Program-made: the position numbers and the translations under genes
The notes under the pieces: model-generated
The model's input: the letters and a program-made list of their open reading frames with translations, nothing else
Databases searched by the model: none
What the model was told of the DNA's origin: nothing
Shown: positions 1-64,000 of the stretch, piece by piece
Position numbering within the stretch: the first letter of the stretch is position 1
Layout: each line of letters begins with the position of its first letter
Assembly: GCA_963971285.1 (NCBI GenBank)
Contig: OZ020258.1
Location: forward strand, 15,951,390-16,015,389
DNA: 64,000 nt
From: Astropecten irregularis
Lineage: Eukaryota; Echinodermata; Asteroidea; Paxillosida; Astropectinidae
Direction: 5' to 3'

Positions 1-26
1 GTATGCTACCAAAGTGTGATATTTAA
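1..26. repeat. Right end of a TTAA-flanked MITE (family A)
   Basis: The first bases match the terminus of family A, whose end reads ACCAAAGTATGATACTACC followed by TTTAAA. The rest of the copy lies outside the window. Its TTAA (23-26) is shared with the next element. Confidence 0.6.
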
Positions 27-409
27 AGGCATTGCATACGTTTGGTAATGACTCTGAAAATGTATGGCAATAAAAACTTACTTGGTGAGAAGTACAGCTG
101 CTTTGTATAGTATAATGCATATTGAGAAACGTTCAATTCGAAGTACCGCGATTATGGTAAAATATGTCACTTTTTATCTCCAAAAATTATTAATCTGAGA
201 AGCGTTATGGCCGTAACGCTTCTCAGCTATTGACTAACTGTTATCTGGCGTGAAATAACCGCTCTAGTTTTTTCGCCAAAATCTCACAAACGCTACCACC
301 TTTTGAATTGAAACTTTCACAGGTTAGTTTTATGGTGTATATATATACAATTATATTGGTTTGAAACAAACAATAGGCTCAAATTACCAAACGTATGCAA
401 TCCCTTTAA
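23..409. mobile_element. TTAA-flanked MITE, third family
   Basis: Near-perfect inverted ends of about 22 bp are visible: GCATTGCATACGTTTGGTAA at the left and its complement at the right, with TTAA at 23-26 and 406-409. No open reading frame is present. It lies just downstream of the stop codon of the minus-strand receptor gene and contains a short internal hairpin (GAGAAGCGTTA / TAACGCTTCTC). Confidence 0.7.
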
Positions 410-485
410 ATTGAAAAATTATATCTGCTTGTTAATGTAGAAGAGAACGAAAAAGAGCAGAGGATAGTTCGTCCAAAATCCTTCA

Positions 486-3400
486 CTATTCATAGATGAT
501 GTTCTCAACCCATCCCGACTCATCATTGTCTACTTCGCTTGTGCAACTGTCTTGCCGATTCCTACTCACACAATCTGCTTCGGTTTGGGGCGGCTGTGCC
601 ATGTCCGATATAGCGCCCCCTTGTGGCTCAGCGTAAACATTCTCCATATCCCTTGCATCAACTGGATTGGCGTACAGGTTTCCTACTGGGTTTTCAGTGC
701 GATTCTGTATGTGTTTTTGGTCGGTTAGTGCAATGGGGTCCATGTTTTCCATATCCGAATAGGTTGGATTTACAGCGGTCGAGATTGTGTCATTGGGCTG
801 TGTGGACGTTGCTTTGTTACCCCCATCATTTCGTCTGCATAAAGTTAAAGAAACAAAATTACTCAAAATCATAGGTTGCAAAATTTTGTTTGTACAAAAA
901 TGATCAGTTTTTTAAATGCTTTATTGTACGAGTGGCTCGACTAATCGATCAGAGTTAGTTTGATGGTACAAAAGACTTTTCCCTCTTGAAATAACCGATT
1001 ATTGCATGTCGACCAAACAAGTTCATGTCTTTGTCCATAAGCAGAGGTCACAAAAAATCATGGTACAAAAAAGGCCTGTTCACACGATGCTAAACAAAAC
1101 TCGCAAGGCTTGCAAGTTTTTCTCATGCTTGGGAAATCTTACGAAAAAGTCATCGTGTGAAAGGACACCAATGCTTGAGAGTGACCAATGTCCCTGGTGA
1201 ATCCTTGAGAAATTTCTCAAGCATGAGAAACGTGCGAGTTTTTTCAATGTTAAAAAGTCTTTAGTCTGATTTTGTAGACCCGACTGTCGGCTTACCACAC
1301 GGACGGTGTTCACACTATCAGAGATACATTAGTTCACTCTTATTAAGACCGATTGTACAGCGTTTTAAAACATCTATGAATTAGTTGGGGAATTCGCACA
1401 CATCAGCGGTGTACCAGATATTACCGCTGATATTGACTGTCAAACTTCTATACTTTATGGTATGATACTTGGAGCTAATGGTGTTCATTTTGTTTTAAAA
1501 TGATTTGGGAAATAGAACTTGACAAGATTGTCACAGTGATACTTCTGAACAGCCGAACACGCTAGTGAATCCAGAGCATAGTAGGCCTACCTTTGCCTCC
1601 ACTTGATGAATATAGCCACAGCAAAAACCAGGGCAGCTACAGCTAGTAACAAGCCAATCACTAAACCTGCAACAGCTCCTAAATGAACACAGAGAGGAAA
1701 TGAACATCAGACAATCAATTCCCTCCCAAATGCTGTCTATATTTTATTTCACTAACCAAAGGAGACTGGATTGCATAATAATTATATTGCCATTAAGGGT
1801 CGAAATAATGTGGCACAGTTGGGATTATGTGTTGAAAGGCTTATGTAAAAAGGGTCTCTGCAATAGGAATATTATGGCTTGACATGTTCCAAAAAGCAAC
1901 AACTGTTTTATGGGGTCTGTGATTTTACACACTTCCTCACACTGTTTCTGGGTTAACAACAGGTTCATGTTTTGGTTTGTATGCTAATTAGAATGTCCAT
2001 ATTCATGAGCAAAACTGTGATGTCATCTGGGTAACAGATCAGGGGGTTAGAGGGTGGGGGTAGGTGAGATTGGTCAGACAATGAGGAGTCAGATAGGCAA
2101 GATCAAAGGTATCCGACTACAAAAGGATGTGGAAGAATCAGGCTGGGAGGTAAAGGAAGTAATTAGAGGATTACAGATTAAAAGGGCAAGCCTAATTTGC
2201 ATATTATCTATGTCCTGACCGAAATCATTAATATTCATGATTAGAGATCAAGACGGAGAAGTGGAGTACAAAAGACAATTTGAAATAACAAGCAAGATAA
2301 TTTAATGCTATCTTTCCGTGTATTTGTTATTGTTTCGGTTTCTCGACCCGTCGACTGTAAATGATCACAATATTGATTACAATCCTGGTCCGTCAGTCAC
2401 ATGAGAATTAATCATGGTCATACGAGGAAGTATAAAGGTGACGATAAAGCACCCAGAAACCAATTTACTTTCATTCTCTAAAATATAATTTAGAACAGAT
2501 ACACCGATTAAGCTGTAAAAAAAAACACACACAAAACAATAAATAAACACTTTTACCTTGACTTAGCGAGGGTGCATCTTTGTTCCCACCTGATGGCGAA
2601 TCAATATATTCCACTGTAAAAAGAAATCACGCAGATCGTTAGCAGGTCATACATTTTCCCTCGTATTCATGAGTTGACATTATAGCAACCCTTTATAACA
2701 GATAAGTGTTCAAACACCTGCACGTATACCGTTCTCTTGTAAAAAAAAGTCCTCTTATTCAAACTGTCGTCCCAATGCTGTACAGTTTAGAGAAAAATAA
2801 TTATCGATTGTTATGGTTTGTTATCAAAAATTCTCAAATTCATGATGAGAGATTGGACATTTTATACAGATGTACATGTACATGTAGATCAATTTTTAAA
2901 TTTGATCTCACTTTTTAATATGTTCATATTATATCATTCCTGCCCTGATTTCTAACCATAGCAAACGTTCCTCTAAAACAGAAATGAAAAAAATAAATCA
3001 ACAAACTAGCACAAAATATTGTACTAGATTTTAGAAGTCACACGGACTCACCTTGAGGCCTACATGAAGGCATAGAATCACTCCAATCTACATCCTCGTC
3101 ACCATTTACTGCAAGTATGCACTGAATCCTGTTTGGACCGTCAACCTCGAAACCAGGGTTACATGTGAAGTCGATGAATGTTCCGAAGTACAGGTCTCGT
3201 TTGTTCGTGGCTTGTACGATTGTGTAGGTGCCATTGGCTGGTTTTCCTGGATCTTTACATGAGCCCCCATTCACTGCAAATAATCATAATTAAATTGTGT
3301 TTTCCAAATTCCATTCCATTATGCGCTTTATACCGACTGAAAAATTCATAATACATGATTTCCAGAAAACTTTCAGCTAATTAAATTTTGCAAGGAAAAT

Positions 3401-6400
3401 TAGTAATTTCAGTTCGTTTATAACTGCTGAAATAAGTATAGTATTCTGTAACTTTTCCTGAGTGGAATTTGTTTGCAATTGTTTAATTCACGCATGAAAG
3501 CTGATTTTGCGGTTTTGGAATATTCTCATAACTTGTTTCTGAGAGGTTTTTCAAAACCGACAATTTCAGGGACGGATCTAGCATTCATCATGAAACGCGG
3601 GGCCCGGGTCGAAAACCAAAACGTGTCATTTTGATGGAAATGATTGTAAAGTCCTAAACTGAGTCGCAATCATGAAGAAGGTAGACTTGAAAATCCTATC
3701 ATGGCTAGTAGGAATTTTGGGCAAGGCCTCCAATTCTTCGTTTACAAGACGGAACATTATTTTGTGGGCAGGCGCGGTTCTACGGGGGGGGGGGAGGGGG
3801 CTTGAGCCCCCAAAACATTTTGTCTAGCCCCCCCCCCCCCCCAATGCAATTGAAAAAAAAATATGGAAAATACTGAATATTTTCAGTTATTAAGCGCCAA
3901 TTACATAAGAAAACGCGTCATGTAGGTTATATGTGCATGCTTTTCTACTGCTAAAAAGACATATCAGAAGTGAGTGTAAGAAGAAGGGTCTAGCCCCCCC
4001 CCCCCCCCCCCCCAACAAAATATTGGGTCTTCTAGCCCCCCCCCCCCAAAAAAAAAAAAAAATAATAAATAAATAAAAATAAAGAATATTGGCTCTAGAA
4101 CCGCGCCTGTCTGTGGGTCTCAACCGGCCCATACCCGCTTAAGATCCGCCACTGAATTTATTAATTGTATTAATCATTAAATCCTATCCCTGAAGGGAAC
4201 TGACAGTAATATTATCTCATAGGCATATGTAAATTATAATCATTTTTAGTAAATCAATGGATGACCGCAATTTATACCAAACTTTGTATTCACCTTTGTA
4301 AATTCCGATGTGCTGATCTCCACCGCATGTTTGGTTTTCATTCCCCTCACACAACATATTACATTGCGTGTCAAACCATTTTCTATTTTTTTTCCTGAAT
4401 ATTTCATAGCCACAGTAACAGAAGCTGCCATTTTCTACTCCAGCGTAATTGTAACGACTGCAATATTTAATGCACTTTTCAACTGAAAGATTGTCAAATG
4501 TTGTGTTTCTCCCAGTAAGTGTTGGTGGCCACTGCTGGTGAACCTTGTAATCCCTGAAGCACCCCACGTATCCTGGGGCTATTAAAGGGAAAAAATAATA
4601 AAAGACAAACCACTTTGTTCATCGAATAATAATCAGAATTTATTGAAGGTATAGGTAATTAACAACGTTGATGTACTTAAAGGTAATATCATACTTTGGT
4701 TTTTATCAAAGAAATACAGATTCATGGGCAAAAATACCAAGACAGATACATGTACAGCAACAGTCATCTGTGAAAATTCCAGTCTCATACGGTGCCCACT
4801 TATGAGAAAACAGTGAAAAACAGCCACAGTATTTTTTACGTCTTTTCTCTTTTATTTGTGATCTTTTTAAAGATCAAAAAGATTTTCGGTCGTTGTTTTA
4901 CTAATTTCTGGATAAATACACTATTTCAGGCGGAAACATTTTAACGGTAGGTTTCTACTAGCATCATCTTCATACCCTGAAAGTTATACATAAATCTGTG
5001 AACATTTCTGTTTTGGTCTCTTACCAAAGTATGATACTACCTTTAAATGTAGTACCATACTTTGGTAGCATACCGAAACAGAAATCTTCACAGATTTACC
5101 TTATTTACATGGTGATGGTAGAAATACCGTTAAAATCTGTTTGCCTGAAATGCTGTATTTATCCAGAAAAGAGTAAAACCAATGACCAAAATCTTTTAAA
5201 GATAAAAAACAAGAGAAAATATTTAAAGGTACAGTATATCTACAGGATTGGTAACATTCCCAACTAGAAATATTCACTGATTAATGTATAACTTTCACGG
5301 TATGAAGATGGTGCTGATAGAAACATATATACCATTAAAATATTTCCGCCTGAAATGGTGTATTCATCCAGGAATTAGTAACACCGAAAACAGTTTTGAT
5401 CTGGGGATAAGATCAAAACCATTTTTTTTGTTTTATAAGATAGATTGAGTCGAGTTTTCGCTATTTTCTTATGACTCAAATGTCCGATTGAGCTCGAATT
5501 TTCACAGATTTATTATTTTATGTAGGCCTACATGCTGGATCAGACAAAGTGTGAGTGCTGTTCTGTGACAGTATTATACCTTTACTAAATACTGTGACCG
5601 TTTTTCACTGTTTTCTCAAAAGGTGGGGGACTGAAATTTTCACAGATGACTGTTACTGTATCTTCCTTGATATTTTTGCCCATGAATCTCTATTTCTTTG
5701 ACAAAACCAAAGTATGATATTTTCTTTAAATCTGTGAATGATTTTACGACAGTAGCCTATGTATATACAAGCCCGCAGACATGGGGGGTATCCTGTAGCT
5801 GGGTCGTACGTTTACATACGCCAAGTTGTACACAAATATTATATACATTTTATATACAAAATGAAATTCTGGGGTGTACACCCCCCTCCTCCTTCATCTA
5901 CGCCCATGTTTTACAATTTATATCCGGTTATACTCGTTTTGATTTTCATCGTCTATCGAGTATATAGTGCGATTGCTATTTTTGTATAGATTAGGCCTTA
6001 CTTCTTTTTTCTTTATTTTTGAATCATATATTGAATTAAATTTAGTTTGAAGAAACAAATTCAATATTCGAATAAAGTATATCACATTTACCCCCCCCCC
6101 CCCAAAAAAAAAAACCCCAAAAACATTGATCTGCGTGATTTTCATTAGTGATTGATTATGACTTTCTCCGAACGTCGAAAATATTTAGGCCTATATGCCG
6201 ATTTACCTGTACATATTGCCCCAGCTGTCCCAGAGTGACATGGCTCAAAGACATATTCACTATCAGTTTCACGTCTGCAGGACGTAAGATTGTACTCCTC
6301 TGTAGTCAAGAGAAATAAAGACATTCAATTTGAAATTGAATTGAATGGGATGGGATGTACTGGGATGGGGTGTGTGGGGTAAGGTGGGATGGAATGGGGC

Positions 6401-8007
6401 GGGTTGCGGGAGGGATGGTATTAATTAGGTATAGGATGTATGCAAGGAATAGAATGGAATGGAGTAAAATGATTGTTATCATACAGTGGAAATAAGCTCA
6501 GTGGTTAAAAAAGCAACACTAACTACAATGCACACATTTCTCTTTAATAAGAACAGATTAAATTTCTATTGAGTCCTTGAAATAATATCAATTCCATAAA
6601 ATACCTAGCTAGAAGGGCCGTTAGGGGGAAACGTTTGGCTATAAATCTAGAAGTTATAGGGGGAAAAATCAATTTCCCCTTGACGTTCAAAGTTCCCTAT
6701 AATAAAAAGAAAATGTCAATTTAATGTTCATTTTTTTAATGATAGAGAGTGCTCCCAATATGAATATTATATCAAGTTCAAGTTCATTGGTTCCGGCGGA
6801 GGATGTTTCAAAATAGGTAATATTAGGCATAATTAATTTAGCTAATATAAGTTGAACTGGTTGAGGTTGATATTCAAAGTGTGAGAGTTACCTCCTGGTG
6901 AGGTGCACTTGAATCCCCCTACTGTCAAGTTGGACTCTGCGCCACCGAAAAAAGAGTGGCTCTTAACGAGAGCAGCTCCACCATAACCAAGCTGCCTGCA
7001 AGTAGGAATAACATCCAAGAAATTCCAGCCGGTGTCACAAACCGAAGCCCACTGGGAGAAGTCTGGGTTCCAGATCTGCACGTCTCCCGCGTTTGGAATG
7101 GTATCTTTTCCACCTACCAGTCGAATTACTAAAGAAAAATGACCAAAAGCAAACGTTAAGGCCAACTTAGGGTGAAATGATTATTGGAAAAGGGAGTTCG
7201 ACCATAATGGCACGCCGCACTTCATGGGGCCTTTACGAAACGGAGACTCCGAGGCTCCAGCTTTGCCATTCAATGCTGAAAATATAGGTTGTGGTTTTTC
7301 ATTGAATCTGAAGCTCTGTTTTCCTTTTTAAACCAGAGAATCTACTTCATAACGGCAGCCAATAGCCTCTATTTCGATGCCTTTAATTTTGGAATGGATT
7401 CACGAAATGGAGCCGGAGGCCGAGCTTTGAGAAAGGCCCTAAGCCTTCTTTTCGTAATTGCCCTTAGTGTTGGTTGGCACTTTAGGACAATACGCATTGT
7501 TTGCTAGAAATATTTCCTCACTCCTGCCTCATTTTATAGCGATGCTTTTATCAAGCATAGTTCAGGTGCAAAGCATGATTTTGTGTCATACGTTGTTTAC
7601 ACATTTATTTTCTTCACAAAGGTGCGGGACCGCGGTTTAAGTATGACTATACAAAAAGGCACGTAAACAAAATGGACTCAGATGTATGTTACTATTAAGC
7701 AGTAGCCAAAAATAGTTTAATTTTAACTATGTTTAAAAAACACGTATATAAAATGGTTGCTTAGAAATGAGGCATTATGGAAACCCACAGGCCGTAAGTG
7801 ATGACCGTATTCCCAATATTAAGCAGCGGTTTAAAACAGTTGTGAGTTTGTAAAGGAAAGTAGAATCATCGAACGGTGAAATAACTGATACAAATTATTT
7901 GTTAGAGACTCTTCCATGTATGACATTAGGCATTGATCCAGTCACTCACCTCTATTTGCATGCGTGGGTACAGTCACAATTACAAGTAATAATACTATAG
8001 TATTCAT
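486..8007 (-). CDS. SRCR-WSC-Sushi single-pass transmembrane receptor
   Basis: This is an eight-exon gene: 8007-7950, 7128-6892, 6299-6207, 4578-4294, 3273-3052, 2613-2557, 1678-1591 and 834-486. All introns are GT-AG and the joined frame is open for 462 residues. Residues 1-18 form a hydrophobic signal peptide (MNTIVLLLVIVTVPTHA). About 21-128 is an SRCR domain with six cysteines, split over two exons. About 133-224 is a WSC domain (starts YVGCFRDY, eight cysteines). About 228-296 is a Sushi/CCP domain (four cysteines, conserved DWSDS before the last). A short Ser/Gly stalk leads to a transmembrane helix at about 319-342, stopped by KWRQRR. The tail (347-462) carries tyrosines in NPTY (369-372), NLYANP, NVYAEP and a terminal IIYE. 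Every extracellular domain begins and ends on phase-1 introns, the arrangement of shuffled modules. SRCR and Sushi proteins act in cell-surface recognition and innate immunity, and WSC is a putative carbohydrate-binding module. The ligand is unknown. The start is set by the signal peptide. Confidence 0.88.
3567..4154. mobile_element. hAT-like MITE (outer), inside receptor intron 4
   Basis: The terminal inverted repeats are CAGGGACGGATCT at the left and the complement of CAGTGGCGGATCT at the right, typical of non-autonomous hAT elements. A second hairpin element is nested inside. No coding capacity is seen. Confidence 0.55.
3769..4109. mobile_element. hAT-like poly(G)/poly(C) hairpin element (inner)
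   Basis: The ends CAGGCGCGGTTCTA and TAGAACCGCGCCTG are exact inverted complements. They are flanked by TTTGTGGG (3761-3768) and TCTGTGGG (4110-4117), a 7-of-8 match to an 8-bp target duplication. The interior contains long G and C runs. It is nested in the preceding element. Confidence 0.65.
4677..5046. mobile_element. TTAA-flanked MITE, family A copy 1
   Basis: The terminal inverted repeat (consensus GGTAGTATCATACTTTGG) is present at both ends, immediately inside TTAA. The interior shares blocks with at least seven other copies in this window, including AAATCTGTGAACATTTCTG near one end and a short GATCTTTTTAAAGATC hairpin. It lies in receptor intron 3. Confidence 0.8.
5043..5729. mobile_element. 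Family A MITE copy 2, interrupted by a family B MITE
   Basis: This copy is in the opposite orientation to copy 1 and shares its TTAA at 5043-5046. The first part runs to 5226 and the rest resumes at 5582. The block between is a family B element. The outer end reads ACCAAAGTATGATAT before TTAA at 5726-5729. Confidence 0.75.
5223..5585. mobile_element. Family B MITE nested in family A
   Basis: It starts TTAAAGGTACAGTA and ends with TACC followed by TTTAC, matching the ends of other family B copies (18001, 42222). It splits the A copy at a position where intact A copies carry TTAAG. Confidence 0.75.
6060..6206. other. Intron sequence, no feature recognised
   Basis: This is receptor intron sequence with a C-run followed by an A-run around 6090-6115. 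Nothing coding is seen. Confidence 0.5.
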
Positions 8008-8632
8008 CTTTCACAACGAAAATGCTTTTATAGTACTGCAGTTGAAGACACACGATTGGAGATATTTTGCATTTGAACACAACAGCAATCATGAACTTGG
8101 AACCTGTACGTTGAATGCCAACAGCTTGTGCAAGGCTCCACGTACTAACATTGATATCAATACACATGCACTACATTGGTTTCCTTTTCACGATCTAACA
8201 TTACATCCTGTTGCTTCAGTGAAGGAAATAAACCTGACCAACAACAGTTGAAGATTCCGGAGTTTCATTATGATATACTATACTGACGTGACCTTCAGGA
8301 AAGATACAATAACATAATGAAGCCTATGTTTTTAAGATCCGGGTGTTGAAAATTTGACATGTCATCAAGTGACATGCATTGTTTGGCCAACAGAAATCAA
8401 TACCTTATTCAATGCAATCTCCAAAAAAGACCAATGGAAGCCATGGTTGAATCGGCATTTCCTTCTTTATTGAGATTTTGATAACTTCTTCAGGAATTGC
8501 ATTGAGTTATCTGAATACACTGATAACAGTGGATCACCAACTAAAAATCAACACCCTAGGATTTTTACGAATATTGTAACGGCACAAGAAAGTTAATCCG
8601 CATAATTATAGTACCCTTATAACAAAGCAACA
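8008..8632. other. Upstream region of the receptor gene
   Basis: This holds the 5' side of the minus-strand receptor. I see no recognisable promoter element or repeat. The true first exon or 5' UTR boundary cannot be placed from sequence alone. Confidence 0.4.
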
Positions 8633-8930
8633 TTAAAGGTAATATCATACTTTGGTTTGTGTCAATGCAGATTCATAGGCAAAAAATATCAAGAAAAAAA
8701 AACATACAGTAACAGTGATCATTCTGTGAAATTTCCAGTCCCATGCGGTGCACACCTTTTAAGAAAACAGTGAAAACCCCCTCTTTTCACAGGTTTTTTG
8801 ATCTTCCGATGATCAAAATTGGTAACTCTTTTTCTGGATAAATACAGCATTTTAGGCAGACACATTTTAGAGGTATGTTACTTTCTACCATCACCATCTT
8901 TATACCTTGTAAGTTAGAGTACATAAGTAC
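8633..8930. mobile_element. Family A MITE copy 3, truncated
   Basis: It begins TTAAAGGTAATATCATAC and carries the family interior, but ends abruptly after the block TATACCTTGTAAGTTA without the second terminus. Confidence 0.7.
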
Positions 8931-9344
8931 ATTGTTACATCTGATGAAGTAGTTGTTACTACGAAAGCTTATGTAGTTTTTCTCATAGTTAGTCTTTAAG
9001 TGCTACCCTTATTTTCTGTATTATTTCGTTAGACTGATACGGCTACCCACAATGTTTTCTTCTGTAAGTTAAAAAATGTGAAGATTTACCTTCACAAACT
9101 TAAGAAGCTTTTCATCAGAATAATTGATGTCTGTTCAAACATTTTGAATGATAAACGATCAGACATTATACGAGATCATTAAGAAGATGGCGTGTAGTTA
9201 TGTGTCAATTCCCGAAGTCATTGGTGGCAATGCCTTTAAATAATGCCAAAATCAAAGGGAAAACATTCTCGCTAGTATGAAAGGATGATGTTCGAATCCT
9301 CACCAGTTGGATCCAACGGTGAATCCAACGGTGGTTCAACTTTA

Positions 9345-9949
9345 TATGGTGGCCCTAAAGGGACATCTCATATCGCAAACGTGTGCGCACAAGTATGCGA
9401 TGTGAAATTTATCGCATACGTGTGCGCACACGTATTTGTTTGCAATGTCGTGAGTTTTATTGCATACCTTTGTCGCATACCTTTGGGGTGATGTCATATT
9501 TTTGCGGGCAATTTGTTAGTGACCTAGGGAGTACGCAAGTGGCCCTGGTCCCATTTTGTATACCCAAGATACTTCAAGGCAGGAGCTTGGGTACCAGGCA
9601 GTTACATTTCAGTGTGGCCAAGGTCATCTAGCCGGCCAGCCACGGCTGAGGGTATGGTGGCCACATGCGTACTCCCTAGGTCACTAACAAATTGCCTGCA
9701 AAAATGACGTCACCCCAAAGGTATGCGACAAATGTATGCAATAAAATTCACGACATTGCAAACAAATTCGCATACGTGTGCGCACATATTCGCGAATTGT
9801 TTCACGACATCGCATACGTGTGCGCACATATTCGCGATAAATTTCACGACATCGCATACGTGTGCGCACATAATCGCGATAAATTTTGCGACATGGCATA
9901 CGTGTGCGCACACGTTTGCGATATGCGATGTCCCTTTAGGGCCACCATA
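9345..9949. mobile_element. Foldback element with CpG-rich subterminal repeats
   Basis: The ends TATGGTGGCCCTAAAGGGAC and its complement are exact. Both arms carry repeats of a roughly 42-bp module centred on the palindrome TGTGCGCACA (right arm four copies, left arm about two). The two arms are complementary over long stretches with a roughly 150-bp unique centre. No ORF in it looks like a protein. Confidence 0.75.
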
Positions 9950-10012
9950 GGTGTATGTGTCATGCAGGAAGAAATTGTTTTCCAAGCTCTGAAAGTAAAG
10001 TTATGTGACCAT

Positions 10013-10803
10013 GGGTGTCGATCCCCGGGGGGGGGGGGGGGGGGGGGGGGGTGGGGGGGAGGGGTATCCCCCTCCCCCCCCCCCCCCCCAAATAATTATT
10101 TGAGGTGGAGGGATATGGCGTGCCATCCCCCAATATTTCGAGGTTGAATGTCATTCAAGTTTATTGTATAGAAATATTACATGATCCTTGTTGTTTGTTT
10201 AGTCTTTGCAGTGAATTCATACCACACATGAAATGTTTCATATACCGATTATCGTTTTTAGATGCTCTAAAATGCGACCAAGGTAACAAAAACTGGCGAC
10301 GCTTTGTTTCCATAGCGGAATCGGTGTCGCTGTAAATTATTTTACAGATTATAATCTGGAAGTGTCCAGTTCAAAGTTAGTGAATTGATTTTCTGAAATT
10401 TCGTTTCTGTTTTATAGAAGTTTTCCCGTATCCCATCGGAAACCGAGAACTGCAGGCTATACCCGGTATTCAATAACCTCATATTATAGGTGTCGATTTA
10501 TTTTCATGATTGGGGGGGGGGGGACTGACAGGTGATTTGGTGTCTTGCGCGAGGGGTGTGAGGGGTGATACCCCTTCCCACACCAGGGACATTTTGGAAA
10601 ACAAAAACAGCCGAAAAGTCGCATTTTTGATCATTTAAAACGAAGCATGTTATTTTTTTTTTTTTTTTTTTTTGGTACTTCAGATATTTTGTCGGTATTA
10701 ATGGCATTCAACCTCGAAATATTGGGGGATAATACATGCCATCCTCCACCCCACCTCAAATATTGGGGGATATATCCCCCCCCCCCCTTGGGATCGACAC
10801 AAT
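10013..10803. mobile_element. Inverted-repeat element with poly(G)/poly(C) termini
   Basis: The left arm (about 10013-10155) runs from GGTGTCGATCCC through a G/C run to CCAATATTTCGAGGTTGAAT. Its complement occupies about 10700-10803, ending GGGATCGACAC. The interior contains further G and T runs. The assembly gap begins 27 bp beyond the right arm. Confidence 0.6.
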
Positions 10804-10829
10804 GTTCAAAAATGGCACCTCTGTTTTTT

Positions 10830-11029
10830 NNNNNNNNNNNNNNNNNNNNNNNNNNNNNNNNNNNNNNNNNNNNNNNNNNNNNNNNNNNNNNNNNNNNNNN
10901 NNNNNNNNNNNNNNNNNNNNNNNNNNNNNNNNNNNNNNNNNNNNNNNNNNNNNNNNNNNNNNNNNNNNNNNNNNNNNNNNNNNNNNNNNNNNNNNNNNNN
11001 NNNNNNNNNNNNNNNNNNNNNNNNNNNNN
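10830..11029. other. Assembly gap (200 N)
   Basis: There are exactly 200 unknown bases, a conventional scaffold-gap length, so the true size is unknown. It falls between G/C-run-rich repeats. Confidence 0.98.
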
Positions 11030-11047
11030 CCCCAACATAATTATGTT

Positions 11048-11520
11048 GGTAACGGTGTACAAGCCGGTCCGATACCTATAAAGGGAATAAAACAACTTTT
11101 TATAAAGAAACTTACCTAAATATACGTTCTTGGTGTCCTCTTCAATAATATTAACAAGGTTAAATTTGTGGAAAGAGGGCAGGGCTTTGATTTTTGAGGG
11201 AAATTATGGGGTAAAAACGGTAATGAACGCACGTAACGGCCGCAGACGCGCAGACGAAAATATGGTCTAGTGTCTGCTCTCATCATGTGGACTCTCAATA
11301 CGTTGGTTGTAGGTACCAGACTAAACTTGACTAGCCAGACCAGACAAAATGGCCGACGGGCTGTTTTGAAGTTTGCAACAAACAGGTTGCACAAAATTCT
11401 TCTATCTGGGGATTGAAGGACTCAGGAACATTTGCTGAAAGTAAAAAGTATCATTTTGGAACAGTAGAAACTATTAAAATTCCCTTAAATAGGTATCGGA
11501 CCGGCTTGTACACCGTTACC
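11048..11520. mobile_element. GGTAACGG-ended MITE, copy 1
   Basis: The inverted ends are GGTAACGGTGTACAAGCCGG and its complement. The interior is the reverse complement of the copy at 57494-58012 over most of its length. The flanks ATTATGTT and CATATGTT agree at 6 of 8 positions, consistent with an old 8-bp target duplication. Confidence 0.75.
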
Positions 11521-11639
11521 CATATGTTGGTTCGACGCTCGGCCGAGTATTGAATATGCATCACGTACTACGTCCGTATCCGTATCCGGATCCGTACCAC
11601 TCGACTCCGAATCCGCACCACTGACATTGCGCGCGCCTG

Positions 11640-13020
11640 TATACTTTTGTACAATGTTTATTATTCTCGGCTGGGACGAGCTCCTACTCTTCACAGGGTT
11701 GCTCCACAAAGTACTTTATTATACTAGTGTACACTCGGCTGAGACGAGCGCTTACTCTTCACAGGGTTGCTCTACATCTTAACTTATACTAGTGTACATT
11801 GTAGTACATTATTCTCGGCTGGGACGAGCTCCTACTCTTCACAGGGTTGCTCCACAAAGTACTTTATTATACTAGTGTACACTCGGCTGAGACGAGCGCT
11901 TACTCTTCACAGGGTTGCTCTACATCTTAACTTATACTAGTGTACATTGTAGTATATTATTCTCGGCTGGGACGAGCGCCTACTCTTCACAGGGTTGCTC
12001 CACAACTTAACTTTATTATACTAGTGTACACTCGACTGAGACAAGCGCCTACTCTTCACAGGGTTGCTCCACATCTTAACTTATACTAGTGTACATTGTA
12101 GTACATATTCTCGGCTTGGACGAGCGCCTACTCTTCACAGGGTTGCTCCACAACTTAAATTTATTATACTTGTGTACACTCGGCTGAGACGAGCGCTTAC
12201 TATTAACAGGGTTGCTCCACATCTTAACTTATACTAGTGTACATTGTAGTACATTATTCTCGGCTTGGACGAGCTCCTACTCTTTACAGGGTTGCTCCAC
12301 ATCTTAACCTTATTATACTAGTGTACACTCGGCTGGGACGAGCGCCTACTCTTCACAGGGTTGCTCCACATCTTAACTTATACTAGTGTACATTGTGGTA
12401 CATTATTCTCGGCTTGGACGAGCGCCTACTCTTCACAGGGTTGCTCTACATCTTAACCTTTTATACTATAGTGTACACTCGGCTGGGACGAACGCTTACT
12501 GTTCGCAGGGTTGCTCCACAACTTAAATTTATTATACTTGTGTACACTCGGCTGAGACGAGCGCTTACTATTAACAGGGTTGCTCCACATCTTAACTTAT
12601 ACTAGTGTACATTGTAGTACATTATTCTCGGCTGGGACGAGCGCCGACTCTTCACAGGGTTGCTCCACATCTTAACCTTATTATACTATAGTGTACACTC
12701 GGCTGGGACGAGCGCTTGCTCTTCACAGGGTTGCTCCACAACTTAAATTTATTATACTAGTGTACACTCGGCTGAGACGAGCGCTTACTATTCACAGGGT
12801 TGCTCCACATCTTAACTTATACTAGTGTACATTGTAGTACATTATTCTTGTCTGGGATGAGCGCCGACTCTTCACAGGGTTGCTCCATAATTGACTACAA
12901 AATAATTGTAAACGAGTATAAACGAGTCTCAGCCGAGAATAACTGGCTACAAATTGTATACGAGTTTAAGTTAAGTTGTGGAGCAACCCTGTGAAGAGTA
13001 TAGGCGCTCGTCCCAGCCAA
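11640..13020. repeat. Tandem array, alternating ~69/79-bp units (~148-bp dimer)
   Basis: The motif CTCGGCTGGGACGAGCGC recurs at alternating spacings of about 68-70 and 79-80 bp (for example 11665, 11735, 11814, 11883, 11963, 12031, 12110), so the repeat unit is a roughly 148-bp dimer, about nine copies. Each unit also holds CTTCACAGGGTTGCTCCACA. The last unit (about 12890-13020) is inverted relative to the others. Confidence 0.85.
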
Positions 13021-13199
13021 GCTACAAGGTGCGACACAGAAGATACTGATCGAGTACATCGAAAGGCGCGCGCAATGTCAGTGATGCGGATTCGGAGTCG
13101 GGTAGTACGCATACGGTCGTTGTAGAGTGACGTAGTACGTGATGCATATTCAATACTCGGCCGAGCGTCGCACCAACATATGTTACCACGGTAATACTA

Positions 13200-13329
13200 G
13201 GTCAACTCGCCTCCTAGCCAACTCGCCCCTTACCAACTCGCCCCCTTGCCAACTCGCCTCCTGACCGACTGGCCCCTTAACAACTCGCCTCCTGGCCGAT
13301 TTGCCCCCTGGCCGACTCGCCCCGTCCCC
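13200..13329. repeat. Short degenerate tandem repeat
   Basis: About seven to eight imperfect copies of a roughly 17-bp unit resembling CCAACTCGCCCCCTGG are present. Similar wording reappears at 14701-14735, on the other side of the next element, suggesting that the element inserted into this array. Confidence 0.65.
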
Positions 13330-14700
13330 TAGACCCAGTAACTGGGGCGCTGAACTCCCTTTTTTCACTTTTGGGGTTGACGGTCGGTCTAGCGCCCCAG
13401 TGAATTATATTGCTCAAAATGTGTCGTACACAGGAAAAATTTCACGGCACTTTTGCCGAAAATGTCCCCAAATCAAAAACATCACAAACAGAATTGAAAC
13501 TCACTCCATTGCTTCTACGAAAGTTAGAGATGAAATGCAGCATATTCATTTGTACTCACGATTATTCCTTTTGATGAAAATCGACCTTTTCTGACGAATG
13601 TCCAGACGAGAACGTCAAAAACGGAATTTAATTTGTGTGGCTCTGCTCCACACAAAATGGCGGTCCTACGTCATCGCATGAATATTAATTTTGGTTATTT
13701 CCATACTATGCGGACGTGTCGATACATAGATCACTTTGCCTCGGCAAAATTCCCGGCCCCATAACAACAGTGCCGTTTGTGACAAGCGCCGCGCTGATTG
13801 GTCAATGCGCAAGGCAGTGCTCGTGACGTCACAGAAACCATGTGCTGGCCCAACTCGTTACGCACGCACGTAGGGCCGTTGCAGACACGTACGGAGCATG
13901 CATTACGCGATGTGCCTATTCAAGCACACACGGTGTACGACTACGAAACGACCAACGGTCGGCCATACGACAACTCGGGCGACCATGCACAACCAACAGA
14001 CCCAACACATTTTGCTATAAATATTCAACGACCTACAATCACGCTCAGATGGTGGCGCAGTTTCGCGGTAAAATGGCAACAAAAGCTGACCAAAGTACGA
14101 CTGCGGAGTCCGAGAGTTCTCGAACATCGGCGGGTGACACCACAAAAAAACGGTCAAAAGGTCGTTTTTGGTTCAATTCAAAAGATCGTGGCGAGGTCTG
14201 TCAATGATTCGAGTTGCTGAGTATGTGCCCATGCGCGTCAGTTTCATTCATGAAAACTTCCATTTTTGGTCAGTGCGATGACGTCACATAATGAGATGAT
14301 CGCGACGCCCTCTTTTGGCCGTTTCGTGCCAATTCGTTTAAGGGATTTTTCGCTGTGCGCGGAGGGAAAGTGATCTACGTATCGACATGTCCGCATAGTA
14401 TGGAAATTACCAAAATTAATATTTGTGTGCCATTTTGTGTGGAGCAGAGCCACACAAATTAAATTCCGTTTTTGACGTTCTCGTCTGGATATTCGTCAGA
14501 AAAGGTCGATTTTCAACAAAAGGAATAATCGTGAGTACAAATGAATATGCTGCATTTCACCTCTAACTTTCGTAGAAGCAATGGAGTGAGTTTTTCCTGT
14601 GTACGACACATTTTGAGCAATATAATTCACTGGGGCGCTAGACCGACTGTCAACCCCAAAAGTAAAAAAAGGGAGTTCAGCGCCCCAGTTACTGGGTCTA
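13330..14700. mobile_element. Long-arm foldback element (TAGACCCAGTAACTGGG ends)
   Basis: The left arm (13330-about 13750) and right arm (about 14350-14700) are near-identical inverted complements, apart from one indel of about 60 bp (13435-13495 has no counterpart on the right). The ends carry the self-complementary CCCAGTAACTGGG. The central ~600 bp has open frames but no recognisable protein. A short relative sits at 62977-63108. Confidence 0.8.
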
Positions 14701-14895
14701 CCCCTCCCCCTAGCAGACTCACCCCCTAATCGACATGCACTTTGCACTTTGACCAATCAGCGCGGTGCTTGTCACACACGGCACTGTTCCCATCCGTGTT
14801 ACAATTGTATACATGTATGGGGAATTTTTCGCTGTGTGGTGTGCTTTTTTGTTTTATCGTCATGGGGGACATGGAAAAGGACATCACATACAGTC

Positions 14896-15382
14896 ATAAG
14901 GGACTGTCCATAAAGTACGTACGCACGAAGGGGGGGAGGGGGGGTTGTTACTGATGTGTACGCCATGCGTACAGGGGGTAAGGGGGGGTTCAGGCCAATG
15001 CGTACCGTACGCAAACGAAACATTTGCATAGCATTATCGCGCGAAAAGAGAGGTAAAAAACGTGAAAAAAGCACCGGGATTGTTTTGTTTTTTCCTTTTT
15101 TTTTCTTATTCAACATAATGAAAAATAGTTAAAAACATTTGTAAATGTATAAAACCTGTTAAACTTTAGTCATTCATTTCAGAATTTGAAAGTGACGTCC
15201 CAATAACGGTACCGGCCCGGATTACGGTGACATTTTAATTATGCTAAATTAAGGGACCATGAGATGCATACAGGGGGTGGGGGGGGGGGGGGGGGACCAC
15301 TGCGTACGCCATGCGTACAGAGGGGAGGGGGTAACAAAAGTTGGTATTTCGTGCGTACGTACTTTATGGACGGCCCCTAAGG
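14896..15382. mobile_element. MITE with CATAAAGTACGTACGCACGA ends, copy 1
   Basis: The inverted ends both contain GTCCATAAAGTACGTACGCA or its complement. G runs and CGCCATGCGTACAG motifs flank a roughly 150-bp core that reappears inverted at about 45430-45600. Confidence 0.7.
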
Positions 15383-15510
15383 CTCTATCAGTGTGGACAT
15401 CCGGGTACTTTCATTCTCATCAACTTGACAACCGATGAAAACCAACATGTAGATGGCACATGGTACAAGCTACATGTACATGTATGGACAAATCACATAC
15501 ATGTGTACCG

Positions 15511-15768
15511 GGAAGAATTCCACTGATGGCCATCACTTGTGCACTAACCTATGATATGGGACTAGCAAAGGGCGTTATGAGAAAAATGTCTACCGCTGCA
15601 TTCGAAGTGTATCATTGTAGGTAAAAAAACACTGAAAATCTCACTTTTCAGATATGCTACCCCAGTGTACACACCTGAGATTGAAGTTCATCATGACTTG
15701 CATCCAATAAGTTAACTCTTGAAGGAAATAACCCTTTTTCTGTAATGTCCGTCAGTGGAATTCTTTCC
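15511..15768. mobile_element. MITE with GAATTCCACTGA ends, copy 1
   Basis: The ends are GGAAGAATTCCACTGATGGC and GTCCGTCAGTGGAATTCTTT. The whole ~260-bp element reappears in inverted orientation at 63169-63424, including the block GATTGAAGTTCAT. Confidence 0.75.
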
Positions 15769-15769
15769 C

Positions 15770-16492
15770 ACGTTCAAAAAATAGCACACCGTCTGTCGTT
15801 AAGTTGTGATTCAGAATTTTTTTCCTGAGTAATTTTGTCAAGAAGCAGAGACAGTGTTCTGTTGACTGCCATTGTTGAGCCATAGTTTGTCATCGGACAA
15901 GAAATAATCCTTCTTTCAAGTATCGTCGCTTATTGTCTTAAAAACCATACAACTTGTCGCTTCATTTTCATCGCTCTAAGGTCGGCGAGTTGGTTGCTAA
16001 TTAGAATTCATGATGGCACTCTGCGCTGACCTATTCTTCCATGGTTTTATTGTGGTTGCATTTTCAGTTTTGGAGAGGAAGTCGTTCTAATTTATTTTCT
16101 AGTGGCCTTTAACATTAAGTACCACTACCAGGAATACAGCACTGCTATTTGCTAAAAAATTGCATAAAATCAGAGATCAATGCACTTACTGACTTGGTCT
16201 ATACTGAGCCTCAGGCCGTATTTGTACACAATATAGGCTTAAAACTGGTATGTAAGATGTTACATGTGTTGCATCTCAAATATTATTCCATTGCTTCTGA
16301 GTTGTTTGACCATGCCACTTCAGTTATTTGCATGTGAGTTTTCACATGTTGAATCATATTGTGATGATACTTTATAATGAATCCTTAATTAGGTGTGATG
16401 CTGATCTCAATGACGTACCCATGTAGACATCTTGTGACCACCATCACATCCATTGCACCAATGTGTGCATAAGGCTGTAGCCACATCACTAT
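15770..16492. other. Region upstream of ITGB1BP1, no feature recognised
   Basis: AT-rich non-coding sequence with no clear repeat. It should contain the promoter or 5' UTR of the plus-strand gene, but I cannot identify a core element. Confidence 0.4.
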
Positions 16493-19400
16493 ATGTTCCG
16501 CAAGAAGAGAAAGGAGCGCTCAGACCCTAAAGAGGTTGCTATTGCAGCAGCATTAGAGGCAGTAGCCAAGACTGAACATCCACCTAGAAGACAAGGAAGT
16601 TGTGAGTCCGCAGTCCAGACTACTCATCGTGGTATACAATTATCATCCAGTAATACTCAGGTTTGTACTTTTCATATTTGTGTGTACCGAAAAAATGTTT
16701 TGCAACTCAAGTTTGAGGGATGATATCTTTTTTGTTACTGATCTATGAACGGTGAAACTGGTATCATTGGAAAGCTTGATTATTCTTCTTTGCAATGATA
16801 TGTCATTTGTTATGCTACTATCATGGAATATGTAGTCCTGATAAATATTCAGCAATGTCAAAAATGAAATGTTGCAAAATGTGTTGTTTTCAGTAGTTAA
16901 TTCCCAATTGTTTGAGGATGGAGTGAGTTTGATGAATGGTGTTGATGCACTGATGCATGAAAGCACGGTCCAAACATGGTGTATTCTCATTCACATTTTG
17001 CAGCATTTCACTTCTGACTTTGCCCTTTATTCAGGAGAAATGCACATTCCACGATTACATAATCACAACAGATGGAACACCATTGTCAAGAGGAATAATG
17101 AAGCTTTCCAATGATACCAGGTTTCTGGGTACCAGTTTCACCGTTCATATAGATCAGTAACAAAAAAGATATCATCCCTCAAACTACAATTGCAGAACTA
17201 TTGTTGAGGAGTTAAAATGTTTGAAAATGCCGGAAAACACAAGAAGACAGCCCAGAAATACAAATTGGAAATCCTGTAAGAATAACATCAACGGTAAGTA
17301 GAGGGCGCAAGTTCGAGGACTATCGCATGGAATCTGACTTATTCATGGTGCGTGTGCTGGTTTCGCTGATACTGTAATGTCGTGCGTAAAAATATGATCT
17401 TTTCTTAATACTCAGGCCTCGAAATGTTCACTAGACCGTGGATCGAGTCTTGTGATTTCATTGTCAGTCTAGTAAAGTGTGTACTGCACTACTCTAGCTG
17501 TCTAGTGATTTTGTTTGACTTGCACATGAATGCCACACGTCTAGTGAAAACAAGTTGAGGTCTAGTGAAGTGCTTCAGTTACTAGACCTGCTGTCCGGTG
17601 CTTTTTTTTCACGAAAATTAAGCCGTGATACTGTGTAAACTTGCAGTTTATAATGCTTTGTTCTTTGGTGTGTTCTTCTCTTGTGCTTTTTATGATGGTA
17701 TATTTTTCCAGTGTTTTGCTGAGCTGTTAGCCAGTGCCTGGTCATTATAACATTTAAAAACTATCATGTGTGTATGTAATATTTGATATGCAGGGAAATA
17801 CAAGCATGGTGCACAGCAGTCAACGAGAGAACCACAGTATGCCTATGAACAACAGACTGCATACAAATCCAGTCTCAGGTTTACCAGGTAAATATTTTTT
17901 ATAGATTTAGACTAGCCCAGCTGCTAGTCAAAATGAACAGCTTTCTTGTACATTATGTATCATATTGTTACTTTTAATAAACGATTTGGATAATGGTTGA
18001 TTAAAGGTACAGTACAGGATTGGTAACATACCCAAACAGAAATGTTCACAGATTTACGTAAAACTTTCAGGGTATGAAGGTAGAAACATACCATGGAAAT
18101 ATTTCCGCCTGAAATGGTGTATTTATCCAGAAATTAGTTAAACAAAAAGTGAAAACAGTTTTGATCTCGGGGTACATGTCAGATCAAAACCATTCTTTAT
18201 GTTTTATAAGAAAAATTGAGTCGGGTTTTCACTATTTCCTCGTGACTCGGATGTCCGATTGAGCTCAAATTTCCACATGTTTATCATTTCATGTACATGC
18301 TGGATCAGACAAAGTGCCAGTGCTGTGACCTTGACCAATCATGTATTGTACCTTTAAACTTTGGCCATGATGCTAAGATACATTGCTAGTGTAGTGAAGT
18401 GTAAAGGGAACTTCTCGCATACTTGATTAAAAAATATTGTGAAAAGCGACGATTGCACGGAAGAACACGTTAACATCGCGTACGATGCATAATGCACACC
18501 GCATGCACATCACATGGCCGCATGGCCCGGCCCATGCAGCAGCATTGCATCCAGAAAATTCCACGATTGGTATACGTGCCACACCATTCAAAGCATACGA
18601 AGTGCACAAGCGAAGTACACATTCGTGAATTCTCCGTCAATCGGGCAGGAAGTACAAGCCTATTATGTCGTATATATACGTACAACGTGTGTATTTGGTG
18701 CAGTCAGGTCGCGCTCGGTACCGTGGGTTTCAGCCGAAATGTGACATGTCACGCTGAGCAAGTTATGAACGATTCTGACCATCTGACTGAATATTCTGTA
18801 AGGTTGCCGGCACCAAATCATCGCAAGATTCCCAAACACGCACATAGACCAAGACCAGAATCTCATGTACTATAATACTTTGCTGCAACGACACATGCGC
18901 AATATAGCACTGTCATTCATTTTTATAAATCGGAACTCGAGCAACCGATCATTTTTTTAAAGCGTTATCCGGTTTTCAAAAGCTCCGAAAATGCACAGCA
19001 CTAGAGTATGCATGGTGCCTCGAAAGGCAGAACTTGCCAAAGTAAGGATCAATGTATTATGTGTTACGCACCAAGTTCGCCTGTCGGCACTCGATTGGCA
19101 CGGCAGAAATAAAACAAAAGGGAGACCAGAACTTTAGTTAATTAGGAATCACTTGACCCCTTGATTATTTTAATACTTTCAAAGAAAGATCAAATAATTG
19201 GAGCAAATCAACAAAATACTACAATGTCAAATGGCGAGGCAAACATACAATAAGTTAACTACAGTAAGTTAAGTACAGTAAGTAAAGTTAACTATACCGG
19301 GGATAAGTAGAGGTGGACTAGCGTGAGGTTTGGGCGTGTTCCTCGGAACGGTTGCGCATCAAGCGGGCTGCGCGGGTTACGATCGGTCGCCTGCGGTGAG

Positions 19401-22400
19401 CAATGAGCCGGTCTGGCCCAAGCCATCTAGGAAGAGCACTGAGTCGGTCTGACCCAAGCCATCTAGGAAGAGCACTGAGTCGGCCAGACCAAAGCCATCT
19501 AGGAAGAGCACTGAGTCGGCCAGACCAAAGCCATCTAGGAAGAAAGAGCACTGAGCCGGTCTGGCCCAAGCCATCTAGGAAGAGCACTGAGTCGGCCAGA
19601 CCCAAGCCATCTAGGAAGAGCACTGAGTCGGTCTGACCCAAGCCGTCTAGGAAGAGCACTGAGTCGGCCAGACCCAAGCCATCTAGGAAGAGCACTGAGT
19701 CGGTCTGACCCAAGCCGTCTAGGAAGAGCACCGAGTCGGTCTGACCCAAGCCATCTAGGAAGAGCACTGAGTCGGCCAGACCCAAGCCATCTAGGAAGAG
19801 CACTGAGTCGGTCTGACCCAAGCCGTCTAGGAAGAGCACTGAGTCGGTCTGACCCAAGCCATCTAGGAAGAGCACTGAGTCGGCCAGACCAAAGCCATCT
19901 AGGAAGAGCACTGAGTCGGTCTGACCCAAGCCGTCTAGGAAGAGCACCGAGTTCTTGACTACAGCATGCAGGGCTATAAGGCGAGCCCGAGTTCTCGGGG
20001 GAGCATGGGCTAAAAGCGAGCCCGACGTCACGGTGGAGTTTGGGCTATATAGGCGAGCCCGAGTTCTCGGTCAGAGCCTGGGGACGGCTCACAGTCATCG
20101 AAGTGGCGGACCCATACCGGGTGGTAAAGTCGTGGGCTAAAGGCGAGCCCGAGCTGGCATCATCTTGGGGCGGACACACATCTCAGCGGCGAAGGGAAGT
20201 GGACAAAGCCTCCGGCTGACCCCGTGGTAGTTGTGTAGCGTGTGTGACGCGTGAGCGAACTGACGCCCAAATTTATATGCTAGCCCAACCCTAAGTACAA
20301 TACACTGCACATTCTTTACAGCTGATTGCGGTTAGAAAATTGAAAGGCCACACTTCGTGCCCTGCTTAGTAAAGTATTTCTAACTTCAGGTGGACCGCGG
20401 AGGATTAGGATACCGGACTATAACATATGCTAGTTGTGGTTAATTGCAATAACTGCTATAGATGATGAAAACAAGGTATATACATGTCTTTTGTCTAGTC
20501 AGTAGTCACTTCCGGGAATTGTGATTAATCAATAAATAGCAATTAGTTCCTGCGAGACAAAATCAAGTACTTTGACAAAATCACTAATCACGCAGCTCAC
20601 TAATTTGAGCATCATTTTAACACTGACCATCCTCATTGAGGATGAATGAATGAGGAAGAAGCAGTCTTTGGACACCACTGTTCCGATCCTTGGAACTTCC
20701 CACGCCCCGTGGCAACTCTCTCAATAGAAAAGGGCATGTGCAAAGATGCATTTTTCAAAAGTTCAACCGGATCTGGGCTTCTTCTGAAACTCCTTCCACT
20801 TTAATATCTACACTGATGAGGAATTATCCACACTGGATATATATACAGGGGGATCACTCTGCACAACTCACATCCTGTGCACAAACAAGCACTTGCCAGG
20901 GTGAAGAGATTCAAGGCTGTCATTCAACAAGACTGGGAGTTCCCAGGTAGCACAGGTCATCTAAGGGATAGCATCAATGGCAACATGAAGAAATGTCTAA
21001 AGCTGGCAGAGAAGTTGGTTTCAAATAGGATTTTGATTTTGTTGGCTGCAGCAACCTTTTTGCAAGGGCGCCTAAGAACACATGACTTCTAGAAAATTAA
21101 AACACTTTTGCAGAGTTTGACTTGCCAGGAGAGGGACCTTCTATGAAGAAGTGATGAGACAAAGTCAAAGAAAACAACCCATCTTGCCCAGGGAGGAAAA
21201 TAACCCCCCCCCCACCTCCGGGATGATGAAGGGTGGACACGCACTTTGGAAAACGTCCCTGTCCACCATGTGTCCACAGTTTCAAGGGACAAACTTCAGG
21301 AAGAAAGACCAGCCGATAAAGTCTTTTCTCAAGTTCTTCCTCTTGGCTCTCCTTGTCAGTATGGTGAAGTGGACAAACCGACAACCTGGTGTTCGCCACC
21401 TGAATCAGACCACCATTGAGGAGATACAAGTCTGGTTTGGAATCCACATCCTGATGGGGCTGGTAAAGGTGTCCAGATATAAGAACTATTGGTCAGCACA
21501 TCTCAGCCTCAGAAACCACCTCATATCCTCAACCATAAGCTGCAACCAGTTTGATGTAATAAACCAACACCTGTCCTGCAATGACCCGGCCAATGACCCA
21601 GACCTCATCACAGACAAAGTGAGGCGATACTTAACAAAGCAGAAGAACCCTCTCTACCCCCTGAAGCCCCTTTGGGACAATGTCCTCAGACGATGTCTTA
21701 GGTGCTGAAACCCTGGTCAGGAGCTGGCCATTGATGAGGCAATGATCCAGTACACAGGAGTCAACGCCAATGTACATAAGTTTGTTTATGCCTCTGAAGC
21801 CCATTCGAGCAAACTTTTAGATATACATGTATGCCCTCGCAGAATCTCTACTGGATACATCGCCAACTTCATGAAGCACCCCTCTCGGCTGGAGACTGAC
21901 AACATGGTATACATCACCTTGGAAAAGGACATAGATAAGGAGGTGGGGTGGGGCCTCTATCACAGGCCCTTTCTTGCTAATTGTTCTCTAGGAAGACCTA
22001 CTTTTTTGCACCAATCCCTACAAAATGCAGGTTAAACAACTCAACTATACCAGAAGGGGAACCTTCTACAGCAGTCCAGCTGACCGCCATCCTCTGGAAG
22101 GACACCAGGGTGATGTGTCTGCTATCATCAGCCCACCAGGGATGGCGAGATCCTGAGACTATTGTTCTTACAAGGAAGTAGGCAGATGAAGCAGCAGGAC
22201 GGCTGAAGAAGATGACTGTTCCAGCTCCACCCCATGTCGTTGACTACATGAAGCACATGGCATGGGTGTGGACTAAGGCCACCAGTTGCAGTCCTACTAT
22301 ACATGTGCCCGCAAGACCCAGATTTGGTCTCGAGCAATCCTCTACTTTCTGATTGACCTGGCCCAGATTAAGGGTTGGATAATCAACACCACTCCATAGA

Positions 22401-25400
22401 GCAACTGAATGATACCAGCCCCAATGAGCAAGATGATCTGAGGGTGCAGCAACAGGCCATTCACAACAGACCACTACCATGACTACTCATTCCCACTTAA
22501 TCTTTGAGATTGCACCTGGACTGATGGATAGGTATGCCATTACTGTGCCAAGATCCCAAGTACGAATGCTCGCTGGTGCAGGAAAAACAGCATTGTGACC
22601 AAGTCTGGATTGCCCAAATCAACAAGACGGGGCTGCCTGGTGTGTTGCATCAAGGGAAGTGTTTCTTCAAATATCATGGAGCAGCATGCTGCTGATGACA
22701 ATCACCCACACTACAAGTACAACATCCAAGTAGACAAAAACTGAACCCAAGCATCCCTCCGAAGAAAAACAACCAGGTTAATTCGGGCCCGTCAATCAGA
22801 AAAATCTCCCTCGGGCATGAAAAAGGAGACAACATCAAGGAGAGAGGGCATTGGTTCTTCTTCATGAAGGCACACCCAGTCTACCCACTTGAGGCCATTT
22901 AGGATGAGGTCAGAAAGCGGTGACTGGCCAAAGAGCTAGCCATCGATGAAGCCATGATTAAATATCGTGTCTTAAAAGCCAATGTGAAGGAGGTTTTCAT
23001 GTGGATGAAACCCATCCATGCCGACTTCAAGGTCTATGCATTGGCTGAAGCTCAGTCAAGGTATCTCAGCAACTTCATCATCCATCTGCACAAAAAACCC
23101 AACGATGATAGACATTGTCATAAGCTGCATGAAACATCACACTAGGCACTACCATCTCCACTTCATTGACTGCCTTTACACATCTGTGGCCCTGGCCAAG
23201 GAGATGCTCCACAAGAAGTCCTACATCACCCTAGCAGTGATCATGGTGATGAGCAACAACCGTTGTCTCCTAACAGACCTGCTGAATGTGCCATCAAACT
23301 CAAATCGTGCTTGCATAGCTGAAATGAAGAAGACACCTAGGGGAACATTCTACTTGCAACAGAATGTGCAGATGATTGTCACGCCATTTGCTTTCTATTA
23401 AAAACCAAATGTTGGTTATTTTTAAAATTCAAACCACATATAGGGCTAGATACATACATGGTCGAGGGTTTGAATCCCACCTGAGCCATGGCATGATTTT
23501 TTTTTATGTGCACTCAAAAAGCACTTAGTGAAGTTCTCGTCTACATCGGTGGAGGGTAATAATTTATTTCCATAATTAGAGGGCGCTAGACCGAGCTGAC
23601 ATCTGTATCATTTTCCTCCCTCTTATTGAATTGAATTGAATGGTTTATTGCTACATATTCATAAAAATACAAATAGTAGAATTTGCGTGTGTTTAAAAAT
23701 TATTTACACAATACAAGACAAAACCACCATTTAAAATTCCCAATTAGATACATAACAGCAATATTGTAAAAAGACAGCAGTTAAAGTGTTGTAAGTATAC
23801 TATTAAAAATTTACAAAAGAAACATCACAATTATTTAAAAATCCCATTAACAAATAAAACTATGTAATTTAATTAAAATTTCCGTTCAGATACCTGACAG
23901 CAGTGTTGTAAAAAGAACGATTTGATCGTTTAGTGCGCCCTTGAATTGATCTATATCTGTGCCGCATCATTTGAAAGAGCTCATTGGCCGGATGAGACTC
24001 GTCTATAGTTATAGACTGAGAACGTGTCAGGGTTCGCTGTTTATAAATCTCCTCGGCCGAATTCATTTCAACGCCAATGATATGTGATGCTGTGTTAATG
24101 ACGCGAGCTATTTTCCTTCTATCGTCCACAGTTGTGCTCCCATACCAAACAGTGATAGAGTGTCAAAATACTCTCAATGACTGCACGATAAAACATAATG
24201 AGAACATCAATACTAACCCGAAATTTTCTCAAACGACGAAGGAAATACATTCGCTGCTGAGCCTTTTTCACACAGTAATCAACGTGTTCAGTCCACCCCA
24301 AAGAATTTGAGATACAGATTCCCAAGAATTTAAATGAAGATGTCCTCTCGACCTCAGTCCCATTAATAAAGAGCGGCAAAACTTCATGATTGCCAGAGCG
24401 AAAATCAATGATCATCTCTTTTGTTTTGGCAACATTCAGTTCTAAGTTATTGTCAGAGCACCATTTCACTAGAATGTTCACTTGCTCACGGTAATGGCCC
24501 TCATCACCATGCGAGATAAGCCCCGCAACTGTTGTATCATCCGCAAATTTTGTGACAACACAATCGTCGAAGGATGAAATGCAGTCATGCGTAAACAGAG
24601 AATAAAGCTGCGGTGACAGAACGCAACCTTGCGGTGCACCAGTGTTTAGAACAAGTGACTTGGACAGGTTCTTACCGATTCGGACAACCTGTGGTCTGTC
24701 TGAAAGAAAGCTAAAAATCCATTTACAAACATCAACATTTACACCTAACTGTTTTAACTTAACAATAAGTTTGGATGGTAAAATGGTATTAAAAGCGGAA
24801 CTAAAATCTGCAAACAGTATTCTGACATAATTTGGAGCCCTTATGTCCAGATGTTGAAGTACACGATGGAAAGTCAGACTCACTGCATCCTCAACAGAAC
24901 GATTGGTTCGATAGGCAAATTGATAAGGGTCAAAACACCTAGGAATAACTGTTTTTAAATAATGGAGAACCAGGCGTTCAAGCGGTTTCATCAAGTTAGA
25001 TGTCATAGCCACAGGTCTATTGTCATTCATACATGTGACTGGAATCCGCTTCGGGATCGGTAAGATTTCCGACTTCTTTAAGCTGTGTGGAAGGACACAG
25101 ATCCGCAGTGACCAATTGTAAAGAAAAGTTGCAATACCGCATAGTTCATCCGCGCACAGTCTTAGAAGCTTGTTAGAGATGCCATCGGGACCTGTTGCCT
25201 TTCTCACATTCAGAGATTTGAATGCACGTCTGGTGTCCGTCTCATCAATGACCAAAGACTGCTTGTCCGTACTTGGTAACTCTGGAGGAGGCTCTGCAAG
25301 ATGGCAGTCAAAACGAGCATAGAACTCGTTTAGTTGATCTGGAAGTGTCGGATCAGCTACAGCTATAGGTTTGGGTTTGCTTTTGTAGGGAGCAATTTTC

Positions 25401-28400
25401 CGAACTAAGTTCCACACCTGCTTTGTATTACTGTTTTGCAGCTCTGACTCCAGTCTATCCTTATATTCTCTTTTGGCAGCTGTGACAGCTCTGCGAAGTT
25501 CGTATTTAGCGTTTTTGTAGGCACTTTCATTCTGCTGCTGCCATGCAACTTGCTTAGCTCTCAGCTTTGCTTTTATTTTGCCACCGAACCATGGTTTGTC
25601 ATTACCATAGATTTTGATTGACTTCCTGGGAATACAGCATCTTTCGCAGAAAGTTATATAATCAATGATAACCTCAGTACTACCATGAATATCATCAGGG
25701 TCCCGTAACACGTCCCAATCAGTACAAGCAAAACAACCTTGTAATTCTGCAATAGCAGACTCACTCCAATTAGGAACAGTTTTAATGGTCGGTTTGCTTC
25801 GCTTCAAGTTCTGTTTGTATGATGGAACGAGATGGATCATGTTATGGTCCGATTCTCCTAAAGGAGCGCGTCTGAGGGCTGTATACGCGTCCTTGATTGC
25901 TGTGTAGCAGTGGTCCAGAGTCTTCTCCTTCCTTGTTGGGCACTTGACGTGTTGATATAATTTAGGGAGACCTTTCTTTAGATTTGTGTGGTTGAAATCT
26001 CCTGCTATAATCACATTAGCACCGGGATTAGCGTTCTCGTGTGACGTAACAATAGTTGAGAGTTGCGCTACGGCTGCCTTTGCCTCGGCATCCGGAGGAA
26101 TGTAAACTACAGTCAGAATCAATGACTGGAATTCATCTCAAGATTTATTGCCATTTTTTTACAATTTTGGCTCTTCTTTTAAACCCGATCTTCGCTCCGA
26201 GTGTTTTGCTGAGGTTATAGTCGGCACGATTGCTGGAACTGGAACTGTAAGTGCTGTGATTTTAGAGAAATTTACTTCTTAAAATTGGGGTTCTATTCCC
26301 GCGCCAGTGTGTTTGGATGGACCATGGCATCAGTACCTGTTCAGGTCATTACATCATTGGAACTGCCCTGAACAATGGACCACACAAAAGAAACAATCCC
26401 AAGAATGCAGCTGACTTCTTTGTTATGGCTGATCATCGCCATCGTCATTGCATCTTCGCCATGTTCTGGGACCCCCACTGCTATTAAGTTCCCAAACCCT
26501 GCTATTTCATTGAAGCAAAGGTTTGGCATCAAAGGGTTTTCGACGGCACAAATTTTATATTACAAGAATTCGACCTCGTCCTTCTGCGTTCCCCTACTCT
26601 CATGTGGTGACATAAACCCTAACCCTGGCCCCAGGTCGACTCAAGATCCTGGCCCCAGCTCAACTCAAGATCAACCTCAGAAAAACATATCCTGCCTGCT
26701 ATGCAACACCCGTAGTATTCGTAACAAAGGCCCTGAACTTGAAGCTTTCCTGAGTTCCAGTTCACCCGACATCCTGTGTTTCACGGAAACTTGGTTAGTG
26801 CCGTCTGATTCCGATGGCCTACTTAGTTTGCCAGACAACTATGTCATCATTCGAAAAGATCGTTGTCATGGGAACCGTGGCTGAGGTGTTTTAGCGGCTG
26901 TGAAGATGTCATTGCTGCCAACAAGATTATGCTATCCTGATAATGACGGCCTCGAGCTTCTATGGCTTTGCACTGAAGCTCGGCACTGAATCATGGCTTC
27001 TTGGTCTCCTGTACCGTCCACCATCTTCTACCGTAGCCTTCTGGCCCAAGTTCAGGGACGCCGTAACATCACTTCACATTGATACATATGACGGCTGTCT
27101 CATCATAGGAGACTTTAACGTTGACCTCCGCCCCTCAACAGCAGCCTCCCACCATCGAAATCAACTTCTCGATATCGCCACTGACCTCAATCTCGAACAG
27201 CTCGTGACGTCAGTCACGAGACCCAACTTCAACATACCAGATCAAGGCTCCATCATTGACTTAGCTTTCACCAATCGACCTGACCATGTCTTGTCGGTTT
27301 CTACCGTCCCAAATCCCGTTCACTCTGACCATTTTGCAGTGAAGGTTATCTTCCGCTCATCCCGACCACCACCACGCCCAGCTGTGCTACGATCTACTCG
27401 TCGTGGTGACTTTGATCATCTGCGACAGCTGATTCATCTCATTCCCTGGTCCGCCTTCATTGAGTCCAGTGACATCAATCAGTCTACTGAAACATTTCTG
27501 GACTTATTTGATGCTGCGATCCGGGATTCCATTCCCTGCGTCACCAAACGCAGATCCCGATGCTCACCCTGGATAACTCCGGAACTAAAGAAACTGACAA
27601 ATAAGAAACATAAGCTTTTCAACTTAGCACGTAGATCGGGCCTTACCAATGACTGGAATTTGTATAAGTCTGTTCGTAATGAGGTAAAAGCTTCAGTTCG
27701 CATAGCTTACTGGCATTATGTTAACATGTTGTTTGAATCTCATGATAATAGATGCAAATTCTGGTCATTTGTTAGAAGCCGAAAAACAATCGCCCCCTCC
27801 TCCTTCATTTACTCATGGTAACTGTAAATTTACTCACCCTGAGTCTATTACTGCTGGTTTTAGTGATTATTTTTCCTCTGTTTGTAAACTATCCGGTCCA
27901 GTTCCTACCAACCCCGCTCCTTGCTCGCATCATATACCTTGTTTGTCTCACATTGCTGCATCTCCTGGCCAAATTGCTGCTATGCTTCGCAAGCTTCCCT
28001 CCGATAAATCCCCTGGACCGGATGGTATCCTACCCAGTGTTCTGAACAAAATTGCTCCCGAAATTTCCCATCCTCTTAGTTTGTTGTTTGGTGCATCTCT
28101 GAGGGCGGGTGTATTGCCGGATATCTGGCGCTGCGCCAACATTACACCCGTTCACAAAAAGGGTGACAAGTCATTGTTATCCAACTATAGACCTGTTGCT
28201 CTGACTTCCGTTTTGTGCAAAATTCTTGAGCGGATTATCTGTGTAGCCATTAATGACCATTTAGCCACTTTTGGCCTCCTCAATACCAATCAACACGGTT
28301 TTGTTAAACACAAGAGCTGTGTCACCCAGCTTACCAACATTATTCATTCATGGTCTTCCACCTTGGACAGACGTTGTCCCCCTAGAATAGATGCAGTCTT

Positions 28401-31400
28401 CCTGGACATGTCCAAGGCTTTCGATACAATGTCACATCACATCCTACTCGAGAAACTGGCTACTACATTCAACTTGCGGGGTGAGTTGTGGCATTGGATT
28501 CGATCGTTTTTGACTGGTCGCAGGCAGCGGGTAATCTTTGGGGGTGGCGTCTCTCCATGGGTGGATGTCACTTCAGGTGTACCCCAGGGTAGCGTACTTG
28601 GGCCCTTATTTTTCAATCTTTTTGTTAATGACATATCCTTGTCAATTTCCTCCAGCTGTTTACTATTCGCAGATGATTGTCTTTTATACCGTGCCATACA
28701 GTGTCATGACGATGTAACTGAGCTTCAACTGGATTTAGATACACTTAAAAACTGGTGTGATGTTAATGACATGACCTTCAATACTGGCAAAACCAAAGTC
28801 ATGCATATCACTAGGAGACGCCAAATAAACCCTCCAGTTTATAATTTAGGTAACATTCCACTGAATAGCACTAACTCACATCAATATTTGGGCCTCACTA
28901 TAGACAGCAACCTCAACTGGACATCACATGTCGACTCTATCATAGCTAGAGCCAATCGCATCTTAGGGTTCATCAGAACGATTGCTAGGGGCTCCTCCCC
29001 GAATGCAATTTTCACATTATACAAGTCGCTCATTCTCCCTATACTTGAATACGGCTTGCCAGCTTGGCACCCACACACCACAAGTCAACAGCATAAACTC
29101 AAAAGAGTCCAACGTACTGCTACCCGACTTGCTCTTGGCCAAAGACGGGGGGAAATGTCGTATGAGGACAGATTGCAGCGGCTTAACTGGCACTCCCTAA
29201 TCCATAGGCGTAATTATCTTCTTTGTTCCTTTGCGTTCAAGGTTCTGCACGGCTTATCAATCTGCGACTCCCTACATAACAACATTATTATCAATCTCCG
29301 TCATCTTGACTCACTCACATTCCGCCATCTTCCAGCTCGCACTGACCTGTTACTACACTCTCCTTCCCGTCGATTCCCTAGGTTTTGGAACACTACTCCT
29401 TCACACATTCGAGAAGCCGCTGTAGTCAGTCCTTTGCCGACACTTCTCCGCCTACTTCACGACTTCTGCTTAAACTCACATTAATTGCCTTTCCTTTTCA
29501 TTCCAGTTACATTCAATTTTACCTCCTAGCTTAGTTGAGAACATGCAAGAGTGTGGACTTGATTGTTTTTCCTCTCAACCTGTTGTGTGTGCTTTTTACG
29601 TGTCTTTTGTCGTAGTACATATTATGTTGGGACCGCATGCTTCCGAGCAACAGTAATTTAGTTTACTTTTGTTGTCCCTGACCTGCATAATATTGTTATT
29701 GTCATTGTTGTTAGTTGTATTGGTTCTTCCCATTGTTTAGTCTTAACGCGAATTTGAATTCCCATTCTTGCATGCTACTCTCCTTGGTCTTACGGTTTTT
29801 TCATTCGCCTTTACTTTGCTGTTCTGCTTGTCTAGCCGCTCTCCATTACGATTATAATTACTATTATAAATTATCATTGTTTACGTTCCTTTGCTTGTTT
29901 TTTTTTGTGCTTGGGCTTTGTTTCAACATCATTGTTCTTGTTCTTGTTCTGTATTGTATTTGTTGTTGAGGTCGAATAAATAATAATAATAATAATAATA
30001 ATAATCTTCCCAAGTCCCAACGAAAAAATCTATACTGTACATGTATGTGTAATAACAGATTAGATACGGTATGTACAGGGTATGACTTTATGCCACTGAC
30101 TCCACCCAGCTAGCTTAGCATCTGTAAAGCAGGAGGTCGTGGGTTCGAATCCCACCTGAGCCAGCAAATTATATTTTTCATGTGCAGTCAAATAGTGAAG
30201 TGCTCATTTTCATCAGTGTAGGGTAATCTTTTATTTGCATGACATTGTATGCAATTTTGGGTTTTGGGATTGAAAATAATGTGTACAGATCATACTGTAC
30301 ACACATGTAGATGTTTACATAAATGCTGTCATACTAGTTCTGTACATATGTTTATGTTAAGGTCCATTTGTTGGTTTAGAGAAATACATGTTTGTTTGTT
30401 TGTTTTTAATTCATTAGGTCATTATATGTCCGTGGAGCTGAGTGTGGATTTTACAGTGCGTTATGTAGGAATGATTCACAATGCACAGGGTTTACAGCAT
30501 TCTGAGGAAGATGAAGTTGATCTGATTAATGCATTGGACCAAGCTCAGGTATGTACATGTACATCCATTAATTCCTCTATCTTGCCTCCCTTCATTGGTC
30601 TGGGAATTGTAAAGTTTCCTAGACCAAGCTCATCATGTTAAAGCCCTAAGTCCAGCGGGGTCATAATTCTCTAAAAAAAGACAAATTTTAGTTTATTTGC
30701 CAGTGTATTAGACTAAATTGGTGCCAAATCTTGTCAAATTTCAGCCACTAATATTAGGGAAATTATAAACGAAAAAAGATAATTAAATATTCAAAAGTTG
30801 CGCTTATTCAACCATTGACCATATACTGCCGTGGTGGGCGCTGTCGTTCCTTCCTGGGGATGTGACATCATGACAGGTACTCATCCTGCTAGTTAGCTAC
30901 AGTTCGTACAACTTTGCACTGTATGTACAATTGTACAATGTATGTAGCAGCCATGTCATTAAAGAAAGTGCCTCGTAATTGAGTTGTACATGTAGCTTGC
31001 TGCACACGAACATCAAAGAAAAAGTGTCACTATCCATCGCCGTGTATGGTTATTTGTGGAGATAGAAAAGGTATTATGTAGGCCCACATACATGTACATT
31101 GTACAACTATGCATTGTGTGATGCCGTCGTCAAAATATTTCTGCCTGAACAAGTACCTGTCATGACGTCACTGGTCGTATTTCATAGTATGCAAATGAGA
31201 GGCATGGCGAACCAGGTTTTTTGATGAGCTCTCGTCGGTAGGCTTTACTTTTTTGCGGCGTTTTTTCACATACAGAGGAAACAGTACAGCATTTTCTATC
31301 TTCCCTGTCTTTATTGACATAATATCTTTAGAGATAAGCCTCAATTTTGGATTTCCCATCCTCGTTAGACCAGGGCTTTAATATTTGTATTCATCTTTTG

Positions 31401-34400
31401 TATTTTTAGCTGTTTCGCATGCAGCGGAACAGCTATTATTTTTGTTATTTTTTTTATTTTTTTTATTCCACTTTTTTCCCATAGACATAACACAGGGATT
31501 TCCTACAAGTCACTTCTACCATTATGCCAATTCCGATCAACTTCATACTTGGCACATAGTTAGACCACCACCCCGAATAGTGTCCCGCGTATGTACGTCA
31601 TCATGACGTCATCACGTGCACAGTTACGTCATCATAAAAGTGCAAATTTTAGGGCTCTTTATCTCCGGAACGGCAAGTCCGATGCAGCTCAAACTTAAGT
31701 ATATGGGGATGTGTTATAGACAAAAATTGCAGTCACGTGTTGATGACGTCATCTTGTGATTTTTTACAAATTATTCAATTTTTGGACCTTTTCTTTATAT
31801 CTCATGAACGACAAATCGTATTTTCGAAATTCTTTCAGCAAAATGTTTGTTAGGCTATAGGCACATGCCACAAAATACCAAAAAGTTGTGACGTCATGAT
31901 GACGTCATCAAAAAGCCGATTTTCAGATTTACATATAAGGGAATATCCGATGGTGATGAAACTTGGTGGGTAGGTAGGGAATGGTACTAGTATCCCAAAT
32001 ATGAAGTGATGTCACGATGACGTCATCGACTGATTTTTTTATTGATTTTTGAATAATTAATTTTGCCATTTTTTCCCAGAAACAAATAGAAGTGAATATC
32101 CGATCGTGATGAAACCTGGTGGTTAGATGGGGAATCGTACTAGTATCCCAAATGTGAAGTGACGTCACGATGACGTCATCGACTTATTTTTTTTAATCAT
32201 TAATTTTGCTATTTAGAGTCAAACATAACACATAACACGAGCTTTTGAATTTTTTGGACTGCTGATATAGCTATCAATAGTAGTAGACCACTTGTGTACA
32301 TGTGAACGGAGCACTACAAGCTAGAAAATCAATCATTTTGCTGTTTTCCCGTCCATGTACAACCATGCACGCTGGCCTATTAGTACGCTCAGCCATATCT
32401 GTGCCGTTTCTCATGGCCGTGTGTTACTATCTGCATACGTTTACGTGTGTTGATTGACGAGTGACAACGCTCCTGATAAGTTGTTGACGACAATCAAGAC
32501 TTAGCTATTTCTCCATACTGCCAATTTTTGTATACATTTGTTTTCTATATTTTATAAAACATACGCGAAACAGCTCAGTGTTTGTTACCAACAAACACAG
32601 GTCTAGTACATTTTGTTACCTTGGTTGATAACTCCTTGGGCCTGTGAACATGCAGGTCCCCAGTATGCTGCATCAATTTGATGATTGCTTTCTTATTTCC
32701 ATTGAATTGCATTGAATGGGGGTATTATCTGGAAGGAGACGTTTAATGAACCTTTATTGTCCTGCAAATGGGCTCATTGAGGGGAAACTACCCCTTAATT
32801 TGCAATTGAATAGATATTCTTTTTTGAGCAGATTGCAATTTGTGCGCCCTAAACACAGATGTGGTGATCAACACCGATTACAGTATGTCCACTAGAAACT
32901 GATTTGGGTTATTGTCAGTATTTAACCATTGTTTGGCTCATTTACACCAAGCTCCTTGCACACATGGCCTGGCCAGATGCACTCTGTGTGGTCTGATTCC
33001 TAGTATTCATGGCCAGTAAGAAAAGAAACTGTCAAAAGGGGATAAATCATGGTCATTTCAGTTGGTTGTGGTGGCTGCAAAACACCAATTGTAATAATAA
33101 TTATGATAAATAATATTCCTGAGTTTACATTGGGAAGAAATGAATGGACATTCGTTTGAGAAAGCGTTTGGTTCTGAAAGTGCTGTTCTTCTCAGAACCA
33201 CATACATGTACACCCTCTTGTATTACATTTAAATCCATGTTTCATAACCACATACTTTCCCGCTGAGAATGTACAATGTATTCATACAGTGTTGCCGTTT
33301 GTCTTCTTTCATTGACGTGGATATAAATGCACATGTACAAGTCTTTGTCAAACCATGCCTTGGGTTTCGGCTCAGAATTTCCCTCACCATCTAACAGCTG
33401 AACGTGTTTTCATGATTGTACAATACAGAATATCTGCTTTTATACCATATGAGAATATCCTTTGTTTAAACTCTGCTACTGTGAACTGAATGTGCAAAAT
33501 GATGGCACAGTGGAAGCCAGAGACCAAAGGCCATTTTGGTATTGACAAAATTATATCATCAGACTTGCTAAGCATAAATACTTAGCTACAAACTGCTGCT
33601 TAGCAAGAATCAACTCAAGCACAAGCAGTATGTTTACTATGTTTACTTATGATTAAGTGTTTTCTTTGGTGTATTGTGTTATTCATTACAGAGAGAAGCT
33701 CAGTTTAAACATGCAGATAATCAGCATGACATGATCTACCTCAACCTGTCTAAACATGGCGTCAAAGTCATTCAAGCTTTCTCACCAGATCATCAGGTAT
33801 GTAGACTTCATAGCTCATGTTTCTTCTGCTTTGTCTTGTTTTCTAACCCATCGCTCAAAGTGTCTTCATACATGTACATTTGTGTTACAGTGGAAGGCCA
33901 CTATAACGAACATAGCTATACCGAGCATTCGGCTATACCAAACATCATCCTTGGCTCCCAATTTTTTGTGTACAAAACTTACTGAACATTCCTATTTAAA
34001 AAAAAATATATAAAAAGATTTACCGTGACAGAAACAGAAATATTTACAGAGTAAAGGGGCCTTTCCATGTGCTTATACGTTGCATATGCGTCGCGTCGCA
34101 AAAAAATTGATAATTATACAAAAACAAGCAACCCTTTCCAAATGTGCGTGTTGGAAAGGGTCGCATGCGTCTTTCTAATGGGTAATTTTAACGCACACGC
34201 AACGTACACGCAACGTATACGCAACAAGCATTAAATATGAAGTGGATGAAAAAACGTGGATATGGAAAGGTGCCTTGCATCAAATTGCTGCTTGGCCAAA
34301 ATCTTAAGTACATATGTGTACATAGCCTTGGTCAAGGTACATAGCCTTGGTCAAGGCTTTGATCGTATTCGTTCCATGTGCATTATTATTTTTGTTCACA

Positions 34401-37400
34401 GCCCTCCCGATCGCCCCGCACGATCGTTTGCATGCACATTAGGCAAACAGCGACCTCTCGCAGTTGTGTGAAATATGCAAATTAGGTCTACTGGTATCAA
34501 AGCTGGATCACTCGTCAACGGGAGGTGTAGTGGGCGGAGCTAATTATGCTAATAGCGATAGACAGCCTTTTCAGTTCGCTCTTGGATTGGCTCGTTGAAC
34601 AGACTGCATTATTCAAATAGGCCTAGGTCATAATGTGGCGCGCGGGGTTGTAACGGACGGAACGTAACTATGTTCTGCCAGTTGATCGATCGAGTAGTAA
34701 TCGGTGATCACGTTAAAAGTGATTATATATACTTATTCAGATTGATATTTTCACAAGTATTCAAATCATATAGGACAACTGCCATTTTGCTGCCTGACAT
34801 GGAGTTTTCAACTTGTGCTATTGTCTAATTGCGTTTACAGATTTCCTCGTGTTGCATGCCTATCGATAAATTCACGAAAGGCGTCATGACCCTGCAGAAA
34901 GTGTTGAAGGCTTGCTGCTGCTGCTCGCCACGAAAATTTCCCAACAGTAATTCAAACAACATACATGTATTATATGACGTACAGCGTAGGCCTAGTACGG
35001 ACGGTTGTGCGACATCAACAGCTAGTCGTCTGGACAGAAATGCCATTCTTACATTGTGTATGCTTGTATACTGTGCTGTGATTGGACACTGCACACACAA
35101 TGGCCCGCCCCCACATTTCATATTCGCATACGAGGGCTTCACTGGAAATCCGGCGAAAAATAAAGAAACACATAAGCTTTCGTCGACGAGTGGTACAAGG
35201 CTTTGAAACCAGTAGACCTAATTTGCATATTTCACACCGAGACCGCGAGAGGTCGCTGTTTGCCTAATGTGCATTATTACTATTGTACGCAAACGATCAT
35301 GCGGAGTGGATCGGGAGCACTGTGAACAAAATAATAATGCACATGGTACGAATACAGTCAAAGCCTTGACCAAGGCTAATGTGTACATAAAGAGGGCGCA
35401 CTTCATTGGACCAGGGGGTGCTTTATAAAAATGGATGCTGAACACTGCTGGCAGCTGAAAATCGCTATACCAATCAATCATTTTGTGTATCCCGCGGTGT
35501 TCGTTTATATGGGTGTTCCACTGTATGCAATTTGAATAAAATGATTAATTTTTACTGATATTTCATGTGATAAGAACCCATACCTTGAGTTGCACATAAT
35601 TATTTGCTATGCGGCTACACCTACATGTACGTAGGTACTCAAATCTGTATCCTTGTGGAGACATGGCTTTGTTCTTGTGTACTAATGAACACTCTCCAAA
35701 GAGAATTGAAATCGCACCCATTTTAACCAGAATCACTTTCTTGAAAATTCTTCTTATACCTTGGAAATTCCAAATATCAGTTTTATAAAATCCTTGTGGA
35801 TTATGCTACCATCATTATACAATGTCAGAAGCTATGTTTTTTTTTTCTTAATAAAAGATAGTATCTTACTTTGGTTTTTGTCAAAGAAATACAGATTCAT
35901 TGTCAAAAATATCAAGAAAGATACAGTAACAGTCATCTATGACAATTTCAGTCCCATACAGTGCCCACTTTTTGAGAAAACAGTGAAAAACGGTCACAAT
36001 ATTTCTTAAGTCTCTTTTCATTTTTATCTTTGAAAGATCTGATATTGGCTGATAGTGGCTGATATTCCTATCATTGAACAATTGCAATAGACTGTAAACA
36101 TTCAAACTAATATCAACCTATTGAAAAGTGAACAAAGGAAAATTGACCAGAGCGGGATTCGACATGTTCAAACCAGCGATCTCTGGAATACCGTACAGGC
36201 ATTACAGAATACCTCTACCAACTGAGCTCAGGTGGTAGAGCATGGGTATGGTATTCCAGAGATCGCTGGTTTGAATCCCGCTCCAGTAAATGTTTCTTTG
36301 TTCACTTTTCAATGACTTAACGTTCAGTCAGGTTCCCTTTGTGGTTATAAGTTATCTACTGATATTTGAACAGATTGTGCGCTGGAGATATGGCTTACTA
36401 GAGGTGATCCGTCTGGTTCATTTTGAAGACTCTACAGGAAGTCAACTATTAGCCATGAAGATAGGTAAAGAAGGTGAAGATACATATGACTGTTTGCTCT
36501 TCCAGTGTGACCCTCAGGTAAGAGTTAGTCCTCCATACGGCCCTTTCACACTGCAGAGCCAATCCCCGGGAATTATTTACCCCAGCAACTACTCACACTA
36601 GACCCATGGTAACTCCCGGGGACACTATTTTTACAAATTGCTTTTCCCCTGGAAAAACGTAAAACCTCAGGAATTTCGGCTTTAACCCTACTCCCGAGTA
36701 GTCTATGTGATAGATATGCACTCGCCATACGGCAGGCGAGCGTCTATCGCATGCGTGCAGATTTCCTGATTAATTATGCAAGCCAACCCAGCACTGACCT
36801 CTCTAAGTTTTTACCAATCAAGGGGCATCTTCTATCGTACTGTTTGGCGAGCGAGTCTATCACGAAGATAACTGCTGCCGCATGGATGCGCAAAATTGAC
36901 CAATCAACATCCTCCTTCACGATCCTGGCTGATGTGCCGCGTTGCATAAAATTTGCATGCACGCATGTATCAGACGTTCGTACGTACGTAGTGACACGGA
37001 GTAGAATGGGTGATACTCAGACTAACTCCCGAGCAGGGTTAAACATTCCCTGGGCAATAGCTATTTCCCTGGGGATTTCTTTGGTAGTGTGAAAGGCCCG
37101 ACCTAAATACCCTGGCAATGCCCCACCAATTCCCCGGGGAATGTGTCTCTAGTATGAAGCCCCTACAGTGTGATTAGCTGTAATGAAACCATTACCAGTA
37201 TAAATTTGTCAATGTCTTATACATGCCATTTGTTCTAGGACTTTCCACATTGAACCTTTCATGTTGGCAAAAAATTCATCTTTTATGAACTTAGACATTT
37301 TATTGATTGATTATTGTGTGGTCTAGTGGGTGGAACTCAAGATCTTGTGGTCAATCTACAGATTGTGGGTTGGAGTCCAGCCATGGGCTAGTGGTGCTTG

Positions 37401-37768
37401 CTTCGTTGGGCAAGACGCTTTGTCTCATACATTGCTCCTCTTCTCTCTGGTGTAAATGGGTACATGTACCTGTGAGAGTAGAGATGGCTTTGTGGTTTGA
37501 TTAGCCGGGTTGTATACACTCCAGGGAGTAAAGATGGTTTCAGAAATGTAAATTATGGCCCAATGACCAGGGATAATAATATGTGCACCACGAATGTCTT
37601 TGGACAGATGTGTTCACAGAATTAATTCAGAATTATTATTATTATTATCATTATTATTATTATTGAATTGTTTTATTTTTGTTACAGGGCCAGGCAAAGC
37701 AGATCTGTCAAGTGTTAGGAATTCTCTTTGATGCAGTTTGTCAAGATCCAAGTCTTCAACCCTTATGA
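16493..37768 (+). CDS. ITGB1BP1: Integrin beta-1-binding protein 1 (ICAP-1) ortholog, PTB domain
   Basis: Six exons join in frame through GT-AG introns: 16493-16660, 17794-17887, 30418-30548, 33692-33796, 36374-36517 and 37688-37768, giving 240 residues (human ICAP-1 has 200). The N terminus MFRKKRKERS matches the basic start of ICAP-1 and is followed by a polar linker to about residue 92. The PTB domain (about 97-236) contains FTVRYVGMI, the helix DLINALDQAQ, the strand LSKHGVKVIQ, the block LLEVIRLVHFEDS, and the C-terminal helix QAKQICQVLGILFDAVC, all in ICAP-1 order. In vertebrates ICAP-1 binds the NPxY tail of beta-1 integrin, restrains integrin activation, and is sequestered by KRIT1, with which it also moves to the nucleus. 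Intron 2 is 12.5 kb and filled with transposon relics. It faces CCM2, another KRIT1 partner, tail to tail. Family assignment is firm; a non-coding 5' exon could have been missed. Confidence 0.93.
18001..18357. mobile_element. Family B TTAA-flanked MITE, copy 3
   Basis: It starts TTAAAGGTACAGTACAGG and ends ATTGTACC before TTTAA (TTAA at 18354-18357). The interior shows the block CATGCTGGATCAGACAAAGT, shared with the copies at 5223, 41498, 42222 and 63660. Confidence 0.85.
18414..18985. repeat. ~570-bp dispersed repeat, copy 1
   Basis: It matches 48722-49385 in direct orientation over nearly its whole length (for example CATTGCATCCAGAAAATTCC, ACGCTGAGCAAGTTATGAAC). No inverted ends or coding potential are seen. 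It lies in intron 2 of ITGB1BP1, while the other copy lies in a CCM2 intron. Confidence 0.75.
18986..19400. other. Intron sequence, no feature recognised
   Basis: This is AT-rich sequence with a few AGTTAACTACAGTAAG repeats around 19250-19290. Nothing coding is seen. Confidence 0.4.
19408..19950. repeat. 36-bp minisatellite, about 15 copies
   Basis: The unit contains CCAAGCCATCTAGGAAGAGC followed by ACTGAGTCGG and then either TCTGAC or CCAGAC. These two variants are interspersed. One copy carries a 4-bp insertion (GAAA, near 19540). Because 36 is a multiple of 3, the array stays open on both strands; on the minus strand it reads as a 12-residue repeat (VLFLDGLGQTDS). Confidence 0.9.
19960..20170. 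repeat. Degenerate GC-rich repeat
   Basis: About four imperfect copies of a unit like GGGCTAAAGGCGAGCCCGAG directly adjoin the minisatellite. Confidence 0.6.
20240..20689. other. Intron sequence, no feature recognised
   Basis: No repeat or coding signal is clear. Confidence 0.4.
20690..22740 (+). pseudogene. piggyBac-like transposase relic 1
   Basis: Broken frames read in order through a piggyBac-type (DDE_Tnp_1_7) transposase. 21151-21708 holds the N-terminal core, including FFLLALLVSMVKWTNR and IHILMGLVKVSRYKNYWS. 21718-22035 holds the catalytic-region block LAIDEAMIQYTG. About 22560-22690 has a cysteine-rich tail ending GKCFFKYHG, like the family's C-terminal zinc-binding motif. In-frame stops and frame changes (for example just after 21705 and near 22035) make it inactive. 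The family moves by cut and paste into TTAA. Confidence 0.75.
22870..23402 (+). pseudogene. piggyBac-like transposase relic 2 (partial)
   Basis: This is a second, different copy of the same protein region. It starts with LAIDEAMIKYR, changes frame near 23110, and continues with HFIDCLYTSVALAKEML and a terminal block KTPRGTFYLQQNVQ. It resembles the middle and late catalytic domain of piggyBac transposases. It lies directly behind relic 1 in the same orientation, so it is either a tandem duplicate or a second insertion. Confidence 0.7.
23455..23580 (+). mobile_element. tRNA-derived SINE fragment
   Basis: It contains a B-box-like GGTTTGAATCCCACCTGAGC and a tail similar to the copy at 30105-30240 (CAGTGAAGTGCTC-type block). 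The A-box part is missing or diverged. Confidence 0.6.
23623..26140 (-). mobile_element. 5'-truncated LINE (CR1/Rex1-like), minus strand
   Basis: The reading frame from 26140 down begins inside the endonuclease (VVYIPPDAEAKAA, IIAGDFNHTNL) and continues into reverse transcriptase with LFADFSSAFNTI, GAPQGCVLSPQLYSLF and the catalytic FADDTT. A frameshift near 24150-24165 separates it from the last ~85 residues (24129-23869). The 3' end carries a short ATTCA-type tandem tail (complement of 23625-23645). The 5' end is cut and abuts a second LINE in the opposite orientation. Clade assignment is approximate. Confidence 0.85.
26150..30004 (+). mobile_element. Near full-length CR1-like LINE, inactivated
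   Basis: The open frame starts at 26375. It includes a GDINPNPGP-type motif, an endonuclease start (LLCNTRSIRNKGPELE), then a TGA stop at 26882 and a frame change near 26970. 26985-27800 carries the rest of the endonuclease and linker (LLGLLYRPPSS, GDFNVDLRPST). Another frame change near 27795 leads to reverse transcriptase (27800-29484), with GVPQGSVLGPLFFNLFVNDI and LFADDCLLY. The 3' UTR ends in an (AAT)n tail at 29977-30004. It lies in intron 2 of ITGB1BP1 in sense orientation. Confidence 0.88.
30105..30240 (+). mobile_element. tRNA-derived SINE
   Basis: The head resembles a tRNA, with A-box-like TAGCTTAGCA and B-box GGTTCGAATCC, followed by a non-tRNA tail also seen at 23490-23560. It is not a functional tRNA gene, since acceptor-stem pairing is not evident. 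Confidence 0.7.
30638..31381. mobile_element. TTAA-flanked inverted-repeat element
   Basis: The ends are TTAAAGCCCTAAGTCC and the complement of TTAAAGCCCTGGTC, so TTAA bounds both sides. It contains no clear ORF. It may be another piggyBac-type non-autonomous family. Confidence 0.6.
31408..32577. mobile_element. Inverted-end repeat rich in TGACGTCA motifs
   Basis: The left end (AGCTGTTTCGCATGCAGCGG) and right end (CGCGAAACAGCT) are inverted complements of one another. At least seven TGACGTCA palindromes lie between about 31600 and 32175. The element is inside intron 3 of ITGB1BP1. Confidence 0.6.
31928..32185. repeat. Tandem duplication, period ~156 bp
   Basis: Two copies of a block containing GATGAAACTTGGTGG-like sequence, GGTACTAGTATCCCAAAT and ATGACGTCATCGAC occur at about 31938-32040 and 32096-32185. 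Confidence 0.8.
32580..33691. other. Intron 3 of ITGB1BP1, no repeat recognised
   Basis: Apparently unique AT-rich sequence with several ACATGTACA-type words. It ends at the acceptor of exon 4. Confidence 0.4.
33888..35523. mobile_element. Tigger/pogo-like non-autonomous element with nested insertions
   Basis: The ends CAGTGGAAGGCCACTATAAC and the complement of CAGTGGAACACCCATATAAA are followed by CGAACA on both sides and flanked by TA (33886-33887 and 35524-35525). This fits Tc1/mariner-pogo terminal repeats. The middle is taken up by other repeats. Confidence 0.65.
34315..35390. mobile_element. Foldback element with ~220-bp arms
   Basis: The left arm (about 34315-34535) and right arm (about 35165-35390) are inverted complements, sharing CATAGCCTTGGTCAAGGC, GCGACCTCTCGC, ATATGCAAATTAGGTCTACT and the block around CACTCGTC. 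The central ~630 bp has no recognisable gene. Confidence 0.75.
35855..36045. mobile_element. Family A MITE copy 4, truncated
   Basis: It begins GATAGTATCTTACTTTGG and carries about half of the family interior. Confidence 0.7.
36121..36312. repeat. Head-to-head palindrome of two tRNA-derived SINE units
   Basis: Outer ends TTGAAAAGTGAACAAAGGAA and TTCACTTTTCAA are inverted. Each arm carries a tRNA-like segment (GAGCTCAGGTGGTAGAGCAT; GGTTTGAATCCCGCTCCAGT). A single unit of the same family is at 55375-55495. Confidence 0.75.
36539..37168. mobile_element. Inverted-end element containing a Mutator-like MITE
   Basis: GGCCCTTTCACACT near the left edge and AGTGTGAAAGGCC near 37087-37099 are inverted complements, and CCCCGGGAATT blocks are also inverted. 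The unit is interrupted by the element at 36699-37024. It lies in intron 5 of ITGB1BP1. Confidence 0.55.
36699..37024. mobile_element. Mutator-like MITE, copy 1, 9-bp target duplication
   Basis: The ends are TAGTCTATGTGATAGA and the complement of TAGTCTGAGTATCACC. It is flanked by exact 9-bp duplications ACTCCCGAG at 36690-36698 and 37025-37033. The interior is homologous to 49506-49857. Nine-bp duplication is typical of Mutator-type elements. Confidence 0.8.
37316..37664 (+). mobile_element. tRNA-derived SINE with conserved core, copy 1
   Basis: The tRNA-like head (GGTCTAGTGGGT and GTGGGTTGGAGTCCAGCC) is followed by a conserved core (GGGCAAGACGCTTTGTC, GTAAATGGGTAC) and an ATT-rich tail. 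Other copies are at 38765-39130 (inverted) and 56633-56940. The core resembles the conserved domains of widely distributed animal SINE superfamilies. Confidence 0.75.
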
Positions 37769-37997
37769 ACCACTAGGAGTTATTCTCTTCACAAGTAGTC
37801 TTCAACGTCTAGTGTCAAGCATGTAGGACCCTGTTAAGGCCCATTAGGACTGGACTTTTCTTGGTAAAACTCACCTAGACAATATTTTTTGCCCATTGTA
37901 ATTCCAGTCCCAACGACCCAGTAAACTTTCCTCTCGGTTACTTTAACTTTGTCCCGTGGATACTTTAACCAGCCAACATCTGCCCGGTAAAAGTGAC

Positions 37998-38142
37998 CAG
38001 GGGTCGATTTCACCAAACTCATTGTAACTTACTATCAATCATAGGACTTATGATGCATTGCAGCCCCACTTTGGATACGATGGGTTATGCTTCGTAACTC
38101 AAGCGACGATAGTTCGTAGGGCTTCGTGAAATCGACCCCTGG
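37998..38142. mobile_element. Short hairpin MITE (GGGGTCGATTTCAC ends), copy 1
   Basis: The ends CCAGGGGTCGATTTCAC and GTGAAATCGACCCCTGG are perfect complements. Related elements are at 40702, 43393 and 44231. Confidence 0.8.
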
Positions 38143-38696
38143 CCACTTTAACCAAGACAGTTAGTCCAGTGCAAACGTGCCACTTTGGAAAACGCCATTT
38201 AGTAAAACCCAACATCCAGTCAAATGTTGGCCTTTTAAGTGCCACACAACACACAAATGCTGGGCATGATTTCTGCATACATGCTGTGCATTTTCAGCCC
38301 ATGCTGCTGGCTGAAATCTTTTTTGTTGATTTCATGTTGCATTTTGTGAACAAATATTGCAGATTTTGTTGATGTAAATTGTATATTGTTTTTTGGTTTT
38401 TTTAGTGCCCACATGAGAATATTTGTCTGCTATCATGATGTGTGGCCACGTACAAAACTTTGATCCGTGACAAATGCTTTTCTGCTTCATGAAGTTGTAT
38501 ATTTCATGGGATATTGGGGTCATTATGTAACCTGAACTGTGGCAAACAGTCTGTGTCCTCATGAACTGTTACATGTACACTGTATATTGCCAGCTTTAGT
38601 TACTTTAATCACAGACTTGGTTAAATTTCCTGACTCAAAGAAGTCCAAGTGCAATTGCCATTACCCGGTAGTAACATGTGTCAAGTCATAAATATG

Positions 38697-39225
38697 TGAA
38701 TCGGTTTGCAGAAACACCTTGTAAGAATCGTACGTACTTTCACACTTCTATTTTGTTTGCACTTTTCAAAATAATAATAATGGACACTTATAATGCGCCG
38801 GTATCCGCCAAGCATGACGCTCATGGCGCAAATCAATTATTATCCCTGGTCATTGGGCCATAATTTACATTCCTGAAACCATCTCAACTCCCTGGGGAGT
38901 ATACAGCCCCGGCTGCCGTATTCAGCGCACATGGGCTAATCAAACCACAAAGCCATCTCTACCCTCGCAGGTACCCATTTACACCTGGGTGAAGAGGAGC
39001 AATATGTGACAAAGCGTCTTGCCCAAGGATGCAAGCACCACTAACCCATGGCTGGATTCGAACCCACAATCTGTAGATTGACCACAAGACTTTTGAGTTC
39101 AACACGCCAGACCACTAGGCAACAGCACCCCACATAAAATAGAAGTGGGAAAGTACAAATGATTCTTACATGTTGTTTCCGCAAACCAATCCCCATACCA
39201 ATTGTCAGCATGCAAAACCTCAAAT
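38697..39225. mobile_element. MITE (GCAGAAACACC ends) interrupted by a SINE
   Basis: The left arm (about 38697-38764, GGTTTGCAGAAACACCTTGT) and right arm (about 39131-39225) are inverted complements. An inverted SINE fills the centre. A copy without this SINE is at 47612-47850. Confidence 0.7.
38765..39130 (-). mobile_element. tRNA-derived SINE with conserved core, copy 2
   Basis: Reverse complement of the family at 37316, with a better preserved tRNA-like B box (GGGTTCGAATCCAGCC) and a tail of ATT repeats at its 3' end (38765-38780). Confidence 0.75.
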
Positions 39226-39479
39226 CTTTCTATTGCATAGCACTTTTGGCTCCACTGACCTCATACTTACAGAAGCTTTACCGATATATACAAGTGTATA
39301 TGTAAAAGTGCTGGATAAAAGTCTTCCAATGTTCATGATACTTTGAGTGGCCTTCTTCCTCTGTCTGTTGACACCTGAGACAATTCTTGAGATGTGTTGC
39401 CTTTGAATAGCTGGACAGGCATATGACACCTGTTTTCCTTACATGTATGTTGTGATTGTAGGTTTACCGTAAGCCATAT

Positions 39480-39840
39480 CTGCACTGGACTTTTTTTTGG
39501 CAAAGTGACCGAGACGCTGGCTACTTCACCCTTTTTAAGTCCAGTGCGGACATCTTGGGAAGTCTTCCTCGCAGTTAATTTTCCCGACCAACGCGGGTAT
39601 TTCTACCGGCCAACTTCTGCCCAGGAAGCATTCCCGAGACACTTTTCGTGAGACGAAAAGTCCAGTGTGGACAGTGCTAGTCAAGAACCCGCATGAGCCT
39701 AGTATTGTCAGCTCGGTAATTCTTCCGCGAGTGCACGGTTAAATTACCCGAGTCAAAAGTCCAAGTGCGGACATCAGTAATATTTGGCCATTTTTCATTC
39801 ACCCATCAGCTCGGTGAAATAAAGCCCAGTGGGGACAGGG
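39480..39840. repeat. Diverged repeat with recurring GTCCAGTGNGGAC motif
   Basis: Several copies in both orientations of GTCCAGTGCGGAC or AAGTCCAGTGTGGAC occur here, suggesting an old inverted-repeat element. Boundaries are uncertain. Confidence 0.35.
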
Positions 39841-39849
39841 CTTTAATGT

Positions 39850-40700
39850 TATGCTGTTGATAAGTCAATTATTAACAGTACACAATTTCTAAGTTTTCAC
39901 AACAAAATCTTGTACATGTACTTAATATCGCTTTGAAAAACAGTACTTAAATTTCTGCCTTTAGCTTTATCATTTAAATAGAAAGCTTTGACCAAATTTA
40001 TATTTCTATTTATTTGTCTTTACTTCCTTGGGCATACTTTCTGTAAGAATTCAAGATAAGAAATATAGATTACGTTGGAATTTACTTCAGGAATTATATA
40101 TTTTTTGTGGTTTTTGTTTTGTTTGTTTTTGCTTGTTTTTTGTGGCTTTTTAGGGGCAGGGGTTTTTGTTATGTTTTGTAGGATTTTTTTTCATTAAGAG
40201 AAAAGGTCTAATATTGTATTATTATCCAGTTTGCCGTACTTACATGTATGAAAGCAATTGTTCACATACATGTATGACATTCAAATTGGGTATAACATTT
40301 ATATATTTCTTGCATGCTAATGTTAGGTTTCTGAATTGAACTTTTTTGCAAAATACATATACTTTCAAACTGTTGTAAAAAGCCTTTTTTTTTCTTTTAC
40401 GTCAGATATACCAAGTTTGGATCATTCTGCAAAAATAATTCTTGTATACTTGTGGAAAAGAGATCTCTATGCATATTTGTACTGAATGTATTTTTTATAT
40501 AATTATTTTGTGAGATTTTTCTAATCTATTTTTACATGTGAAATAATTATGATACAAGGATTTATGATTATAATTGTGGAACTTACAAGTTGCTTTTTAT
40601 ACTTAATTTCTTCAATCTGTAGTTTGGTGATAGTAAATCAAGCTTGAAGATTGTCATTTTTGGGAGTAATTTTACCAGCTTTGCATGTTTATGTGACCTG
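39850..40700. other. AT-rich region downstream of ITGB1BP1
   Basis: No repeat or gene is recognised. It could belong to a long 3' UTR of ITGB1BP1, which I cannot show. Confidence 0.3.
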
Positions 40701-40701
40701 G

Positions 40702-40850
40702 GGCCGATTTCATGAAGCACTGAGATTGTTGATCTTAAATCATGAATCAATCTTAATTGCAAAGCGTGACATCACTTCAGTATATAAATGACTATTTGGC
40801 AACAGTGAAATCTCAAAGATTAATCTTAGTGTTTTGTGAAATTGGCTACA
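40702..40850. mobile_element. Short hairpin MITE, copy 2 (diverged)
   Basis: The ends GGGGCCGATTTCATGAAG and the complement near 40828-40850 (GTGAAATTGGC) match the family at 37998. Confidence 0.6.
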
Positions 40851-41130
40851 GTGTTTGTCCAATCATGAAAAATACACATGAAGTTGGGTTTGACAGGAAG
40901 ATGATGCATGTTGCTCATCTTCAGAAAAGGCTATAGGCTGAAATTATGTGGCTTGTCAGTCACAACAAAATGCAAACTTCACTGATACATGTATTAACAC
41001 AACACCAATTATGTTACAAACTACTTTTGAAATGTAAACAGTGATTTTTTATGACTGGTATTAAATGCAAGTGCCAAAATATTTGAAATAGCTGCTAACT
41101 TATTGTATATTATATATACTGCATGTACAC

Positions 41131-41501
41131 TTAAAGGTAGTATCATACTTTGTTTTTTGTCAAAGAAATGCAGATTCATGGGCAAAAATATCAAGACAGA
41201 TACAGTAACAGTCATCTGTGAAAATTTCAGTCCCATACATGTACAGTGCGTACCTTTTGAGAAAACTGTGAAAAACGGCCACAGTATTTCTTAAGCCTTT
41301 TCTCTTTTATATTGGTCTTTTAAAAAGATCAAAAAAAATTGTGGTCGTTGTTTTACTTTTTTTTGGATAAATACAGCATTTCAGGGGGGGGGATTTTAAC
41401 AGTATGTTTTTACTACCACCATCTTCATACCCTGTAAGTTATAGGTAAATCTGTGAACATTTCTGTTTTGGCTTCTTACCAAAATATGATACTACCTTTA
41501 A
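41131..41501. mobile_element. Family A TTAA-flanked MITE, copy 5
   Basis: Intact copy, from TTAAAGGTAGTATCATAC to ATGATACTACC before TTTAA. Both TTAA boundaries are present, and the right one is shared with the next element. Confidence 0.85.
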
Positions 41502-41827
41502 AGGTATAATACATGATTGATTGGTAAAGGTCATAGAACAGCACACTTTGTCTGATCCAAATGAAATAAAAACCTGTGAAAATTTGAAAAATCTGACATC
41601 TAAGTCACGAGAAAACAAAACAAAAACCCGACTCAATTTTCTTTTTAAAACATAAAGGTTGGTTTTGATCTTACCCTGAGATCAAAACTGTTTTCAGTCT
41701 TTGTTTTACTAATTTTTGGACAAATTTTTATGTTTCTACCAGCACCATCTTCATACCCTGAAAGTTATACGTAAATCTGTGAACATTTCTGTTTGGGTAT
41801 GTTGCCAATCCTGTACTGTACCTTTAA
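41498..41827. mobile_element. Family B TTAA-flanked MITE, copy 2
   Basis: Inverted orientation relative to the copy at 18001. It begins at the shared TTAA (41498-41501) and ends CTGTACTGTACC followed by TTTAA. Confidence 0.8.
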
Positions 41828-42221
41828 CATTGTTAACTAATTACTGTACGTAAACTTTGCACTGTACATGATTTGAGAAAAAGTGGGCAAATGCTTATAA
41901 TGTAATGAAGTATGTAATGTTTAAATGCAAATGTTGAGTGCCTTTAAGTGTAATGGTAAGAATGCACTACAATGTCAAAATGTGATAGTATTCTCCATTG
42001 TATACTTCTTCTTTATCATGTCTGCAGTGTTGTAAAGTCAATGACTTGACTCAAGTCTCGATGGCAAATGAATCAACTCGACTAGAGCCACTGCAGGTGC
42101 AAACAAATGACTTGAGTTGTCACAAAATTCAAATCAGTATAAATTGTGGCTGGTATATGTGTAAAGTACTAAGGTTAATCACACAGAATGTTTCAAGCTG
42201 CATAGTAATGCCAATGAAGAG

Positions 42222-42586
42222 TTAAAGGTACATTACAGGATTGGCAACATACCCAAACAGAAATGTTCACAGATTTACGTATAACTTTCAGGGTATGAAG
42301 ATGGTGTTGGTAGAAACATACCGTTAAAACATTTCTGGCTTAACATGCTAAAATGCTGTATTTATCCAGAAATTAGTAAAACAACGACCGAAAACAGTTT
42401 TGATCTTGTGGTATGATCAAAACCATTCTTTATGTTTTATAAGAAAAATTGAGTCGGGTTTTCGCTATTTTTTTGTGACTCAGAAGTCCGATTGAGCACA
42501 AATTTTCACAGGCTTATTATTTCATGTACATGCTGGATTAGCCAAAGTGTAAGTGACCTTTACCAAATTATGTATTACACCTTTGA
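42222..42586. mobile_element. Family B MITE, copy 4
   Basis: It begins TTAAAGGTACATTACAGG and carries all interior blocks of family B. The right TTAA has mutated to TTGA. Confidence 0.8.
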
Positions 42587-42591
42587 CTAAA

Positions 42592-42660
42592 CAAATGAAT
42601 TGAAAAGTAAACAAAGAAAAATTTACTGAAACGGGATTCGAACTGGCGAATGAATGTTAC
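42592..42660 (-). mobile_element. tRNA-derived SINE fragment
   Basis: The reverse complement contains AGTTCGAATCCCGTTTCAGT and then TTTTTCTTTGTTTACTTTTC, the tail of the family at 55375. Confidence 0.6.
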
Positions 42661-42669
42661 AATGGCACC

Positions 42670-43087
42670 TTCTCACACACTCAAAAAAAATGTAACTATT
42701 TGGGTCGCGATTTGCAGCGCGAGCCAAATACATGTAGTCACGCTTAATTGAGTGGGGACACAAATAAACACGATTTGGAGCGTGCTCCAAATTGCACTAG
42801 TAGGGCGTCTTTTTGCAAATACAGTGTAGTAGTAATTTTTTGCTGTGTGAACGGTGCACCAAAAAATACCCGTTTTTTATATCCCATCATGCATTGCGGG
42901 CCCGCGAGTTTAGCACAGGATGCATGCCAACTTCACGCTTCACTGCGTACGCGCTGTTTGATAGAAGTCGCACCGGTGCAATTTGGGTCGCGCTTTTTTG
43001 CCTGTGTGGACACAACAAAAAGTGTGACTACTTGGCTCGCGATTTGGAGCGCGACCCAAATAGTCGCACTTTTTGGTGTGTGAGAAC
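42670..43087. mobile_element. MITE with TTCTCACACAC ends
   Basis: The inverted ends (TTCTCACACACTCAAAAA and its counterpart ending TGTGTGAGAA) enclose imperfect inverted TTTGGGTCGCG blocks. No credible ORF is present. Confidence 0.65.
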
Positions 43088-43392
43088 GTGCTTAATGAGG
43101 TTAATAAATTTCACAGACAATTACAGTATCTCCTTTTAAAACAAGGTTGTAGATTTTATTCCGAGTACAAATAGATACATGTATCTTTCTGTAAATTTTA
43201 TATATTTTATACACTATAATGCCTTATCTTTTGTTTCCATTTTTTACCTGTAGAGAATAAAAGTACTTTGTTCATAATTAAGTTGAGTCGTGTGTGAGTT
43301 GACAATAAGCTGCATGTACGTGTACCCTAGTGACATAGCCAAACATTATAATTTTGAGGTTTACATTGAGTCTTAAAATTCACATTGAAACC

Positions 43393-43546
43393 AGGGGCCG
43401 ATTTCACTAACGCTTTGTGGTCATCGCTAAAGCCCAAATCCATCGCTAAATGGAAATTCGATTACTACTTTGCATAGCAATTTTTTCATTTTGCAATAGA
43501 TTTGAGCTTTAGCGATGATTGTTAAACGTTAGTGAAATCGGCCCCA
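43393..43546. mobile_element. Short hairpin MITE, copy 3
   Basis: GGGGCCGATTTCACTAACG at the left and its exact complement at the right, with further inner pairing (CATCGCTAAAG / CTTTAGCGATG). Confidence 0.8.
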
Positions 43547-43549
43547 GAT

Positions 43550-44230
43550 TTCTTAAATGACATAAAGTACTTGTGCAAAAAAATTCTGCTAAGTTTGGTA
43601 TTTTTCTGTATTTCTAAACTTGTGTTTATTTCTTTGCACAATTTATAACAAAAAGTAACTTCTCTTGATTTGACCATTGCTGACACACCACTGTGTACCC
43701 AACACTTAAATGCTACTTTTAAAATGTAGTCATAGTATTGCTCCCTGCAGTCTATTGACCAATGATTCTGTGTCATGTTTGTAACAGATATACTACACAA
43801 CAATAGTTACAAACCATAAAATCAAACAAATATACATCTACTCCTCTAAAATACATGTACAACCGTCTGATTTTATCTTTCCACGAAAAAAATATACATA
43901 ACACCTGTGTACAGAATTGACATGCTCCAATTATGTAACTATTACCTTGTAATTTGTATTTGCAAAGCACTGGATAGCTACACTGTGCTACCAAGCTTTC
44001 TTGATTATCTTATATCACCTGTAGAATAAGTGCATGGTACCAGGATTAGACCACTATTGCAAAATGTTGAAATAACCTCTGAAAGTGAATGTTTGTGGTT
44101 GTGTTCAACGGAGCAATCCTGGATTTGCATGGCATATACATTTACACGTATTTAACAAACTGAGTAATATTGATAACAACATCCGATATTTATCGGTATT
44201 TATGCGCAAGCAGCTCAAATTTAACAGCCC
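43550..44230. other. Sequence between convergent genes, no feature recognised
   Basis: AT-rich. No coding or repeat signal is clear. Confidence 0.35.
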
Positions 44231-44452
44231 TGGGGTCAATTTCACCAATCTCATCGTAGCTTTAAAAATAGGCTGCATCTCAATTTATTGTCTAGAGCTA
44301 GATCTAGGTCTTCGCTCTATTTGACAATATGCTAAGACAATATGTCTTACTATCAATCGTAGGACTTACATGTATGATGCATTGCAACCCTATGTAAGAT
44401 ACGATGGATTTTCCTTTGTAACTCGAGTTACGATCCATCGTAGGCCTTAGTC
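44231..44452. mobile_element. Short hairpin MITE, copy 4 (diverged)
   Basis: It starts GGGGTCAATTTCACCAATCT and shares ACTTACTATCAATC and GATGCATTGCA with the copy at 37998. Confidence 0.6.
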
Positions 44453-44519
44453 TGGATCATTACAGGCCTGGTTAGTAAGGTCTATAGAGGTTGGCCTCAA
44501 TGTTTGAATAGAGAGATTT

Positions 44520-44641
44520 GGGGCCTGTTTGTTTAACGCAAAGGGTCCGAGATTTAGGGATCCACGTCCTATGCAGGGTACGCTAAAATGGAATCTGGAT
44601 TCGCAGGATTCGTGATCCTGTGCATTAAACAAACAGGCCCA
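44520..44641. mobile_element. Hairpin MITE (GGGGCCTGTTTGTTTAA ends)
   Basis: GGGCCTGTTTGTTTAA and TTAAACAAACAGGCCC are perfect inverted ends of a ~120-bp hairpin. Confidence 0.8.
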
Positions 44642-44698
44642 TAGTTCACAGCTAAAGGCCCATAGTTCACAGCTATGGCTGCCTCCATCTGGACTATT

Positions 44699-45612
44699 AA
44701 GGGGCCTTCCATAAAGTACGTACGCACGAAATGCCGACTTTTTTGACCCCCCCTCCCCCTCTGTACGCATGGCGTACGCAATGGTCCCAACCCCCCTGTA
44801 CGCATACGCATTCCACATTAGGTTTTCATAATGAAAACTAGCGCGCATCTGCTCCACCGGAAATTCCACAGAAGCTTTAACGTGGGGAAATGACCCCCAA
44901 AACAGCAAATCTTTACACTAAATCACTTGTATCTTCAGAACGGAAAGTCGTATAAATCGGGGGGTTGCAGATTATGAAAATTCATTCTTTTGGCTTTAAG
45001 TTCATACATGTCTCACTAAGGAAAACAGAAAAACCAGTGATCATTTTTCTCTCAAAGTTCATGGGTATGAGGCAATTCCCTATGGAGCGGGACGAAAAAT
45101 GGCTGTTTTTAACGGACCTTTGGTTGTTTATCTCAACGTATCTTGAGAACCCAGAGTCGGATCACGCTGGGGGTAGCGGTTTTGGAAAGATGAAGAAATT
45201 CCCTTTCCACTCATATAAGAGTCAATTTTATTGGGTAAAAACCCAGTGATCATTTTTTCGTCAAAGTTTTCGTTCAATGACTAGATTTCAGTGTCTCTCC
45301 GTGGGGGGTATACTGGCTATTGCCATTGTGTTGCATGTGTTATGCAAATCATGTGGTCACTGGAGCGTACAGTGGAGCTGCCTCACACACATTGATCTTT
45401 TGCACGTTTGGGCCTGAAACTTTTCATTATGAACTTCTCGTGGTCCCTTGCTTTAGCATCATTAAAATGTCACCGTAATCCGGGCCGGTACCGTTATTGG
45501 GACCTCACTTTCAAATTCTGAAATGAATGACTAAAGTTTAACAGGTTTTCATACATTTACAGATGGATTTTACTATTTTTGTTCATGTTGAATAAGGAAA
45601 AAAAGGTCTATA
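44699..45612. mobile_element. MITE with CATAAAGTACGTACGCACGA ends, copy 2 (inverted, interrupted)
   Basis: The start and the block at 45430-45600 match the reverse complement of 14896-15382. About 600 bp between them (44821-45425) are foreign, bounded by imperfect inverted TTTTCATAATGA / TTTTCATTATGA. Confidence 0.6.
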
Positions 45613-45802
45613 GGTTGGTATGTGATGGTCCCAGCTGATGCAGTTGTAGTTTATTAGAAATGACAGTGCAATGTGCAATATGCAATGTGCCTGTTTACAG
45701 ACAGTGACAAACATCATATCCTTTGTATACCTAAAAGGTTTTAAGGCTAAAGAATTGTTTTAATTGTAACAAATCCTATTAGATGCAGAAACCTTCAGGC
45801 AT

Positions 45803-45808
45803 TTTATT
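45803..45808 (-). terminator. Candidate polyadenylation signal for CCM2
   Basis: AATAAA on the minus strand, about 240 bp after the CCM2 stop codon. Position and strand fit a 3' UTR end, but no transcript evidence is available. Confidence 0.4.
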
Positions 45809-46048
45809 CTTCTTAACAACCAGCAGTGTAGAAGTGGGCTATGAAGAAGTACAGGTGCACAGTGCTACTTGGCTTAGTGGCTTTGAGCTCAGTGTAAACT
45901 CCTCACTATTGATGTAAGCTGTGTCCAGCTTGTTACACAGATGTGTAATCAAGTCCAATCCAGCAACTTCCACAGCAACACTTCATGATGAGTGGGCAAC
46001 AAGGAGTCAATACTCAGTCCACACGAGTCAATGTGCATGAGTCAACAT

Positions 46049-49000
46049 TCAAGAATCAACACTTGTCTCAAGATGCTCCACCTCGTTACAAATATCTTGC
46101 AGAGCTCGATCAAGTTCATCTCTTTCAGACATTATAGACTGGCTGTAGAGACCCATATCAAAGCCCCCTACTGAGGATGATGCTTCACTCTGTGTACGTC
46201 GTGAACGATGTGGACTCATGTAATAATACCCATTGGCTGGAGTCTCCTGAATGTTCATTCTCTCTAGAGTATTCTCAAAGTAGTCAATATCCTTCTCTGG
46301 AATGTAAGGTCTCATACCTGCAAGAAATGATTCAATAAAACAGAGCCTGTCAACTTCCAGCAACGATGATAAATGTGCCTATATCAACCCTATTTTGCAA
46401 GTCATTTTGTTGCAGAATGAGTGACAAGGACGGTCTGGGTGACTGGATCAAGTTGTGAGAGTTGAGCCTCAAGTTGCTTTATGTAGCTGGGATCTGGGTA
46501 AAAGTGCAATTTGCAACATCATAATAACTATTCCAAGCCAGATATTGTACAAAACTCATTGAGATTTTACAATGAAAATCCCAGCAACTTTACAAAAGCA
46601 CAGGCTTTGCTTTGATGGTTCTTTGTATTGAATACCTATAAATACCTTGAACTTTGTCAAGAATAACTGTACAAATACAACATTGTATACAAATTCTTCG
46701 TATTTTCAAATGTTGAATGTGGATGCCAGGATGAACCTTACCTGGAAAGAGTAGTTTACGTTCCGGGCCGTAAAGAGTTTGAAGTCTTGAGCAGAACTCC
46801 TTAATTGACCCTGTTTGTCTGTAGTCTCTTAAGATGGCAGCAAATTGCTGCAGCTCTTCGGAGGACAGTTTACTTCGGAGCTGTAAATCAAGCACAACAA
46901 TTTAGGAGAAGGAATAATCATATGAATTAGGACCTATATTAACTAGGGTCACCCCAATAAAGCAGATAATTTTATTTGTTTCATTCTCCATATGTACTTG
47001 AGATATGTATTACTTGGCAGCAAGTAAGCAGGTTGTACAACTCAAACTTTCTTGAGTGAAACACCTTCATTTGTCTTTGTCTGTGCCCTGTTGAAAACAT
47101 ACACCCCCTCAGACAAAAAATGGTCAATTTGGGTATAAAGTATAAAGCTATGGTTTAGGTCTTTTACACAACCGAAATCCTGTGTATTTAGTGTATCTTA
47201 CCACTTCAATGTAGTCCTGCAGTAATTCTTTAGCTGTGACACTGAGATCATCCATGCTATTGCTTTGCCTCAATGCTGGAGAGCTGGGATAGTCAGATGA
47301 TCCTATACTGGGCCTGTAATAAGTCATTCACAAATTATAAAGTTCACTGTAACACATGCTACACATTTTGTATTAGTTAATGGGTTGGATCTCACTTGAT
47401 CTTACAATGTGTGAAATTACCCACATGATTATGAAAGTTTCAATATCAACTTAAGAATATAGCTTATAGCGGCACAGCCAAAACCAAGCACAGATACAAA
47501 TTGAGACCGCATAAGTGTCTTCATCAGCCTGATAACTGCTTGTAGTCTGCAGCCGAAATGTCACTACATTTCAGCCAACATCGTTAGCCATCGAACAGTT
47601 AGCTTATGTGGATCAGTTTGCAGAAACACCATGTAAGTATTATTTGTACTTTTACACTTCTATTTCGTTTACATTTCTTGTAAGGTCTCAACATTTCGAC
47701 TAGCCTGCTCTAGTCATGATCAGGAGTCATCATCCATCATCCTGATAATGACTAGAGCAGGCTAGTTGAAAGGTTGAGACCTTACGAGAAGTGCGAACAA
47801 AAAAGAAGTGCGAAAGTACGAACGATTCTTACATGGTGTTTCTGTCACCATGCAAAGCCTCAAATCTTTTTTAAACAGCTTCTTACCATTTTTGACGTGA
47901 TAAAATAAACCCCACGTAAGATTATATCTCTTGGTTAACACAGTTGTAACTTCAAATCCCTTACAGTAGAATCAGGGGTCTGTAGACCTACATGTAGATG
48001 TGCTTGCATTATGTGCTTTGGATGGGCAAACATAAAATGGAAAGTTGATTTAACTTACGAAGGTGGCTGGAAGACATCTGGATCCAGGGGCGTTCGACTC
48101 GCAACGCTTCGTGATACTAAAAAACAAAACACAAAAAAATATGAAAATGTTATTATTCATGTTTGCTAGAATCTCTAAAATCAAGGTTTTGTGGCACTTT
48201 TTTTAATAGACTGCTGGTATTGAAGAGTTTATTGAAACAATAGGCCTAGTATTGGCTTTGAGTATCTGGACAGGGATACAACATCTAGTGACTTTCCTAC
48301 CATTGTTCAATATCTAAAGACATACTCTGACATGCTCTGTCAACATAATTCTGATCCTACAAACTTGTCAAATGTAATTATCCATGTAATCTGAGAGATA
48401 ACACCGTAAAAGATTATGGAGTACATGTATACCAGAGCTGCAGTTGGCACTCTGAATGGTTGAGAAATACCAGTCTTTAAATTGAATATGCTTATATTGT
48501 TCTATGAGTTCTAGTGCTGTGCATTAAAAACAGATTTCCAAGCTCCCGCTTAAAATTTAGCCATCTGGTTTCAAAATTTCAAAAACGATATAATGAAACC
48601 AACTTTTTAAAAAGTTTGCTGACGTTTGCCCAATGAATAAACAACCTCAAAAGTGTAGACTGTATAATACATACTTGAATTTTAGTCGGGTTTTTTGGTC
48701 CATTTTGTCAAGCAGAAACAAACTTTTCGCAAACTTGATTAAAAAAATATTGTGAACAGCCTTCTGAAAGCGACGATATCAAACATATCGCGTCCAATGC
48801 ATAATGCACATTGCATGCCCACCACGTGCGGCCCATGCAGCAGCAGCATTGCATCCAGAAAATTCCACGATGTCTATCCATGCCCCACCATTCAAAGCAT
48901 ACGTTGTGCACCAAATGCAATACACAGTCACCAATTCGCAATCGGGCCGAAAGTGCAAGCCTACATGTCGTACGTAATGTACAACGTGTGTATTTGGTGC

Positions 49001-52000
49001 ATGCAGTCAAGGCACGCTCGGTACTGTGGATTTTGGCCGGCTTCAATGCAGATTTTTCGGTAAGAAATGTGACATGTCACGCTGAGCAAGTTATGAACGA
49101 TTCTGACTGAACATTCTGTAAGGTTGCCGGCACCAAATCATGGCAAGATTCTCAAACACGCACGTAGATCGAGACCAGAAACTGAATGTATACGTCGGCG
49201 CAACGATCGTTGTACATGTACATGTAGCACGTTTACACACTCCTACATACGGCGCTATATGCATCCATTGATCATGCACATTATCAACACGTGCGCTATC
49301 ATTCATTTTTATAAATTGGAGCTCGGGTAACCGCTAATTTTTTCAAAGCGTTTTCCAGTTTTCAAAAGCTCTGAAAATGTACAGCACTAATGAGTTCTCC
49401 CAGATTAAACCACCAATAATTTGTTAACACAACACAAAGGTCATATTGAAACTCATTGCTATAGAATGTGCCACATTGGTTTTTTTTAACATGCTTGGAG
49501 TTAGGTAGTCTATGTGATAGACGCACTCGCCGTACAGCCAGCGAGCGTCTATCACATGCATTCAGATTTCCTGATTAATTATGCAAGCCAACCCAGCACT
49601 GACCTCTAGGTTTTGACCAATCAAGGGGGTTCTACATGTACTATCGTACCGTTTAGCGAGTGTGTCTATCACCTTAATTAAATGCTGCCACGCGGACGCG
49701 CGAAATTGACCAATCAACATCCTGTCACGATCCTGAAAAAATGTTCTCAAAACAGATCTGATTGGCTGATGTGCCGCATTGCATAAAATTTGCATGCACG
49801 CATACATCAGATGTTTGTACGTTGTGGCACGGAGTAGAACAGGTGATACTCAGACTAGGAGTTAGGAGGGCATGGCACATTTCGATCCTAGCAGGATCTT
49901 TATCGAAGACTAAAATTGATTGATTGTTTTAACTGCATATTTCAAGTTGTGATTGATGAAGTTGTTCTTACCACTTCCAAGAGATGTATTCCTAGCAGCT
50001 CGTATGATGCTCTGATCAAAGTATTTCATTGTCAGCTCAGTGTAAACTACGTAGAAAATCTGCTGAGCTAATGCACATATTTCATCTGCAATTTCCTGTT
50101 ATTAAACAAAATGACATCAAAAAGATCAGTCAGATCTGGTCAAGACAAGTACTGGTAGAACAAGCAAAGTCTACTGATTCCTTCTAATGTTGATCATGAG
50201 CATTGTCATGTTTGTAATAATATAAGTCCTTCTTTAACGATTTATTTTTTGGTTAACAAAGACTTTGGAAAACAAAGTCTTTTTACAAGATAATTCAGCT
50301 GGTTATGTGAACTTTCTAGTTTGAAGGACAAACATCACTTCCATCCTCCTACTACCCCCATATTGTATGCTCACCATTTTTGGCTTTTTTGCGTAAACGA
50401 AAAGCCTTTGTTTTTGTTCTATTATTTTTTTTCTTCTTCCTCTTCTTCTTGTCGCCGAAATTTCCATGGACTTTGCACATGTGCATTGTCGGCGCCACTT
50501 TGGCAACTTTTAAACAGACGATCTTAACCAAACTTGGTCATAACAAAGTCCCTATAGCGTATCTATATCAATTATGAAGGAACCCTAGGTCCGATTGAGT
50601 TGAAAGTTGGTATGTATCTAAGTGTATATCAAAAAAATACAATAACGTCATCATGACTTCATCGTGAGTGTATCATGTGACAACACCTTAAAAGGGGCAA
50701 ACTTCACACATCGTTTGAACTTGGTATGTATCCCGTACTCAACATTACTCTGTATTTTCTATTTGAGTGTCTGACATTGCATGTAAACAAAATGATTTAT
50801 TTATGCAATTGTAACCTGTTTATTACTGTTTACATTTACTACCAATTAATTACTGTAAATAATGATCTGTACTGTGTTAATTACTTGTTTGATATTTCAC
50901 ATGCAGGGCCCTAATAAACTGTTGTATTTTTATCTTTGAATAGATTCATTTGGATTGTAGATTGACAGATATTTTGGGAGATTCATTATGTCAAATCCAG
51001 TATAAATGTGGAAAAATTGTACTCACTATTTAGTGACGTTTCACTGATAAGCTATCATTTTCATCAGACTGGCGACTCATACCACTGCTCACTGTCCTTT
51101 TATTGACGTAGGAGACTGCCGTAGAGGGCGTGGTAATGAGACCGTCAAAGATGTTATGTAACTTGTAGGCCCCCTCGTCATAGCCTCATAGAACTTTGCG
51201 GAGCTACTTGGTTCATCCTAAGGACAAACTAGATCCTTGCCAGTAAGCGGACGCTGTATATGAGATCCCTTGCGCCAATTGTTCAAAATCTTATATTGGC
51301 GAAACAGGTCGCGCTTTTGGCATTAGATTGGAAGAACACCAGAAGGAGGTCAACAAGTTCGAACATAGACCATACCCAGAGCAACTCGCAAGGAGTCTTC
51401 TACGGAGCAGTACAAATCAGCCATCATAGACCATGTCGTAGCTAGACACCAACCACAACATTGACTGGGACAATGCTAAAATCATAGACCGGGAATCGGA
51501 CAAAACCACCAGATGGCTTAAAGAATCCATTTGGATCAGGAGGAGAGGTGACCATGTGCTCAACAGGGACGAGGGGGCCTACAAGTTACATAACATATTT
51601 GACGGTCTCATTACCACGCCCTCTACGGCAGTCTCCAACGTCAATAAAAGGACAGTGAGCAGTGGTATGAGTCGCCAGTCTGATGAAACTGATAGCTTAT
51701 CAGTGAAACGTCACTAAATAGTGAGTGACATGTTCCACCTTTACACTGGATTTGAAATAATGAATCTCCCAAAACATGTTGTATTTTTAATTGTTAACTG
51801 TTAATTGGCATACCCTTGGTAAATTATAAATGTAATGATAATAATAATTGTAAAAGGCATCAAAGGCCAGGCTAAGATCTAGGCACTACAGGATCTAGAC
51901 AATTAACATCTTTGAGAAAGAGACCAAGTTACCTTTGATTTGCACTCAATGACAACCAGGTTGCACTGTTCCTGTTGATTGTCAATAGCTGCACAAAATT

Positions 52001-55000
52001 AGGAAAACAAATTATCAATAAACGGTATGCTTCCTTCAAGTTTAGTACCAAATGGTTAAAATACCACATGTGACACAATATCAGTATGTATAAAATGCTG
52101 GTTTTATTTCAAGTTTGAGAACATTTTAAAACATATACATTTTGTATTGCCACTATCTCGATACAGACCTATAATCCTTTATAAATAAAATGTAAATCTG
52201 TTTCATATAGTTTAATTTGGTTACGATGTGTTAAAGTGAGACATATGATAGGACTTACCGATTTTAAACATAAGAAGATGTTGACCATCATCCCTGATAT
52301 AACTCACTGCTGCTATATCATGGATTGGCAATCGAACCAATGTCTCCTGAAAAGGAACAAATAATTCAGCATATCAATGAATGAAATTCTCACCCAAAAC
52401 GATTGGAAAGCAACACTTTTGACAAAATACAAAATATCTTGGTAACCTTAGCTTTATTTAACACACTGCAGAAGATGGAACGCATATCTGGTGCCAGACC
52501 GAGCATAATAGGTTTAATATGTCTCCACAAGGTTTTCACGTAACAGATATTTGGTAATAACATATAACTCAAAAAGGATGAATTTCCAAGGTAAACTTAT
52601 CTGTCCCAACGAGAAGTATTTTATATAAGGGATGTTCGCTAGATGTTCGAAGGGATGTTCTGCTCTTCGGAGAGTGATCATTAGCAGGCCTGGGCGATTA
52701 ACTCGATTAATCGATTAATCGCGATTACATTTCTGTGTCGATTACTCGATTAGTAAATTATGAACTACTCGATTAATCGTGCCAGTGCGATTAGTGCCGT
52801 CGAGTTGCGATTCATTCCATGAGTTACTACTATTCTCAGTCGATCAATAGCCATGCCGTGTGTGTTGCACGGAGCAGCTGCATAGACTTGATGACAAGTC
52901 GTTAGACATTCGTGTTTTGTCCGTCCGTCTGTCAAAATTAGGTACAATCATTGTGCATCATGCATCGTTCGTATAGTGAGGCATCGCGATCTTGATTCAA
53001 TAGGGGTCGAGGGTGTACATGTACCGCGGTCGCGTCCCCGCATGTTGGAAATAATGCAGGACGTAAACAGTGTAATGTGAACACGCACACCGTACCCCTG
53101 GTGTAGCGATACAATTACCGACTTGATATCAAGTCTGCCTGCTGCACGTGCACCGGATGCCCGCCCAATTGTGACAGCACCATGACAACATTTTGAGATT
53201 ACACTGTTATTGGCCAGTAGCCCTTCTAATAATACTGCCTTATATGGCCAACGTGGATGAGGCATGAATGAGGGCTATACCATATTACCATTTCGCTGTT
53301 TATTGAGGTACATTTAGTTATGTTGCATTTTCAATGAATACTATTTATCTCACTTAGTAATGAAACAAAAGGTTGTCGCACACAAACATAAGTTATTGAG
53401 TACATACAGTTTAAACGTGTCGCCGGGGTGAATTTTTATTCAACCCTGACAGCTGACAACGAAGTTTTTCTCAACCTAGGCCCACGTGTTTACAATGGAT
53501 TCGGCTACCATGGCTGACCAAGGCTTGGCGCATGGCGTGATGATATGACACTCAACTACTCGAGTGCAGACGCTATTCTATTAGACGATTACTGTACTGT
53601 ATCGTATCGTATGATAATCGTGAAGTGAACATGTGGAGTAATCGTGAACTGAAAAATAATCGCGATGTGTTTAGTAATCGTGAACTGAGTAATAATCGTG
53701 TTCACTGTTCAGTAATCTTGAACTGTATAATAATCGTGTTCACTGTTCAGCCTACATGGGGTGTACATTGTGTCATCGTGTACTATCGTTGACCTGTACA
53801 TGCATGGGTGGGACCACGTCTGTGTGTACCTACGTGAGGCAGTAACTGCATGCCTTGTCGGCCAACACTCCTCACGAAATTACCCTACTTTACTGAAGGA
53901 ATACCAATAATTATGGACGATATTAGCTTCACGAATTTTGCATTATACCTTGTCAGAACAAAAATGGCAGTGCTCAATGCCTCGGAAATCTGAACTGATC
54001 GCTGTTGAAACTTGTAAGAATCAATGCATTACGCTAGTGCAGTTTACTGCAGTGCCGCTATGATAAAAACAAGATACGTGTTGCTTGTATAGTCACTTCC
54101 GGGTAATCGCGATTAATCGATTAATCGCGATTATTTCCTCCGCGATTAATCGATTAGTGAAAAGCACTAATCGCCCAGGCCTAATCATTAGTACACAAGA
54201 ACAAAGCCATGTCTCCACAAGGATACAAATTCCGGTGTGCGTGCACCCAAAGTATGTATGTATACCATTGGTAAAGGTTCCCAGCTTAAATCATTGTAAA
54301 AAAACAATGTTAATTTTTCATTTAATAGCAGGACCTACTAGTTTCTACAGTTTTTGTACTAAGTCTAGGATATCATACACTGGTATATTAGTATCACTAT
54401 GTTTATTATGGGTTTATGGGTCAACCTGAAACTCTCATGATGTCATTGTAGTTTCTAGCTTACCTCCCCATCCCTCCTCACAACTTTGATTTGTTTGGCT
54501 GAAACTGACAAGATGGCGTCATGCTTACTGTCTCTTGTGTTCCATGGAAGCAGGCCTTGTTTCTTAACAGATCAAAAGCATCAAAAACACAAATTCTTTT
54601 ACAAGTAATAAACTGCTGCAAACTGCTCAACAGCCAAAATAATGACCTGAAATTTATAAAATGCTAGGAGTTAGGAGGGCCTGGTGCATTTCGATCCTAG
54701 CAGGATCTTTATCGAAGGCTAAAATTCTTTTAGTTATCAAATAATAGACAAGAAAAGTCCAGTGATGTTTATTGTTTACAATGTACATGATGTAGGTAAA
54801 CTCGCCGACTGTAAATGTGTTTGTTTTTTGGTTCTGCCTGCTCTGCACATGTATTTGATTAGCGTCACAGTCACACAGGTTATAATCATGAATCATGATA
54901 CAAACATTCCATTGTGTGCCAAGGACAAACACGCCTGTCAATGTGAACATAATACAAGCTTAAAACAGTAAATATTCATGTGTTGACTATGGCACATATA

Positions 55001-58000
55001 AAATTGCACTATTTCCTATCTTTGCAGGGTTTGTTCTTTTCAAACTAATTATATCTTGTAATATAAATGGTGCTGTGCTGTTTCCTTGGTTAGGCTTACA
55101 ATTTTGTTTTTGCAGAATCAGAACATATCATATTCAACTCCACAACGCTTGAATTTTTGACAGATTTATGTTGATATTTTTGTAAAAATTGAACTTGGAG
55201 CAAAATCTTCTTCAAACATTGCACTCTACATTATTTTTTACTAGTTATTCCGCCATGTGCCGTTATCAAGTGAGGTTGCAACATTGTTGATGAAATGATC
55301 CTTTGGATATAGCAGTGTGTGTGTGTGGTTTCATTGCTTTTGACTGCCAAACGAACAAAGACAATTGACTATTGGGGACACCACCAACATAGGGATGGAT
55401 AGCTCAGGTGGTAGGGCACCTGTACGGTATTCAGGAGGTCGCCGGTTCGAATCCCGCTCCAGTCAATTTGTCTTTGTTCACTTTTCAATGACGTTGATAT
55501 TTATACCAAATATTGTACTGTGTGGCTTTTTTTGGTTGTTCTATCTGTATTTTTCTGCCAGCTACTAGACTGCATAGTACAATGCACATACAGTGTACTT
55601 ACCTTTCCTTTGTCTGTGATTCTCAGAAGTTCTGTGCGTTTTGTTGGATCTAGTCCATATGATACACTCGGAATTGTACCCAAGTACTGTCATCAAACAC
55701 AAAAGATATATCACAATGTTAATATAACCACATATGCTATGGCTAGACTATTAGGACTGAAACCTTGGGCAACCCACTCCACTGACTCAAGATAACTACT
55801 TTTAAAGGCAGAACAGAAATCAGGTATAACAGAAAGGTATAAAGAATGGTGATGGTAGAAACATACCGTTAAAATATTTCTGCCTGAAATGCTGTATGTA
55901 TCCAGAAAAGAGAAAAACCAACTGTGACCAAAATTATTTTTGATCTTTTAAAGATCAAAAATAAAAGAGAAAAGACTCAAAAAATGGGCACCGTATGGGA
56001 TTGAAAGTTTCACAGATGACTGTTAGTGTATCTTCCTTTATATTTTTACACATGAATCAATTTTTCTTTGATAAAAACCAACGTATGATACTACCTGGCC
56101 TTCCTATTAACTCTTAATATTATTTTGCCCAAGGTACATTACTGCTGGCCTGACATTTAATGAAAATTGGCCAATCAGAGTAAGGAAATGGCAAAATAGC
56201 ATTTGCAGGAAGAATGCTTAAATACAAATCAAATAATACATTCGATATGATGACTTATAGTCATTGCTAGGAGCGTTCAATCCTAGCCCACTGTTAGTCT
56301 TACCGTTATTGCAATTTCTAAAAAGCTATCAATGAGAATCTGGGGATCAACTTTGTAATCTGGTGGGGTAAGCTCCACAGTCTTCAATGCTCGTCTACTC
56401 TCTGGCATGGTATGACTGTGATGAGGCATCTGGGCAGGGATTTCATGAGATTCTCGAGATTCTCGAGATTCCCTGGAGTGCCGATTGATTCCAACACGAT
56501 TCTTGTCTTTATCCTTGTCCTTGTTGAACAAACCCAATAGACCTCCTTGCTGTAATGGTAAGAGTAATCAACTTTACATTAAATGAACTACATGTACATG
56601 TAGGTCTCATAATACTTTATGATAGCCTAAGTTGTGGTGTGCTGTGATGTGGCCTAGTGTGTCAAAACTTGTGACCAATCAATCTACAGATTGTGGGTTC
56701 AAATCCAGCCATGGGCTTGTGGTCCTTTTGCAAGACGCTTTGTTATATATATATTGCTTCTCTTCACCCAGATGTAAATGGGTACCTGTGAGGGTAGAGA
56801 TGGCTTTGTCGTTTGATTAGCCTCGGCTATGTGCGCCCTATGGTAGCTGGGGCTGTATACTGTACTCCCCAGGGAGTTAAGATGGTTTCAGAAATGTATG
56901 TTAATTATGGCCTGATGACCAGGGATAATAATAAATTTGTAATGCCTGATATTATAAATGACTTAATACTGTTCTTATGTGCTGTATGCACTTGACCAGG
57001 TGCAATGGTTTGCATGATTTACATTTGGGCAATTCCAGCGTAACGGACATGACAATCCCACAGTTTTTGCCTTATTCAGAGGATCACAAAGTAGGATTGA
57101 CAGTTTGCAAACAATTTTAATTAGGCTTATCAGACAAATTTAACTATCAGTGACATACTGTACATGTAGAAAAAGTCATGTGATTTCATTGAACGGTTAT
57201 AGAGAAAATGCACTTCTTGTGATCGTAACGGACATGACACCAAATGGACAAGGCTTTTTGACCTGCATTTTGTAATGCAAATTCCTGTGAATTGTTAGAC
57301 TTAATGCACCTGATTTTGATTTAGTTTGAACCATAAGGCCATATTCTTATCATAATAAGTCCCAGTGTGAATTGTGAACGCAGACATTCAATTCATACTT
57401 CATAAAAAAGCATTTAATATTGTGGATGAAATTGAGTTTTGAGACAAATGCGGAAAAAGAAAACTGAAAACTGATCAGATTGTTTCCCTTGATGGTAACG
57501 GTTTACAAGCAGGTCCGATACCTATAAAGGGAATAAAAACAACTTAATACTTCTACTGTTCCAAAATGATACTTTTTACTTTCAGCATGTTCCTGAGTCC
57601 TTAAATCCCCAGATAGAAGAATTTTGTGCAACATTTCAGAGTAAAAATATAATTTTTTTAGGCCTACCTGTTTGTTGCAAACTTCAAAACAGCCCGTCGG
57701 CCATTTTGTCTGGTCTGGCTAGTCAAGTTTAGTCTGGTACCTGTACAACCAACGTATTGAAAGTCCACACAATGAGAGCAGACACTACACCATATTTTGC
57801 GCGTCTGCCGCCGTTACATGCGTTCATTACCATTTTTACCCCATAATTTCCCTCAAAAATCAAAGCCCTGCCCTCTTTCCACAAATTTAACCTTGTTAAT
57901 ATTATTGAAGAGGACACCACGAACGTATATTAACATGATTAAGGTTAGTTTCTTTATAAAAGTTTTTTTTTATTCCCTTTATAGGTATCGGACCTACTTA

Positions 58001-58415
58001 TAAACCGTTACCCCCTTGATATATCTGCCGTGCCTTTCCATTTAGACGGATATAATGTTTTTCACGAAATGAGTGCAACAGCACCAATGATGGTTCACGT
58101 ATAAGCAATGTACGTGAAATACACTGGGTGTGGTCACTTAGTTTGAGACTCTACATGCTTCTAATAATAGAAACCAGGTTATTTTGAAAAGATGTATTAT
58201 ACTCCTACATAAAGCACTCATTATCAATACTTTCAGTCATAAGAATCGACGATAAAATTTGAAAATCTGACGACACCTCAAAACTCGATGTTGTCGTCCA
58301 TTTTGTTTTCAATGACAAGGTACGGTTGAAAATCTACCACAAACAATAGAATAATCAACTGGATTCTTACCTTTTTCGATGAAGCTTTTGGAGTAATTTC
58401 TTCTTCCATGCCCAT
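46049..58415 (-). CDS. CCM2: CCM2 (malcavernin) ortholog, PTB and harmonin-homology domains
   Basis: Eleven exons join in frame with GT-AG introns: 58415-58371, 56549-56304, 55686-55603, 54562-54464, 52346-52259, 51988-51933, 50095-49972, 48116-48059, 47313-47202, 46880-46742 and 46317-46049. The product has 439 residues (human CCM2 has 444). A basic/Ser-rich N terminus is followed by the PTB domain (about 85-235), with YLGTIP, KHDAILSVSAKQIKVV, LPIHDIAAVSYIRDDG, CNLVVIEC and the helix EICALAQQIFYVVYTE. The C-terminal harmonin-homology domain (about 295-375) shows AKELLQDYIEVLRSKLSSEE, EFCSRLQTLYG and MRPYIPEKD, and the end is acidic. In vertebrates CCM2 binds an NPxY/F motif of KRIT1 through its PTB domain and MAP3K3 through the C-terminal domain, restraining MEKK3-KLF signalling. 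The in-frame ATG at 58415 was chosen; another follows two codons later. Introns hold many transposons. Family assignment is firm. Confidence 0.95.
47612..47850. mobile_element. MITE (GCAGAAACACC ends), copy 2
   Basis: The left arm CAGTTTGCAGAAACACCATG and right arm TTACATGGTGTTTCTG are inverted. The centre is a hairpin (GCCTGCTCTAGTCAT / ATGACTAGAGCAGGC). It lies in a CCM2 intron. Confidence 0.7.
48722..49385. repeat. ~570-bp dispersed repeat, copy 2
   Basis: Direct repeat of 18414-18985 with small indels. It lies in a CCM2 intron (between 48116 and 49972). Confidence 0.75.
49506..49857. mobile_element. Mutator-like MITE, copy 2, 9-bp target duplication
   Basis: The ends are TAGTCTATGTGATAGACG and GGTGATACTCAGACTA. 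It is flanked by exact 9-bp duplications GGAGTTAGG at 49497-49505 and 49858-49866. The related unoccupied site at 54662 reads through GGAGTTAGG once. Confidence 0.88.
49858..49925. repeat. Small hairpin-containing repeat, copy 1 (split)
   Basis: GGAGTTAGGAGGGCATGG, then GATCCTAGCAGGATC, matches 54662-54725. Its left few bases lie on the far side of the Mutator-like MITE. Confidence 0.7.
50998..51775 (+). mobile_element. Penelope-like element fragment, GIY-YIG endonuclease end, with inverted partial copy
   Basis: The plus-strand frame 51273-51400 reads CANCSKSYIGETGRAF and then GIRLEEHQ, a GIY-YIG endonuclease start. After a frame break near 51410-51460 it continues NIDWDNAKIIDRES, WLKESIWIRRRG and NRDEGAYKLHNIFDG to a TAA at 51716. 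The last ~180 bp (about 51560-51735) recur in inverted orientation at about 50998-51185. Inverted partial copies are typical of Penelope-like insertions. No reverse transcriptase is present. Confidence 0.75.
51680..51735 (+). ncRNA. Hammerhead-ribozyme-like motif in the Penelope-like element
   Basis: CTGATGA (51680-51686) is followed by a perfect 7-bp stem (ACTGATA / TATCAGT, 3-nt loop), then GAAAC (51705-51709) and a CACT/AGTG hairpin. These are the core boxes and stem II of a hammerhead. The inverted copy (about 51010-51060, minus strand) keeps the same boxes with one stem mismatch. Stem I pairing is not convincing, so activity is unproven. It overlaps the last codons of the endonuclease frame. 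Confidence 0.45.
52685..54183. mobile_element. hAT-like non-autonomous element, 8-bp target duplication
   Basis: The left end CAGGCCTGGGCGATTAAC and the right end TAATCGCCCAGGCCTA are inverted complements. It is flanked by exact ATCATTAG (52677-52684 and 54184-54191). The interior repeats ATTAATCGATTAATCG and TAATCGTGAACTG-type words and has no transposase frame. It sits in a CCM2 intron. A related uninterrupted site is at 35675-35710. Confidence 0.85.
54662..54725. repeat. Small hairpin-containing repeat, copy 2 (unoccupied site)
   Basis: CTAGGAGTTAGGAGGGCC, then GATCCTAGCAGGATC. It is the uninterrupted counterpart of 49491-49505 plus 49858-49925. Confidence 0.75.
55375..55495 (+). mobile_element. 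tRNA-derived SINE, single unit
   Basis: GGATAGCTCAGGTGGTAGGG (A-box region) and GGTTCGAATCCCGCTCCAGT (B box) are followed by the tail TTTGTTCACTTTTCAATGAC, as in the palindrome at 36121. Confidence 0.75.
55802..56095. mobile_element. Family A MITE copy 6, inverted and diverged
   Basis: It carries the family A interior in reverse and ends ACGTATGATACTACC. The left end is degraded. Confidence 0.65.
56633..56940 (+). mobile_element. tRNA-derived SINE with conserved core, copy 3
   Basis: Same order of blocks as 37316: GGCCTAGTGTGT head, GGGTTCAAATCCAGCC, CAAGACGCTTTGTTA, GTAAATGGGTACCTG, and the end GACCAGGGATAATAATAA. Confidence 0.75.
56995..57485. other. CCM2 intron 1 sequence, no feature recognised
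   Basis: Nothing coding is seen. The phrase GTAACGGACATGACA occurs twice (57041, 57227), perhaps from an older repeat. Confidence 0.35.
57494..58012. mobile_element. GGTAACGG-ended MITE, copy 2, 8-bp target duplication
   Basis: The ends GGTAACGGTTTACAAGCAGG and the complement ending CCGTTACC are flanked by exact CCCTTGAT at 57486-57493 and 58013-58020. It is homologous in reverse orientation to 11048-11520. Confidence 0.85.
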
Positions 58416-59067
58416 GACATAAATCTTCAAATTAATAAGGAGTTGAATTTTGCCCCTTTCTGAATATAATTCATAATTTATTTGGTCATCTATGTCCGAT
58501 TACTTCTCTAGACTATGCATCGTGCGTCGTCTGCAAAACCCCGTTAGCAAAACATTACAATCAAAACATGGAAAGTTCGATGCCCCGATACTTGACTGGT
58601 GCCCTGCACAGTGAATATACGTAATGTCAGTCAACCACTTGTGGACGTATTGTATTACGTGTATTATAATACGTGGATACCCTCACAGTGTCAAAATGAA
58701 TCATTGCAGTGGAGGTGTATTGTAATAATGTATCTTTACAATTGGAGGGGCGGGGAATTAGTGGGATCATGGAGGAAGGCTTCCTCCATGGTGGGAGGAT
58801 GTTTGAAAGTAAAAGTGAAAGTGCACGTACATGTAATCGCTTAGACTGGGCCAAATATCTGGTACCTTGCCCCTCGTAATGGGGCCTAGGCCTAGTTTAA
58901 TTATCAACAGGCCCATGGCCTGCCTCGGTATCCATACCCAATCAAAAAATCAATCAAGCTGGCACCACCCGGCCCCTAACCGGCCCCTTGAAACTTGTGC
59001 ACGCGCACGCGCACGCGCACGCGCCGCGGCCTCTCGTGCGTGGTTTTATATGCGGTTAGAAACTTTA
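58416..59067. promoter_or_regulatory. Upstream region of CCM2
   Basis: It should contain the CCM2 5' UTR and promoter on the minus strand. No core promoter motif is convincing. A short alternating purine-pyrimidine tract (GCGCACGCGCACGCGCACGC, about 59000-59025) is the only standout. Confidence 0.35.
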
Positions 59068-60757
59068 TGGCGTCAGAGGTGTTGCCCTCCACTGGATATC
59101 AGACTACCTACGTAATCGGTCTCAATTTACTTATGTACATAACTGTGAGTCTGACATGAAAGATATTCATTGTGGGGTGCCTCAAGGTTCCATCCTGGGT
59201 CCTCTTCTTTTTCTCCTATATGTTAATGACCTGCATAATTCTTCTTCTTTACTTTCTTTCACACTCTTTGCTGATGATACAACGATATAGTTGCCTCCGC
59301 TCATGACCACTCTACACTAATTGACATCTTAAATAGTGAGCTTACCAAAGTGTCGTCTTGGTTCAAGGCCAATAAACTGTCGTTGAATTCTAATAAAACC
59401 AAATACATGCTCTTTACTAGATCCACTCATTCTCTCAATATCACTGGCTCTCCTGTTCTCATTGATGGCAACCCAATCACCAGGACACACTCCACTAAAT
59501 TTCTTGGAGTAACTATTGATGACCGGCTTACCTGGGGAGAGCACATCTCCTCTATCAATACAACTGTCTCCCGTAATACAGGAGTCCTCTCCAAACTACG
59601 TGAATTCCTCCCTTCAGCTACTTTATTCACTCTTTACAACGCCCTCATTCTCCCATATCTTTCTTATTGCAATATTGTCTGGGCTAACAATAAACTCCAT
59701 TCACTTACTGTCACTCAGAAACGAGCAATCAGGATTTGCACCCTGGCCCCTCCTCGAGAACACACTGCACCCTTATTTTGCAAGTTAAATACCCTTACTC
59801 TTTCTGACATCAACACTTTTCAAACGGCTATATTTATGTATAAATATACGCATAACCTTCTTCCTCGCTCTTTTTCTGGCTATTTCTCCTCAGTATGTGA
59901 CACACATGATCATTTCACCAGATCCCATCACAATCTCCACGTACCATTCACTCGCACATCCTACTCATGTAACACTATTCGTCACTATGGACCACGCGTA
60001 TGGAATTCTGTCAATCCAGCTTTAAAGACAAAACCCTCTTTGGGCTGCTTTAAGCATGCGCTCAAGCTTGACCTAGTCTCTCATTATGTAACATAATTAC
60101 TACATTGCACTTTAGGTTTTTTATAATATTTCCCGGTATGATTCCCCTGCTTCTCCAAGTTTTCTTTGCTAGTAGGCCTACTCAGTCCAGATCCCAGGTT
60201 TCCCAGTACATTTATTCTTTTCCTTTTTCATTACTCTTAACTGCTTAATTTACCACCCCTGCCTTACACAATCATTTATCTAAGTTTTGTTCATCTACGT
60301 CTTATGTCCGCTTGTTTGTTTGTTGGGGTAATTGTCTGTTTCTTAGTTAGTTAATTGTTTGTTTGTTAATCGCTTGTTGGTCTGGGATGTTTGTTTGTTT
60401 CTTTCTTTGGGGTGTTAGGGGTGTTTGTTTGTTGGGGTGTTGGGGTTTTTGTTTGTTTGTTTGTTGGGGTGTTTATTTGTTGGGGTGTTTGTTTGTTTGT
60501 TTGTTTATTTGTTTGTTTGTTTAATTAATTAATTAATTAAGGCATCCCTTCCCAAGCTCTGCTTTTCGGGATTTGCCCCCATATCACAGTTTCCTCACAT
60601 CTTCTATGTCTATATGGCAACGTTTTTGTGTGTTGTTTTTGCATAGTCTCTCAACTTATATAATGTTTATTTATTCTTTAAATGCATAACTTTTATTGTA
60701 TATACTGTGATATGGAAATAAATGTTTTATGAATGAATGAATGAATGAATGAATGAA
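59068..60757 (+). mobile_element. 5'-truncated LINE (L2/CR1-like), plus strand
   Basis: It starts inside reverse transcriptase: VALHWISDYLRNRSQ, GVPQGSILGPLLFLLYVNDL and the catalytic LFADDTT up to a stop at about 59288. After a small frame change, 59305-60096 continues with WFKANKLSLNSNKTKYM and the C-terminal domain, ending at 60096. The 3' UTR includes a TTTG-rich tract and ends in a (TGAA)n tail at 60731-60757. Confidence 0.85.
60300..60535. repeat. GTTT-rich microsatellite in the LINE 3' region
   Basis: Interrupted TGTTTGTTTGTT runs with GGGGTGTT insertions end in a short (TTAA)n run. Confidence 0.7.
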
Positions 60758-61169
60758 ACTTGGCAGGTGTGCCAACGTGTGAGTTACTTGTGGTTGGCTT
60801 CGGATTTACATTTGTAATTACTAAGGTCATATGGAGATAGAAATGAAGAAAATTCTCCCTCCATGAAGATCGTCAAAAAGTATTTACTAGCGCCTCGCCT
60901 ACAGCGTGGCACAAGTCATTTTGGAATAGCGTGACGATTTTAATACAGTACTGAGGAGTCTGATGCGTCTTTAGCAATGACCGAATCACAGGGCTTATTA
61001 TAAGCCTAGCTTGTATGGGCTGCGATGCCGCCGACATGCCATGCGACAAATTACCGAATATTTCTTAAATAACGACTTCGAATTGCGGACTACAACTCAA
61101 TAGTCATTATCCAAGATGGTTTAGCTGCATTATAATCAAGATAGACGATTTATTTTAGCTGCCATAGAG

Positions 61170-61525
61170 GCTATTTTTTGGATACTTTGGTTTTTGCTTG
61201 TTGTCAAAGAAATGCAGATTCATGAGTAAAAAATATCAAAAAAGATATACAGTTGAACAGTCATAGTATACCCAGTCCAGTATCAGTACGGTGCCCACTT
61301 TTTGAGAATACAGTAAAAAACGCCCACAGTATTGCTTAAGTCTTTTCACCGTTATTTTTTTTTTTTGTCATTACTCTTTTTTCTGGATAAATACAGCATT
61401 TCAGGCATAACAATGTTAATATGTTTCTACCATCACCATATATACCTTGTCAGTTATAGGTAAATCTGTGACGATTCTATATCCGTATTCTATATAGGCC
61501 TACCAAAGAATGATACTGCCTTTAA
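61170..61525. mobile_element. Family A MITE copy 7
   Basis: The left end is degraded (GGATACTTTGGTTTTTGC). The right end ATGATACTGCC precedes TTTAA with TTAA at 61522-61525, shared with the next copy. Confidence 0.7.
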
Positions 61526-61894
61526 AGGTAGTATCATACTTTGGTTTTTGTCAAAGAAATTCAGATTCATGGGCACAATATCAAGACAGATACAGTAGTC
61601 ATCTGTGAAAATTTCAGTCCCATACGGTGCCCACTTTTTGAGAAAAAAAAAGTGAAAAACGGCCACAGTATTTCTTACTGAGTCTTTTCTCTTTTATTTT
61701 TGATCTTTTAAAAGATCAACAAATAAGATTTTCGGTCGTTGTTTTACTAATTTCTGGATAAATACATCATTTCAGGCGGAAACATTTTAACGGTATATGT
61801 TTCTACCACCACCAACTTCATACCCTGTAAGTTATACGTAAATCTGTGAACATTTCTGTTTTGGCTTTTTACCAAAGTATGATACTACCTTTAA
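61522..61894. mobile_element. Family A MITE copy 8, intact
   Basis: Both termini and both TTAA sites are intact. It is direct-oriented with copy 7 and shares TTAA on both sides with its neighbours. Confidence 0.85.
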
Positions 61895-62005
61895 AGGTAC
61901 AATACTGCACTCATACTTTGTCTGAGCTCAATCGGACATCTGAGTCACGAGAAAATAGCGAAAACCCGTCTCGATTGTTCTTATAAAACATAAAGAATAG
62001 TTTAC
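61891..62005. mobile_element. Family B MITE, copy 5, truncated
   Basis: It begins TTAAAGGTACAATACTGC at the shared TTAA and carries the block GAGCTCAATCGGACATCTGA. It stops near 62005. Confidence 0.7.
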
Positions 62006-62079
62006 TTTATGTTTGTTACAAAAATCGTTCGGACGAACGATCTTTGGAAAAGACACTAAATATTGATTTGCTTGAAAAA

Positions 62080-62282
62080 AAAAACAGCGGGGGGTGGGGG
62101 GGGGGGGGCACGTGCCCCCCCTGGAAAACCTCGTGCCCCCCCGCGTGCCCCCCCTCATTTGAGATTTGGGTTGGTGAAAAAAATATAATATATATTGTAG
62201 TGCCCCCCCCCCCAGCAATTGCTAGTGCCCCCTTGTGCCCCCCCCCCCAGACTCAAAAGTCTGGTGACGCCACTGGTGCAGG
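62080..62282. repeat. Poly(G)/poly(C) hairpin repeat
   Basis: G runs are followed by repeated GTGCCCCCC-type units, ending GTCTGGTGACGCCACTGG, similar in style to the hAT-like hairpin at 3769. Confidence 0.5.
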
Positions 62283-62289
62283 TCGACAT

Positions 62290-62975
62290 TACGATCGAGT
62301 CAATACGAGACTACTCCACATTATGTAAGTATTAATGTCATCGTTTCATGTTTGATACAGCTGATTAATGTATATGGCAATGATTGCTATATAATTATTA
62401 ATTATGTGACATCAAAGGATAATAGCCTGAGTGCTAGTGCATGCAGCATGTATGGTTTTTGAAAGTGATTTTCTTTCTTTCTGAAGACCGCCCTCTATGT
62501 TCACAAGTGTCCATTGTGTCAACAGATGGAGAGTTGTGTTGCACTGGGGACGGGTAGCCATTCCTCTAAAGCTGCTTTAAATTGTCGCATCCACCAAGTA
62601 GAGAAATTACTGCGAACCCAGTAACACGCTCATCGATTATCTCAATATTATGTAAGTAGTTGTTTTGCCTTTTATCAATTTGGGTTTGACTAGACCCGCG
62701 CTGATGACATTGACACACTACTCGCACACTACGGTACTACATACACACAAACACAGTTATGATTAATGTAATGGACTGAGACCCCTGCTTTTATTGTACG
62801 TAATCTCAGCATAATGACGTCTAGGTTAATACCTGCTAGTGCTACAGCGTTAGTAAGTATAGTAGATAAAAGATTGTTTACACTATTCACTAAGCATTTA
62901 ACCGGGTAGTTGCTAGAACAAGTACTAGTAGTAGCAATTAGATTGGAAGTACCCTGGCCAAATAATTGTAGTAAC
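62290..62975. other. Intergenic, no feature recognised
   Basis: No coding or repeat signal is clear. Confidence 0.35.
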
Positions 62976-62976
62976 T

Positions 62977-63108
62977 TAGACCCAGTAACTGGGCCTGGGG
63001 CGCGGCGCTGCGGCGCTGCACTCCCTTTATTAATTTTGGGGGTTAGTCAGTACCCGTCAACCCCCAAAATTAAAAAAAGAGAGTTCAACACCCCAGTAAC
63101 TGGATCTA
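62977..63108. mobile_element. Short relative of the TAGACCCAGTAACTGGG foldback
   Basis: The left end TAGACCCAGTAACTGGG and right end CCCCAGTAACTGGATCTA are complementary, and inner CCCCCAAAATTAA pairs with TTAATTTTGGGGG. It is about one tenth the length of 13330-14700. Confidence 0.7.
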
Positions 63109-63168
63109 GTACAGTAGTAGGTTGCCAGAAAATATGGTTTATGCAGTTTTAAACATAAAACTATTTAG

Positions 63169-63424
63169 GAAAGAATTCCACTGACGGCCATGACGGAAAC
63201 AAGGTTATTTCCTCCAAGAGTTAACTAAGTATTTGATGCAAGTCATAATGAACTTCAATCTCAGGAGTGAAAACTGGTGTAGCTTATCTAAAAAGTGAGA
63301 TTTTCAGGGTTTTTTTACCTACAATTATACACTTCAAATGCATCGGTAGCAATTTTTATCTAAACGCCCTCTGTTGGTCCCATAGGTTTGTGCACAAGTG
63401 ATGGCCGTCAGTGGAATTCTTTCC
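63169..63424. mobile_element. MITE with GAATTCCACTGA ends, copy 2
   Basis: Reverse complement of 15511-15768, with ends GGAAAGAATTCCACTGACGG and CCGTCAGTGGAATTCTTTCC. Another stray terminus (GGGGAAGAATTCCACTTACA) lies at 63437-63456. Confidence 0.75.
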
Positions 63425-63659
63425 ACTATTTATGTGGGGAAGAATTCCACTTACAGACATAATTAATTAGGCCCTAAAAAAAGTTGTTTTCTCATTGACT
63501 CACCAGATGCAGGTAATTATAAACTTTTATTACAGCTGTGTAAACCTGGGGTTGTAAGTAAGTTTTACAGGATGTGTTTGCAAAGCTGCAACATTTTGGC
63601 TGCCATTGTTTATCTCAAAATGCTCTTTGTCGTACGTACCAGTTCAGTTCTTCCCTTAA

Positions 63660-64000
63660 ATGGAGTGTGTAAAGTTGGTGAAGGTGACAGAACAGCACTT
63701 ACACTTTGTCTAATCCAGCATGTACATGAAATAATATGCCTGTGGACATTTGAGCTCAATCAGACATCTGAGTCACAAGAAAATAGTGAACTTATACTAT
63801 AGGCCCTAGATATAACCTGGCTAAATTTTTCTTATAAAACATAAAGAAGGATTTTTTATCTTGCCAAGATCATAAATGTTTTTGGTGTTTGGTTTTCCTT
63901 TCTGGATTAATACACCATTTCAGGCGGAAATATAATATGTTTCTACCAGCACCATTCTTCATACCCTGAAAGTTATGCGTAAATCTGTGAACATTTTTGT
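63660..64000. mobile_element. Family B MITE, copy 6, runs off the window
   Basis: Inverted family B interior (ACACTTTGTCTAATCCAGCA, GAGCTCAATCAGACATCTGA), ending at the window edge in the shared block AAATCTGTGAACATTTTTG. Confidence 0.75.

Follow-up and report, generated by a model that had tools for sequence, protein, structure and literature searches.

Linkage of ICAP1 and CCM2 in echinoderms and the probable common origin of two KRIT1 adaptors

Adaptors of KRIT1 in described systems

The brain-vessel disease protein KRIT1 is bound in humans by both ICAP1 (the product of ITGB1BP1) and CCM2. In vertebrates, the PTB domain of ICAP1 binds KRIT1 and links it to beta-1 integrin, while the PTB domain of CCM2 binds KRIT1 and links it to MEKK3; NPxY motif 1 of the scaffold is taken by ICAP1 and NPxF 2/3 by CCM2. 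The human genes lie on different chromosomes, ITGB1BP1 at 2p25 and CCM2 at 7p13. In Caenorhabditis elegans, icap-1 and ccm-2 are both on chromosome IV, a weak indication of linkage given only six chromosomes.

The literature consulted describes ICAP1 and CCM2 as distinct proteins, each of which engages one and the same disease scaffold through a PTB domain, and open-licence full texts yielded no statement that they are linked or sister genes, which is a weak absence. In one study, the C. elegans genes icap-1 (Y45F10D.10) and ccm-2 (K07A9.3) were named as orthologues by threading, and the product of each was recovered with KRI-1 by AP-MS (PMC6470173). If this orthology, which rests on threading at 20-25% identity, is correct, the split between ICAP1 and CCM2 predates the protostome-deuterostome divergence.

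In contrast to the human genes on their separate chromosomes, the genes of the sea star Astropecten irregularis adjoin. This pair resembles ancient tandem paralogue pairs in general in being adjacent on opposite strands, in having shared introns and in being linked in distant echinoderm lineages, but differs from them in that its products, in vertebrates, bind different motifs of one scaffold and in that ICAP1 and CCM2 are classed in different families.

The gene pair in the sea star window

Both genes were rebuilt from the DNA of the window, the whole stretch of 64,000 nucleotides that was analysed, and the initial annotation, which had described complete, in-frame ICAP1 and CCM2 genes lying tail to tail between 16493 and 58415, was confirmed. 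ICAP1 encodes 240 aa in 6 exons on the + strand and CCM2 encodes 439 aa in 11 exons on the - strand; all 15 introns of the two models are GT-AG, both frames are open up to the stop, and 16493 and 58415 are exactly the start codons of ICAP1 and CCM2, respectively. The closest relative was Patiria miniata (Valvatida), with identities of 80% for ICAP1 and 87% for CCM2.

On the + strand, ICAP1 exon 1 (16493..16660) carries the start codon and a basic N-terminus, MFRKKRK, ends in phase 0 and aligns with Patiria protein P0001, with which exon 2 (17794..17887, ending in phase 1) was also found. The PTB domain starts in exon 3 (30418..30548), which ends after DQAQ in phase 0 at the first of three introns shared with CCM2, and continues through exon 4 (33692..33796), which ends after SPDHQ in phase 0 at the second, and exon 5 (36374..36517; 144 bp, flanked by phase-0 introns), which ends after CDPQ at the third. 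Exon 6 (37688..37768) encodes the C-terminal PTB helix and the stop. Patiria proteins revealed missing exons, which took the place of candidates that a first spliced alignment had set within a minisatellite and past it (19547-20123).

CCM2 is read from the - strand, beginning with the start codon in exon 1 (58371..58415) and followed in the gene model by exon 2 (56304..56549). PTB sequence is encoded by exon 3 (55603..55686), by exon 4 (54464..54562), which starts after shared intron 1 (between DKGK and K), by exon 5 (52259..52346), which starts after shared intron 2 (between RRDGE and E), and by exon 6 (51933..51988); exon 7 (49972..50095), starting after shared intron 3 (between CKSK and E), contributes the C-terminal PTB helix and an LD-like segment. 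Exons 8 (48059..48116) and 9 (47202..47313) come next, exon 10 (46742..46880) encodes harmonin-homology domain sequence, and exon 11 (46049..46317), which matches PF16545, contains the end of that domain, the C-terminus and the stop. Comparison with the Patiria protein led to the replacement of three CCM2 exon candidates from the first spliced alignment (51695-51615, 48002-47940 and 47449-47425).

Several exon lengths are common to human CCM2: sea star exons 3, 8, 9 and 10, of 84, 58, 112 and 139 bp, equal human exons 3, 7, 8 and 9 in length. However, an additional PTB intron, shared intron 2, interrupts sea star CCM2 where ICAP1 also has one, whereas the human counterpart, exon 4 (184 bp), is unbroken at this point. 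Human CCM2 exon boundaries did not occur in one article (PMC8005105), and nothing usable on them was present in another (PMC3900513).

Domain searches agreed with both assignments. The PTB part of the window ICAP1 scored 68.5 bits against PF10480, the ICAP-1 family PTB domain (cut-off 25), a family matched at E up to 1 by 11/11 ICAP1 proteins, and its closest fold was solved ICAP1; human and sea star ICAP1 alike consist of a PTB domain with a basic N-terminus. The window CCM2 scored 105.3 bits against PF16545 (cut-off 27.3) and 22.4 bits against PF00640 (cut-off 20.9), and both families were matched by 14/14 CCM2 proteins at E up to 1. These results confirmed its make-up as an N-terminal PTB followed by a harmonin-homology domain, as in human CCM2 and CCM2L. 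At the KRIT1-contact residue F217 (human numbering), Phe is aligned in 14/14 CCM2 proteins, and its mutation (F217A) is reported to block KRIT1 binding (PMC9309484). A sea star CCM2 segment, LTMKYFDQSIIRAARN, aligns with and resembles the LD-like CCM3-binding motif (human 223-238) and is a candidate for such a motif. By orthology, sea star ICAP1 and CCM2 are assumed to bind KRIT1.

The stop codons are separated by 8,280 bp (37769-46048), matching the 8.3 kb reported at first, and the accompanying claim that no other gene lies between them held to the extent that none was recognisable: no Pfam match above the curated cut-off was obtained for any of the 11 ORFs of at least 80 aa in the interval, and the interval has no Rfam match at the gathering threshold. 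About 26% of the interval consists of repeats that occur elsewhere in the window. The genes are adjacent on opposite strands with none recognisable between them, as expected of a local inverted duplicate pair. Polyadenylation hexamers in the interval are numerous on each side and on both strands, and settled nothing. The sole Rfam match at the gathering threshold in the window is a tRNA at 55393, outside the inter-stop interval.

Linkage in echinoderms and kinship of the PTB domains

In 7/7 echinoderm species with entries for both proteins, ICAP1 and CCM2 came from contigs of identical length, a count that rests on a shared contig, the tail-to-tail orientation being known from the sea star window alone. 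The linkage spans sea stars, urchins, brittle stars and crinoids. In the crinoid Anneissia, both genes are on a 494 kb contig and hence at most 494 kb apart; in Acanthaster they are at most 4.57 Mb apart; and in the other 5/7 species the linkage amounts to the same chromosome only. The possibility, raised by the initial annotation, that the two are chance neighbours and unlinked in related genomes is contradicted by linkage in every testable echinoderm species. Part of the protein searches used queries lacking CCM2 exon 8 and ICAP1 exon 2, with exon 1 eleven bases short; the ICAP1 searches returned no named match outside echinoderms, and 2/13 matches in one search (P0132 and P0133) were nameless.

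Compared with the other PTBs of solved structure, ICAP1 and CCM2 resemble each other more closely. The best PDB match of CCM2 other than CCM2 itself was ICAP1, by sequence and by fold, and the closeness by fold held in both search directions; in the fold comparison, absence from VIA lists excluded no fold family. The sequence link is one-sided because a PDB search with the ICAP1 profile did not recover CCM2 at E up to 10; the first piece searched against the PDB found ICAP1 at E 0.23 only.

Furthermore, each of the three ICAP1 PTB introns is matched in CCM2 by an intron of equal phase (0) at the same predicted secondary-structure position, the middle one being two codons off beside a gap in the intron-blind profile alignment and coinciding only on a structural anchor. 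Two further introns in the CCM2 PTB domain lack an ICAP1 equivalent, and one of the three shared introns is missing in human CCM2. A chance simulation of the coincidence covered 135 aligned codons with 3 + 5 introns and assumed uniform placement, with phase frequencies (0.5/0.27/0.23) picked by the author and proto-splice-site bias ignored. These intron positions may predate the pair. Taken with sequence and fold, the three coincident introns support a common origin of ICAP1 and CCM2.

Human ITGB1BP1 (2p25) and CCM2L (20q11.21) share one paralogon (1/2/8/20), while CCM2 (7p13) is outside it. This co-occurrence is a hint that the vertebrate ancestor also had the linkage, and gives indirect support to the earlier suggestion that vertebrates broke it. 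One paper argues against an origin of the 1/2/8/20 paralogon by whole-genome duplication (PMC6585022).

Origin of the pair

Ancestral linkage and a relic of inverted duplication had been offered at first as alternatives; the evidence favours both together, linkage being borne out by the seven echinoderm species and common origin by sequence, fold and introns, while the inverted orientation is seen only in this window. ICAP1 and CCM2 are probably ancient sister genes that arose by local duplication of one intron-bearing PTB gene, became KRIT1 adaptors and stayed linked; descent with slow rearrangement is the best account of how they are arranged. An inverted tandem copy would be the simplest form of such a duplication, and we infer that it was local and inverted. 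One copy would have remained a single-PTB protein, ICAP1, and the copies would have turned into adaptors for different NPxY/F motifs on KRIT1, ICAP1 leading to beta-1 integrin and CCM2 to MEKK3. The ancestral protein presumably bound KRIT1 already, and tail to tail would be the original order. The pair has been kept on one chromosome throughout echinoderm history and consists of direct tail-to-tail neighbours in this sea star; its linkage would have been lost in vertebrates.

If the genes are sisters by local duplication, their common partner was inherited rather than acquired convergently, and the two-adaptor design of KRIT1 would represent duplicated binding modules sharing out the motifs of one scaffold. 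The linkage would then be a datable marker, and sea stars a place to study a possibly ancestral arrangement. A more tentative proposal, somewhat short of an even chance, is that both KRIT1 adaptors originated at a single locus in an early animal by inverted copying of one KRIT1-binding PTB gene. The motifs would have been split between integrin and MAP kinase control, and the pair would be an old linkage of animals in general that remains intact in echinoderms, whereas duplication and loss would have dispersed it in vertebrates.

It is unlikely that distinct PTB genes met by chance before the echinoderm classes split, with a likeness that is that of the PTB superfamily only and a linkage that slow echinoderm chromosome evolution then preserved, as the sequence search with CCM2 sets CCM2 and ICAP1 apart from other PTBs and the fold comparison does so in either direction, three introns coincide, and the human paralogon adds a hint from outside echinoderms. 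More doubtful still is the view that selection keeps the pair together, adjacency itself being important because a shared regulatory domain co-expresses both KRIT1 adaptors. The persistence of linkage from sea stars to crinoids agrees with this view, as does the service of both proteins to one scaffold in vertebrates and their recovery with KRI-1 in the worm. However, convergent orientation rules out a shared promoter, linkage in most of the species is at the level of the chromosome, and human ITGB1BP1 and CCM2 function together while apart.

A young hairpin duplication is excluded because 0/17 exons lie within any within-window repeat (blastn E 1e-6). Misassembly or a recent local rearrangement joining the genes in this assembly alone is very unlikely: despite many interspersed repeats and a scaffold gap, the only N run in the window (10830-11029) lies beyond the pair, so that the 38-46 kb region suspected at first is gap-free, both genes are complete, and the assemblies of seven other species carry both on one contig.

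The ICAP1-CCM2 pair and its linkage in echinoderms

Two complete animal genes lie convergently in the window, ITGB1BP1/ICAP1 (16493-37768, plus strand; six exons, 240 aa) and CCM2 (58415-46049, minus strand; eleven exons, 439 aa). In models rebuilt from the DNA, all 15 introns are GT-AG and each frame ends at a stop. Between the stops lie 8,280 bp, in which none of the 11 ORFs of at least 80 aa has a Pfam match above the curated cut-off. The initial annotation, which described complete, in-frame convergent neighbors with some 8.3 kb and no gene between their stops, is thereby confirmed. The window's sole assembly gap (10830-11029) falls outside the pair. The closest relatives are proteins of the asterinid sea star Patiria miniata (80% identity for ICAP1, 87% for CCM2), which points to a sea star of this broad type as the source of the window. 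The PTB part of ICAP1 scores 68.5 bits against PF10480 (cut-off 25), and CCM2 exceeds the cut-offs for PF16545, PF10480, and PF00640. ICAP1 exon 5 (36374-36517), presumably the segment absent from human ICAP-1beta, can be skipped in frame because it has 144 bp and phase 0 at either end. CCM2 retains F217 (human numbering), which is required for KRIT1 binding (PMC9309484), and four of its exons have the lengths given for human ones in a table of PMC6825194: 84 bp (human exon 3), 58 bp (exon 7), 112 bp (exon 8), and 139 bp (exon 9). Human exon 4 (184 bp) has a pair of sea star exons, 99 and 88 bp long, as its counterpart.

For a test of linkage, the bp sizes of the source contigs of ICAP1 and CCM2 protein matches were compared species by species. 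In all seven species with both genes among the matches listed, the sizes agreed base for base: Patiria (42407541), Acanthaster (4565964), Diadema (39848065), Lytechinus pictus (31958207), Amphiura (86336683), Anneissia (493605), and Antedon (31698884). The echinoderm synteny check proposed with the initial annotation thus placed both genes on one contig in each of these seven species, and ICAP1 and CCM2 are linked across echinoderms. These species cover four of the five living classes, sea cucumbers being absent among the matches listed. Contigs of five species are chromosome-sized and indicate same-chromosome linkage only; the distance is bounded at 494 kb in Anneissia and 4.57 Mb in Acanthaster. 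Asterias (two separate species), Strongylocentrotus, and Lytechinus variegatus (one gene of the pair among the matches listed) and the hemichordates Ptychodera and Glandiceps (CCM2 alone) are uninformative on linkage; the CCM2 matches were the best 120 of 337, beyond which further species may exist. Two ICAP1 records of Strongylocentrotus purpuratus (P0007 and P0008), with differing locus names and contigs of 37.3 and 0.49 Mb, represent either a duplicate or an unplaced haplotig. The Lytechinus pictus CCM2 protein P0020 is unlike the other echinoderm CCM2 proteins compared in its C-terminus, in and beyond the harmonin-homology domain, reflecting either an isoform or a model error.

Shared introns and the origin of the pair

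Three introns interrupt the PTB domain of ICAP1 and five that of CCM2. In an intron-blind alignment, ICAP1 DQAQ|REAQ and CDPQ|GQAK coincide exactly with CCM2 DKGK|KQGL and CKSK|EIAD, while SPDHQ|IVRW and RRDGE|ETLV are offset by two codons with a gap adjoining. Mapped onto secondary structure predicted for the orthologous proteins of Patiria and Acanthaster, the window's introns paired at identical places in all three cases: the first helix is interrupted ahead of its final residue, a hairpin one residue short of its second strand, and the last helix just behind its first residue. All are in phase 0 in both genes. Random placement, on which these chance figures rest, gave three exact matches in 1 of 300,000 trials and three matches within two codons in 79 of 300,000; the comparison was of ICAP1 with CCM2 alone among PTB genes. 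The middle intron is missing from human CCM2, the exon 4 of which is undivided, so that the likeness visible in the sea star is hidden in human.

A sister origin of ICAP1 and CCM2 is likely, and an inverted tandem origin, in line with the inverted duplication that the initial annotation offered as one alternative, is plausible. In the simplest account, a single ancestral PTB protein binding an NPxY/F motif would have been copied locally, after which the copies would each have specialized. In vertebrates, the PTB domains of both proteins bind KRIT1, on different NPxY/F motifs; ICAP1 further attaches to the tails of beta-1 integrin, and MEKK3 is a partner of CCM2. The finding is likely an ancient paralogue pair rather than a new kind of system; the open-licence literature searched held no printed statement of such a pair. 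Selection may keep the genes adjacent; present function is not needed for their adjacency, convergent genes having no promoter in common and slow rearrangement being enough. A 2026 structure, PDB 9pvg, has by its title one KRIT1 peptide (NPxF2 + NPxF3) bearing two CCM2 PTB domains, which bears on the sharing of the KRIT1 scaffold by duplicated PTB adaptors.

Human paralogous segments and the age of the pair

Human ITGB1BP1 and CCM2 are taken here to lie at 2p25 and 7p13. In published human maps, the 20q11.21 interval holds CCM2L with ID1, FOXS1, XKR7, KIF3B, ASXL1, and DNMT3B (PMC7487458), KIF3C, DNMT3A, and NCOA1 adjoin ASXL2 at 2p23.3 (PMC11121404), and the 2p25 genes E2F6, ID2, SNTG2, GRHL1, and MYT1L belong to families with 20q or 8q members (PMC6585022). 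PMC6585022 disputes that the paralogon arose by whole-genome duplication, and its map alone is used here. With the position assumed for ITGB1BP1, these families would place ICAP1 and CCM2L in paralogous segments, consistent with one ancestral chromosome that carried both genes and with reciprocal loss of copies. Under ancestral linkage, human CCM2 would have moved to 7p13, and the break-up in vertebrates that the initial annotation raised is plausible.

In C. elegans, two proteins to which the authors gave the names ICAP-1 and CCM-2 on the strength of threading came down with KRI-1 in pull-downs (PMC6470173). If these proteins are true orthologues, the two genes already existed before the protostome-deuterostome split.

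Other features of the window

Minus-strand exons encoding Sushi (3038-3283), WSC (4217-4618), and SRCR (6842-7180) Pfam domains, with an ORF after the Sushi exon (486-911, minus strand) that has several tyrosine motifs and no Pfam match, are probably part of a scavenger-receptor-like gene (486-7180). A satellite array (11660-12887; 149-bp unit, 8.3 copies) lies upstream of ICAP1. Intron 2 of ICAP1 contains a pair of oppositely oriented LINE-type reverse transcriptase ORFs (24119-29484), the plus-strand one split across frames, a broken piggyBac-like transposase (21121-23401; DDE_Tnp_1_7 match at 21121-21708, the remainder by eye), and a minisatellite (19398-19952; 36-bp unit, 15.3 copies) with long open frames on both strands. 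Within a CCM2 intron, a tRNA-Thr-like gene (55393-55465) has partial copies at 36225, 36109-36199, and 42599-42649, some with a common 3' flank, which suggests a SINE of tRNA origin instead of a tRNA gene.
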